Position numbers and translations under genes: made by a program. Of a stretch of 64,000 nt of DNA, positions 1-64,000 are shown one piece after another. Within the stretch, counting starts at the first letter, position 1; each line of letters begins with the position of its first letter. Under the pieces are notes generated by a model, which saw nothing but the letters and a program-made list of their open reading frames with translations, was not told where the DNA came from and searched no databases. The DNA lies in assembly GCA_026874595.1 (NCBI GenBank), contig CM049317.1, forward strand, positions 56,020,118-56,084,117, written 5' to 3'. The DNA is from Sipunculus nudus (taxonomy: Eukaryota; Annelida; Sipuncula; Golfingiida; Sipunculidae).

Positions 1-1044
1 ATTGATCATAATTCATTTTTATAATAGTTTTATTAAATCTCCCATCGCATTGTCTTTCTATGTACCATAGGACCTAGCCCCATATCGGCCCTCTGACATT
101 AGAATCTACGACCAGCGTACTTACCATAGCCCAATATGAAATGCCAACCGAGTCGTGTGTTCACGACTACATAGGACAGTCAGGGTATAAATAAAATATA
201 GTAATTCTCAAAAGTCGTTAATAGGTTGGAAATTCATAACAGTAGCATGTTAACCTAGTCACCTTAAGGTAAATATTATAGCAGAGAAAATTAGATTTTT
301 TTATGAAGAAGAATATATTTGAATTGGATGAAAAAAAGAATTCGAAACAGCACCGCATGATGTTTATAAGTAATATATACAGAATTAAGACTTTTAATTA
401 AAGTGGCCACTTTTATTTTTACTAATTCATTTCTTAATGTCAGACATCTTGTTCCCCAAAGCGCCCCATTGGCACCCGTTGTTTGATGACGTTACTCAGT
501 GTAGTTGGTCCCATACTGTACAAATTATTCTCAAACGCCGTTGTAGTTTTGTCTTCAAACGGGTTTTCCGGCGGCCACCGTCTGCTTCTGCAAATATTGC
601 TCAATAAGATACGGAGGAAGAATAAAACAAAGAAGAGGAGAGGAAGAAGAAGGAGAAGATGATGATGAAACAGGAAACGTAGAGGAGAAAATAATAATAA
701 TTTTTCTTTTAAAAAAAATAGTAAGAATCATCATCAACAAAATGCCTTTTTTTCATAATAACAGTAACGGACAGAATTACACTCTTTAGAGCGACGCCTC
801 CGCCAAGAGCAAAATAATCCTACTTGGAACGCCCCTTAATATGGATCCGCACCAATGGATGGGATCTTCCATAGCCCGCGATCCAACCCTTCAGAAAGTT
901 TCTTGATGAACTAGTACCCTTGGCGTGATCCTGATATATAACAGACACACAAGACTCCGAACAAACAAAGGTGAAAAAAATAACAAACAGACAGATACGG
1001 GTGAAGATATAACCTCCTTGGAGGGGGCAGCAAACAGACACGGA
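1..1044. other. 3' flank and probable 3' UTR of gene 1
   Basis: No coding exon is visible. The stretch lies downstream of the gene 1 stop codon on the minus strand and is AT-rich. It contains a GA/AAG-rich patch near 610-690 that gives only low-complexity open frames. The 3' UTR probably covers the part next to 1045, perhaps down to the poly(A) signal candidate at 412-417. Confidence 0.5.
412..417 (-). terminator. Candidate poly(A) signal of gene 1
   Basis: The minus strand reads AATAAA here, about 630 nt past the stop codon at 1045-1047. It is the first canonical hexamer found downstream. In AT-rich DNA this can occur by chance. Confidence 0.3.
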
Positions 1045-1271
1045 TTAAAACATAACTTCATCGGCGGATGTAATTAAGCCTTTGCCCATTGGAGGGAGAG
1101 ACAGATTTAAGCAGGTATTATGACGTTTTAGAAATTTTACAAACCTTGTTATAATCACGGCAATAATGATGACAATAATAATCACAGCCAAACCGCCGGC
1201 CAATACACCCGCCAGCATCGGCATCTGTTGTCCTGTCAGCGCCCCTGTGTCTCCAGCCCCTCCTCTTGTCG
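1045..1271 (-). CDS. Gene 1 exon 9: transmembrane helix and cytoplasmic tail
   Basis: Terminal coding exon. The acceptor is TTAATGTAG at 1272-1280, and the first two bases complete an Ala codon begun in exon 8. The translation opens with a short Gly/Ala/Thr-rich linker. A hydrophobic run of about 23 residues follows, Met-Leu-Ala-Gly-Val into an Ile/Val-rich core (aa 711-733), and then Thr-Arg-Phe-Val-Lys-Phe-Leu-Lys-Arg as a basic stop-transfer. The 34-residue tail ends in Asp-Glu-Val-Met-Phe before TAA. No ITIM, ITAM or kinase motif is visible in the tail. This exon makes the product a type I membrane protein. The ORF has no internal ATG start because it is purely internal coding. Confidence 0.85.
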
Positions 1272-2170
1272 CTACATTAAGAAAATATATTTGAAAAGGA
1301 GAAAAGATGTTGTGGTCAATCAGTGTTCAGCTTTACAATACTTCATTAATTACTCATAAATTATTAATTAATTAGCTGTATACCCATACTTTCGACATTC
1401 GATCTCTGTCATCCGGGTTTCGAAAGACTTGGGAGAATTAATCTTTCAAAGTCCGATAAGGCCGAGGGGATGCTACACGGAAGAATATAAATGCGGAGGT
1501 ATTTTGGTGGCAAAGCAAACATGTATCGGCAACGTTTAGAGCGGGATATCTGTTTTACTGACCACGTGAAGATCTTCAAATTAAGATTTTTCAGGCACCG
1601 ATGAATGTAAGAACTCCTAAGGATTGGGTAAATATGCCCTATATTTTTACCTTTGCGAATTGCCTTTGTTTCGTACCCGTCAATGTTTTAAAAGTTATTT
1701 GTGGGAATTTATTTTTTTTTATTTTCTCGCGTCATTTCCTTCAATTCTTTTGTTAAAATACTCTGCTACTTTTCACTTTAGATATGTTTAACAAATTACA
1801 CAGGCCTAATAAAATCCGCAGATTTTAGTATTTTTTAAATCAAATTTTGATCGAAATTAATTCCATCTGTACTGACACTACAAGACTTAAGTCAACTCTT
1901 TTTACTGTTGTTTTGTGAATTAAATAAGGACACAATGTAAAATATATTATTAGATAAAAAAGGAAGCTCTAATTTGATGGACATTATAGCATTATAGCTA
2001 ACCCCCCCCCCCCCCCCCGAAAAGAACCCACAAAAAAACAGGTCTTGAACATGAAAATATCAAGCTTACCCATAAATATTCAAAGAATGACAAGTCCGGC
2101 ATACGAGGCGTATGCACAGTAGAGAGTTGACTCTCCCTTAATTAGGACCATATTTTCATCGCCAACTCAC
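1272..2170 (-). other. Gene 1 intron 8
   Basis: AT-rich intron with canonical GT (2169-2170) and AG (1272-1273) on the minus strand, phase 1. It contains a pure C tract at 2002-2018 on the plus strand. No other feature is seen. Confidence 0.7.
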
Positions 2171-3055
2171 CGGTTTCTGTAGAAGTCGATGCACGCCCTG
2201 AAGATGGCGCCACCTTGGGAGTTGTCGAGGTGACAGGAGTCGGCGTTATTGGCGCATGCGTAGTGCTGCTTCGAGTAGTAGAAGAATCTGACGTCATTTC
2301 ATTTGGCGTCTTTCTCGTTGTGTAAAACGTTTCTTTCTGTGTTGTTCTTTTTGCTGAGGTAGTGACATTTTCAAGCGTTGTTGCAATGGCCGTGGTGAAG
2401 AGCTCGGTTGTCCTCTGCGTAGCAAACTTAATCGCAGGGGTGAGGGTTTCCGGTGTGGTTGGTATTTCCGTTGTCTCTGGCGTGTTTGTTGTCGTAATGA
2501 CAGCTTGCATTGTCACAGGTTTGGTAGTTGATGCAGTTAATTCAATTGTGGTTGTTTGCACAGTGGTGACCGCTCTTTGTGTGGTTTGCGGTGTGGTTGT
2601 TTGTGGCGGTCCTGTGGTCCGTGTGGTAGATTGCAAGGATGTTGTTGTAGGTGCCATGGCTTTTGTCGTTGAAGGTTTTTGGATTGTTGTCGGACTTGTT
2701 GTTGTTGATGTTGTGCGTCTCGTTGTTCTTTTTGATGTTGTTGGTTGCGTGGCCTGAGTTGTCGGTCTGGTTGTGGGCGACGTCTTTTTTTGTGGCGTCG
2801 TCTTTTCTTGTGTTGTTGGTTTGGTGGTCTGGGTAGTGCGTCTGGTTGTGGGCGTCGTCATTTCTGTTGTTGTTGGTTTGGTGGTCTGCGTTGTGGGTCT
2901 GGTTGTGGGCGTCGTCTTTTCTGTTGTTGTTGGTTTTGTGGTCTTTCTTGTACGTATGGTTGTGGGCGTCGTCGCTTTTGGTGTTGTTGGCTTAGTTGTC
3001 GTCGTCCTCCTACGTGTTGTTTTCTTGGTGGTTTGGGTTGTCGTCTTGGCAAGAT
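2171..3055 (-). CDS. Gene 1 exon 8: Thr-rich mucin-like stalk
   Basis: One 885-nt exon, phase 1 at both ends (2 + 294 codons + 1). The acceptor CTGACTTCACAG and the donor G|GTGAGT are strong. About half of the residues are Thr. Irregular short repeats built on TTRPTTQTTKPTT and TTEKTTP-type blocks with Pro, Lys, Gln and Arg occupy the N-terminal half. The C-terminal half drifts to TTxxP/S-rich sequence without clear periodicity. Such segments are typically densely O-glycosylated and extended, lifting the lectin head away from the membrane. No cysteines occur in the stalk. Because the exon is symmetric, it could be skipped without breaking frame. The long plus-strand frames over it are antisense shadows of the repeat codons. 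Confidence 0.88.
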
Positions 3056-3316
3056 CTGTGAAGTCAGAAAAACAATACACTGGAGAAAAAAACCTTTAAA
3101 AACACAAAAGGTTTCAATGATGAACTAAACTTAGGTATCAACTCAAAAATATAAGACATACTTCTTCTAATTAGTTCTTATCAATTTTAAGACGCACATA
3201 AACAGAGGGACTAAATTATTGATTTGACTCATTCATTGAGACGCACATACAAAACAGAGGGACTAAATTATTGATTTGGCTCATTCCTCGAATATTCGTG
3301 GTAAATGCAGACCTAC

Positions 3317-3475
3317 CGAATTCACAAACGAATCCGCGTCGTGGTTGATTGCACCTTTGTGAAACCCATTGACCTTGACCTTCTGACGTCATTGACAAAC
3401 ATTGTCCTTCCAAAGGCTCTTTTTCGTCAGTCTCTTCCCAAAAATCTTCTTTGATTTCCATGTCTTCACGCGAAA
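3317..3475 (-). CDS. Gene 1 exon 7: second half of CTLD2
   Basis: 159 nt, phase 1 at both ends. The acceptor is CCCTGTGCAG and the donor G|GTAGGT. The translation carries the C-terminal half of a C-type lectin-like domain: EPLEGQC, then GQWVSQRC and RRGFVCEF, which supply the last three conserved cysteines. The canonical EPN or QPD sugar-binding triplet is replaced by EPL, and the WND motif by WVS, so Ca-dependent sugar binding is doubtful. It joins exon 6 by a split Val codon and exon 8 by a split Asp codon. Confidence 0.88.
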
Positions 3476-3510
3476 CTGCACAGGGTTTGTAAAATTACTC
3501 AAACAGTTCC

Positions 3511-3552
3511 TCTATCTCTCTCTCTCTCTCTCACTCTCTCTCTCCCTCTCTC
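3511..3552. repeat. (CT)n microsatellite
   Basis: Nearly pure CT dinucleotides with a few interruptions, lying in intron 6 of gene 1. Confidence 0.9.
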
Positions 3553-3769
3553 CGATTCATGTGATGTCACTTGTTTCTTTTGATGGACTTGTATGGAGTA
3601 GCGGGTTTTGGAGGTGTTGAACAATAATAATGATAATAACAATAATAATGATGATAAACAAAATAAGAATAAATTAAAAATAAAATTTATAATTTTGTTA
3701 ACTTTCTTTCCTGATACAATAGCCGTGCCTTTCGGGCAACCTTTGATCAAAGCAATATCCTTGTAAACA

Positions 3770-3862
3770 CCCCTATAAACTAGAAATCTGCATTTTAAGG
3801 AAAGAAAGCCTCCGCCATTCGTGTGGGTGTGTTCGGGGGGGGGGGGGGGGCGCAAATATGTG
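3770..3862. repeat. Interspersed repeat fragment with G tract
   Basis: The stretch AATCTGCATTTTAAGGAA followed by AGCCTCC and a run of 16 G has a diverged match near 46290-46345, where CTGCATTCTAAGGAATG and AAGCCTCCACTCA are followed by a similar G run. It is a short dispersed element of unknown class. Confidence 0.5.
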
Positions 3863-4097
3863 GGATGCAGACAGCCACTCATCTCAGAACCTGGAGCACA
3901 CGTTTCAAAAACGCTCTGCGAACTTTGTGCAGTTTCATTCTTAACTGATAAGGAACAAATGCGTTTGAATACCTGTAACCAAGGGAATTCTTCAGCTAAA
4001 GATAACCCATGCAACAATATATATATATAATATGTTTTTTAAAAGTGATAAGTGATTTATTAATGAATTATAAGGTATTATATCAAGAGAAAACATG

Positions 4098-4252
4098 GAA
4101 CAGCACCAAGACACAGCCTTCTTTGACCTAAAAAATGCATTCGACACGATCAGCCTAGATGGCCTCTAAAAGAGTATGGGGAAATATGACAGTTTAATAA
4201 GATCATCACCAATGACAACCACTACCATGAAGCATCCCTCGCATTTTTAATA
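4098..4252 (+). pseudogene. Decayed LINE-type reverse transcriptase fragment
   Basis: One frame reads AFFDLKNAFDTISLDGL and then a stop (4116-4169). This matches the palm motif A region of non-LTR reverse transcriptases, where an acidic residue precedes a two-residue gap and AFDT. A second frame from about 4196 reads NKIITNDNHYHEAS, matching the following segment of the same domain. At least one frameshift and one stop separate them. It is a short dead fragment in an intron, opposite to gene 1, with no visible ends of the parent element. Confidence 0.65.
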
Positions 4253-4284
4253 TAAACCACAATAAACGAAAAAAAAAAACTCAC

Positions 4285-4545
4285 CACCAGCCCATACCCA
4301 TCGCCGACTAGTCCCGTGGACCCAGAACTGCATTCCTGCCCAGTGTTCCCTGGTTATAGCTTGTTCAGCCCTGTACATGCGTCGAGTTGAAAATGACACG
4401 GGAGCCGAATTCCTCATGGGGGCCATATTGTAACAGTCGGCCATGACCTCATCCCAATCAACCGCTCGGTCAGTCATTCGAAAGCATTTGCCGATGGTTA
4501 GGTCAATGTACTCATTGTTTCGACACATACCTTCGTTTTGAAGAT
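4285..4545 (-). CDS. Gene 1 exon 6: first half of CTLD2
   Basis: 261 nt, phase 1 at both ends. The acceptor is CTTGTTGGTAG and the donor G|GTGAGT. The translation begins with a short cysteine-containing lead (EGMCRNNEY). It continues IGKCFRM, then W-DEV-ADC, the helix 1/helix 2 region, and WAGMQFWVHG followed by RRWVWAG, equivalent to the WIGL and W-W-DG parts of the fold. With exon 7 it forms a complete CTLD of about 138 residues with the expected four core cysteines plus an N-terminal pair. The domain break at the W-x-W-x-G strand is the same as in CTLD1 and in gene 2, so all three CTLDs share an intron position. Confidence 0.88.
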
Positions 4546-4570
4546 CTACCAACAAGAATAAAGATATATT

Positions 4571-4870
4571 AGGCCAAAAAAGGTATGGTTCTCAGGCACT
4601 TTTAACAGAAATCAGTGCTGGCGGGCGGCTTTTTTTATAACCTTTTTTGTATGTTTCGATAAAAAATGTCATATGATCAGGGAAAAGCATGATAATAACA
4701 TATTTTTTTGGTAAACAGGTAAAAGCACTACATAACAAAGGAAAACCTAACAAATTTATTATTTTATTTTGTTGAAAGATGAAAATCAAAATACAATTAT
4801 TTTATGCGGGGGGGGGGGGGGGTTAAAATTGACGCGGGCGACGCCGAGAACCATACCTTTTTCTTGGCCT
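4571..4870. mobile_element. Foldback MITE with ~24-bp terminal inverted repeats
   Basis: The left end AGGCCAAAAAAGGTATGGTTCTC (4571-4593) is inverted at 4846-4870, with a small length difference in the A run. Inside are a G tract (4808-4822) and no ORF of note. Single ends or whole copies of the same family occur at 30030-30362, 35366-35440 and 42355-42430. It is a non-autonomous DNA transposon of unknown superfamily. No target duplication is certain. Confidence 0.7.
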
Positions 4871-6161
4871 TACCAATCATCTCTACGGATAAAAGCCGCT
4901 TCTTATCGTAACTGCCACTAAGATTTAGTTTGTTATATGATGAATAATATGTTAAGTATTGCAGACTGGTTTTAGGTATTATATCTCTTTTTTTAATCTT
5001 TGTATAATAGTTTCATACACTAGATACGGCTTGTGCATTTATCTAAAAATTTCGCTTTAAATCTTAAAAATACGCATTTCTTACCCACTTGAGGATAGAA
5101 GATATGAAATGTATAATTAGTCATAAATGCGTTTTTATGAGATTCGGATATGTTTATAATAGTAGCAAGTAAACCTGGGCATTGACCAATTAATAATTTT
5201 AAAATACTTATCGCAATATACTTAACATAATACAAGATACGCACTGAGGAGGTGGATTCTGAAATGGAACTCTGCAGATGCACATACTTGGGTTAAGAAT
5301 TAGATAAGGTATGCAGAAAAGAAATGGAGGCAGCTACCTCCACCCAAAATTAAAAATTGAAAATATGAAAACTAGTAGCCCATGGGCCATGACGCTCAGC
5401 TGAATTCAAGGAATGTTGAACAATGAGCAAAATGACTGCCAGAGTGCATAAAAAAATAATGATTTTTGTGAAGTTTCCCTAGAATTTGGTTTCAGTGGGC
5501 TTTCATTTGAAAGTCTCCTAAATAGAAGAAAAAATGCGTAACAAATTAAAAGAAATACAAATGGTGCCACCAGTCTGAAGGAAATGATGAAACACTCCAT
5601 GATCAATATATATCCAAAGAATCATGGCTATCAAGGCATTAGTTATTCAGAAACGGGAGCTTTGTATCAAATTTTTAATTATACTTGGGGGTACTTACGA
5701 GCCCTATAGCTCTGAGAATATGGGTAACAGAGACCAAATTTCATGTTTCCAAGGAGATTTTTATAGACTTCCCTTGATGTCAAGTAAGAAGATTCCAGGT
5801 CTAGCGGTTACAATTTGTGCCCTGTTAACGGACGGACGGACAGCTGGCCGGCCGGCCGGACGACGGACGAAGAGTGATCGCTATAGCTCAGATGACATTC
5901 AGTCAGCTGAGCAAAAAATCCCACTTTTGGACATTGTGACATTGAAAAGTAGGTCAAGGTCACTTAAACTGGGTAAAATTTATTGGACCATGATAACGTA
6001 TAATGTAAGTAAGCGTCAATGAAATCGGATGAAAAAAGTGGCAGAATAATAATAATAATACATATAAGGAGAAGAAAGAGAATGCCAAAAAAAAAAACAA
6101 ATATCTCAATCTATGTATAGGTGGAGAAAATCAAGAAGAGTGTCGATCATAAATTACTGAC
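4871..6161 (-). other. Gene 1 intron 5 (part)
   Basis: AT-rich intron. Up to about 5340 nothing is recognisable. Beyond that lies an interspersed repeat, listed separately. Confidence 0.6.
5340..6035. repeat. Interspersed repeat ending in GGAC repeats and a TCAGCTGAGC module
   Basis: A composite dispersed element. It has a mid segment with the wording of dispersed molluscan repeats, a GGAC/GGCC-rich stretch at 5829-5866, and the module GATCGCTATAGCTCAGATGACATT with TCAGCTGAGC (5875-5912), followed by a GGTCAAGGTCA motif. The terminal module recurs inverted at 24568-24625 and diverged at 27240-27345. There is no coding capacity, and the open frame 5624-6022 is chance. Confidence 0.6.
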
Positions 6162-6314
6162 CTAGTATGCACATAGCTTTATTTCCAACATCACAGTCCT
6201 CGTTAAACCAGGAAAGCCTGGAATCAAGCATCCGTTCTACTGCTAGCAGACATTGGCTTGTAGACGTTACTTCTTCTGCTCTGCCGTCACGCCAAGAATC
6301 CAACAGATCATTTA
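6162..6314 (-). CDS. Gene 1 exon 5: second half of CTLD1
   Basis: 153 nt, phase 1 at both ends. The acceptor is TTTGATTACAG and the donor G|GTCAGT. The translation NDLLDSWRDGRAEE leads to SQCLLAVE, LSWFNEDC and NKAMCIL, the C-terminal half of a CTLD with its three conserved cysteines. A WFNED segment sits at the usual WND position. The matching N-terminal half is not in the preceding exon, which is WSC, but in exon 2, two exons further upstream. It joins exon 6 by a split Asp codon. Confidence 0.85.
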
Positions 6315-7181
6315 CTGTAATCAAAAAGAAGGAAGTTGGATATATTCTAAAAAACAGTTTTATTAACTTAAAGGTGCCTATACAGATATGTGGCGCATAT
6401 TAACCAAAGATAATTCATTGAAACGTTTATAAGAATAGGCCAGAAATGTCAGTCCCACCGCACACAAGTTGGTTATGCCTTTCGTTTACATTCATACTGA
6501 TAAAATAATCCAAACACATTCAGCCATATGGCGGCAAGTCAAACGAATTAGAGTCTTGCAAAGGGCGTTTTCAACTAGTGACCATCAAACTTCCGCACAT
6601 GTGCAACCAACTACCTTCGGTTTTTCAGTATTGCTGTGTTTACCTACAGTCTGTAGATAAACAAGTATCTACATACATCTCGTTGGTCTGATTACACTGG
6701 GACACCACTGTCGTTGGTCTGATTTCTGGCCCGGTGTTATCAGACGAACGAGAGCGGGTGTTGCAGGTTAAAATTTTGGAGCTGGATGCACAAGGCGATA
6801 CCACACTATTATTGGTCTGATTGCACTTCTTTGCTCTGTACCCATCCTGGCGGTGGAACCCAGAAAATTTGGCTACAAAGCAGCGATTACAAGAAAGACT
6901 GCAGTGTATAAGGGCTGCGTGATGAGCGTAGCCTGCAAAGGTCAGTCACTGTTACAAGAGGCAGTTTTGACCCAGAATTTGGGGCATCCGATCTTACGTT
7001 GGATCTCCGGAACCGAGCGTCCAATGAGACTTGAAGTGTCACAGACGCTTACCCCTGCGTTCTTGAAAGTCCTGTTATATATAAATGTATATATATAATT
7101 AAGGGAGTAAATTAACATCAAACAGATCCTTCAGTGATGTTCATTATGCTGCTTTTACATATTTAGAACACATGTACGTAC
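6315..7181 (-). other. Gene 1 intron 4
   Basis: Intron between the WSC second-half exon and the CTLD1 second-half exon, phase 1. It contains a dispersed repeat at 6680-7030 and otherwise AT-rich sequence. Confidence 0.65.
6680..7030. repeat. Interspersed repeat shared with 50460-50920
   Basis: It shares phrases such as ACAAAGCAGCG-TTA, GATGCACAA-GCGATACCA and GTATAAG-GCTGCGT with the 50.5-50.9 kb region, in the same order. Repeated TTGGTCTGAT motifs occur. No coding is visible. It is a diverged dispersed element of unknown class. Confidence 0.55.
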
Positions 7182-7326
7182 CATCTAGAGCGTAAACCGC
7201 GTTGGCCTCATTATTTCCACACTTGTGTTGTATTGGACACCGGTCGCTGGACCTGCAGTTCTGATGAGGTGGGTCACTGGAGCTGCCGAATGAGTTACCA
7301 CAGCAACACTCGAATGTATCAACATC
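7182..7326 (-). CDS. Gene 1 exon 4: second half of WSC domain
   Basis: 145 nt, entering in phase 0 after TTGTCTTTCCAG and leaving in phase 1 at G|GTACGT. The translation DVDTFECCCGNSFG, then NCRSSDRC, HKCGN and ANAVYAL, is the distinctive C-terminal half of a WSC domain (C-x-CGN-x-YG, N/C-x-x-x-C, CGG/CGN, N-x-VY). WSC domains are cysteine-rich putative carbohydrate-binding modules found in cell-wall sensors and polycystin-1. The first half needed to complete it ends in phase 0. Such halves occur only at 37838-38013 (intact) and 30564-30740 (frameshifted). Confidence 0.85.
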
Positions 7327-7594
7327 CTGGAAAGACAATTGTACATTCCTAGAAATATACCAGACGAAAATCATGTGGGCGGTCCTCAATGTGGGATACT
7401 GTGTAACCCATGTTTTAATTCACTCATTGGCCATGGGAGGGAGGTGGGGAGCTGTCGGTTTTGAGGAAGGGCCTGTACTTAAGCTTATGGGGATTTCAGA
7501 TTTTCTGCAGTGCATTTTCTCTTTAATAGACCAACGGTTATATTAATCCTCCGTCAGAGGGAGCACCAGGCGAGAATGAAAGGAAGGGCCTTCG

Positions 7595-10500
7595 TGTAGC
7601 AAGAAGTTCTCTGAATGCTCCGGTAGGGTGAACCCTCTGGCGGTTAAACACAGAGGGGTCCCCGTATAGCTATTCCGCAAATTGCCGGCAATTCAACAAC
7701 TTTATAGTTCCCTGAATCCCCCGGTAGAGTGAGCTCCCGACGGTCATACACAGAGGGGCTCCCATCCAGCAATTCCGCAAATTGCCGGCAATTTGGCAAA
7801 TTTGTAGTTCCCTGAATGCTCCGGCAGGGTGAGCCCCGGGGATAATACAGTGAGGGGCTCCCTATAGCAATTCCGCAAATTGCCGGCAATTTAGCAACTT
7901 TGTAGTTCTTAGAATCCTCCGATAGGGTGAGCCCACTATGGTTATACACAGAGAGGTCCCCATGTAGCAATTCCGCAAATTGCCGGCAATTTACAACTTT
8001 GTAGTTCCCTGAATCCTCCGGTAGGGTGAGCCCCTGACTTTCATACACAGAGGAGCTCCCACCTAGCAATTCCGCAATTGCCGTCAATTTAGCAACTTTG
8101 TATTTCTTAGAATCCTCCGGTAGGGTGAGCCCCCGCCGGTCATACACAGAGGGGACCCCATCTAGCAATTCAGCAAAATGCCGGCAATTAAGCAACTTTG
8201 TAGTTCCCTGAATGCTCCAGTAGGGAGAGCCGCGGGGTTCATACACTGAGGGGCTCCCATCCAGCAAATCCGCAAATTGCCGGCAATTTAGCAACTTTGT
8301 AGTTCTTAGAATCCTCCGGTAGGGTGAGCCCACTACGGTTATACACAGAGGGGTTCCCATCTAGCAATTTTGCAAATTGCTGGCAATTAAGCAACTTTGT
8401 AGTTCTTAGAATCCTCCGGTAGGGTGAGCCAACTACGGCTATACATAGAGGGGTCCCCATGTAGCAATTCCGCAAATTGCCGGCAATTTAGCAACTTTGC
8501 AGTCTTCTGAACCGACCGGTAGATGGAGCCCGGGCGGTTATACACTGGAGGGGGGGGGGGGGGCCTTCTAGAAAATCCGCAAATTGCCAGCAATTTAGCA
8601 ACTTTACATTATTCTGAATCCACCGGTAGAGGGAGCCCCCGGGGGTCATACACGGAGGGGTCCCCACCTAGCATTCCGCAATTTGCCGGCAATTTAGCAG
8701 CTTTGTAGTTCCCTGTATGCTCCGGTAGGTAGAGCCCCGGGGATCATACACTGAGGGGCTCCCATCCAGCAATTCCGCAAATTGCCGGCAATTTAGCAAC
8801 TTTGTAGTTTTCTAAATCCTACAGTAGGGTGAGCCCCCGCCGGTCAAACACAGAGGGGTCCTCATCTAGCAATTTTGCAAATTGCCGGCAATTTAGCAAC
8901 TTTGTAGTTCCCTGAATGCTCCGGTAGAGTGAGCCCCCGCCGGTCAAAAACAGAGGGGTCCCCATCTAGGAATTCCGCAAATTGCCGGCAATTTAGCAAC
9001 TTTGTAGTTCTCTGAATCCTCCGGTAGAGTGAGCCCCCACCGGTCAAACACAGAAGGGTCCCCATCTAGCAATTCCGCAAATTGCCGCCAATTTAGCAAC
9101 TTTGTAGTTCTTAGAATCCTCCGGTAGGGTGAGCCTATTGCGGTAATACACAGAGGGGTCCCCATCTAGCAATTCCGCAAATTGCCGGCAATTTAGCAAG
9201 TTTGTAGTTCCATGAATGCTCCGGTAGGGTGAGCCCCAGGGATCATACACTGAGGGGCTCCCATCCAGCAATTCCGCAAATTGCCGGCAATTTAGCAACT
9301 TTGTAGTTCTCTGAATCCTCCGGTAGAGTGAGCCCCCGCCGGTCAAAAACAGAGGGGTCCCCATCTAGGAATTCCGCAAATTGCCGGCAATTTAGCAACT
9401 TTGTAGTTCCCTGTATGCTCCGGTAGGTAGAGCCCCGGGGATCATACACTGAGGAGCTCCCATCCAGCAATTCCGCAAATTGCCGGCAATTTAGCAACTT
9501 TGTAGTTCTCTAAATCCTACGGTAGGGTGAGCCCCCGCCGGTCAAATACAGAGGGGTCCCAATCTAGCAATTTTGCAAATTGCCGGAAATTTAGCAACTT
9601 TGTAGTTCCCCGAATGTTCCGGTAGGGTGAGCCCCAGGGATCATACACTGAGGGGTCCCCATCTAGCAATTTTGCAAATTGCCGGCAATTTAGCAACTTT
9701 GTAGTTCTCTGAATCCCCCGGTAGAGTGAGCCCCATCTGGTCAAACACAGAGGGGTCCCCATCTAGTAATTTTGCAAATTGCTGGCAATTAAGCAACTTT
9801 GTAGTTCTTAGAATCCTCCGGTAGGGTGAGCCAAATACGGTTATACATAGAGGAGTCCCCATGTAGCAATTCCGCAAATTGCCGGCAATTTAGCAACTTT
9901 GTAGTTCCCTGAATGCTCCGGTAGGGTGAGCCCCGGGGATCATACACTGAGGAGCTCCCATCCAGCAATTCCGCAAATTGCCGGTAATTTAGCAACTTTG
10001 TAGTTCTCTAAATCCTACGGTAGTGTGAGCCCCCGCCGGTCAAACACAGAGGGGTTCCCATCTAGCAATTTTGCAAATTGCCGGCAATTTAGCAACTTTG
10101 TAGTTCCATGAATGTTCTGGTAGGGTGAGCCCCATCTGGTCAAACACAGAGGGGTCCCCATCTAGCAATTTTGCAAATTGCTGGCAATTAAGCAACTTTG
10201 TAGTTCTTAGAATCCTCCGGTAGGGTGAGCCAACTACGGCTATACATAGAGGGGTCCCCATGTAGCAATTCTGCAAATTGCCGGCAATTTAGCAACTTTG
10301 TAGTTCCCTGAATGTTCCGGTAGGGTGAGCCCCAGGGATCATACACTGAGGGGTCCCCATCTAGCAATTTTGCAAATTGCCGGCAATTTAGCAACTTTGT
10401 AGTTTCCTGAATGCTCCGGTAGGGTGAGCCCCGGGGATCATACACTGAGGTGATCCCATCCAGCAAATCCGCAAATTGCCGGCAATTTATCAACTTTGTA

Positions 10501-11205
10501 GTTCTCTGAATCCCCCGGTATAGTGAGCCCCATCTGGTCAAACACAGAGGGGTCCCCATCTAGCAATTTTGCAAATTGCTGGCAATTAAGCAACTTTGTA
10601 GTTCTTAGAATCCTCTGGTAGGGTGAGCCAACTACGGCTATACATAGAGGGGTCCCCATGTAGCAATTCCGCAAATTGCCGGCAATTTAGCAACTTTGCA
10701 GTCTTCTGAATCGACCGGTAGATGGAGCCCGGGCGGTTATACACTGAGGGGGGGGGGGGGGCCCTTCTAGAAAATCCGCAAATTGCCAGCAATTTAGCAA
10801 CTTTACATTTTTCTGAATCCACCGGTAGAGGGAGCCCCCGGGGGTCATACACAGAGGGGTCCCCACCTAGCATTCCGCAATTTGCCGGCAATTTAGCAAC
10901 TTTGGAGTTCTTTGAATCCTCCGGTAGAGGGAGCCCGGGCGGTCATACACTAAGAGGACCCCTTCTAGCAATTCCGCAAATTGCCGGCAATTAAGCAACT
11001 TTGGAGTTCTTTGAATCCTCCGGTAGAGGGAGCCCGGGCGGTCATACACTGAGGGGACCCCTTCTACCAATTCTGCAAATTGCCGGCAATTTAGCAACTT
11101 TGCAGTTTTCTGAATCCACTGGTAGAGGGAGCCCGGGCGGCCATACACTGAGGGGCCCTCTTCTAGCAATTCCACAATTTGCCGGCAATTAAGCAACCCT
11201 GGTCT
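7595..11205. repeat. ~100-bp satellite array with palindromic core, about 36 units
   Basis: Tandem units of about 99-100 bp. Each contains AAATTGCCGGCAATTT, a 16-base perfect palindrome, followed by AGCAACTTTGTAGTT, then CCGGTAGGGTGAGCCCC, and CATACACAGAGGGGTCCCCAT. Units differ by substitutions, and subtypes alternate (for example CTGAATGCTCC and TTAGAATCCTCC variants). Two units carry expanded G runs (about 8549-8562 and 10748-10761). Near-99-bp periodicity leaves long minus-strand frames of 33-residue repeats, which look like by-products. The same family is inverted at 28127-29470. Confidence 0.93.
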
Positions 11206-14200
11206 GCCTGATTAAATACTTATACGCTGATGCCCAATTGACTGTATACTTGCTTTGGAGCACAAGTCCACTGCCTGTAAGTAGTGTAACCCCCATTGTA
11301 CATGGCCTGTGAAAGTTGTGATGTCGTGAAAAACGTAAAAATCATCATTAAGCCAATTCCTATAAGGATACAAGGCTTACAGGGGTTGATGAGTTTATTA
11401 CTATACCAATATTATTGTTCTATTGTTTGTGTATGGACTTTTTTGTCAGGTTCCCCAGAGTATAAAACCATTTAATAATTTTTTTCTCCTTTTTTGGGGG
11501 TTAGTTTTTTCTGTTTTTCTTTCTTCTGTCATGTTTGTGCTATATCTCACATATGGCTGATTTAAAAAAACAACCTTCTTGCGTAATATTAGTCTGAGGT
11601 GACAGAGTTGCACCTGATATTTACTTTGGACCTTGACCTGATATCCATGGTCATACACTCCATAGCTGATTCAAAATTATCGCTCAGTTGGGCGGGACGC
11701 CAGTGATCCTAAGACTGATAAGAAACATCTAGTTTTTCTTTATTTACGGACATGTAAACCACCATACTTAAAATATTTTGGGAAGATATGATTTTATAAA
11801 ATAAAGAACGGAACAGGCTCTATAAAAACAAAAGTTCATGACTCCAGATTAATTTTTCAAAAGGTTTTATTCTCACAAAATAAAAACATGATGTACGTTT
11901 AACTGAAACATCTTTATCAATTGATGCTGTATATGATTGCTAAAGTTTGGAATCTCACTCACAAATTGACCATTAATCTTTCATAAAACTGTCCAAAGAT
12001 ACTACCTGCTTGGACAGATCATTCCAACCAATCTGGCACCATATCTTAAGATATCCAAAATTAACGTGTGCAACAAATAATAAGATAATCCATGAAATAA
12101 CCATGGAGAAATCGTATGAATATTTACTTGAAATAGACCATGAGAAGGGAAATTTCACATCTGATAGTCTTTTTTATAAGCATTATTTTTCCTAATTTTG
12201 TTAAATCTTTGAATGATGACCAGAAAATGGGTATGCCGGATGAATTTTGTTTTCATAGTAAGACAAATAACTGAGTTATAAATATCAGTTGAATGTTAAA
12301 TGGGAATTTCTACTTAAATTGAAAAGTACTCACTACAAGAAATATTAAATATGTGTGGCTTATATACAAAAGATAAATTTATCTAAGATGGATAAGCATA
12401 GCAAATTTCAAAGCAATGTATGGATTAATTATTGCAAAATGGAATTCCTCATGAACTTCAAATGATAAGATCATTGTAAAACTTGGGTAAATTTTGTTCA
12501 AATGTATGATTAACAACAGGAATGTATGAGTACATGATATTTATTATTTTCAATTTATGACCCTTTAATCAATTTTAATGCAGCAGGGATTATGATTCAG
12601 ATGAGTCTGGCTGTCAAGGTTTTTACAGTCACATATAGCTCATAGAATATAGGTTATTATGACTTAATTTGGGGTTTCCTACATGATTCACCAGGACTTG
12701 TTTGGAAGCATGATCTCCCTCAAGAAACATCTTGTACTGTGACCTAGTGTTTGATGTTGCCATATTTCTTTGCTTAACTTTCTTCAGCTGAAAGAAACAG
12801 ATTATCATTACTTCTTCATAAATATAGAGACTTTCCCACAAACACAACTGGTAAGGGATTTTGTGAGGGAAATACTGTACATTTATTTTATAGTTATAAT
12901 TGAAAAGGTGTTCCCATCTGCAAAAGTATGGCCATCAATCCATATAGGAAAGAAATGTTCCAAAAGGGCGCCCTGAACCTGCGAGTCTTTTCTGTAGCAC
13001 TTAAAGGAAATATTTACAAGCAGAATATATTTTGTGTATTTTTCTGTTTAATATATATTTTGCTATACAGTTGTAAACACATTCACTGGAAGACTAGTCT
13101 ATAGGACAAAAGTGTGGACTAACAAAACCATGTCTTCATAATAAATTTTTACAGGAAGGCATTAATCGTTATATGTTGAGCCCTTTACTTTTCTGACAGC
13201 ATTTCCAACTTAACACAAGTCCAAAAATATTTAACAGCAGTGTGTTTAACATGTTTTTCATAGTCTGATGTTATAGTCCAGCTTTTAATCAGCAGTATAC
13301 CCTAATATGTTTTGATAATATCAATGTCACATATGACTTAACGGCTATATGTGCGTCATTTCCTCATTTGTATGATTTATTCACATTTTGAGGCAAAGCT
13401 AAGGCCATACACTAATTATATCAATGAACTATGGCTATAATACAATACCAGTTAATATGATCATGTCAGTACATTTGGCACAATTTCAAACAGTTTTAAG
13501 CCCAATTTATAGAGCGGGGGGTGGGATGAAGAATCTATGAGAAAAACTGAGAAAGGATTTTTATATATTTTATGCAAACTTCAGTGGGAAGTACAAGGGG
13601 GTTACACTTGAATGAAAATTTGGAAAAGAATATTTTTCCAAGGTTTTATATGCATAAATTTAGGGGTGAGAGTATCGGATTTCCCAAATTTGTTAGATAA
13701 TACCCACCCCTACTCGTATAGGCCTAAGTAGCAGTAATGGTGTTACCACTTGCTAGTCTACGGATGGAATGACGACCGACAAAGACCATATGTACCTAAA
13801 ATGACTAAGAGTCATCTGAGCTGAAAATGAAAGGTGAAGCACCAAAACAGTGAAAATCGTGGAAATGTGCATTTGTGATGAAGACGGGAAAAACAGTTAT
13901 TAAAAAAAATATGAACACAGTGAGGGAGTTTAGATATTTGCCAGGCACAGTGTGACTCTAGGATGTAAAGGAAAAGTATAGGATCAATGGCTCTTCCTAA
14001 TTATTTAGCTGAAGTTAAATTGGGCGAGGCCGTTTTGGGTAAGGTAGTTTTACATAGGGAACAAGGAGGCCCAAAGGATTAATAATTACCAGTCAAATGA
14101 TGCCTTGCTGTGATAGTGAAATGGAAGTTGGAAAATGAATCATATTCGTTGGATGGAAGCCTCATACTCAGCCGTACAAAAGCCATCAACTATATCGATC

Positions 14201-14340
14201 GAATAAAATAACATTTTATTCACTTTATATTCAAATATTATTTATTCATTTGATTCAGACAGGGAGTTAATATGTGCACATGATTGCCCTACTGGGCACC
14301 CTTTGCTTAATGTGGTACATGTATATACCCTAATCCTTGT
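11206..14340. other. AT-rich intron sequence between satellites
   Basis: No exon, transposon end or tandem repeat was recognised on either strand. Short open frames at 12010-12195, 12629-12847 and 12770-12976 have no domain or splice support. A short segment near 11590-11650 (ACCTTGACCTGATATCC) resembles dispersed molluscan repeats. Confidence 0.5.
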
Positions 14341-17300
14341 GCATGAAATACACCAGTGAGTGTTTACTTCAGTAAGTGTTTGTCACTATTAATATACGCA
14401 ATATCCGGGATACGAGTTACCATAACCCTTCTAACGCGAAATACACCAGTATGTGTTTACACTAGTAAGTGTTTATAACTATTAATATATGGCATATCCT
14501 GGATATAACTATTAATATATGCTAAATCCGTATCCAGAGCAAGTGTTAGTCACTATTAATATATGCTATATCCGGGATACGGGTTACCCTAAGCATTCGG
14601 ACATGAGATCCTCCGGTAGGTCTTTGTTACTATTAATATATGCTGAATGCGGGATACGGGTTACACTAACCCTTCGGACATGGAATACTCCAGTAAGTGT
14701 TTGTCACTATTAATATATGCTTTATCCGGGGTAGGGGTTACCTTAACCCTTCGAGCATGAAATACACCAGTAAGTGTTTACTCTAGTAAGTGTTTGTCAC
14801 TTTTAATATATGGTATATACTGGATACGGGTTACCCTTACCCTTCGGGCATGAAATGCCCCATTATGTGTCTGTCCCTATCCGGAGCAAGTGTTAATCTC
14901 TATTAATATATGTTATATCCGGGATACGGGTTACCCTAACCCTTAGGGCGTGAAATACTCCATTAAGTGTTAGTTACTATTAGTAATATGCTATATCAGG
15001 AATACAAGTTACCCTGACACTGTGTACATGAAATACTCCAGTAAGTGTTTGTCACTCTTAATATATGCTATTTCTGGGATACAGGTTACCCTAACCCTTC
15101 GGGCATGAAATATTCCAATAAGTGTTTGTCACATTTAATATATGCTATATCCGGGATACGGGTTAGCCTTACCCTTCGGGAATGAAATACACCAGTAAGT
15201 GTTTGTAACTATTAGTATTTGCTATATCCGGTGTACGAGTTACCCTAACACTTCGAGCATGAAATACTCCATTATGTGTTAGTCACTATTAGTAATATGC
15301 TATATCCGGGTTACGAGTTACCCTGACACTTTGTACATGAAATACTCCAGTTAGTGTTTGTCACTATTAATATATGCTATATCCGGGATACGGGTTACCC
15401 TAACCCATAGGGCATGAAATACTCCATTAAGTGTTAGTCCCTATTAGTAATATGCTATATCAGGGATACGAGTTACCGTGACACATTATACATGAAATAC
15501 TCCAGTAAATGTTTGTCACTATTAATATATGCTATTTCCGGGATACGGGTTACCCTAACCCTTCGGGCATGAAATATTCCAAAAAGTTTTTGTCACATTT
15601 AATATATGCTATATCCGGGATACGGGTTAGCCTAACCCTTCGGGAATGAAATACTCCAGCAAGTGTTAGTCACTATTAGTAATATGCTATATCAGGGATA
15701 CGAATTACCCTGACACTTTGTACATGAAATACTCCAGTAAGTGTTTGTCACTATTAATATATGCTATTTCCGGGATACGGGTTACCCTACCCCTTCGGGC
15801 ATGAAATATTCCAATAAGTTTTTGTCACATTTAATATATGTTATATCCGGGATACGGGTTAGCCTTACCCTTCGGGAATGAAATACTCCAGTAAGTGTTT
15901 GTCACTATTAGTATTTGCTATATCCGGTATACGAGTTACCCTAACACTTCGAGCATGAAATACTCCAGTAAGTGTTTGAATACCTTCGGGCATGAAATAC
16001 TCCAGTAAGTGTTTGTCACTATTGATATATGCTATATCCGGGATACGGGTTCCCCTAACCCTTAGGGCATGAAATACTCCAATAAGTGTTTGTCACTATT
16101 AATATATGCTATATCCGGGATACGGGTTACACTAAGCGTTCGGACATGAGATACTCCAGTAAGTCTTTGTTACTTTTAATATCTGGTGAATGCGGGATAC
16201 GGGTTACCCTAACCCTTTGGACATGGAATACTTCAGTAAGGGTTTGTCACTATTAATATATGCTTTATCCGGGATACGGGTTACCTTAACCTCCGAGCAT
16301 GAAATACACCAGTAAGTGTTTACTCTAGTAAGTGTTTGTCACTTTTAATATATGATATGTCCTGGATACGGATTATCATAACCCTTCGGGCATGAAATGC
16401 CCCATTATGTGTTTGTAACTATTAATATATGCTATATCCCTATCCTGAGCAAGTGTTAATATCTATTTATATATGTTAAATCCGGGATACGGGTTACCAT
16501 AACCCTTAGGGCATGAATTACTCTATTGTGTGTTAGTCACTATGAGCAAAATGCTATATCCGGGATACGAGTTACCCTGACAATGTGTACATGAAATACT
16601 CCAGTAAGTGTTTGTCACTATTAATATATGCTATTTCCGGGATACGGGTTACCCTTACCTTTCGGGCATAAAATATTCCAAAAAGTGTTTGTCACATTTA
16701 ATATATGCTGTATCCGGGATGCGGGTTAGCCTTACCCTTCGGGAATGAAATATTCCAGTAAGTATTCCAGTAAGTGTTTGTGACGATTAATTTATGCTAT
16801 ATCCGGGTTACGGGTTACCCTAACCCTTCGAGCATGAAATACTCCAGTAAGTATTTGTCACAATAAATATATGGTATATCCCTGATACCGTTTACCCTAA
16901 CCCTTCGAGCATGAAATACACCAGTAAGTGTTTACTCCAGTAAGTGTTTGTCACTATTTATATATTCTATTTCCGGGATATGAGTTACCCTAACCCTTTG
17001 AGCGCGAAATACACCAGTAATTGTTTAGTCCAGTAAGTGTTTATCACTATTAATATATGGCATATCCTGGATAGGGGTGACCCTAAGTCATCGGAAATGA
17101 AATTCTCCTGTTTTTGTAACTATTAATATATTCTAAATCCGTATCCGGAGCAAGTGTTAGTCACTATTAATATATGCTACATCCGAGTTACGGGTTACCC
17201 TAAGGATTCGGACATGAGATACTCCGGTAAGTCTTTGTTACTATTAATATATGCTGAATGAGGGATACGGGTTACCCTAACCCTTCGGACATGAAATACT

Positions 17301-20300
17301 CCAGTAAGTGTTTGTCACTATTAATATATGTTTTATCCAGGATACGGGTTACCTTAACCCTTCCAGCATGAAATACACCAGTAAGTGTTTACTCCAGTAG
17401 GTGTTTGTCACTTTTAATATATGGTATATCCTGGATACGGAATACCATAACCCTTCGGGCATGAAATGCCCCATTATGTGTTTGTAACTATTAATATATG
17501 CTATATCCCTATCCGGAGCAAGTGTTAATCTCTATAAATATATGTTATATCCGGGATACGGGTTACCTTAACCAATAGGGCATGAAATACTTCATTATGT
17601 GTTAGTCACTATTAGTAATATGCTATATCCGGGTTACGAGTTACCCTGACACTTTGTACATGAAATACTCCAGTTAGTGTTTGTCACTATTAATATATGC
17701 TATTTCCGGGATACGGGTTACCCTAAACCTTCGGGCATTAAATATTCCAATAAGTGTTTGTCACATTTAATATATGCTATATCCGGGATAGGGGTTAGCC
17801 TTACCCTTAATTCGGGAATGAAATATCCCAGTAAGTGTTTGTCACAATTAATTTATGCTATATCCGGGTTACGGGTTACCCTAACCCTTCGTGCATGATA
17901 TACTCCAGTAAGTATTTGTCACAATAAATATATGGTATATCCCTGATACGGTTTACCCTAACCCTTCGAGCATGAAATACACCAGTAAGTGTTTACTCCA
18001 GTAAGTGTTTGTCACTATTTATATATTCTATTTCCGGGATACGAGTTACCCTAACCCTTTGAGCGCGAAATACACCAGTAAGTGTTTATCACTATTAATA
18101 TATGGCATATCCTAGATACGGGTGACCCTAAGCCATCGGACATGAAATTCTCCTGTGTTTGTAACTATTAATATATGCTTAATTCGTATCCGGAGCAAGT
18201 GTTAGTCACTATTAATATATGCTGTATCCGGGATACGGGTTATCCTAAGCATTCGGACATGAGATACTCCGGTAAGCCTTTGTTACTATTAATATATGCT
18301 GAATGCGGGATACGGGTTACCCTAAACCTTCGGACATGAAATACTCCAATAAGTTTTTGTCACTATTAATATATGCTTTATCAGGAATACGAGTTACCTC
18401 AACCCTTCGAGCATGAAATACACCAGTAAGTATATACTCTAGTAAGTGTTTGTCACTTTTAATATATGGTATATCCTGGATACGGGTTACCATAACCCTT
18501 CGGTCATGAAATACCCAATTAAGTGTTTGTAACTATTAATATATGCTATATCCGTATACGGAGCAAGTGTTAATCTGTATTTATATATGCTATATCCGGG
18601 ATACGGGTTACCCTAACCCTACGGCATGAAATACACCAGTAAGTGTTTGTCACTATTAATATATGGCATATCCTTGATACGGGTGACCCTAAGCCTTCGG
18701 ACATGAAATACTCCATTAAGTGTTTGTAACTATTTATTTATGCTATGTCCGTATCCGGAGCAAGTGTTAGTCTCTATTAATATATGCTATAACCGGGATA
18801 CGGGTTACCTTAAGCCTTCGGACATGAGATACTCCTGTAAGTCTTTGTCACTATAATGACATATTAATATATTAATATATGGGGAATGCGGCATACGGTT
18901 AACCCTAACCCTTCGGACATGAAATAGTCCTGTGTTAGTCACTATGAGTAATATGCTATATCCGGGATACGAGTTACCCTGACAATGTGTACATGAAATA
19001 CTCCAGTAAGTGCTTGTCACTATTAATATATGCTATTTCCGGGATACGGGTTATCCTTACCTTTCGGGCATGAAATATTCCAAAAAGTGTTTGTCACATT
19101 TAATATATGCTATATCCGGGATACGGGTTAGCCTTACCCTTCGGGAATGAAATATTCCAGTAAGTGTTTGTCACGATTAATTTATGCTATATCCGGGATA
19201 CGGGTTACCCTAACCCTCTGTGCATGAAATACTCAAGTAAGTATTTGTCACAATAAATATATGGTATATCCCTGATACGGTTTACCCTAACCCTTCGAGC
19301 ATGAAATACACCAGAAAGTGTTTACTCGAGTACGTGTTTGTTACTATTAATATATGCAATATCCGGGATACGAGTTACCCTAACCCTTCGAGCGCTAAAT
19401 ACACCAGTGTGTGTTTACACCTGTAAGTGTTTATCACTATTAATATATGGCATATCCTGGATAGGGGTGACCCTAAGCCATCGGAAATGAAATTCTCCTG
19501 TGTTTGTAACCATTAATAAATGCTAAATCCGTATCCGGAGCAAGTGTTAGTCACTATTAATATATGCTACATCCGAGTTACGGGTTACCCTAAGGATTCG
19601 GACATGAGATACTCCGGTAAGTCTTTGTTACTTTTAATATATGCTGAATGAGGGATACGGGTTACCCTAACCCTTCGGACATGAAATACTCCAGTAAGTG
19701 TTTGTCACTATTAATATATGCTTTATTCAGGATACGGGTTACCTTAACCCTTACAGCATGAAATACACCAGTAAGTGTTTACTCCAGTAAGTGTTTGTCA
19801 CTTTTAATATATGGTATATCCTGGATACGGAATACCATAACCCTTCGGGCATGAAATGCCCCATTATGTGTTTGTAACTATTAATATATGCTTAATCCGT
19901 ATTCGGAGCAAGTGTTAATCTCTATAAATATGTTATATCCGGGATACGGGTTACCTTAACCAATAGGGCATGAAATACTCCATTATGTGTTAGTCACTAT
20001 TAGTAATATGCTATATCCGGGTTACGAGTTACCCTGACACTTTGTACATGAAATACTCCAGTTAGTGTTTGTCACTATTAATATATGCTATTTCCGGGAT
20101 ACGGGTTACCCTAACCCTTCGGGCATTAAATATTCCAATAAGTGTTTGTCACATTTAATATATGCTGTATCCGGGATAGGGGTTAGCCTTACCCTTAATT
20201 CGGGAATGAAATATCCCAGTAAGTGTTTGTCACAAATAATTTATGCTATATCCGGGTTACGGGTTACCCTAACCCTTCGTGCATGAAATACTCCAGTAAG

Positions 20301-21697
20301 TATTTGTCACAATAAATATATGGTATATCCCTGATACGGTTTACCCTAACCCTTCGAGCATGAAATACACCAGTAAGTGTTTAGTCCAGTAAGTGTTTAT
20401 CATTATTAATATATGGCATATCCTAGATACGGGTGACCCTAAGCCATCGGACATGAAATTCTCCTGTGTTTGTGACTATTAATATATGCTTAATTCGTAT
20501 CCGGAGCAAGTGTTAGTCACTATTAATATATGCTATATCCGTTATACCGGTTATCCTAAGCATTTGGACATGAGATACTCCGGTAAGCCTTTGTTACTAT
20601 TAAAATATGCTGAATGCGGGATACGGGTTACCCTAAACCTTCGGACATGAAATACTCCAATAAGTGTTTGTCACTATTAATATATGGTTTATAAGGGATA
20701 CGAGTTACCTCAACCATGAAATACACCAGTAAGTATTTACTCTAGTAAGTGTTTGTCACTTTTAATATATGGTATATCCTGGATACGGGTTATCATAACC
20801 CTTTGGGCATGTAATACCCCATTAAGTGTTTGTAACTATTAATATATGCTATATCCGTATACGGAGCAAGTGTTAATCTGTATTTATATATGCTATATCC
20901 GGGATACGGGTTACCCTAACCCTACGGCATTAAATACTCCAGTACTCCAGAGATACTCCTGTAAGTGTTTGTCACTATAATGACATATTAATATATTAAT
21001 ATATGGGCAATGCGGAATACGGTTAACCCTAACCCTTCGGACATGAAATAGTCCTGTGTTTGTCACTATTAATATGTGCTATATCCGGGATACGGGTTAC
21101 CCTAACCCTTCTGGCAAGGAATACTCCAGTAAGTGTTTGTCACTATTACTATATGCTATATTTGGGATACGGGTTACCCTAACACTTAGGTCATGAAATA
21201 CTCCAATACAAGTTTGTCACTATTAATATATGGTGTATCCGGGATATGGGTTACCCTAATCCTTCGGACATGAAATACTCCAGTGATTGTTTGTTACAAT
21301 TAATATGTGCTATATCCGGTAAACGTGTTACCCTAACACTTCCGACATGAAAAAACCCAGCAAGTATTTGTCACTAATAATATATGCTATATCCGAGATA
21401 CGGGTTACCCTAACCCTTCGGGCATGAAATACTCCAGTAAGTGTTTTTCACTAATAATAAATGGTATATCCGGGAAACGGGTTACTCTAACCCTTCGAGC
21501 AAGAAATACACCAGTAGATGTTTACTCCAGTAAGTGTTTGTCACTTTTAATATATGGGATATCCTGGGTAGCGGTTACCCTAACCCTTCCGGCATGAAAG
21601 ACTGCAGTCAGTGTTTTTCACTATTAATATATGCTTTATCCGGGATACGGGTTACCCTAACCCTTCGGGCATGAAATACTCCAGTATGTGTTTGTCA
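14340..21697. repeat. ~77-bp satellite array with telomere-like hairpin, about 95 units
   Basis: The unit is roughly CACTATTAATATATGCTATAT, CCGGGATACGGGTTACCCT, AACCCTTCGGGCATGAAATA and CTCCAGTAAGTGTTTGT. Each unit has GGGTTACCCTAACCC, a 6-bp stem hairpin with the telomere words TTAGGG/CCCTAA. A ~2388-bp higher-order period is visible: segments at 17150-17900 and 19540-20290 align almost base for base, including the truncated and variant monomers. Short frames in it are not genes. Confidence 0.93.
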
Positions 21698-23232
21698 CTA
21701 CAGTATTTCCTTGAACAGACGCCCGGGCGTATATTTTTTTTCAGACCCTTCTTTGACCCGGCGTCTAAACAAGGCCGGCGTCTATTCAAGGTCGACGTTT
21801 ATAAAAAAAATACATTATCAGGCTAGTCGTACATAACTTAAAAAAATAACAAGTCGAAACAATAAACCTGTCGGTCACTACTTTGAACAATTGAAAACAT
21901 CGCCGGTACACGGATTGTGTTTACGAAATATCCGAAGATGCTATTGGGACACGCGCAATTTCTACAATCACACACCATATAAGAACTTACGGGGAACCAT
22001 AATAAGAGATTTTGCAGCTGTCCACAAGAATCTGTCTCCACCCGCCTCTCGGAACCAGGTACCCTGGTGTTTCATGTGGCTGTTCCATTTATTGGTTACA
22101 TTGTTTCTATTTGAACACGGGGTGGCTCTTCCATTACATATGGACCATGTACAACTTGTAACATTGGTTTCTTCGAAATAAAGGGGGTTGGTATTTATAA
22201 CGGGACAGCGTAATTCATTTTTATGACACTTACCTCCCATCTTTTAACTGATTCAGCTTAACACGGCGTATTCAAGCGTTTCCGACTTGGTATAAATTAA
22301 ACACGGGGCCGGATGGCTCTTCCATAAACTGTGCACCGCGTACAACCGGTAATATTGGTACCGTCCAAATACGGGGGTTTGTACGTATAACGGCACTGGG
22401 AAGTTCATTTTCATGACACATTCCTTCCGACTTCTAACTGTTTCAGCTTGACAAAGCGTATTCAAGCGTTTTCGACCTTATATATACCGGTATGTGACAT
22501 TTACTGCTGGGAATATTCAATAGATTGTATAGGTGTCGACAAGAGCAAATACTCTTAAAATTGTTTAAGATTATCTCAGAAGCGTGGTTTCAGTAACATT
22601 GGGGACGCGCTTAAAAAATGAAAGCAAAAAGCGTAATTTCGCTTGACAGTAGCTACAAATTATACCGCTTGACACCATCATTTTTTTGTCTTAATACTAC
22701 ACAAGAAATGAGCCCAAACGAATTTTAACAGATCCGTTCAACCATTTGTGAGGCAGACTCTCACCGTACCAAGTTGTACCGCTTGTATCAAGCGGTATTA
22801 GTTTTACCTAACTTGACAGCAGTGATGGTGTTAGTCTTCTCACTGCTATACTATTTGTGAAGCGTTTACTAGAATCGGTGATCGCCTTTAATCATAATGG
22901 GCGAATCGGGAATATTTGGTGTCCCTTATGGAAACAGGCATGCAAATAAGAAAAAAATAAAAAAAGATTTATAGAGGAATAAATGTATTTACACAAACAC
23001 AAACCGGAATTTTAACAAAACTTTCGGGTTAATTTGACCGGTAAATGCACCAATTACAGTGACGGAAAAAAACATCTGGCGGCAAACATGGAAACTACTC
23101 TGACACCCGGCCTCTAAACAAGACCAGCGTCTATTTAAGGCCGGCGTTTATTTTTTTTACGACATTGTTTTGCCCCGGCGTCTAAATAAGACAGGCGACT
23201 ATTTAAGGCTTGGCTTCTGATCAAGGAAATAC
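21698..23232. mobile_element. Non-autonomous DNA transposon, ~1.5 kb, inserted in the 77-bp satellite
   Basis: The left end reads CAGTATTTCCTTGAACAGACGCC and the right end, reverse complemented, CCGTATTTCCTTGATCAGAAGCC. These are imperfect inverted termini that extend into GGCGTCTA-type subterminal repeats on both sides. Both flanks show TA at the satellite word CACTATTAAT (CACTA before and TATTAAT after), consistent with a TA target duplication as in Tc1/mariner-like elements. Internally a segment of about 185 bp is present twice in tandem (about 22110-22290 and 22300-22480). No transposase frame is visible. Confidence 0.75.
22110..22482. repeat. Internal tandem duplication in the transposon, 2 x ~185 bp
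   Basis: Both halves contain, in order, AACACGGGG, GGCTCTTCCAT, a GTACAAC word, TATAACGG, TTCATTTT-ATGACAC, TTTCAGCTT or TTCAGCTT, and CGTATTCAAGCGTTT. They are clearly diverged from each other, so the duplication is old. Confidence 0.7.
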
Positions 23233-23334
23233 GGTATTAATATCTGGTATATCCCTGATACGGGTGACCCTAAGCCTTCAGACATGGAATATTCCAGTAA
23301 GTTTTAGTAACTATTAATATATGCTATATCCGTT
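23233..23334. repeat. Remnant of the 77-bp satellite beyond the transposon
   Basis: TATTAATATCTGGTATATCCCTGATACGGGTGACCCTAAGC and the following unit are recognisable monomers of the 14.3-21.7 kb array. This shows that the transposon interrupted the array near its edge. Confidence 0.85.
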
Positions 23335-23338
23335 TCAG

Positions 23339-23528
23339 AAGTAATACCGCAAAAGCCAGTTACCGAAAAGAGGATGCCAAGGCCTTCTTCACACTTGTAG
23401 CTGGTGCAGGTTTGGATGAGGTAACGGAGGAAATTAACGGCAACCGCCCAATTGTAAAATTCAAAAGAAATTATTTCCTTACAATACGAAAATCACTTTG
23501 TGAAACATTAAACCTTGAAAGTTACTAA
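23339..23528 (+). CDS. Orphan coding-like segment, possible terminal exon (unknown)
   Basis: Immediately after the last satellite unit an acceptor-like CCGTTTCAG is followed by 62 codons without a stop, then TAA. The translation is charged and balanced like real protein: KEDAKAFFTLVAGAGLDEV, then EEINGNRPIVKFKRNYF, then LCETLNLESY. It has no ATG. I do not recognise the family. It could be a terminal exon of a plus-strand gene whose other exons lie elsewhere, or a captured gene fragment. An AATAAA lies downstream near 23777. The plus strand is opposite to gene 1, whose intron contains it. Confidence 0.4.
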
Positions 23529-24564
23529 ACAAGCAAAGAAGCAACAGACAAATGAGACTGTAAAACTGCAAAATCCTCAGAAACATTGAGAGCAAATTGT
23601 CTAAATGGAAACGGCAAAACATGTAATATATTTATTTGTCTTCCAGATTTGCTGCTAATTTGCATTCAAAGCAACATGAAATAATACTATAATGAATCCA
23701 ACTCACATGAAACTGGAAATGATTAATAATAACGAATAGGTATGGATGCATGTGGTATGGTCAACCAAGTTAGCAAGAAATAAATCTTGTCAATCCAGAA
23801 CAATGCTCTTTCAAGTGATAAACCTTATAAACAGTAAGAAAATATACACTTTGGATCTAAATAGAAAGATGTATCCTATTGAGCAGGGAAATACATATGT
23901 TGGATCTAGAAAAGATAAATGTGTACACTTTTAAGGATACCTCAAGATACCAGTGGTTGTATGACTTTGCATATTCAAATTTATAATACAATACTTGTCA
24001 TGGTAGTATTATAATGTATTGGTTGTATTCAGGAATTAGTAATGATCTAGCATGATTCTTATAAACAAAAATTGAGTAATTACCCAGATTATAGTAGTGT
24101 ACTTCTGGATATTATGTTAACACTTTTTGAACTCAAGTAATGAAACAAGTGAATGCTGTTAGAACTCTTTAATTCCTCCTGATGCTGAACCCTGACCCCA
24201 TTTGAACTGTAAACTGAACTGTTCACATATATATAGGCACTGTGAGGCTGACACACTGCTTCCTGTAACCTAAGATGCTGAGGGATGGGCTTAGCCATTG
24301 GCTGCCATGGTGAAGGTACTTGACTAAGTACATGAGGCATTTAGCCAGAGTGATGAAGTCGTGTGTGTGTGTGTGTGTGTGTATATATGATGTGCAGGAA
24401 AAATATATATGATCACAATTTACAACACAATTTGTTTAGTTTCTGACCATTGTTTTTAATAAAAAAAAAATGTTCTATATTTGTGTTCTTGAGGCTTGTC
24501 TGAAATGATTGTGCGCAATATCTCTTTTATGAATGGAATAGATCCTACTTTTTATATATAATTT

Positions 24565-24800
24565 TTTTTTGCTCAGCTGACTATGTGTCATCTTAGCTAT
24601 AGTCATGGTCCGTCGTCCATCCAACCATCCATCCTTTCGTGAACAGGTCGTGTTTTGGAACCATGGAACCCACAAATCCAACATAATACAAACAGTTGAT
24701 CCGGCCAAAATCTCCTACCATACAGAAAATTTGGTCGGTAGGACTTCATTCCTGTGAGACATCAAGGGGAAACCTCGTTTTCCATTAAGAACCCATGGTT
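24565..24800. repeat. Dispersed repeat copy, inverted relative to 5340-6035
   Basis: GCTCAGCTGACTATGTGTCA, TCTTAGCTATAGTCATGGTCC and GTCGTCCATCC mirror the end module at 5855-5912. The following text (TTTTGGAACCATGGAACCCA, ATCTCCTACCA) resembles the copy at 25395-25690. Confidence 0.6.
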
Positions 24801-25394
24801 ACACTTGAAGACTGCCTAATATAAAACCACTGATCTGTTTTTGATCATAATGCATATTCTTATTTGCTTTCGCATACTAGAAATTGGGCAAGAATTGAGT
24901 TATATATGTTGAAGTCACGGCTACAATTATAATGCACTTTTCCAAAATTTAGGAAATATATTTACTCACTTAACTTCAAAATTGCTTTAGCTGGATATTT
25001 TTTTCAGGGATATAAATATATTCAAGTAAGATTCGATTGTTTACCTAAAAAATTAGAACTGAATTTTACAAAATTTTAACTTATCAGCCTAAATGAAATA
25101 TGAATACCTATATATATTTTTTTAATTTAAAAGTTTTCATACACCATGTCAGTGTTGTTCCCATCAAGCCTACCTAGTACAGCCTACACCTGTGTTATGT
25201 AACCCACTCCAGGCAGCTTGCCTCGGCTCAGCTTGGCCACTACTGGCAGACTTCCCCTCTACCCTGCCAACCCCCCTCCCCCCCCCCCCCCGCCCGGGAT
25301 GTGCATGAACTAGATGAATTTGAAAATTGTATATGTTAAATTAATTCATATTCTTCGCGTTTGCTACATTTTAGATTTCGTGGGGAATAGATCC

Positions 25395-25690
25395 AAATGT
25401 TCAAGTGGGGAGCTTTGGGGCTGCAGGGCCACGCCCCATGGAAACATTGTTATCTTTTTCAGCTCAGTCCCTCCGTCCGTAGATATGGCACGTTTTGAAT
25501 CCGTAAGACCGAGGAATCCAAAATTCAGGATAATGTTAGATGTCCCCACGATCTCCTACCAAGCCGAAAACAGGGTCTTTGACGCTTCGTTCCTTTGGTA
25601 AATTAAGGAAATACCTCATTTTTAAATTAGAAACCTATTTTCAGACTTCAGGACTGCCTAAGATCAAAACCACTCATATGTTTTTCCACA
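25395..25690. repeat. Dispersed repeat, second copy
   Basis: It shares, with 24640-24840, the order TTTTGGAACC/TTTTGAATCC, CCAAAATTCAGG/CACAAATCCAAC, ATCTCCTACCA, GAAAAC/GAAAAT, and AGACTTCAGGACTGCCTAA / GAAGACTGCCTAA. It is diverged and non-coding. Confidence 0.55.
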
Positions 25691-27234
25691 AATTTACCAT
25701 AAATATTCCTCTATATAGTTCCTATGTACATGCCACAAATTAGGTCTGTATTATATATTATAAAAAAGTAAAGGGCCCAAACATATTGCAGTTTGTAAAA
25801 GTTCTGGAAAAAGATATTTGGTCACTTAACACCAATTAATGTTAAAGCTAGGGACTTTTTTTAGTAATATATCTTTAATTAATTTAATTGTAAATCCAAA
25901 TCTTTTAAATTTTTAAAATATAAGCAAAAATATAAAATAGTTGCCTAAATTTAACCATGGCACGTTATTTTCTCGTAAGTATATTTAACTATTTTACAGC
26001 TGGGATACATGTGAATTTAATCTGTTGAATTCTGAAATTTGAAAGTATAAGCTTACAAATTATTCTAATTATTGCATTTTTTTCAGATGCTCTAATGTAT
26101 TTGCATTTTGTGTATCTAAGACCCCACTCTTGCTCAATAAAGCCTTGCCTAGGTAACCTTATTAGCACTGGCAGAACATCTCTGCTGAGATAAACATACA
26201 TATATTCTCATGGGCCCAACCAAACCCCCCCCCCCCCCCCCCACCCATCCCCACCACCACCATCAACAATTATATTGCAACACATGGTTTGATATTGTCA
26301 ACTGTATTTCTTTAAAAGTAAAGCTGCTTTTGATACAATGTGCACAACTTTTCTTATAATGTTAATTCAAGAAGTGATCCAAAAGATGCCACGTTTTTCT
26401 GATGTAGCATTTTTAAGAAATTATTTCCTTTTAAATAATTAAACAAAATATAATTTTACCCATCAGTAGGCATAATTTGATAATATATGAAACAATTCAT
26501 TGAATAACGGTGCAATTGAAAATTTTGAAATATGGAGTGTTATTTTCATATATTTATTGCTTTGCAAATTTAATAATTAAATTTTTTAGAAAAAGAAATT
26601 TATCTATGTGCAAAATGTGACGTTACCTGACTAAATTAAGTAAAAATGTTAATGCAATTTAGATTTGTGAATCAGTTTAAATCTTCAGATATATATGATA
26701 TACTGTTAATATATAGTAAAATTTATAAACTTAAAAAAAAACTTAACAAATGAAAAAATAGGATATAATGCAAATATTTGTTCATGATTTTCCTGTCTCA
26801 GTAGAATGGATATTAAAATTATTTGTTTTGTTTTACACCTCTCTGCCTGTTTTTAAATATTTCAAAATAATTTATTAAATTAAAATTAAATTTTATTCTT
26901 TATGTATATGCAGAGGTGCTGTTACTCCCACCAGTCCCTGTAAGTACCATTCAATTTAATTCCGTATCCTATATTTATATGCAAAGTCAGTGAGCCCTAG
27001 TTACTGAGCACTGAGAATAGTATTTTCATTGCAACTTCAAAAGTCTATGGTGATGCAGTCATAACTGTCACAATCAGCTGATCGGCGTGACCCAAGGGTC
27101 CCTTGTTTTATCAGAGAAGTAAATCTGTAAATTATTTTCAAATGCTGTCAAATAAATATCACCCTTTCAACAGAAAAAAAAAATAAAGTGGAAAACCTAA
27201 GGAATCTTTAGTAGACACTATAAACGAGGATCAT

Positions 27235-27350
27235 GCATTTTTAATTCAGCTAACTATAAGTCATCTGAGCGATAGTGGTGGTCCATTGTCCGTCTTCTGT
27301 CCGTCCGTCCGTTCGTCCGTTCGTCCGTCCGTCGTCCCGTCTGTCAAAAT
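27235..27350. repeat. Dispersed repeat end with (GTCC)n
   Basis: AGCTAACTATAAGTCATCTGAGCGATAGTGGTGGTCC is followed by imperfect GTCCGTCC/GTTCGTCC repeats. It is a diverged copy of the end module seen at 5829-5912 and 24565-24660. Confidence 0.55.
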
Positions 27351-28126
27351 GGGCCAAATATAATTTAAATAAAAATACTAACAGTATCATCTGAAAATGT
27401 ATTAAAATAATATAATGGAAATGAATGATTAATGTAATAATATTTCATAATTTGATAAGTATTACGGGGTGTGTATATACACATGTGTGTGTATGTTTAT
27501 TTGTGTGTGTGCGCAATTTATATGAATTATCAGTATAGACGTAATCTACTTGCAGCCTATAAAAATAAGAAATATTGTTGGTTTTAGATTACCTATATGT
27601 ATAAAATCTAAAGCCATGTTCGTTTTGGACAGTTAATGACAGGTATACGGCAGAGTTTCTCTCCCATATTTTGAAAAGTTTTCAATATGCAGTGTAAAGA
27701 GGACATTTCGGAGGCACCTTTCACAAAATAGAGTACTAGCTGTTCTCTTAAATGTCTTTGTATAACGTAGTCAAAGATGAATGGGTGGGGGTACCCGTGT
27801 GTGGGGCTATATTATTTATAGTTCCTAAAAATAAGAAAAGAAAACTGTACTGTCTATAAATTAAAATGTATGTAACACGTTGATTTTCGGATGGTGGAAC
27901 TGCGCATGTACGTTCCTAACTTGCCACATATCAATATTTGAATGATCGTTTTTATGTTTTGGGAGATCACAGGACTATACTGAGCACAGGACTATACTGA
28001 GCACAGGAGTATACAGAGTGAGAGTGTCGAAGCGACAAGGAAGAGTACGTGTGTAAGAGATTATTTTCAGACTCTACCCCCCCCCCCCCCCCGCCGAGAT
28101 ATATATGAAACACGGAGATATATCTT

Positions 28127-29470
28127 CTCTACTGAATGTCCGGCAAATTGCGGAATTGCTCAAAGAATGCCCTTCCTTTCAATCTGGGCTGGGGCTTCCC
28201 GTATCGGAGGATTAATTTAACTCTAAAGTTGCTAAATTGTCGGCAATTTGCGAGCTTATTAGACAGTGGCCACTCAGTGTAATCTCCTCTGGGCCTCCCC
28301 TATCGGAGGATTCTGAGAACTACAAAATTGCTTAATTGCCGGCAATTTGCGGAGTTGCTAGACGAAGGCCCCTATGTGTATGACCGCAGGGGGGGCTCAC
28401 TCTAGCGGAGAAGTCAGGGAACTACAAAGTTGCTAAATTGCCGGCAATTTGCGGTATTGCTTACTGGGGGCCCTCCATTTCAATCTCGGCTTGGGTTCCT
28501 GCTATTGGATGATTCATATAATTCCATAGTTGCTTAATTGCCGGCAATTTGCGGAATTTGTTGACAGGGACCCCTTGTTTCAATCTTGGCTAGGGCTCCC
28601 CCTATCGGAGGATAAAGAAAACTTCAAAGTTGCAAAATTGCCTGCAATTTGCGGAGCTGCTAGACGAAGGCCCCTATGTGTATGACCGCAGGGGGCTCAC
28701 TCTAGCGGAGGAATCAGGGAACTTCAAAGTTGCTAAATTGCCGGCAATTTGCGGTATTGCTTGATGGGGGGCCCTCCATTTCAATCTCGGCTGGGGTTCC
28801 TCCTATTGGATGATTCATATAACTCCATAGTTGCTTAATTGCCGGCAATTTGCGGAATTGGTAGACAGGGGCCCCTCGTTTCAATCTTTGCTAGGGCTCC
28901 CCCTATCGGAGGATAAAGAGAACTTCAAAGTTGCAAAATTGCTGGCAATTTGCGGAATTGCTAGATGAGGGGTCCCTCAGTGTATGACGCCTGGGCTCAC
29001 TCTACCGGAGCAATGAGTGAACTACAAAGTTGCTAAATTGCCGGCAAATCGCGGAATTGTTAGAGGGGGGTTTCATTTGTTTGCAGCCTTAGCTCCCTCT
29101 AGCGGATGAATAAGATCACTCTGAAATTGCCGGCAATTTTCGGAATTGCTAGCCGGGGCACTTCATTTCATTGTCGCCTGGGACTCCCTCTATCGGAGGA
29201 TTATATGAACTTCGCCAGGAGCTCCCTCTAACGGAGGATTATGAGATCTTCAAAGTTGAAAAATTGCCAGCAAATTGCGTGTATGAGAGACAGGAGGTCT
29301 TCCCTGCCGAATGGCAAAGTTGCTTCCAAAGTTGCTAAATTGCTAGCAATTTGCGCACTAGGATTCAAAATCGCTGGTTACCTGATTGATTGCTGGCAGT
29401 TTGCAAGAGTTGCTGACAATTTGCGAGACTGCTGGGAAAGTTGACGGGCACCACGCAACTTTGCGAGAGA
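28127..29470. repeat. Inverted, diverged array of the ~100-bp palindromic satellite, about 13 units
   Basis: Units read AAAGTTGCTAAATTGCCGGC, AATTTGCGGAATTGCTAGA and, further on, CTCCCTCTATCGGAGGATT, which is the reverse complement of the 7.6-11.2 kb family. Divergence and unit length variation are larger here, with the last units (29240-29470) badly decayed. The palindrome AAATTGCCGGCAATTT is intact in many units. Confidence 0.9.
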
Positions 29471-29579
29471 GGCAAACTTCAAATGGAAGAAACCAACGGT
29501 TCCCCACCTATATGCCATATTCCCAGGTTCATTTGCGCATAGCCCCCCCCCCCCCCCTCCCCCCAAAAAAAGTGTTTTA

Positions 29580-29790
29580 GATTCACGTATTTCAATGTTC
29601 AGTAATCCGTATGTGGCTTCACATTTGTGAATATTCTTGTAAGTCCTTCCTGGGTCCGGATCATTAGCCGGCCCACGCCAAAATCTAATCGATATTTCAT
29701 TGGCAAATTGGCCCATCTTTTGTACAAACACACAAACAAACACAGAAACGGGGATGAAAGCATATCCTCCTGACTGAGGCAAATATCATT
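29580..29790. repeat. Dispersed repeat R1, copy at start of duplication unit A
   Basis: On the minus strand it contains words such as GGCCAATTTGCCAATGAAAT, CGATTAGATTTTGGCGTGG and GATCCGGACCCAGGAAGGA. Related copies lie at 32810-33075, 37195-37400, 39745-39990 and 59555-59760. The encoded phrase DFGVGPA in several frames is incidental to the repeat. Confidence 0.7.
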
Positions 29791-30029
29791 TATCATTAAT
29801 CAGGCCACAGCGTGTCTTTCTAATAAACTCTGGGAAAACCAGCCTTGATTAACCCTACTGTTTAGATTATTTTTGATTTCGCAGAAATGCTGACACTCGT
29901 AAAATTTACATTTGGGTGACATAACGCTCACCATTTTGTTCTATATTGTCATATCTGTACCAACTTTGCAACTGTTTTACAGCGAGTATATGTTTTGGGA
30001 TATGGAGAATTCTCAATACTTACTCCAAA

Positions 30030-30362
30030 GAAAATAAAAAGTATGGTTCTCAGGCACCGCCCGCGTCAATATTAAACCCCCGCATCAAAAATATTTATTT
30101 TGATTTTCACTAGAGACTTACAACTTTGAGCTCCAGCCACTCTGACATTTCTTTCAAGAAGATAAAATCATACAATTTTGACAATATTTCCTTTGTTATG
30201 TAGTGTTTTTACTTGTTTAGCAAAAAAAAAAATGTTATTGTCATGCTTTTCCCTTACCATTTGACATTTTTATCGTAACTAACAAAAAATTTAAAATAAA
30301 AAAAACCGCCTGCCCACATTGATTTCTGAAAAAAAGTGCCTGAGAACCAAAACTAATTTTTT
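30030..30362. mobile_element. MITE copy, same family as 4571-4870
   Basis: Begins AAAGTATGGTTCTCAGGCACCG, CCCGCGTCAAT and ends GTGCCTGAGAACCAAAACT, the inverted terminal word. The interior shares TTTGTTATGTAGTG, TTGTTTAGCAAAAAA and CATGCTTTTCCC with the 4.6-kb copy. It lies inside duplication unit A but lacks an obvious counterpart in unit B, so it may have inserted after the duplication or been lost. Confidence 0.65.
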
Positions 30363-30563
30363 GTTTGACATCAATAAATGTGCATTTTCTTACCTCAGAA
30401 AATGTGAATAAACAAGGGTATTCTTGTTGTCAATATCAGTAGTCCTGAGTGGACCTGTGTCCAAAAACAGGTTTAATAATATTGAATCGTGTGTTCAAGG
30501 CTTATTCTCTATATATATTAAAAAATACCATAAAATACCATAAATTGTGATAATATTCCATAC

Positions 30564-30740
30564 CATTTCATTCATGGCCATGTAGGAGAAGTCTCGCATA
30601 CTGCAGTGCTGCCTACAATCTGAAGCGTCTTTCATATCCAGATTAAAATGTTCGGCAGGCTTCTTCCATTTCGGGCTGGTTCTGACCCTGTGGTACTTTG
30701 TAACAACCCTGATGGTAAACGGCCACGGGCGAATGGTCGG
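30564..30740 (-). pseudogene. Copy A of gene 1 exon 3 (WSC first half), frameshifted
   Basis: Nearly identical to the intact exon at 37838-38013 with the same acceptor and donor, but one extra T in the coding strand (AACATTTTAATC instead of AACATTTAATC) makes the exon 177 nt instead of 176. The frame runs into TAA directly after RTF. It encodes the GCYKVPQ start of a WSC domain before the break. Unless the extra base is a sequencing error, this exon cannot contribute a complete WSC domain. Confidence 0.85.
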
Positions 30741-31262
30741 CTGTCAAATTAGGGTTTATTAAAGTTAAGATGAATGGTTAATTCAACCTCGCCTTTACTT
30801 AATCAAAACATGTTGTGTGTTAAATTTGAGGATAGCGTGTGCAATACTTCCGACTTTATGTTGCTCACAAATTCCGCATTTTGGCCATTTTGACATTTAA
30901 GATCAGGTCATGATCATAAGTGTTTGAACCCGTCTAATATTTTGGTAGAAACGGTTTGTGTTTCAAATTTTGCTGATTTAACCATTGAATGATAAATTCT
31001 AAATTTTTATTAATAATATATTATTTAAATTAACCACATGAAAAATATGATATTAAAAAGCTGAAATCAATCTGCGAAAAAACGAAATTATCCCCAAAAT
31101 ATTAATTATAGTTTTAATTATAATTCTACTGACTCGTACACTCAAAACCTAGGAAACATTACATGCAAACATAAGATATACAATGACTCACCCTAATTTG
31201 AACAATACAGAAGAAGATATTACAAGATCTTTATGTTAAACCATAAGGTAGCAACTAATTTG

Positions 31263-31852
31263 AAGGGGTAGTCTGAAACCGTGTGGGCCAATCTGAAATC
31301 GACTTCAAGTTCCTCCCGTGAACAACCTGAAATCAAATCCAAGTTACTGCGAGTTATTTGAAATCGACTTCATGTTACTGGTGGTAATCTGAAATCGACT
31401 TCAAGTTTAACTCGTGGCCAATATGAAATCGACTCCAAGTTACTGCGGATAATTTGAAATCGACTTCAAGTTACTGGAGGTAACCTGAAATCGACTTCAT
31501 GTTACTGGAGGTAATCTGAAATCGACTTCAAGTTACTGAAGGTAATTTGAAATCGACTTCAAGTTACTCCCGTGGGCATCTGAAATCAACTGCAAGTTAC
31601 TCCCGTGGGCATCTGAAATCGACTTCGAGGTACTGCGAGTAATCTAAAATCGACTTCAAGTTACTGGTGGTAATCTGAAATCGACTTCAAGTTACTGAAG
31701 GTAATTTGAAATCGACTTCAAGTTACTCCCGTGGGCATCTGAAATCAACTGCAAGTTACTCCCGTGGGCATCTGAAATCGACTTCGAGGTACTGCGAGTA
31801 ATCTAAAATCGACTTTAAGTTACTGTGGGTAATCTGAAATCGCTAACCCAGC
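31263..31852. repeat. ~29-bp minisatellite, about 20 units (copy A)
   Basis: Unit approximately GGTAATCTGAAATCGACTTC, AAGTTACTG, with CCCGTGGGCATCTGAAATC variants. A block of about 158 bp inside the array is itself repeated (31536 on and 31694 on). The counterpart at 38545-38800 has only about nine units. Confidence 0.9.
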
Positions 31853-31989
31853 ACCAAGCTCCAGTCTTATCGCTTATGTTAAAATGGTTTGGAAAGCACT
31901 TGTGTGCATCTTGCGTATCTCCATTCTAAATTGAAACTTAAATTCAGACATGTAAATCTAGAGACTTAAGTTTAGACACATAAATTTAC

Positions 31990-32190
31990 CGTTGATCCAG
32001 TTCCAGTAAAGCGGAGCTGTGCGACCTCCGAGCCAAGCGTTCGGAGTTAAAGTATCCCTCAGTAGTTGTTGTATGGCGCGGTGGGTGGCTGTGTCATTGT
32101 CCACCGCCAATTGACCAAATCTGTTCTCACACTGCCGTCTGGCGCCTTCCCATCCAATAAGAGAATCATATAAACAGTACTCCCGGGAAA
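31990..32190 (-). CDS. Copy A of gene 1 exon 2: first half of CTLD1
   Basis: 201 nt, phase 1 at both ends, open throughout. The acceptor is TTTGCTCTTTGCAG and the donor G|GTAAAT. The translation SREYCLYDSLIGWEGARRQC, then GQLAVDND, NAWLGG and LYWNWIN, is the N-terminal half of a CTLD. It differs from copy B at a few residues (for example LYDSLI against IYGSPI and QCENR against QCEDR). An upstream in-frame ATG at 32270-32272 with a hydrophobic run (FLLFLL) would allow this exon to begin a transcript as its own signal-peptide exon. It is intact, but its downstream partner at 30564-30740 is broken. Confidence 0.75.
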
Positions 32191-32431
32191 CTGCAAAGAG
32201 CAAACGGCCATTACCTAACAAAAATAGCAGAAAACTGACTTTGTTACATATAGCACGCAATGATTTAGACATTGGGCATAGGTGTAGAATGAACTTGGCA
32301 GAGGCGTGTATATTTCAGTTTGAAATAGCGTCTTTAAATTGTTGTCTATATTTTATTATTCAAGGTCACATTTTAGCAGTGTCATTGCCTATACTTTTGT
32401 TGTAAGGGTTTCCGGGAAGACATTATAGGTA

Positions 32432-32665
32432 CAAAAGCATGTCGCTTTACATGTTCGATATATCCAATTTAATATAGGTCCGAGTCGGAGAAACCGATTT
32501 TCACATTGTCGAGGTAAACACAAACTATGAAAAATTAAGACACACAAACAAAACTCTCGCTTTACATGTTCGATATATCCAATTTAATATAGGTTCGAGG
32601 CAGAGAAAGCAATTTTAACATTGTCGAGGTAAACACAAAACAATGAAAAATTAACTCACACAAAC
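32432..32665. repeat. Tandem duplication, 2 x ~121 bp (copy A)
   Basis: CGCTTTACATGTTCGATATA, TCCAATTTAATATAGGT through ACACACAAACAAAACT is present twice in a row. The same pair is found at 39370-39605, so it predates the segmental duplication. Confidence 0.85.
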
Positions 32666-32809
32666 AAAACTTGGACTTAGATAAACCCTCTGATGCAAAG
32701 GGAATATAGTATATGTATTCACAAAAAATCCTCACAGCAAACTTCCGTATATATCTTAACTTGAAATTTGCAATTCTAATAAATGCAAGCATCTGCCCTT
32801 AACTTATTC

Positions 32810-33075
32810 GGCCCATATTCCCAGGTACATTCCTGCATAAGTGACTGTAGATTCGTGAATATTCATTGACGACGTTCATGGACCCGGATTATGTGCCGGA
32901 CCTACACCAAAGTCTAATCGATTGTCTCCTAAGTCTTCATTGTCCCATTCCCGTAATACAATGAGAAATTTCATGAGATTCCACTCATGATTGTGTGATG
33001 TATGTTGTGAAGAAACACACGAACGTAAATGAATGTATACCCTCCAGGCGGAGACATAAGAGTTATAAAGCCAGC
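32810..33075. repeat. Dispersed repeat R1 copy
   Basis: On the minus strand it contains GAGTGGAATCTCATGAAATT, GGGAATGGGACAATGAAGAC, CGATTAGACTTTGGTGTAGG and GGCACATAATCCGGGTCCA. It is closest to the copies at 39745-39990 and 59555-59760. Confidence 0.7.
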
Positions 33076-34622
33076 ATGGCATACTAACGCGCAATAAACT
33101 GGATACCCATACGAGCAAAGGTACAAACGATATTATCAACAGTGTATGCAGAAAATCTTACCCTTGAAAACAGAAGCACAGAGTATTTTCTGCTAAGACT
33201 TCGACAAAGAAAAATAAAAGAGAATAAATATATCGTAAACGAGGAACCTGTAATGGGGTTCAAGAACCAAGTACCGGTCCTATAGTAAGGTGATCATGCT
33301 GCCACTGGGACACCCATGCGTTTGTAAGAAAACGTCCTGTAATGCATAGTACCGATACAAATCATATGAATATCCGTGAATATTGAGTTAACAAAATCGA
33401 AAAGAAAATTAAAATTAATTTTAAAAACCTTTTGTCATCAGGCCAGAAGAGGCTGGATTTGTGACATGGATTTATGATACGAGATTTTTTTGAACTAGTG
33501 CAAAGAAAAACTAAAACCACGCGTGATTTAGTAAACGGGATTTGAGAACTCTCTGTATTCAGTGCTGATTTAAAAGAGTACTGCTAATTCAGTAGAGTAT
33601 AACAATTTCAGTGTTGGTATTTCATTCAATTTTTAAAGTAATTAACGAATTTAATACACCAAGAGAGACGCTCCTCATGTGAAAATACTGCGTATTTTAA
33701 CTATTGAAAAATATATATGGACGTTTTTTTCAAATAAGAAGACAGAATATTAATATGTTTAAGATGACAGAATATTTTTAAGTTTAATACAAGAAGAGAA
33801 AGAGTAAAATATCTTTCTCTTAATTATAGACAAGTACTTGAGCATGTTGTATAAGTCTAATATATTGTTAACCATATTATACCATACCTTATAAATAAGA
33901 TTGCAGGTTATGATATTATATTATTATCATTATCATTAAATTAATAAACGTCTATACAATTAAGGTCACAACTGTGAATAGTCGGCTTCAGCGACGAAAT
34001 GTCTCATGACCTGTATGACGGGTCGACTGTCTCGTCGCCTCCCATACATTTTGAGTTAAGTGGTGTTTGGACACGATACGATCGTATTTCTGGAAAAGTG
34101 AGTTGTGTTTTCAGTTCTGTTGACATTGTGGCATTAAAACATTTGCAGAATTTTATAAATATCTTATGTGTAACATAACCGCAACATAGGAAGTGCGTTT
34201 TACTTCAGTTATTAAGTGTTTTAGTTCATCAAGATATGGCCCATACTATGCACAGCCACCATTACAAAAGCAGTGAGAACGTATTTATAGCCACGTGTCT
34301 TATTGTACTATACCTGCAATAATAAGGCATTATGTGTATTTAAACTAAGAATATATATGCGTATTAGCTTATCACATCTGAATTGTGTTTAAATAAACTA
34401 AGACACCCGAGGTTATTATGGATTTTCATTTTTTTACAGTTCCATGTCTTGAGAGCATATAATATAATCCCACCCAAATGCATAAATGTGGGTCGGTGAC
34501 TAAAATGTACCTTCAGATATATCTAACAGTTAGTGGCTGAACTGTGAACAGTGTTTTACAATATATTCTTCATTACATTTCAATTTAAGAATGCATGGCT
34601 TTAATAAATAAAAAGAGCTTAC
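33076..34622. other. Intron-like sequence between copy A exons 2 and 1
   Basis: AT-rich and almost base for base the same as 40015-41565. No exon was recognised. Confidence 0.55.
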
Positions 34623-34719
34623 CTGAGTAAACCTTTGTGCATTCTAGCTCTTCCTGACATATACTGGTCCCCGGCAGTGTGATCAAGGTGAACAGAACAT
34701 AATATACAAAACGTCTCAT
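34623..34719 (-). CDS. Copy A of gene 1 exon 1: signal peptide
   Basis: 97 nt from ATG to donor G|GTAAGC. MRRFVYYVLFTLITLPGTSI is a typical signal peptide, followed by CQ and then EELECTKVYS, leaving a phase-1 end that fits the exon 2 acceptors. An in-frame ATG lies 60 nt upstream, but the two duplication copies differ there by compensating indels that change the frame in between, so that stretch behaves as 5' UTR. Confidence 0.75.
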
Positions 34720-35204
34720 GTTTCTTTTAACTCCTCTTAGTATTGCAATAGGTAGAAATAAAAAGAAAAATCTTCTCATAAAAGAAAACCCTAATTTGTT
34801 TTGAACACCTATATTATAATATCAGGTAACACGTCAAATCATATAAAGTATATGAACTATTGGCTCGGTTCAGTTGCGAGAATATGTTGCTATCGCAAAA
34901 AATATACATGACAACTATACGTTTAACCGTCACCGATGAAGTGCGCCTATTTTGTGTTATTATGGCACGAGTGTAACCTTGATATTTAGACTGTTATCAA
35001 TATCCAATCAAGGATCTTATCGACAATGTTACAACTGATAATCGAAGACTGACCGGTGTGAAAGTCTGGTTATTGATCGAACAGTGCATCTACATCGTGA
35101 AGGTCAGTATTGTCTGGTCAAGGCTAATGAATAAATATAAACAAATAAGTCACGTTTATATGATATCAGTTTGAACAGCCATTGATGTAGTCTAGTCTAC
35201 AACA

Positions 35205-35332
35205 TCCGAGTCCGTGTGCAAGTCCGAGGTTAGGTCACGCGAGTCCAAGTCCGAGTCCAAGAGAGTCGAGTCCAAGTCCACCTTCTGCGTGTCCAAGTCA
35301 TCTGGAACCCGCGTCCAAGTCCTTGTCGGAGT
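35205..35332. repeat. GTCCAAGTCCGAG minisatellite (copy A, degenerate)
   Basis: Imperfect GAGTCCAAGTCC words. The counterpart in copy B (42140-42295) has regular 27-bp units. Confidence 0.75.
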
Positions 35333-35365
35333 CCAATACAAATATCCTTTTTAAAAGAAACTGTA

Positions 35366-35440
35366 AGGCCAAAAAAATAAAAGGTATGGTTCTCAGGCAC
35401 CGCCCGCGTCAATTTTAACTCCCCGTATAAAAAAAATTAT
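35366..35440. mobile_element. MITE terminus, copy A
   Basis: TAAGGCCAAAAAAATAAAAG, GTATGGTTCTCAGGCACCGC and CCGCGTCAATTTTAAC match one end of the 4571-4870 family. The opposite end is not seen, so it is truncated or decayed. Confidence 0.6.
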
Positions 35441-35589
35441 TTTGATTTTAATCTTTCAAATAGATAATATAATACAATTTTGATAAGATTTGCTTTGTTC
35501 TGTAGTGCATTTACCTGTTTAGCAAAAGAAATCTGTTTTTTTCATGCTTTTTCCTGATCAAGTCAAACAAAAACCATTGAAAATCAGCT

Positions 35590-35840
35590 AATTTCTTTGA
35601 CATTCCTGAAGATTTTAGTCCTTTTGACTGATAATCAGCAGAAACAATTTTAGTAAAAAAAATTGATAATTCAAAGATATGATTTTATACTGACAGCACG
35701 GGAACCGAACGCTCTCTGTGGAGCCAGGAGACCTGAAGCCTCTGGTCTTGGACTGAGAAAAATGTATCGCCACCTGTTGGCCAAATTGGTTACTAACATT
35801 TGCCTATACAGCAAACCTGATATGAGTGAGGATAGAAATA
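35590..35840. repeat. Dispersed repeat R2, copy A
   Basis: Contains TTTCTTTGACATTCCTGAAG, GATTTTATACTGACAGCACG, CTGAAGCCTCTGGTCTTGGA and CGCCACCTGTTGGCCAAATT. Copies lie at 42590-42830 and, more diverged, 59850-60130. Confidence 0.7.
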
Positions 35841-36559
35841 AATGTCAAATTTCCCTACACTGTTCATTGTGGTTGCCTTTTTTGTTCCCGAGGGTCTCAT
35901 ATTCACAATATTCACGAAAAGGGGAATTATCGCGAAAATAAAACCCTCCTGAATAACAGGTCCCATCGTCGCTGGCAAGTTGAAAGGTAAAAACAGATTA
36001 ATATTAAGAATAATTTAGATATTGTATGTTCAAATATTGCTATTATAAATTATTATTATCTTTCAAATTATCTTTTATTAACAATAACTCAAGTCGGTCG
36101 ATGTTCGCTTGCGTCCCCGTGGGATTGTTAAGATTTTTCTAACGTATATTTTTAAATATAATTAATTAATATAATAACGGTTATACAATCTGTGTATGTA
36201 TTTTTATAGAGAGATCGCGAAAATGGAACCCTCGCGAACAGATAATTGAAATTCTCGAAATTTTATCCCTGCGAATATGAAGTAAACATCAGTATACATG
36301 TCTTATTATTTTATGCTAGTTTTCACTTAAAACAACCAAAATATTCAAGAATGTCAAAGAAATTATTTGATTTTTAGTGGTTTTCTGTGAAGAGTCCGAT
36401 CCTCCAAAACTGGTCAGGTGCATGCGAGTCCGACAAATACGTTGCCTCGTCCTCGACGCTTTTAAGATCGTGTGTGTGTGTGCGTTTGTGCGTGCGTGGG
36501 TGTGTCATTGACATAGTTCATTCTCTGACAGCTACAAGAAACGATCATATACAGTCGGT

Positions 36560-36910
36560 CCTGCTTAATTGTATATCGTATATTTGTATATCCGTTTAAT
36601 TGTATAAGGTTACGAAAACCAGAACCTTTTCCAATGTTTTCTTAATAAAATTCACCGTTTTCATGTATATATGATAAATGTATATATCGGTTAATTGTAT
36701 AGTATACTCCGTCAATCATGCACGACAATCCCGGATATTCATGTGCGACAATGATCTCAATTAAGGATGTATTGAAACCTGTGGAACTCCCCAAAAGTGG
36801 TTTTAATTCAGAGGTGGTCTTATAAGACAGGTGAGTTATAACCAATGTGAATGCGATCGGTTCAATCAAGGGAGGTCTTAATAAACTGGTGGTCTTATTG
36901 ACAGATTGTC
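36560..36910. repeat. Possible Tigger/pogo-like non-autonomous element, copy A
   Basis: Begins ACAGTCGGTCCTGCTTAATT and continues with repeated TTAATTGTATA words, then GTGGTCTTATAAGAC and GTGGTCTTATTGACAG. The wording and CAGT start are reminiscent of pogo-like elements, but clean inverted ends were not established. The copy B counterpart is at 43550-43925. Confidence 0.3.
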
Positions 36911-37194
36911 TTCCAGATAAATTCGACGGTATGTTTTATTGTGATCAAGACATACAAAGAGTTCAATATGTGTGGAAACAAAATATAAAATGGTTTAAGA
37001 GGGCCAACCCTTATGTAAACTTGTAATTCAGAATAATATTTGAAAACCTGCCGATATTAATAAGATCATTCTTTAATTGTTTATATATTAAACATACGAT
37101 TTATTTCTCATCTCGAAGTCTCAAAAGAATTATAGGCATATAATGTAATCCCCAAATCCCCCCACCCCCCTAAAAAGTGTTTTAGATTCACTTA

Positions 37195-37400
37195 TTCGGT
37201 CTATATTTCAATGTTCAGTCAACCGTATGTGACTTCACATTTGTGAATATTCTTGTAAGTCCTTCCTGGGTCCGGATCATTAGCCGGACCCACACCAAAA
37301 TCCAATCGATATTTCAATTGGCCCATCGTGAGTATAAACACACAAACAAACACACAGATACGGGAATGAGCGGATACCCTCCTAACGAAGGGAAATATCA
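37195..37400. repeat. Dispersed repeat R1, copy at start of duplication unit B
   Basis: Counterpart of 29580-29790, with a short deletion and a few substitutions relative to it. Confidence 0.7.
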
Positions 37401-37469
37401 TTTATAGGTTAATACAATACATATTTATACATTTACAATATTCCTCTGATATTAATGATTGAGAAAAAC

Positions 37470-37496
37470 AGAGAGAGAGAGAGAGAGAGACAGAGA
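37470..37496. repeat. (GA)n microsatellite
   Basis: A GA run within duplication unit B. No equivalent run is present in unit A near 29.85 kb. Confidence 0.85.
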
Positions 37497-37837
37497 TAAT
37501 AAGAGAGGGACAAAGTAATAAAGATTTATCTTTGAAAAGTCGACATTAATATATCTCTCACTATGTTCTTGTGTAATGTCACATCACGTCCCCATTTATT
37601 CGGTTTGTATGAGCATTATTCAAGTAAGGAGAATTTCCAAGAGTAAATAAATGTGATTTTTTTTTACCTCAGAGAATGTGAGAAAACGAGGGTATTCTTG
37701 TTGTCAATAATAGTACTCCTGAGCGGACCTGTGTTCGAAAAGAAAGGGTTTAATACTACTGGGTCTTGTGTTCACGTCTTGTTCTCTATATTTAAAATTA
37801 CCATAACATACTATAAATTGTCATAACTTATCCATAC

Positions 37838-38013
37838 CATTTCGTTCATGGCCATGAATGAAAAGTCTCGCATAGTGCAGTGCTGCCTACAATCCGAAGC
37901 GTCTTTTATGTAAAGATTAAATGTTCGGCAGGCTTCTTCCATTTCTGGCTGGTTCTGACCCTGTGGTACTTTGTAACAACCCTGATAGTAAACGGCCACG
38001 GGCGAATGGTCGG
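37838..38013 (-). CDS. Gene 1 exon 3: first half of WSC domain (intact copy B)
   Basis: 176 nt, entering phase 1 after AATTTGACAG and leaving phase 0 at ATG|GTATGG. The translation YYQGCYKVPQ, then EEACRTFNLYIKDASDCRQH and FSFMAMNEM, is the N-terminal half of a WSC domain (GCY start, C-x3-C pair, aromatic strand). It joins in phase 0 to 7182-7326, giving FMAMNEM-DVDTFECCCGN, the normal WSC register. It starts with a split Ala codon shared with exon 2. No other exon in the window begins in phase 0, so this is the only partner. Confidence 0.85.
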
Positions 38014-38219
38014 CTGTCAAATTAAGGATTTATTAAAGTTAAGTTGAATGGTTAATATGTTGTGTGTTAAATATGATGACAACATATGCAAATCTTCCGA
38101 CTTCCGGCTCACAAATTCCATATTTTGTCCGATTTGACATATAAGATCAGGTCAAGGTGAGCAGTGTTTGAACCCGTCTGAGATTTTGGTACAAACGGAA
38201 TGTGTGTCAAATTTATTCG

Positions 38220-38243
38220 GGGGGGGGGGAAGGGGGGGGGGGG
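38220..38243. repeat. G-tract pair
   Basis: Two G runs separated by AA. They are absent from the equivalent place in copy A near 30970. Confidence 0.9.
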
Positions 38244-38544
38244 AATTGTTGATTTACCATTGAATGATAAATTCTTAATTTTTACTCATAATATTTTATT
38301 TAAATTAACCACATGGAAAATATGAGATTAAACAGCTGAAATAAATCTATGAAAAAACGACATTATCACAAAAAATGTTAATTATAGTGTTAATTATAAT
38401 TCTACTGATTCTTACACTCAAAAACCCAGGAAACATAACATGCAAACATAAGATATACAAGGACTCGTCCTATTTTGAGCAAAACAGAAAAAGAATTTAA
38501 AAGATCTTTAGGTGATAAACATAAGGTAGCAAATGATTTGTTGG

Positions 38545-38800
38545 GGTAGTCTGAAACCGTATGGGTTAATCTGAAATCGACTTCAAGTTACTCCTGTGCT
38601 CAATCTGAAATCGACTCCAAATTACTACGAGTTATCTGAAATCGACTTCAAATTACTGTGGGTAATCTGATATCGACTTCAAGTTACCTTGGTCAATCTG
38701 AAATCGACTCCAAGTCTGCGAGTAATCTGAAATCGACACAAGTTACTGGAGGTGATCTGAAATCGACTTCAAGTTATCGGGGGTAATCTGAAATCGCTAC
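38545..38800. repeat. ~29-bp minisatellite, about nine units (copy B)
   Basis: Same unit as 31263-31852 but less than half as long. It shows repeat contraction or expansion after the duplication. Confidence 0.9.
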
Positions 38801-38931
38801 CCCAGTACCCATGCAGCTCCAGTCTTATGGTTTGGAAAGCACTTGTGTGTATTTTGCATATCTCCATTCTAAATTGAACTTCAATTTAGACACGTAAATC
38901 TAGATACTTAAGTTTAGACACTTTAATTTAC

Positions 38932-39132
38932 CGTTGATCCAGTTCCAGTAAAGCGGAGCTGTGCGACCTCCGAGCCAAGCGTTCGGAGTTAAAGTATCCC
39001 TCAGTAGTTGTTGTATAGCGCGGTGTGTGGCTGTGTCATTGTCCACCGCCAGTTGACCAAATCTGTCCTCACACTGCCGTCTGGCGCCTTCCCATCCAAT
39101 AGGAGAACCATATATACAGTACTCCCGGGAAA
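38932..39132 (-). CDS. Gene 1 exon 2: first half of CTLD1 (copy B)
   Basis: 201 nt, phase 1 at both ends. The acceptor is TTTGCTCTTTGCAG and the donor G|GTAAAT. It encodes SREYC, GWEGARRQCEDRFGQLAVD, NAWLGGRTAPLYWNWIN: the first CTLD cysteine, helix 1 with W-x2-AR-x2-C, the GQLA motif, the WIGL-like WLGG and the W-x-W strand. The domain stops exactly where exon 5 (6162-6314) could continue it. In genomic order the two WSC exons come in between. An upstream in-frame ATG at 39203-39205 followed by FLLFLLGLLFAV offers a second possible signal-peptide start that reads through the acceptor. Confidence 0.85.
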
Positions 39133-39369
39133 CTGCAAAGAGCAAACCTAACAAAAATAGCAGAAATCTGACTTTGTTACATATAGCACGCAATGATTTA
39201 GACATTGGGCATAGGTGTAGAATGAGCTTGGCAGAGGCGTGTATATTTCAGTTTGAAATAGCGTCTTTAAATTGTTGTCTATATTTTATTATTCAAGGTC
39301 ACATTTTAGCAGTGTCATTGCCTATACTTTTGTTGTAAGGGTTTCCGGGAAGACATTATACGTAAAAAA

Positions 39370-39605
39370 GCATGTCGCTTTACATGTTCGATATATCCAA
39401 TTTAATATAGGTACCAGTCGGAGAAACCAATTTTCACATTGTCGAGGTAAACACAAACTATGAAAAATTAAGACACACAAACAAAACTCTCGCTTTACAT
39501 GTTCGATATATCCAATTTAATATAGGTTCGAGGCAGAGAAAGCAATTTTAACATTGTCGAGGTAAACACAAAACAATGAAAAATTAACTCACACAAACAA
39601 ACCTT
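39370..39605. repeat. Tandem duplication, 2 x ~121 bp (copy B)
   Basis: Counterpart of 32432-32665. Confidence 0.85.
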
Positions 39606-39744
39606 AGACTTAGATAAACCCTCTTATGCAAAGGAAATATAGTATATGTATTCACAAAAAATCCTCACAGCAAACTTCCGTATATATCTTAACTTGAAAT
39701 TTGCAATTCTAATAAATTCAAGCATCTGCCCTTAACTTATTCGG

Positions 39745-39990
39745 CCCATATTCTCAGGTACATTCCGGCATAAGTGACTAAACATTCGTGAATATTCCTT
39801 GACAACGTTCATGGATCCGGATTATGTGCCGGACCTATACCAAAGTCTAATCGATTGTCTCCTATGTCTTCATTGTCCCATTCCCGTTATACCATCAGAA
39901 ATTTCATGAGATTCCACTCATGATTGTGTGATGTATGTTGTGAAGAAACACACAAACACACGAACGTAAATGAATGTATACCCTCCAGGC
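39745..39990. repeat. Dispersed repeat R1 copy
   Basis: Counterpart of 32810-33075 in duplication unit B, with the same internal words. Confidence 0.7.
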
Positions 39991-40014
39991 GGAGACATAA
40001 GAGTTATACAGCCA

Positions 40015-41565
40015 GCATGGCATACTAACGCGCAATAAACTGGATACCGATACGAGCAAAGGTACAAACGGTATTATCAACAGTGTATGCAGAAAATCTT
40101 ACCCTTGAAAACAGAAGCACAGAGTATTTTCTGCTAAGACTTCGACAAAGAAAAATAAAAGAGAATAAATATATCGTAAACGAGGAACCTGTAATGGGGT
40201 TCAAGAACCAAGTACCGGTCCTATAGTAAGGTGATCATGCTGCCACTGGGACACCCATGCGATTGTAAGAAAACGTCCTGTAATGCATAGTACCGATACG
40301 AATCATATGAATATCCGTGAATATTAAGTTAACAAAATCGAAAAGAAAATTAAAATTAATTTTAAAACCTTTTGTCATCAGGCCAGAAGAGGCTGGATTT
40401 GTGACATGGATTTATGATACGAGATGTTTTTGAACTAGTGCAAAGAAAAACTAAAACCACGCGTGATTTAGTAAACGGGATTTGAGAACTCTCTGTATTC
40501 AGTGCTGATTTAAAAGAGTACTGCTAATTCAGTAGAGTATAATGCAACAATTTCAGTGTTGGTATTTCATTCAATTTTTAAAGTAATTAACGAATTTAAT
40601 ACACCAAGAGAGACAGCTCCTCATGTGAAAATACTGCGTATTTTAACTATTGAAAAATATATATGGACTTTTTTCAAATAAGAAGACGGAATATTAATAT
40701 GTTTAAGATGACAGAATATGTTTAAGTTTAATACAAGAAGAGAAAGAGTAAAATATCTTTTTTCTTAATTATAGACAAGTACTTGAGCGTGTTGTATAAG
40801 TCTAATATATTTTAAACCATATTATACCATACCTTATAAATAAGATTGAAGGTTATGATATTATATTATTATCATTATCATTAAATTAATAAACGTCTAT
40901 ACAATTAAGGTCACAACTGTGAATAGCCGGCTTCAGCGACGATATGTCTCATGACATGTATGACGGGTCGACTGTCTCGTCGCCTCCCATACATTTTGAG
41001 TTAAGTGGTGTTTGGACACGATACGATCGTATTTCTCGAAAAGTGAGCTGTGTTTTCAGTTCTGTTGACATTGTGGCATTAAAACATTTGCAGAATTTTA
41101 TAAGTATCTTATGTGTAACATAACCGCAACATTGGAAGTGCGTTTTACTTCAGTTATTGAGTGTTTTGGTTCACCAAGATACGGCCCATACTATGCACAG
41201 CCACCATTACAAAAGCAGTGAGAACGTATTTATAGCAACGTGTCTTATTGTACTATACCTGCAATAATAAGGCATTATGTGTATTTAAACTAAGAATATA
41301 TATGCGTATTAGCTTATCACATCTGAATTGTGTTTAAATAAACTAAGACACCCGAGGTTATTATGGATTTTCATTTGTTACAGTTCCATGTCTTGAGAGC
41401 ATATAATATAATCCCACCCAAATGCATAAATGTGGGTCGGTGACTAAAATGTACCGTCAGATATATCTAACAGTTAGTGGCTGAAATGTGAACAGTTTTT
41501 ACATTATATTCCTCATTACTATTCAATTTAAGAATGCATGGCTTTAATCAATTTAAAGAGCTTAC
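40015..41565 (-). other. Gene 1 intron 1 (part)
   Basis: AT-rich, near-identical to 33076-34622. No exon was recognised in it. Confidence 0.55.
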
Positions 41566-41662
41566 CTGTGTAAACCTTTGTGCATTCTAGCTCTTCCTGA
41601 CATATAATGGTCTCCGGCAGTGTGATCAAGGTGAACAGAACATAATATACAAAACGTCTCAT
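41566..41662 (-). CDS. Gene 1 exon 1: signal peptide (copy B)
   Basis: 97 nt from ATG to donor G|GTAAGC. MRRFVYYVLFTLITLPETII, then CQEELECTKVYT: a basic start, hydrophobic core and likely cleavage near CQ|EE. It ends in phase 1, so its last G forms Val with exon 2. I chose this ATG rather than the in-frame one 60 nt upstream because the intervening 60 nt differ between copies by compensating indels. A TATATAA word on the complementary strand at 41752-41759 may be a TATA box about 90 nt upstream. Confidence 0.78.
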
Positions 41663-42139
41663 GTTTCTCTTAACTCCTCTTAGTTTGCAATAAGTAGAAA
41701 ATAAAAATAAAAATCTTCTCATAAAAGAAAACCTTAATTTGTTTTGAACACCTATATAATAATATCAGGTAATACGTCAAATCATATAAAGTATATGAAC
41801 TATTCGCTCAGTTCAGTTGCGAGAATATGTTGCTGTCGCAAAATAATATACATGACAACTATACGTTTAACCATCACAGATGAAGTGCGCCTATTTTGTG
41901 ATATTAGTGCACGAGTGTAACCTTGATATATAGACATTTATCAATATCCAATCAAGGATCTTATCGACAAAGTAACATCTGATAATCGATGACTGACCGG
42001 TGTGAAAGTCTGGTTATTGATCGAACAGTTCATCTACATCGTGAAGGTCAGTATTGTCTGGTCAAGACTCATGAATAAATATAAACAAATAAGTCACGTT
42101 TATATGATATCAATTTGAACAGCCATTGATGAAGTCACA

Positions 42140-42295
42140 ACATCCGAGTCCTTGTGCAAGTCCGAGGTCAGGCCACACGAGTCCAAGTCCGAGGTCAGGC
42201 CACGCGAGTCCAAGTCCGAGGTCAGGCCACGCGAGTCCAAGTCCGAGGTCAGGCCACGCGAGTCCAAGTCCACCTTCTTCGTGTCTGGGTCATCT
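42140..42295. repeat. 27-bp minisatellite, about 4-5 units (copy B)
   Basis: Unit GTCCGAGGTCAGGCCACGCG plus AGTCCAA. Since 27 is a multiple of three, all frames stay open and give spurious ORFs on both strands. Confidence 0.9.
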
Positions 42296-42354
42296 GGAAC
42301 CCGCGTCCAAGTCCTTGTCAGAGTCCCATACAAATATCCTTTTTAAAAGAAATT

Positions 42355-42430
42355 GTAAGGCCAAAAAAAGATAAAGGGTATGGTTCTCAGGCATAGCCCG
42401 CGTCAATTTTAACTCCCCGCATAAAAAAAT
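42355..42430. mobile_element. MITE terminus, copy B
   Basis: TAAGGCCAAAAAAAGATAAA, GGGTATGGTTCTCAGGCATA and GCCCGCGTCAATTTTAAC correspond to 35366-35440. Confidence 0.6.
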
Positions 42431-42589
42431 TATTTTGATTTTAATTTTTCAAATAAATAATATAATGCAATTTTGATAATATTTCCTTTGTTATGTAGTG
42501 CATTAACCTGTTTAGCAAAAGAAATCTGTTTTTTTTTTCATGCTTTTCCCTGATCAAATCAAACAAAAACCACTGAAAATCAACTAATT

Positions 42590-42830
42590 TCTTTGGCATT
42601 CCTGAATATTTTAGTTCTTTCGACTGGTAATCAGCAGAAACAATTTTATTTTAAAAGAAATTGTATAATTCAAAGATATGATTTTATACTAACAGCACGG
42701 GAACCGAACGCTCTCTGTGGAGCAAGGAGACTTGAAGCCTCTGGTCTTGGACTGAGGAAAATGTATCGCCACCTGTTGGCCAAATTGGTTACTAACATTT
42801 GCCTACAGCAAACTTGATATGAGTGAGGAT
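42590..42830. repeat. Dispersed repeat R2, copy B
   Basis: Counterpart of 35590-35840, including CGCCACCTGTTGGCCAAATT. Confidence 0.7.
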
Positions 42831-43549
42831 GGAAATAAATGTCAAATTTCCCTACACTGTTTATTTTTATGCTGTGGGTTGCCTTTTTGTTCCCGAGGGT
42901 CTCATATTTGCGATATTCGCGAAAATATCGCGAAAATAAAACCCTCCTGAATAACAGGTCCCATTGTCGCTGGCAAGTTGAAAGGTAAAAACGATTAATA
43001 TTAAGAATAATAATAAATCTTGTAGGTTCAAATATTGCTATTATAAATTATAATCATATTTCAAGTTATCTTTTATGAACAATAATTAAAGTCGGTCGAT
43101 GTTCGCTTGCGTCCCAGTGGGATTGTTAAGATTTTTCTAACGTATATTTTTAAATATAATTAATTAATATAATAATGGTTATATAATCTGTGTATGTATT
43201 TTTATAGTGAGATCGCGAAAATGGAACCCTCGCGAACAGATAATTGAAATTCTCGAAATTTTGTCCCTACGAATATGAAGTAAACAACAGTATGCATGTC
43301 TTATTATTTTATGCTAGTAATCACTTAAAACAACCAAAATATTCAAGAATGTCAAAGAAATGATTTGATTTTTAGTGGTTTTCTGTGAAGAGTCCGATCC
43401 TCCAAAACTGGTCCGGTGCATGCGAGTCCGACAAATACGTTGCCTCGTCCTCGACGCTTTTAAGATCGTGTGTGTGTGTGCGTTTGTGCGTGCGTGGGTG
43501 TGTCATTGACATAGTTCATTCTCTGACAGCTACAAGAAACGATCATATA

Positions 43550-43925
43550 CAGTCGGTCCTGCTTAATTGTATATCGTATATTTGTATATCCGTTTAATTG
43601 TATAAGGTCACGAAAACCAGAACCTTTTCCAATGTTTTCTTAATAAAATTCACCGTTTTCATGTATATATGATAAATGTATATATCGGTTAATTGTATAG
43701 TATACTCCGTCAATCATGCACGACAATCCTGGCTATTCATGTGCGACAATGATCTCAATTAAGGATGTATTGAAACCTGTGGAACTCCCCAAAGGTGGTT
43801 TTAATTCAGAGGTGGTCTTATAAGACAGGTGAGTTATAACCAATGTGAATGCGTTCGGTTCAATCAAGGGAGGTCTTAATAAACTGGTGGTCTTATTGAC
43901 AGTTTGTCTTCCAGATAAATTCCAC
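43550..43925. repeat. Possible Tigger/pogo-like element, copy B
   Basis: Counterpart of 36560-36910 with a few substitutions. Confidence 0.3.
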
Positions 43926-45760
43926 GGTATGTTTTATTGTGATCAAGACATACAAAGAGTTCAATACGTGTGGAAACAAAATATAAAATGGTTTAAGAGG
44001 GCCAACCCTTATGTAAACTTATAATTCAGAACAATATTTGAAAACCTGCCGATACTAATAAGATAATTCTTTAATTGTTTATATATTAAACATACGATTT
44101 ATTTCAATCTCATCTCGAAGTCTCAAAAGAGTTATAGGTATATAATGTAATCCCTAAAATAAAAATGCTCACATTCGAACAAATAATGATTTTCATCCCC
44201 AACAACACCACGGCTACATAACTGACACTGCTTTCATCTTATGCACGGTAACCACAGGAGGCGTCCAGCCGTAAATACACGACTATGTAAGTTGGCATTC
44301 ATATATAATTGGACTGGTAAGCCTAGTTGCGTCGTTACACAAGTCATTATAAAAAATGCACTTCAACTGGCTACCATCCAACCTATCGGCGTATTGCATC
44401 AATATTGTGTTAAACAGCCGGTAATCTTAACATTAGACCACTCTCCCACTAAAAACGGACCTCTTCCATCTAGGGATTGTGGGACGGCCGGGACCATACC
44501 TGTTTCAACTTCCAATCTTTAAAATCAAAATTAGTCACAAATCAAGAAAAATCCCTCTGTAATACACATGCATACATATCTATAGTTTTAAATTCAGATT
44601 TGCATAATACAAACAATAATATTGGGCCAAAAGGGTCAAAGGTCAAGGTAACATTAAAGGTAAAATGTAGATGGTTATTTCTTATTAACTAATTCAGATA
44701 TCAAGTTTATACTAATTTTGATTTTTTTTATCATTATTTTTAAATAAATTTTTAATTAACAAAGACACCCCATGTTTATATACCATAAACAGTTTTAATT
44801 AGCATTAGTGCCCTACTGCAACACCTAACTTCCGGTCATTTCAGGTTGGCACGCATCTCATGCAAATCTGCAAAACCCAGGTCTTCATAACTCTAGGAAA
44901 AGACATATTTTTCATGGGAGATGAGCCGCAATATATCGGTCTTGGTATCTTTATTACACTAGTACATGTATTAAATAACATGCAAATGTAATTAATAATA
45001 TAACTTTTGCGGCAATTTATTTTAAATAGATTTATCATAGCTTTTAAATCTCGTATTTGCCAGGTGGGTTATTTGAATAAAATATCATGAGTTATAAGGA
45101 TAGGAATTTATCATTTAGTAAAAGCAGCGAGGTGATCGGACCAGTGCTTTGATAACCTGAAATTAGGGTAAAGACTACCCCTGGGGTTTAATCTTAAATC
45201 GATTCATATCAACGGGGGGGGGGGAGGTAACCCCAAGTCTTTACACAGATAAACATCGCACTACGTAGGGCCCGCTTTACTAATTTCAATTCACCTCAGA
45301 AAAATTGATGCTCCACTTGCCGAGTATACAAATACTATGTATGTAAATTTACCTTCATGTGTTTATATATTCACAGGAGTACTAAACCCTCTGCATTTGA
45401 AGGGGGCTTTTATCTGATGTTCACGTGACCATAACAGTGTAGACACATTTGCGTGTGAGTACCTCAGTGATATTATAGTACCACGTGGTCAATTAAATAC
45501 AGTCAATCTTAAAACGAGGTTACGGACGCTTTATCGTCGGAGAACTCGCATGATCTGTCCGAGGTACTAGCCGTATATTTATGTGATGCCATATAGTATC
45601 ACGCATAACATTACCATGAACGGCAGTGGCGTCAATTTATCTTCAAGGCTGGTGGGGGGGGGGGGGGTGGGGGATGACTCGCAGGGTGGGGAGATGACTC
45701 TCAAGGGGGGGGGGGTATGACAGGCATAGAGGGTAGTCAAATTAAGATAAAACAGACATG

Positions 45761-45764
<4 letters not shown>

Positions 45765-45810
<46 letters not shown>
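45765..45810. repeat. (TA)n microsatellite
   Basis: Pure TA dinucleotides. Confidence 0.95.
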
Positions 45811-45815
<5 letters not shown>

Positions 45816-46939
45816 TATTGTCTGTGTGACACATATCAAATATATATCAATTAAGTATAATATTTATAAAAACAAGGTATATGTTAATTCTAAACCATTC
45901 AGATATAAATATTTCATAGTAAAATCATAAATGGAACCAAAGTCTATAATGATATTTATTTATGTATTTCAAATTCATTTTATAAATATTATTCTCTGAA
46001 TAGTGGGGGGGGGGGGATGATTACATTGACCATCCCCCCTTGCCAAAAAGTGGGGGGATATATACCCCCATCCCCCTGTATTGACGCCCCTGATGAACGG
46101 TCATTATGTCAAGCGTTCACGCGACTGACATTTGTCATCACCTTGTACAATGCAGTGGAGTGACTGCAAACACAAAGCAGAGGAAACTGACCAACGATTT
46201 ATTACATTAAACGATACATGATCAGAGGCCGAGGTTCCAGGGCATATTCTGAGGAAATTCTAGAACTGCATAAAACTGTGACTATTAAAAATCTGCATTC
46301 TAAGGAATGCAAGCCTCCACTCACTGGGGGGGGGGGGGGGTATTTCATTAAACCATACGTCAGCGGAGGAAGAGGTTCTAGATATACCAGGGTTTATTCT
46401 GTTTTAATTGCACAAACTTGTAATTAAATATTCTCAAGTCAGCATGAAACGAAGCTTTTAGTACCCAAATATAAACCCTTTGAAGGCCAAGGTCTATAAA
46501 ACCATCGGAGACAGAGGTCTATTTGTATATTAAAGTTATTATTGATGAATTATGAATGCAAATATGACAAATTGTATGTAATTATAACAGAGATATAACA
46601 ATATTTGCAAACCCCCACCATAGCCGACCATATGGTATATATCCTTGATTTAAGTGTTGATCAAACCGATGGACATAGAACTGTTTTTTTTCGGCTTGTG
46701 ACTATAACAAAACTTTAAAGGTATCCATTTACCTGACTAATGAAAAAGAATTTATGTGATTCCTGGCTTACTCTGTGTATAAATTAATGATCTAAGGGTA
46801 ATTTTGGTTTGAAAATTTCTTATAACGCCTCTGTGAAGGGTATATTAACTTGATTATCAACAACGTGTTTGTGAATACAACAATGTCGATAAACGGGAAA
46901 AACCTAAGGTGATAGGTTGCATATATACCGATGTAGAAA

Positions 46940-47420
46940 AGTCACTTGCTGTAAACGCCATTTGCAAAGCTCTTTTGAGGCAATTTTAACCAAAAAAATG
47001 AGGATTTTCTGTCCCTCAAAAATTGATCTCTTATGTCTTTACGTTATGTAGTCAAACTGTAGAGGGGTTTAATATTTAAAATCTATATTTCTTCAAAATA
47101 AAAATATAAACTTTTTTCGTTATCAACACTCAGTCAATGGAGCAAAAGCGCATTTACGTATATACCTTGCAAAATCTTATCCCTTTTTTATTGTAATGCT
47201 CGGAGTAAAATAACTGATATGTTGAAGCCTTATGTTAAACTTTGCATTTTACCGGGGTCCTTGGTTTCGACAGCACAAAAGACCCTTAAGAGCAAAGATC
47301 GTGATTTCGAGAACCGGTATCATCAGAGGAGCCGTGAGATTGTTGACGGTCGACCCCAACCAGGGCCTGTTGCTCTGCAGTTGTTCTGCAGCTGTCAATA
47401 AATATCCTCATCATCAACTG
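46940..47420. repeat. Dispersed repeat R3 shared with 54225-54660
   Basis: Shares, in order, GAGGATTTTCTGT/GTGGATTTTCTGT, TTTAATATTTA, ACCTTGCAAAAT / ACTTGCAAAATG, TAAAATAA-TGAT-TGTT, TTTGCATTTTACCG, GAGG-GCCGTGAGATT/GAGGAGGCGTGAGATTTTT, and GACGGTCGACCCCA / CACGGTCGATCCCA with the second copy. The end is a GATCCGCCACTG / GATGCACCACTG word beyond a G tract. It is non-coding. Confidence 0.65.
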
Positions 47421-47790
47421 ATGAATATGAAAGTTATAAAGTGCAGATAACTTAAATAAAATCTTAGTGCTAATTAATAAAAATAAATAAAAAAAATGAA
47501 GATGTAAATCACGAAATCGGGAAAATAGATTAAATGAGAGATATTGCAGCTGAACGGGGCGGGGGGAGGGGGGGGGGGGGGGGCGAGCCGAAGGCGCCCC
47601 TCTGGATCCGCCACTGATATTTATGATATATTAGGGTCCAATATGGATTTGAAACAACTTTTGGATTCATATTAAATTGCCAGGTATTGAACCTCAATAA
47701 ATTAAAATCTTTATCATCAAAAATATTTTTTTATCTATTATGAAGACAAATAAACTACTTAATCTTACAATTCTACAGAAATGTGTACAT

Positions 47791-47796
47791 TTTATT
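47791..47796 (-). terminator. Poly(A) signal of gene 2
   Basis: AATAAA on the minus strand 13 nt after the TAA stop of gene 2. This is unusually close, but it is a canonical hexamer in the right place. A longer 3' UTR remains possible. Confidence 0.6.
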
Positions 47797-47808
47797 CTGA
47801 GAAACATT

Positions 47809-48080
47809 TTACACTGGTTCTTCAGTGATCTTAATGAGCAGAGTAGATATGGAGTAGGGTGTCTCTTTCTTGTCCTCATCGTACAAATGGCAGTTGTTTT
47901 TACCCGGTACTAAGTGGTGGAAGAACGCGGCCGCTTTACATTCCGGAGAGTAAGAGCAGATTACTGCGCACTCCAGCAGGCTTCCAACGTTGTTACTGTA
48001 TATAACAGAGCTCATGAACATCATAAGCCCGTGACGGAGGGTGAACTTGTGACCCCGGCGAGCGTCCCGAATCAAATCAC
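47809..48080 (-). CDS. Gene 2 exon 4: PAN/apple-like domain and stop
   Basis: 272 nt, starting in phase 1 after GTAATTTTAG. The translation FTLRHGLMMFMSSVIYSNNV, then LLECAVICSYSPECKAAAFF, then NNCHLYDED shows the PAN spacing C-x3-C-x5-C and a later C-x-L that closes the fold. PAN/apple modules mediate protein or carbohydrate contacts. It ends ITEEPV and TAA. It is shorter than a full apple domain and has four of the core cysteines, which is common for PAN_1 members. Confidence 0.82.
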
Positions 48081-48350
48081 CTAAAATTACATCAGTGCAT
48101 ATTCTTGAAAACATTAAGAACTGCATAAATTTATAATAAAGTCCGATAATTCACAATAACTGAAAAATAAAAACCGAATTTATTTACAACTGAATGCGCT
48201 TGGCTAGTTATATACTATAGTATGTAACATTTTTTTATATATATACAGTGAAACTCCCCCCGAAGTCAGACAATCAGGAAATTTGTCCGTATCAGTCAGT
48301 AGTCCTGTTTAGAGGAGTGAATTTTTCTATGAATATTACTGATGTCTTCA

Positions 48351-48432
<82 letters not shown>

Positions 48433-49159
48433 GTGGTTTTTATTATAATAACATAACTAGACTGAATCTCTAGCTGACACATTGACAGAAATTGCATGAC
48501 AAAATTTTATGAACGAATAGTGAAATAGAATATAACAAATTATATTTAATAAATACAGAAAAAAAAAACAATTTTATCAACAAAATCCAGTTAGATGTAT
48601 ACAACTCTACAGATTGGGATAAATCGAATTGGTAATGTACCCTGAATTATATGGCCTCATCTTTATCGTAATCGTATTAATCCATACACTGGGCAGGTTT
48701 TTCTCTACCAAACTGGCCCAGTCGATGCATTGGTTAAGACAATTCCTCCCACTCAGAGAGTCATCAAACTTCCGCATGCTTTGGCCCAACGCTTATACAA
48801 GTACTGCCACCTCGCGGCAAATCTTATAACAAATTGACTGCTCCCTGTCCGTTTTATTTTATTGCAAGAGTTTTAACTAAACTTTTGAACTCATTTGATG
48901 TTACATTTCTTGTCAGAACATAGAATTCTCAAGATAGATTCTTTTCAATGGCACAACTGCATTTTAATTGTGCTTTAATCCACAAAAATATATTCTTTGT
49001 GAGGGCTGTAACAAAGATTTTCATCTTGCCTTTTTTGTGACTTTTGTAACATATAATATTAACTTATCAAAAATATGGTTCAATGTCATGACATAAATTG
49101 TTACTTCCCTTGAATTCAATAATAATTTCCGTTTTCGGTACCATAAATGAATGTCTTAC
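48081..49159 (-). other. Gene 2 intron 3
   Basis: AT-rich, phase 1, GTAAGA donor. Apart from the microsatellite nothing was recognised. Confidence 0.65.
48352..48435. repeat. Compound (AT)n(GT)n microsatellite
   Basis: AT run to about 48402, then GT run, within intron 3 of gene 2. Confidence 0.95.
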
Positions 49160-49345
49160 CTTCATTTAATTCACAAACAAATTTCTTTTTCAGTTCACAA
49201 TGATCATCGTCCCAGGTTGCCAGAGGTGGGGGAAGGATAACCATGCAGTTCTGACTAGCATCATTTAAATAGGCGTCGTCTGGGTTTCCGGGCTCCCAGT
49301 TCGTCCAGGTAAGACCGCTTCCGCTTTCCCATTCCCAATCTCCTT
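49160..49345 (-). CDS. Gene 2 exon 3: second half of CTLD
   Basis: 186 nt, phase 1 at both ends. The acceptor is CTTTTTAACAG and the donor G|GTAAGA. The translation GDWEWESGSGLTWTNWEPGN, then QNCMVI, ATWDDDHCELKKKFVCELNE, is a textbook C-terminal CTLD half: WEWxSG, TNW, an EPG in place of the mannose-type EPN, WDD in place of WND, and three conserved cysteines. Most Ca-site 2 ligands are present (E, N, D), so Ca-dependent ligand binding is more plausible here than in gene 1. The exon is missing from simple ATG-to-stop searches. Confidence 0.9.
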
Positions 49346-50049
49346 CTGTTAAAAAGTATAAAGCTGTATTTCCAGAACTTTGATTCGGGGTAAAATGACG
49401 TCACTCCATCACCTTTTAGAGAAAGACCTGCCAGATCCACTGTTAACTTTATACGTCTACCAGTTCATGCATATATACGCATACACATGCAGATAGAAAC
49501 ACAGGTATTTATATTATTCACGTATTTATTCTAACACGCATTAACACGCACATGAAAACACAGTTTGATAAACATTGGCGTTTATACAGGGGGTAGATGA
49601 TAGTTGCCCCCCCCCCCCGCCGCCCCTTTTTTTTTGTAAGGAGGAACCCCTTTGCTATTCATTGAGCAAGATTTATATACTAGAAATTAAAATGTCTATC
49701 AATAAATAGAATGATTGATATTTCTGCCTTTCTGCTTAAAGATACAACACTATAGATGAGTTAGAAATTATTTTACATTACCCCAGCCATACTTTTTTAT
49801 AATACACTTAAGTTTACGAGGGTGAGTTACCAATCAGCCAGTGCAGACAACTGCAAACAACAGTTTACCCGGTGAAACACATCCGGCTTCTATCGTGACA
49901 GGTATAATCAGTGGTTTTACAGTAGCCGGCCTGATAATGAGTATTTCAATGCCAAATTTAACGATATTCACTCTAAAATATATCAAATGTGAGCGTGGAT
50001 TAGATTACTGTGTTGTAAATATTAAGATATATAAGCACATATGTAACAC

Positions 50050-50230
50050 AGTAAAATCTTGCATAACGGCTACCTCAGTTTTGCGACCACTTCAAATAAC
50101 GACCACTTGTTCAAGGACCCAATTCCATTTTGTTCTATATATTAGATATATTATAGATGACCACCTCGAAAATCCCACCACTTCATTAAGGTCCCGTTTT
50201 ATAAATCCATGGAAACTTGCAAAATTAATT
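50050..50230. repeat. Possible pogo-like repeat fragment
   Basis: ACAGTAAAATCTTGCATAAC, then GACCACTTCAAATAACGACC, then GACCACCTCG. It resembles ends of pogo/Tigger-like non-autonomous elements, but no matching inverted terminus was found. Confidence 0.25.
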
Positions 50231-50459
50231 CGTTCAGTTATAAATTATGTTTGTAAATCGAATTGGTTTCTCGATATTATAGCTAAGGTGCTTGGCATCT
50301 GCCCCAAAAAAATCAGCGCCTTTTTTTACTTTTTTTTTTGTTTAGTGGTATTGCATGAAAAAGCTGGGATGCTTAGTAATTATATGAATCTGACAGAGGG
50401 GAGAGATGATAATATGAACGCGATTGGCAAAGCGAAAGCTATGTAAGTACACGGGGCCG

Positions 50460-50920
50460 ACTGAGAGCTACGCTCCACACGCAGCGGTTATACACTGTAG
50501 TCAGCCCAGATCTCCCTTGCTATAACCGCTGCTTTGCGTATCAAGGTTCTCTGCGTCTTACCACTAGACCTGGCACAGAACAAAGAATTGTAATCAGACC
50601 AATGGGAGCTTAGTATCGCATTTTGCATCCAGCTCCGACTTTCAAACAGGCGACACATGCTCTGGGCTCTGTGCTAGCCCTGGTGTGGAACCCGAAGAAT
50701 CCTTGATGGACAAAGCAGCGGTTAACTGGTGAACTGGTGTTATCAGACTAAAGGATTTAAGATTTGCAGCTGTATGCACAATGCGATACCATGCTCTCAT
50801 CGGTAGTCAGGCCTAAAGTACCTTGCGATACAAATAAGCGGTTATACTATGGCCAGGATGATCTGCGACGACTGCGGTGTATAAGCGCTGCGTCACGGTG
50901 ATGAGCGTAACTGTAGGCAG
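50460..50920. repeat. Interspersed repeat shared with 6680-7030
   Basis: Repeated AAGCGGTTATAC / CAGCGGTTA and GTATAAGCGCTGCGTCA words. It matches the 6.7-kb copy in order and has no coding potential. Confidence 0.55.
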
Positions 50921-51010
50921 GTGCCTGGCGTTTTTTTCTGTGAATTTGTCAAATCGTGAATTGAGCCCTACAACACTGTTGCGAATAATAATAAAAAAAA
51001 TATAACTCGC

Positions 51011-51211
51011 CATTGCTGTGGTCGTTCCCAGAGAGCCAGGCTGGACCAAAAGGGGCAAGAAATGTGTTCTTGTCCAAAGAATCAGCTTTAGCCAGCACGG
51101 CATTGAAGGACCAACATTTACCCTGAGCCTCTTGCCATGGCAACGGATCAGCGTTTCCATAGTAACAGCTTCCTTGAAAATAATGCCAGCGTGGTGGACA
51201 TGCACTGCTAC
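51011..51211 (-). CDS. Gene 2 exon 2: first half of CTLD
   Basis: 201 nt, phase 1 at both ends. The acceptor is ATTATTTCCAG, and the donor is G|GCGAGT, a GC-type site. The translation SSACPPRWHYFQGSCYYGNA, then WQEAQGKCWSF, LAKADS, and PAWLSGNDHSN, has the N-terminal CTLD disulfide (C-P-x-x-W-x3-x-C-Y), W-QEA-x3-C helix and the WLSG equivalent of WIGL. The length is identical to exon 2 of gene 1 (201 nt) and the domain break is in the same place. It joins exon 3 through a split Glu codon. Confidence 0.88.
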
Positions 51212-51215
51212 CTGG

Positions 51216-51234
51216 AAATAATAATAATAGTAAT

Positions 51235-51289
<55 letters not shown>
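51216..51289. repeat. (AAT)n microsatellite
   Basis: A long AAT/ATA run right upstream of the exon 2 acceptor. On the minus strand it is a TTA/TAT run that serves as the T-rich stretch before TTTCCAG. Confidence 0.95.
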
Positions 51290-51375
51290 TAAACAAAACA
51301 AATACAAGTACAATAATAAGGACTCTGATATATAAATATAACTGCGTGTATATAAGTGTATAAAATTATATTTAT

Positions 51376-52154
51376 TGTTACAGGTGCTCTTTTTATTGTG
51401 TGGCACGGGCGTAACTCATGTTGTAGCGCTCTTGCCTGGCCGCTTGTTACATTCTGTGTTTGATCCGTACCGGTTGAACTCTTGTTGTCCTGCTGGCTTG
51501 GTCGTGAGTCACGTGTACACCATGGTGTGTGGAGACACGCAGCGCTGTTTTTCTAGAGAATTCCTGAAACGTGTGTTGTGCAAGACGTTATAGACTGTTC
51601 GAGAAGTGGAAAATTTTCGACTTGGGGTGTAAAGGTATATAAAGGGGCTGTTTATTAGAACCAGAGAGAACAGCAGAGGAGATTCCAGCGGACGCAGAAG
51701 CGTGTGTCAGGACCTTGTCCGACGAATGCGGCAATTATAGATTTTCAAAGACTTTCTCCTGGATTTTATACATTTGGACTTCAGTTTACTTTCTGGGTTG
51801 TTGCAAGAACTTTCCACTGGACTGTCATTCTCCGAGAGTTTACATTTAAAGGACTTATCGTGGTGACGGTATTGGTATCCAGGTACTGTACCATTATCTT
51901 TCTATGTGATTGTATTGACTTGTTGCTATACCGCTGTTTTACTGTATAATTGTATTGATTTAGTGTATTGTATTGTTAGGGTTGTTTTAAGAATAAATTA
52001 TAGTTATTTGTTAACAAAGAACCACTGACTTCTTTATTCATTCCCCAAGACATTTCTCGCTGCCAAGTGTTACAGAATCTGATTTTTTTTAATCTCCGTT
52101 ACAGAATTTGTGTTCATCACGCATACCTGATCTGTTTATATTAGGTTCCGTAAC

Positions 52155-52155
<1 letters not shown>
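51376..52155 (+). mobile_element. Solo LTR of a retrotransposon, plus orientation
   Basis: Starts TGTTACAGGTGC and ends GGTTCCGTAACA (TG...CA), with 4-bp TTAT on both sides. Inside are a TATA box TATATAAA at 51636-51643 and AATAAA at 51992-51997 in proper order. A second copy in reverse is at 57031-57913. No primer-binding site, polypurine tract or gag-pol lies next to it. It sits in intron 1 of gene 2, antisense to that gene. The retrotransposon family cannot be assigned from the LTR. Confidence 0.8.
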
Positions 52156-52203
<48 letters not shown>

Positions 52204-52288
52204 GTGTATTAATACGAATGTGTGCGTGTGCATATGTGGAATGAATCTGCGAGGTGCGAATAATATACATAACCCACGCACACACCCT

Positions 52289-52356
<68 letters not shown>
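52156..52356. repeat. Two (TA)n microsatellites with intervening CA-rich DNA
   Basis: TA runs at 52156-52199 and about 52294-52354. Between them are GTGTGTAT and CACACACC-type words. Confidence 0.95.
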
Positions 52357-52359
<3 letters not shown>

Positions 52360-52571
52360 AAGAAAGAGAGATAGAGTAAGAGAAATTTCCATTCTCTACG
52401 TATGTGGATATGTGGATGTTGATGAAAGAAAATTACCCTTTTTTTCTCGTATGGAATTCACTTTATCAGATGCATACGCCACTTAAAAAACCGAGTCATT
52501 AGTAGAAATTATTATATCTTAGAACTACGACATTACCTTTTATCCTTTAATTCTTTGAAGCAAATGCCTTG

Positions 52572-52665
52572 GCTCATGCGGGTAAATAAGCTCGTGCGGG
52601 AATATAACCTCGTGCGGAAAAGTAAGCTCGTGCGGGAAAGTAAGCTCGTGCGGGAAAGTAAGCTC
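52572..52665. repeat. 18-bp minisatellite, about five units
   Basis: Unit AAGTAAGCTCGTGCGGGA with variants. On the minus strand it encodes the repeat ARAYFP in an otherwise meaningless frame. Confidence 0.88.
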
Positions 52666-53633
52666 GATGAATAATAGAATTATTCCAACATTTTCTCAGA
52701 CAGGAAAATAAGCATGTACATATAAATGATTGAAAATATGGATAAAATTTGTTTGCTTCATGATTTGTTTGCATATAACAGTGAATAATATCACAACTAT
52801 CTTGTATAGAAAGGTGTCCTCTTTAAAATGTATCCTATGCTTTGCCTATGTCAGTCACAATAAGTTTACAAATGATCAGTGTTAGAATATAAGAACCCCT
52901 GTCAAAGACCACACCAAAATAATGAAATCTGGGGGGAAATAGGAATTGAGTTTTAAACTGTTTTTGTATTACTTTTGAGAATAATTTGGTAATTTTTTCT
53001 AAGCTGTCTATAGCAAAACTTTAGAAAATTCAGAAATGGGGCATATGAAGAACACAAAATTTGGTTTTAACCGGACGAAAATATTTAAAACGATCAAGGC
53101 AACGGCACCAATAAGCAACATTACCGTAAACCCCTCTTCCTCCATTCATTATTCTTTATATTATTTTCCTCATAAAACATAGTTTACAGGACACATTGAC
53201 CGACAGCCAGGGATAATGTCCAAACTGTTCGTCATTTTTTTAGACTATACGATAAAAAAAATTAAGATACAGAGCAGGGAACAAATCTAAGGGACAAAGG
53301 TGACCATTATGAGGGTACATATTATCTTCTTCCATGATAAAACATATTAGCCATGACAACATGACACTCAGGCCTTCGGAAATAAACTGATAGGGCCTGG
53401 AGTCATGATGGCAGTCACAACAGAACGCCCATTCTAAGGGTCGGATCAAAATATTTACTGTCTGGTATTATTTGGCATCACAGGCTTATAAAGTCGTATT
53501 AGTTGTGCTTACTATCGAAGAAGAAATGTTGTTACACAAAAATGATTACATTTATTACCTCTTTCATCACTGTGACACCGATTCACGTGAAGCGGTACTT
53601 CTCATTCAAAACTAAATGTGTCATGGCGCGGTC

Positions 53634-53900
53634 GTGTATGTAAACTTGGAAGTCGGAAGCCGGAAGCCGGAAACCAAGGAATTGTCTTATAAATAAAGCA
53701 GTTTAAAGCATGTACAAAATGCTAACGCTTCAATACCGTTTTGTTTTTCCCCGATAGAATAAGATCTTCATTATCATTCTGTGAAGAATAATAGTGATCC
53801 ATTCTTTAATCTGAAAGTTATGGATGATTTTGTGCTCGGAAGCCATCTCGGAAGTCAGTCAGAAGTGCTGGGATGTGATCCAATGTGTATAACTCGGAAG
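53634..53900 (+). repeat. Dispersed repeat R4, forward copy
   Basis: TGTATGTAAACTTGGAAGTC, GGAAGCCGG, then AATAAAGCA, AAAATGCTA, GATAGAATAAG. It aligns with the reverse complement of 55530-55795. Confidence 0.65.
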
Positions 53901-54224
53901 TCACAGAGACGCACTGGTTAACTTGTGGTCAGTTAAGAGCCACAGCCCAAATGCAGTTACATTATAATTATAGTTGCATGCATATATTAAAATTGTTTAT
54001 GCATGATTCAACTTTTAATGAGTGTATAATACAATATACATGATACATAATTGAAAACCTATAACTTCTTATTTTTTTTATTTGTAAATTTAATATATAT
54101 ATATATATATATATACATATGTGTGGGTGTATTTTCACGTTATATATTTCGCCCCATCTAGAGCTATGTTTTTGTTGAAGATATTTATATTTACATGGGG
54201 AATGTATGGGAAGGGATTAATTTT

Positions 54225-54660
54225 TAAAATATGCAATGTAAAGAGGACATTTTGAGGCACCTTAAACAAATGATTATGTGGATTTTCTGTTTTCCGCAAC
54301 TATTCTCCTACATGTTTTTGAACAATTTATTCAAACTTGAGGTTGTTGGGCTTTAATATTTATATTTCTATAAAATTACGGTATAAACTGTAAAGTCCAA
54401 ATATTCAAAAGTTAATTCGTAACATGTTAATGTCAATGATGAAATGCCCGTCTATACATTTATAACTTGCAAAATGTCACTATTTAAAGGTAGTACTCAT
54501 TGTAAAATAATTGATTTGTTTAAGTCTTATGACAATCTTTGCATTTTACCGACTTTTGTGATCTGTGAGCGCCCAGGCTCACAGTGCGTGAGTCTGAGTA
54601 TCAGCCGAGGAGGCGTGAGATTTTTCACGGTCGATCCCACCCCGAGCTGAGCTCTGTGTG
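54225..54660. repeat. Dispersed repeat R3, second copy
   Basis: Diverged counterpart of 46940-47420. The left end ATGTAAAGAGGACATTTTGAGGCACC also matches 27680-27720. Confidence 0.65.
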
Positions 54661-55529
54661 GAGACCGTGCATGACTGGCACGGTAATGCGATGGGGGGGG
54701 GGGGGGGGAGGGGGATTCTTCAATATACTAGTATATATTTGGATGCTCTCATAGTGGAGTAAATCACCAACTTATGAATTGGAAAGTAAAAAATATAATA
54801 ATGAATTGCTGGGGAATAAAAAAGTAATCTGAAAAAGAAATGAAAATTGATTACGAATTTATTGGAAAAGAACTCGATAAAATGAGAGATATTACGTCTG
54901 AATGGGCTTGCGCCCTCTATGGATGCACCACTGAATAATAAATATGGTATAATAAACCCTAATACGGCATTAAAAATAGTTATGAATTACGATGTCATTC
55001 AAAATGAAAACAGTAATATATTTCCCATACGTTAAACAAATATGAAAATTCAATATATTTTGATCTTTATAAAAATCCATGCATCTGAATATTCCGTGTA
55101 TACTCACTATTTTTATTTTATCCTTATATTTTTATCCTCAGAAAACAAAATTAACCGGACTATAGTCGGAATTCTCGATACAGTATAGTACCGTGCGCTT
55201 TCGGACATCCTTCTCTCTGTACTTAATAGTTGCTGGTATCAGATTCTATAATTAAATAGAATTTTTTATATCTATAACATTTGCTCTGTAACAATTTATT
55301 TTAAACATTTACTGAACTTTTCCCCCAACATAAAATACGGTAACAGCGTAAAATATTGATGAGTTAATATAATCTTGTTTTACAAAATGAAATAAAATAT
55401 CAATATAATATATTATAAAAAAAACAGCATCATGAATGTTAAAAAACAGATTGAGTTTATGAAAAATATGTCATATTGAAATAATTGAAAATGCTTGACA
55501 CGTTTGCTGACGATATGATGACCAGTGCA

Positions 55530-55795
55530 TTAGCCATTACTGGCTTCCGAGTTTTACACATATGGACCATAACCGGGCATTTCCGAGAAAAAAATAGTCT
55601 ATAACTTGGGATGGACAACTTTGATTTTTGCATTATGATAGAAAAAACCTTATTCTATCAATAAAAATAAAATGGTACATTCCATTGATGTAGTAGCATT
55701 TTAATTATGCTTCGATCATTGCTTTATTTTAAAAAATCCTTGCTTCCGACTTCGGACTTCCGAGTTTTACACATAGCCGTTTGGGAATCCCCTAC
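55530..55795 (-). repeat. Dispersed repeat R4, inverted copy
   Basis: The reverse complement contains TGTGTAAAACTCGGAAGTCC, GAAGTCGGAAGCAAGG, AATAAAGCAATGATC, AAAATGCTACTAC and GATAGAATAAGG in the same order as 53634-53900. Confidence 0.65.
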
Positions 55796-56203
55796 CGGAA
55801 TTTATGGTTCTCCCGCTAACAGACGTGGAGACGAGTTTTTCGAGTAAAACCAGCCTCGGTATTAAAAACTGCTGCACGAATACACGTAAGTCAACCGTTG
55901 ATGTAATAATTATTATTTTCCCCAACAGAATAACGTCACTTTTTGTCTTAACTCAGGAAAATGACAGCTCGAGAAGTAGATGAAGATGAAAAAGTAGTGT
56001 CAGAAATGGCGTTCACATCTGCACATACTAGAAGTGATGCGAACCCAATAGCTTGTACTGTCACCCCATCGTCTTCAGTATATCTAAAATCGACGTTTGG
56101 AGTGACAAGCTGTCGCTAATAACATATTAGATAAACGAAGATAATTACATTTATAAATAAATGCTACATTTAGGTTTAAAACTAATTTATAAAGTTCACG
56201 AAC

Positions 56204-56279
56204 CTGTAGAGAGTGTCAGGCCGAGCCCAGCAATTAAAAGTGGTGACAACAGTCGTACTTTCTTCATCTTACTGCGCAT
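56204..56279 (-). CDS. Gene 2 exon 1: signal peptide
   Basis: 76 nt from ATG to donor G|GTTCGT. MRSKMKKVRLLSPLLIAGLG, then LTLST: a basic N-terminus, hydrophobic core and a probable cleavage near the exon end, just before the CTLD. A second in-frame ATG at codon 5 is an equally good start. It ends in phase 1 and its last G makes Gly with exon 2. It is too short for simple ORF detection. The join to exon 2 across 5 kb is inferred from phase, domain order and frame. Confidence 0.72.
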
Positions 56280-57030
56280 GATAGTAATGCTGGTTTAAGA
56301 GTTGATTACGGTAGCTATAGTTGCAATGGTTTTGGGTTGATTACGGTAGCACGTGACTTCTGTCGATTAACGGTTCGAGTACATTAGACATTCTTTGATG
56401 ATGCACGTTTACACGCAAAATTCATCTAAATTTCTCATTTACAAAGAAATTTAACCGGCCCGTTACAAAGGCTTGTCGACTATAACTATCTAGCTAATAG
56501 TGACACCCGCCAGTAATTTCCGTTTAGAACTGTATGCAATGGAAGAGGGGGTTAACAATGCTGCCAATTCAATATACATATGAATGTTCAAATCAATTCA
56601 GTCAGCGTCAAACTAACAAACAGCAAACGAGGCCCGGTATACATGCAATATGGTTTTAAAGCATGCTTTGATACCTTTCTGTTTAGGTCCATTCTGGCTG
56701 TCTGAAAATCACATCGACAATAACAGGGTTTGAAATAAGGTCTAAACCACCGGAATTTATCGGTAGTCTAAACAAGTTTATTATATAAAGGTTTGATTCA
56801 CATCGATTTTCGCGGGGAAATATTTTATTTGATGGGCAGTTAAAGATGATTGCGTCGTCTAGTTAATTTCTTCTTGAGCGATGCGACAAAACAGGAAAAA
56901 GTTCATTCTTCAAAGCGTTTTAATGACAATCCAATAAACCCAGTGCACATGAATAAACAAAAACTAATAATATGAAAGTGTATACATCTATAAATGTTAA
57001 CTGATGCACAATACATTTAAAATTATATAT
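56280..57030. other. 5' flank of gene 2
   Basis: Candidate promoter region. No TATA box at a convincing position was found. GGTTGATTACGGTAGC-type words are repeated at about 56301-56315 and 56336-56350 on the plus strand. Confidence 0.4.
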
Positions 57031-57909
57031 TGTTACGGAACCTAATATCAACAGATCACGTAGTCGTGACGAGCCTAAATTTTGTTATGGAGATAAAAAA
57101 AATCAGATTCTGTAACACTAGGCAGTGTGAAATGTCTAGGGAAATGAATAAAGAAGTCAGTGTTTTGTTAACAAATAACTTTAATTTATTCTTAAAACAA
57201 CCCTAACATTACAATACACTAAATCAATACAAGTACACAGTACAACAACAGTATAACAGCAAATCAATACAATCACACAGCCTTATAAACAAAGTGCACA
57301 GTACCTGGCTCCACCACTGTCACAGCGACAAGTCCTTTAAAATGTATAAGCCGGATGAACAGTTCACACAAATCTTCTCAGAGAATAACAGTCCAATGTA
57401 ATCACAAAATCAATCTTCTGTAATCCAAAAGTGAAATCCTGGCAGTGATCCGAAAGGCAAACTGAAGACTATATAAAATCCATAATAAATTCCAAAGAAA
57501 ACCCATAACTGCTGCATGTATCGAAAAAGGTCCCACAAACTGACACACACTCTTCCGTGCCCGCTGGAATATTTCTCACCTCTCCCACGGCTCTAAAACA
57601 CAGCCCCCTAATTATAACCTTTCATCCGAAAACTCTTGAAAATTCGCTTTCACGAACAATCGAAAAGAACAATACACGTGCACAGACGTAAACATTCGCG
57701 GCAGGCACGGCAGCGAGCTGTTACACTCCCTGAGAGTTCAACCAGTACGGATTAAACCGAGCCCGCAACACCCGGCCAGGCGAGAAAGCCCCAGACTATA
57801 GCATGACCGCTGTGTACACGTCAGACCCCACGCGTTGGCCGGGCTATGCCGTCACAGGAACGGCCAATGCTAGCGCTGCACATACACATACAATAAAAGA
57901 GACATCTGT

Positions 57910-57913
<4 letters not shown>
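57031..57913 (-). mobile_element. Solo LTR, minus orientation, same family as 51376-52155
   Basis: On the plus strand it starts TGTTACGGAACCTAATAT (the reversed 3' end) and continues with AACAAATAACTTTAATTTAT, TCTTAAAACAACCCTAACA, then CCAGTACGGATTAAAC, ending near ACAATAAAAGAGACATCTGTGAC. It is diverged from the 51-kb copy and about 100 bp longer. It lies about 750 bp upstream of the gene 2 start and is embedded between TA-rich sequence. Confidence 0.78.

Positions 57914-57974
<61 letters not shown>
57914..57974. repeat. (TA)n microsatellite
   Basis: Pure TA run directly beside the solo LTR end. Confidence 0.95.
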
Positions 57975-57975
<1 letters not shown>

Positions 57976-58560
57976 CACATTTTTATGCTCTCTTATTTTA
58001 TTTTTAATCTGGGTATGTAGATCTGCAGAGATCCATTTCGGTTTGGAACTCCGTGACAGGACGGTAGCACTCGCTTCCTATCATATTATATTTGTATCAT
58101 TGAGTCACCCAGGCCCGGTGTCTACCGCACCTGTGGGATCTGGCTTTGTAATCATCCCCATTGCTGGGTCATCACACCGAGGGACCACCTATAATCAAGC
58201 ACTTGTTTGTGAGTGATACATGGCTCTGGGGCACAGCCTTCCTATTAAGCCTCACCCTGGTTAGGGGTCGACCGTTAACATCACGGCCCTAAGTTATCAT
58301 TAATATTATTATTTTTTCATATAACACCTTATTCAAGGAATTGCTTTATGGTGCTTTACAATAAAATAATAGTAGCAAATTTAGCATATGATATATAACC
58401 TACAATGCACACATATATAACCTATACATGCACACTTAACCTATATTTTATTTTTATATCTTTTCCAATTACCTAACATTTACATTATTAAAATCTTCAG
58501 TACATATTATATTACATAAATAATTATAAATGTGTCCCATTGGTGGTACATACATTACAC
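57975..58560. other. No gene seen
   Basis: Plain sequence, with AT-rich and CATATATAAC words near 58390-58440. The plus-strand frame reaching 58216 passes through the TA microsatellite and shows no domain. Confidence 0.4.
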
Positions 58561-58599
58561 AAAAGAATCATATTTATAAATTAATTGCTATATTACACA

Positions 58600-58790
58600 T
58601 ATGTTATTTCACTTTCCTTTACAAAACATTAATAGTTCCAGCACACTTTATAACCTCGGGTATATTTTCCCACAGAAGTGCAGCAGATCCATTGAAACAC
58701 TTTATATCCCCGTAAGTGACAGTTCGTACTTGTTTCACCGTCAGTTGGCAGTGATGTTGTGAGCAGAGCGTTCTAGGTGGTTGATCCCTC
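58600..58790 (-). pseudogene. Possible C-terminal fragment of a LINE-type polyprotein
   Basis: The minus strand reads VKQVRTVTYGDIKCFNGSAA, LLWENIPEVIKCAGTINV. This resembles the common C-terminal pattern of non-LTR retrotransposon proteins (ygxxxFxxxaaxLWNxLPxxIrxaxsixxFK). It ends at a stop shortly after. No upstream reverse transcriptase is visible on either side. Confidence 0.35.
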
Positions 58791-58829
58791 TGAGGTTTAT
58801 CGCTAAGACACACTGGCATTAACCATGTG

Positions 58830-59554
58830 TAGTGCCATATGCATATATCAGGATCCTATAGTTCAGCATGCCAAGCAGTCACGTTTTCAACATATAAGGT
58901 AAAGGACACTCACTAAGCCTAACCATTCATGTCAGTGTTAGCAAAGGCTTTCACTTAAAATCAACACATGCATAACGCTTACAAAATATTTATTATCCTG
59001 TGAACACCTTACAACTGAAAACATGTTTATGTAATTTGCCTCGAATCAATTCTTTTCCAACATATGTGAACGGACTACAATATCCTCTTTACCATATTAA
59101 ATCACCTTCGCCGCTGCTTCAGTTAGAAACCCCAGTGCATTGTGGGGAATCCCACAATCCCAACCAGCAAAGTAGTCCTCTTGAAGACCTACGAATCTTC
59201 GCAGTGTGAGTCGGATTCTGCGCAGTGTGAGTCCGGTTTTGCGCAGTGTGATACTCTCACTACTGGTGACCATCCTGGGTTAAAGATACTGATACTGATG
59301 AAAAAATCCAGCAATCAAATAAACCAAGCAGTGCTACACACACGTCAAGAGAACTTTGAATGAAACACTAACATATAAGTATTCCATAATATTACTTCTA
59401 CCTATACGTATATGAAAAAAAATGGATTATTAGTTAAATATTGCACAAGGCTTTTAACTATTCATTCACATTTCTGTTCGCTGCACAATATTTCGGATCC
59501 CATTTGCTCTGAGTAATAAATGTAATATAAATAATGATTGGGCATGCACCACTT
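58830..59554. other. No gene seen
   Basis: Contains a threefold short repeat of CGCAGTGTGAGTC-like words at 59196-59250. Otherwise featureless. Confidence 0.4.
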
Positions 59555-59760
59555 AAAGGTCGAGCCTCCTTTGATCAATAGCGGGAATGCGTTCCTGCCC
59601 GTCCGTGTGTGTGTGTGTTGTTCACAACATAACTCCTGCAATCTTGACTGGAATCTCATGAAATTGTCAGGGCATTTTGGGAATGGGCCAATGAAGAACC
59701 GATTAGATTTTTTTGTGGATAAGCCACTTGCACTCGCTCATCTTGTATATGAAACTTGAC
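59555..59760. repeat. Dispersed repeat R1, plus orientation
   Basis: AATCTTGACTGGAATCTCAT, GAAATTGTC, GGGAATGGGCCAATGAAGAA and CCGATTAGATTTTTTTGTGG match the reversed copies at 32810-33075 and 39745-39990. Confidence 0.65.
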
Positions 59761-59849
59761 TTCATTCTGTGAAATTGTCATTTTTCTACTGTTTTCTTTA
59801 ATGAGTGGACTTCCTGGGGTATCTTCTAACAAAATGTTGTCGGACTCTC

Positions 59850-60130
59850 CAAATACACAGAAACCCACTGAAAATCAACAAAAACACTGGAAATCTACCA
59901 AATTCTTTAACATTCCTGAATGTTTGCGTTCTTGTGACTGAATATTCGGAGGAATAAAATGTAGTCAAATGAAATTTATAATTTAAAGATGATTTTTATA
60001 CTGACCGCATGAAAACCTGATGCTGACTTGAAGCCTTTGTCTGAGGGAGAAGTGTCGCCACCTTTTGTCAAAATCGGTTACTAACACTGCTGACAGCTTG
60101 AGAGGAGTAAAGATTGAAATAAATTTATGT
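59850..60130. repeat. Dispersed repeat R2, third and most diverged copy
   Basis: TTCTTTAACATTCCTGAATG, GATTTTTATACTGACCGCAT, CTTGAAGCC and TGTCGCCACCTTTTGTCAAA match 35590-35840 and 42590-42830. Adjacent R1 then R2 also occurs here, as in a larger composite element. Confidence 0.65.
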
Positions 60131-60511
60131 AAAATTTCAGTAATTTATTCATTTATACTTCGTATAATTTTACGCTATTTATCAGGAATGTAAAAGAAAT
60201 TAGTAGATTTCTGGTAGTTCTTGGTATTTTTTGTTTCCTTTTTCGATAAACTGCCTGTAGTCTGCCCATTTGGTGCCATGATGTAACCATAATTAATCAC
60301 TGGTGTAGGCCTATTTATTATCCTGACTAAATTTTATTCACTGTCATTCAGTAGTATATGTACATTTTTTCATGTCTGTCTAAATGTGCAATAACTGCAA
60401 AAATATGTTATGTGAATTCATTTTTCTCTTGATTTATTCATATATGCTTTATCTTATTCTCTAAATCTGTTAATGTCTCTCATTACTTTTACATCTAGTG
60501 GGGTCCACAGA

Positions 60512-60679
60512 CACCTGATGTGTAAATTTAGAATAAATCAGGATTTATTCTGAACATAAACGATATATGCATCCTACGAATAACATAATATATATGTGTG
60601 TGCACTTTGGTTACTCGGTTACTTTAGCGTGTATGTTTGAAAAAAAATACTGATTTATTCTGAATTTACACGTCAGGTG
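60512..60679. mobile_element. Short inverted-repeat element (MITE-like), 168 bp
   Basis: Arms CACCTGATGTGTAAATTTAG plus AATAAATCA at 60512-60540 and the inverted TGATTTATTCTGAATTTACA plus CGTCAGGTG at 60651-60679 match with two mismatches over 29 bp. No target duplication is obvious. Confidence 0.7.
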
Positions 60680-61784
60680 CTTGTAAGTGGTAAACTGTAT
60701 AATCTTTCAATGTCCAGTGTTAACAGCTCTATGTCAATGAAAAACCTAAAAATTAAATAAAAAAATCAGCCACCATATAAATATTTTATATATTTATATA
60801 CGCTATTATTCCTGGATATGTTCATATTCTGGAGGTGACTAGCACACGAGAGTCCGGTCCATTTCTTCTTAGACTCAGTCCATGACATGACTTGGGCATG
60901 TTTGTTTTAGCCCTCGCTTCAGTTCTTGAAAATCACTTTTCTATTGGTATCGGATTAACACGAATTAAGGCACGCGGGGTCAGCGGGCTTTTGTTGGAAG
61001 AGACACCTAGCGTCAAGTGGAAACAAAATTCATTCTTCCCGCGACAGCCAAGGTGGTTACAAGGAGATGACTACAGCTGAAAAAAAGCACAATAATGACA
61101 TGGCAGCCCTGACAGCGTAAAGAATCTTGACTATGGAGAACCCAGTAAAGGTTTGTATACCCTTTTATCAAAATACAGCGTGTCATATTGTGAGAACTTG
61201 ATAGTTTAAACCATAGGCGTAAATAGGGGGAATATGAGCGCCTTAAGAACTTATGCATCGTAGAAGTAATTAATCGCCGTTATCAGCATGTTTTCGGTTT
61301 GATTGGAAGGAGATAGTCTCATAGAAAGGCAATATGACGAAACTACTGGTTCCTCTTATGTTTTCAACAAAATAAGTACCAATCTTTTAATTTGAAATTG
61401 TACTCATATTATCCCACTGTTTAGGTAATATGAGCATATGTGCTCATATTCCCCTAAAATGTAAAATATTCAGTTTACACTGTTGTTTTAGTTTTAAATA
61501 GTCTACTATAGTGTACTATGTTTCATAAAATTACAAATAAATGATTAAATATGATGGTATACTTTATCTTTATAAATATTTAATGTAAAAACTAAAGGTC
61601 ATCTGCATGTACATGACAAAGTTCGACTATCATAAAGTCAAAAATAGCATTTGAATATATTCTACAAGCCATCAGCGCCCTTTCCTTGTGTGTGCATATA
61701 CAGAACATACAACTGTGGAATGTTAATATCCTGAGGATTTTATTTTTACTATTTGCCATGAAAGTATCATGCCTTTCTCCTCTA
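60680..61784. other. No gene seen
   Basis: A 62-codon frame at 60892-61080 and others lack domains. A 24-bp inverted word AATATGAGCA-TATG-TGCTCATATT lies around 61428-61451. Related ATATGAGC / GCTCATATT words recur at 61230, 63880 and 63910. Confidence 0.45.
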
Positions 61785-62230
61785 CAGGATACCATGACCA
61801 TAGATCAGATTTTCTGCTGTCAGAGTATGCCTCTGTGGCAACCGGGTACCATGACCATAGACCAGTTTCTGCTGAAAGAGTATGCCTCTGTGACCATCGG
61901 GTACCATGACCATGTATTAGAGTATCTGCTGTCAGAGTATGCCTCTGTGACCATCGAGTTCCATGACCATAGTTCAGTTTCTGCTGACAGAGTATGCCTC
62001 TGTGACCATCGGGTACCATGACCATAGATCAGTTTCTGCTGACAGAGTATGCCTCTGTGACCATCGGGTACCATGACCATAGATTAGAGTTTCTGCTGTC
62101 TGAGTATGCCTCTGTGACCACCAGATAGCATGGCCATAGATTAGAGTATCTGCTGCCAGAGTATGCTTCTGTGACCATCGGGTACCAAGACCATAGATTA
62201 GAGTTTCTGCTGGCAGAGTATGCCTGTCAG
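61785..62230. repeat. 55-57-bp minisatellite, about eight units
   Basis: Unit CTGCTGTCAGAGTATGCCTC, TGTGACCATCGGGTACCATG, ACCATAGATTAGAGTTT. Two length classes of 55 and 57 bp (CAGTTT and TAGAGTTT/AGAGTAT endings) are interspersed. It opens long frames on both strands that are not genes. Confidence 0.93.
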
Positions 62231-62245
62231 AGTGCGAATATATAA

Positions 62246-62253
<8 letters not shown>

Positions 62254-62308
<55 letters not shown>
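62254..62308. repeat. (AT)n microsatellite
   Basis: Pure TA run directly following the 56-bp minisatellite. Confidence 0.95.
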
Positions 62309-62310
<2 letters not shown>

Positions 62311-62520
62311 CAATATGTCACACAAACAATAAAAGGTTGCTCCAGAACCTGCCTCCCTCTCCCTTATCTACCCTTGGGGATAAATTGACCCCCCCCCCAC
62401 CCAATACGTACCCTTGGAGATATATTGATGCCACTGATGTGGTATATATGCAACTGGTGAAGATAAAATGCAGTCTACCCCCCCCCCCCCCCCCCACAAA
62501 AAAAGGAACATGTTAGAAAT
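62309..62520. repeat. C-tract repeat related to 45590-45770
   Basis: Two phrases CCCTTGGGGATAAATTGA and CCCTTGGAGATATATTGA with C tracts near 62389-62400 and 62479-62495. In reverse orientation they resemble GTGGCGTCAATTTATCTTCA with a G tract at 45624-45667. In both places the repeat abuts a TA microsatellite. Confidence 0.55.
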
Positions 62521-62789
62521 ATAAGCAACGCACATTTTTGCCTACATATACTTACATGTAGGCCAACCTATGTATTTCTTTAATTTTTTATACAGATGAA
62601 AGTATACGTGCATTATCGGAGGATTAACTTTCCATAGGTAGAGTTCGAAGTCGTTCCAGTGCATTCTGCTATACCGGTACTATATAGAATGATATGACAA
62701 TATACCAGTATTTATAATATGCTGGTGCATATCAAGGAACTGAGGTTCCCTTCGATCCTTATCTTGATTGATGACCTGTGTGTAAATAC

Positions 62790-63260
62790 CCGTAATCCGT
62801 AACCGTTATACCTAAAAACTTCTAACTGTACATCCAGGGAAGTCCTAGACAAATCTCCTTGGGGAAACTGAAATTAGGTCATGGGGACCTATGTTTTTTC
62901 GAATAACGGGCCGGAAACATGATTCTGAGCACAATGAAAGTCAGATCGGTACCAATTGTATCAGCAAGCCCTTGCATCTTCGAATGTAACACCTAGGGAA
63001 GTCTTGGGCAAGTCTCCATAGAAACCTGAACTCAAGTCATGTTGACCTATATTCTGCGAGCTACTAGTAAAAAAATTATTTTATGCTCCCAGACAGTCCG
63101 GCAGGGCACATTACTTTACCGTTGCCCCTATAATGTTTAAACCTGACATCCAGGGAGGTCGTATTAAATTCTTCTTGGAAACCCTAAATTAGGTGACTGT
63201 AACCAATATTCCAAGGACGATGGACAAAAAGTATGAGTCTGAGTACTGGAATTCATTCTA
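62790..63260. repeat. ~160-bp tandem repeat, three diverged units
   Basis: Anchors ACATCCAGGGAAGTCCTAGA (62829), ACACCTAGGGAAGTCTTGGG (62989) and ACATCCAGGGAGGTCGTATT (63148) are about 160 bp apart. Each is followed by TCTCC-TGG or TCTTCTTGG, GAAAC and CTGAA/CTAAATTAGGT. Confidence 0.8.
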
Positions 63261-64000
63261 CCCATATGTTCAAATCATTTTATCCAGCTCATAACATTAA
63301 TAATTAATGCAGGCTTCATCAACTGTATGTCAATTAAACTGAGCGTCATAACCCATGGGCCACTTGTTTTGACATTTAACCTACATCTGTTCTAGATAAA
63401 CAGTTACTGTTTTATCTGGTCAAACACAATCCTTCGTTAAAGTACCCGTGACATTAACTTTATTTCCACCGCCCCTTGTAAACATATTTCATACCTTCCA
63501 CAGTCACTAACTGAATCTAACAGGATGTGATTTTATCAAACCATTTATCAAGTGACATGAAATGGTCTGAACTGTGCACTCAAAGCATGTATATATATAT
63601 ATATGGTCGTTCCTTATACGACGGGAGAGGGGTCTAATCCACAAGAGGTGCCAGTTCACCACAGATTGTCTCTCAAACAGACACTCTATTTCTCCTGTGC
63701 TTTATCGGTTTTTTTTTAAACTCCCTTAAGTTAAGAATTAAAGCGACTGTGAAAATATAGGAGGCCTTATGTATATCTTTAACATAAATATTCAACCTAA
63801 CTCAGCAGTTCCCTACCCTTTATTTGCATATAAACTGCTAATACCTGTGGCAAGGGAAATATGGGCACCCACTTAGGCATATGCTCATATTACCCCATGC
63901 CAGGCATGCTCATATTCCCCAAAGCGACACGTTTCACATTTATGTGAAGGCTTAATCATGATACGATATGTTCCTTCACTATAACCCTTTAAAACAAGCA
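63261..64000. other. No gene seen
   Basis: AT-rich, with a short TA run at 63589-63604. No exon or repeat was recognised. Confidence 0.4.

Follow-up and report, generated by a model that had tools for sequence, protein, structure and literature searches.

A WSC domain predicted to lie within a C-type lectin-like domain in a gene family of Sipunculus nudus

Within a stretch of 64,000 nucleotides of the Sipunculus nudus genome (hereafter the window), the exons for the two halves of a C-type lectin-like domain (CTLD) stand on either side of two exons that together resemble a WSC domain. The question raised by this locus is whether the one domain is threaded through the other in a single protein, or whether the interleaved exons serve separate products or are an accident of a disturbed region. 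We consider it highly probable, judging from the DNA, that the locus encodes a type I membrane receptor composed of a signal peptide, a first CTLD (CTLD1) carrying the WSC domain at the base of its long loop, a second CTLD (CTLD2), a Thr-rich stalk and a transmembrane (TM) segment.

Two halves of a CTLD and the exon pair between them

All modelled exons, the four of the cassette region (exons 2, 3, 4 and 5) included, are read from the minus strand and have AG/GT borders. The coding part of exon 1B (41566..41662) supplies the signal peptide and the first cysteine of CTLD1 (MRRFVYYVLFTLITLPETIICQEELECTKVYT) and ends at a phase-1 donor. Exon 2B (38932..39132, 201 nt, phases 1-1) holds the N-terminal half of CTLD1, exons 3B (37838..38013, 176 nt, phases 1-0) and 4 (7182..7326, 145 nt, phases 0-1) hold the N- and C-terminal halves of the WSC domain, and exon 5 (6162..6314, 153 nt, phases 1-1) returns to CTLD1 with the long loop and last strands. 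The two halves of CTLD2 follow in exons 6 (4285..4545) and 7 (3317..3475), both 1-1, after which come a Thr-rich, mucin-like stalk in exon 8 (2171..3055, 885 nt) and a putative TM segment (LAGGLAVIIIVIIIAVII) in exon 9 (1145..1271), the 3' end of which is provisional; the signal peptide and TM segment were both assigned by eye. Exon junctions as far as the TM exon are all in phase 1, the sole exception being the phase-0 joint within the WSC domain, and the translation of the joined exons stays open through the TM segment without a stop. The initial annotation had described CTLD halves flanking a WSC exon pair on the same strand and in genomic order, and this arrangement was confirmed, as was its account of the pair as a frame-neutral cassette (1-0 plus 0-1) lodged in a phase-1 intron of the CTLD. 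Scanning the entire window for motifs in six frames likewise bore out that no CTLD C-half had been overlooked between exons 2 and 3, and found the WSC C-half motif once and the WSC N-half motif once (two overlapping rows at one place).

That exons 2 and 5 form one domain was proposed at the outset, and the family search upheld it: joined, they match Pfam Lectin_C over positions 4-105 of 107 with 36.3 bits (cut-off 22.6; E 1e-8), compared with 27.5 bits over positions 4-84 when the WSC exons are retained, in which case the match extends into the insert. An alignment to L-selectin (3e-6) bridges the joint, which falls directly after the W-x-W strand, a position that we take to be the start of the long loop as that loop is usually named. 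A profile of the joined halves (A6) matches CTLDs of the selectin and mannose-receptor types, with E-selectin at 1.2e-7 and a best single domain at 6.5e-9 in PLA2R (the whole-chain value for PLA2R, 3.2e-23, being a sum over several domains); we know of no CTLD of either type with a domain inserted at its long loop. By eye, CTLD1 has six cysteines, three of them in exons 1-2 past the signal peptide and the other three in exon 5, and these presumably pair as the CTLD disulfides. C-type lectins that bind sugars in a Ca-dependent manner carry the motifs EPN or QPD and WND. Exon 5, inspected by eye, has neither EPN nor QPD, and reads WFN where WND is expected, so that by motif CTLD1 of the window would not be classed as a sugar-binding C-type lectin, and its ligand need not be a classically bound sugar.

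The WSC assignment calls for a more qualified statement. Exons 3 and 4 joined cover positions 1-81 of the 82 of Pfam WSC at E 5.5e-4, but score 20.5 bits, the cut-off being 27.8; WSC-N alone reaches E 0.051 and WSC-C alone has no Pfam match, while nine shuffled controls with the cysteine positions held fixed matched no family at E<=1. Eight cysteines with WSC spacing (with small differences), plus two further ones, were seen by eye, and this pattern was checked by alignment to 7pz2 and Kremen-1, with pairs as given in PMC9024836. The original claim of a complete WSC domain thus stands as regards profile coverage and cysteine spacing, and falls short as regards the score. The CGG motif of the last WSC loop is absent from the window and from the paralogs aligned: the window and L036 have CGN, L030 and L031 CGT, L039 CGE and L038 CNN, and no such motif is present in L032 and L033, where the region of the last cysteine pair is absent. 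By strict motif the domain is WSC-like, and the name as used here rests on the profile and the cysteine pattern. Two of six paralogous WSC joins exceed the Pfam cut-off (L030 with 28.4 bits, L031 with 29.0 bits) and four fall below it, one with no match whatever. A profile of the family's WSC domains (A5), run against 177,635 PDB sequences, matched only the WSC domain of Kremen-1 (all four sequences at E<=10, best 1.3e-4), and the match of Wsc1 to the WSC domain of the window was weak (E 0.39).

CTLD2 is informative as to the order of events. It is split at the same site and in the same phase as CTLD1, exon 6 ending at the donor site of exon 2, but no insert follows there, and the phase-1 host intron is therefore probably older than the WSC insert. 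No Pfam family was matched by CTLD2 of the window gene, and in the PDB it comes closest to CTLD proteins, at E 0.04. The frame of exon 8 also has no Pfam match. Neither exons 1-7 nor the exon 8 frame contain PKD repeats, REJ, GPS or PLAT, and the chain reaches its TM segment first. With exons modelled to exon 9, Lectin_C is the sole Pfam family in joined exons 1-7 (best stretch 4-82 of 107, and no WSC) and exon 8 matches nothing, and membership of the polycystin-1 family was rejected.

Recurrence and divergence in paralogous loci

A genome search with the WSC domain yielded 14 places beyond the window; 11 of these were examined at 10 kb each, those at C13:33015282, C1:86701677 and C8:25899834 being left out of the reading. 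With tblastn, CTLD1-N, WSC-N and CTLD2-N follow one another on one strand in nine of the 11 loci, and WSC-C stands in order in eight of those nine, with short matches in L032 and L037; L034 is partial and L035 is a WSC C-half alone. The C-terminal half of CTLD1 was harder to capture. A strict scan requiring phase-1 borders gave a convincing exon in one of ten paralogs (L038), two rows in L031 being false, and reading the open frames by eye gave a CTLD1-C exon in each of ten loci, all but L035. Family HMMs gave the order CTLD1-N, WSC-N, WSC-C, CTLD1-C in the window, L030, L031, L032, L033, L036, L037, L038 and L039, which is nine of the 12 loci found through WSC, with the window counted and L035 outside the scan; L040 lacked a WSC-C match, and L034 had neither CTLD1-N nor WSC-C. 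As these HMMs were built from hand-picked open frames of the window and of rows from L030-L040, the scan of these loci tests order and extra copies rather than presence. In no HMM-scanned locus holding both CTLD1-N and WSC-N does a C-half lie between them.

To avoid a choice based on WSC, five short loci independent of the HMMs (L041-L045) were picked through matches to the CTLD1 N-half. L043 has all four parts by HMM, L041 has CTLD1-N, WSC-N and WSC-C by HMM and the C-half by eye, L042 has CTLD1-N and WSC-N with neither WSC-C nor CTLD1-C within its 4.2 kb, and L044 (4.2 kb) and L045 (4.0 kb) have CTLD1-N only. The complete order was thus recovered by HMM in one of the five and WSC-N in three at E below 1e-4. 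Inspection by eye also suggested late exons in L040 and L044. In 11 flank loci (L009-L019) the CTLD1-N, WSC-N and WSC-C HMMs had no match at E<=0.5, and the CTLD1-C HMM gave one weak match (L015, 0.022). In loci found with Pfam WSC (L001-L008), the WSC-C HMM matched L007 and L005 at about 1e-7, L004 at 3e-4, L008 at 0.0016 and L002 at 0.06, the WSC-N HMM matched weakly only (L006 0.069, L003 0.09, L004 0.42), and the CTLD1-N HMM had a single match (L007, 0.011).

Splice sites in the paralogs were taken as the best-scoring ones, with phase ignored in the choice. CTLD1-N is 1-1 in all nine scored loci (L037 having no scored site and L034 no CTLD1-N), WSC-N is 1-0 in ten of 11, WSC-C is 0-1 in eight of nine, and CTLD1-C is 1-1 in seven of 11, with L030, L032, L034 and L037 deviating; some chosen sites overshoot the homologous end (e.g. 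CTLD1-N of L031), which makes single borders uncertain. Of four paralogous CTLD joins compared with Lectin_C, those of L031, L038 and L039 pass and that of L040 lies just under the cut-off at 21.7 bits. Distant paralogs thus share the order and mostly the phases too, which supports the nested reading of the CTLD, and the nested layout, as far as it can be read from the exons, is a property of a gene family and not of one gene.

How large this family may be is suggested by a genome search with CTLD1, which gave 120 matches at E<=10, at least 85 of them CTLD1-N at E<=1e-3 (C12 59, C13 9, C7 7, C15 5, C6 2, and one each on C9, C1 and C2). These counts are lower bounds, two of the 85 are the window's own exons and some hold stops; most of the 85 are unread, and a CTLD1-N match by itself says nothing on whether WSC follows. 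Identity to the window ranges from 13 to 43% overall, being 30-42% for CTLD1-N, 27-40% for WSC-N, 29-43% for WSC-C and 13-22% for the long-loop half, CTLD1-C. Between L030 and L031, dN/dS is about 0.08 for CTLD1-N, 0.13 for WSC-C, 0.47 for WSC-N and 0.64 for CTLD1-C. The CTLD long loop is known to tolerate sequence change, and the fact that this half is the most variable fits a diversifying recognition family.

A pair of cysteines bears directly on whether the WSC halves belong together. The cysteine that precedes the helix of WSC-N and the central cysteine of CCC in WSC-C agree in all nine members aligned, with both present in the window, L032, L033, L037, L038 and L039 and both absent in L030, L031 and L036 (Fisher p 0.012, uncorrected for kinship, L030 and L031 being close relatives). 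L041 and L043, which stood outside the alignments, have both by eye. Such co-variation speaks for the two WSC halves being joined in the same protein, and we infer that the pair, spanning the joint of exons 3 and 4, would form a fifth WSC disulfide.

A duplicated 5' end, a long intron and other readings of the locus

The region between exon 2 and exon 5 is far from orderly. Positions 30373-37156 repeat 37646-44158, and a further match of 29552-29793 with 37158-37405 (82.8%) extends the repeat to two abutting, head-to-tail units on the minus strand, unit A (29552..37156) and unit B (37158..44158). Each holds exons 1-3 with about 2.4 kb of upstream flank, and CTLD1-N precedes WSC-N in both. The initial annotation had overlooked this tandem duplication, although the second copy of exons 1-3 lies inside the interval that it described. 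In unit A, exon 1A (34623..34719) is a second copy of the signal-peptide exon, exon 2A (31990..32190) is an open second copy of the CTLD1 N-half with a protein 94% identical, and exon 3A (30564..30740) is a second copy of the WSC N-half put out of frame by one extra base in a T run, which could be an assembly error. Substitution between the units is uneven, ranging between 0 and about 17% in bins of 150 bases, as after gene conversion, and the units might conceivably be an assembly duplication.

Most of the intron between exon 3A and exon 4 is taken up by a 22-kb block (7436..29515), one end of which lies about 110 bases ahead of exon 4 and the other at the border of unit A. A near-identical copy is located beyond the gene (window -30425 to -8466; 98.1% over 21.8 kb), pieces are found in L010 and L009 at 99.5 and 99.7% identity, and the copy has different flanks, with inverted 100-base satellite arrays near the block ends. 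If the block is subtracted, about 1.2 kb of intron remains, a length similar to that of the neighbouring introns (about 0.8-1.6 kb). A duplicated 3' half of the gene had been suspected from the near-identical left flank and was rejected, as the copy ends before exon 4; exons 4-7 are single-copy in the 174 kb compared, exons 8 and 9 being outside that search. A repeat at 22.1-22.5 kb, considered as a Cys-rich exon, was dropped on account of its broken frames.

Tandem units, a near-identical block and a frameshift make for a messy region, as a decayed or misassembled locus with a chance exon order would have it. We regard this as scarcely credible. The two copies of exon 3 differ at 12 of 176 aligned sites (6.8%), against 95 of 687 (13.8%) in the flanks (p 0.010), eight of the 12 changes fall at third positions (p 0.019), and dN is 0.037 against a dS of 0.264 (computed without the indel-bearing codon). 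This constraint indicates that at least one of the exon 3 copies has been read as protein since the duplication; exon 2 (dN 0.027, dS 0.069) and exon 1 (dN 0.042, dS 0) give no clear signal. The order and mostly the phases also recur on other chromosomes, and a chance exon order was rejected as largely refuted by the paralogs. A functional locus could still use the interleaved exons apart, making either a plain CTLD1 from exons 2 and 5 or a WSC domain from exons 3 and 4 in its place (1-3-4-6), never the two together. The path 1B-3B-4-6 is indeed in frame, but every paralog would then have to skip exons in a coordinated way and nothing would keep the interleaved order in place, and we judge this very improbable.

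Use of the WSC pair as an optional cassette deserves more weight, though we still think it unlikely: both the plain and the nested CTLD1 would be made, perhaps coupled to two 5' ends. With the 5' half duplicated there are additional splice paths, and of 80 exon paths tested to exon 6, 16 are in frame, one of them nested (1B-2B-3B-4-5-6) and three giving plain CTLD1, as the frame-neutral pair allows. Four in-frame paths begin at exon 1A, none of which includes WSC, and unit A has its own 5' flank; a start at exons 1A-2A could give the plain form only, limited to it by the frame of exon 3A, and the upstream start the nested form. Against this, the cassette has been retained in distant paralogs, which is unexpected if it were dispensable, and the extra base in the T run may not be real. 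We retain the reading of a WSC domain nested in CTLD1. A wider version of it we offer tentatively, at rather less than even confidence: in most members of the clustered family a WSC domain would be threaded through the first CTLD at its long loop, the composite head would have diversified as repertoires for immunity or gamete recognition do, and in this gene the duplicated 5' units would add a start giving a WSC-less head only.

Known proteins and a proposed origin

Proteins that hold both domains have already been described, namely human PKD1 and bivalve lectin-domain proteins. The mention of polycystin-1 in the initial annotation was borne out, hPKD1 being listed with both a C-type lectin and a WSC domain (PMC1934368); the SpREJ proteins of sea urchin in that source have the two domains in separate members. 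In these proteins they are separate domains among PKD repeats, REJ, GPS, PLAT and 1-11 TM segments, whereas here the WSC domain lies within the CTLD. Bivalve-specific CTLD proteins include WSC among their extra domains, and large lectin expansions are reported as well (PMC10140915). They share CTLD and WSC with the present family, but the main text of that paper, as available, uses 'nested' and 'inserted' 0 times and describes no nesting. The WSC domains of Kremen-1 and yeast Wsc1 belong to the same domain family as that of the window by sequence and cysteine spacing, and are separate modules in the chain, not an insert in another domain (PMC9024836); the present family differs from them in its optional extra cysteine pair and in having CGN, CGT, CGE or none instead of CGG. 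No WSC domain inside a CTLD was found among the matches listed in literature searches that covered mainly freely accessible papers, and the nesting is likely new.

As to how it arose, a two-exon WSC module (1-0/0-1, overall 1-1) may have entered the phase-1 intron by exon shuffling; phases of 1-1 for a module within a phase-1 intron common to CTLD1 and CTLD2 are what exon shuffling would lead one to expect. In the spliced product, the chain would exit the CTLD core past the W-x-W strand, form the WSC domain and return for the long loop and last strands. The WSC fold is a five-strand antiparallel sheet of order 1-5-3-4-2 (PMC9024836), in which strands 1 and 5 are adjacent and antiparallel, so that chain entry and exit lie side by side, an arrangement that suits insertion at a loop. 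Elsewhere WSC domains bind glucan or proteins, according to the same source, and here the WSC domain would sit beside the ligand face of the CTLD, where both domains may bind a ligand jointly. The receptor would then probably display a composite head, held out from the cell surface by the stalk, in a family expanded via tandem duplication.

If the layout is kept across distant paralogs, the loop base of a CTLD is able to house a complete domain, and the nesting, if true, would be a natural case of exons shuffled into an intron that interrupts a domain. Given that Pfam undercalls such proteins, finding no WSC and only a partial Lectin_C in exons 1-7, other genomes may hide the same layout. A nested CTLD of this kind would present a ready scaffold for two-site recognition, and its occurrence across distant paralogs suggests a lasting design in this family over a one-off accident.

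Repeated units and exon clusters

The two tandem units, A and B (window 29552-44158), which each carry the main gene's exons 1-3 with 5' flank, diverge very unevenly: in 150-base bins the difference ranges between 0 and about 17%, as it would after gene conversion. Intron 2 of both units also contains a 31-base minisatellite (31290-31842 and 38567-38796), with more copies in unit A than in unit B (17.4 and 7.4, respectively). Elsewhere in the host genome, exons for the N-terminal half of CTLD1 form dense clusters on C12 at 25.32-25.95 Mb (at least 22 exons) and 33.11-34.05 Mb (at least 14), on C13 at 32.73-33.02 Mb (at least nine) and on C7 at 36.28-36.56 Mb (at least seven), and several of the exons on these three sequences contain stops.

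A near-identical 22-kb block occurs twice, at 7436-29515 and, beyond the window start, at -30425 to -8466 (flank loci L009, L010, L012 and L013), with different flanks and with inverted 100-base satellite arrays close to both ends. The block looks mobile or segmentally copied; inspection by eye revealed no clear target-site duplication.

WSC and PAN domains in other genes

Locus L007 (positions 1531-1656 and 2427-2564) holds another WSC gene, downstream of which a sequence weakly matches the CTLD N-half (HMM, E 0.011); this is perhaps a side-by-side WSC-CTLD gene. The WSC exons of L001, L003 and L008 appear polycystin-like by eye, apart from the nested CTLD1[WSC] family.

Upstream of the main gene, and likewise on the minus strand, lies a gene (47813-51233) that encodes a CTLD and, in its terminal exon, a PAN domain; one of its introns may be of the GC-AG type. 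Its CTLD halves (N-half 51.2-51.0 kb and C-half 49.35-49.16 kb, both minus) match Pfam Lectin_C at 54.5 bits when joined, and the terminal exon, which contains a stop and comes after the CTLD, matches PAN_1 (E 1.8e-8). Since WSC and PAN share a common fold, this one fold family lies beside a CTLD in the upstream gene and inside a CTLD in the adjoining main gene.
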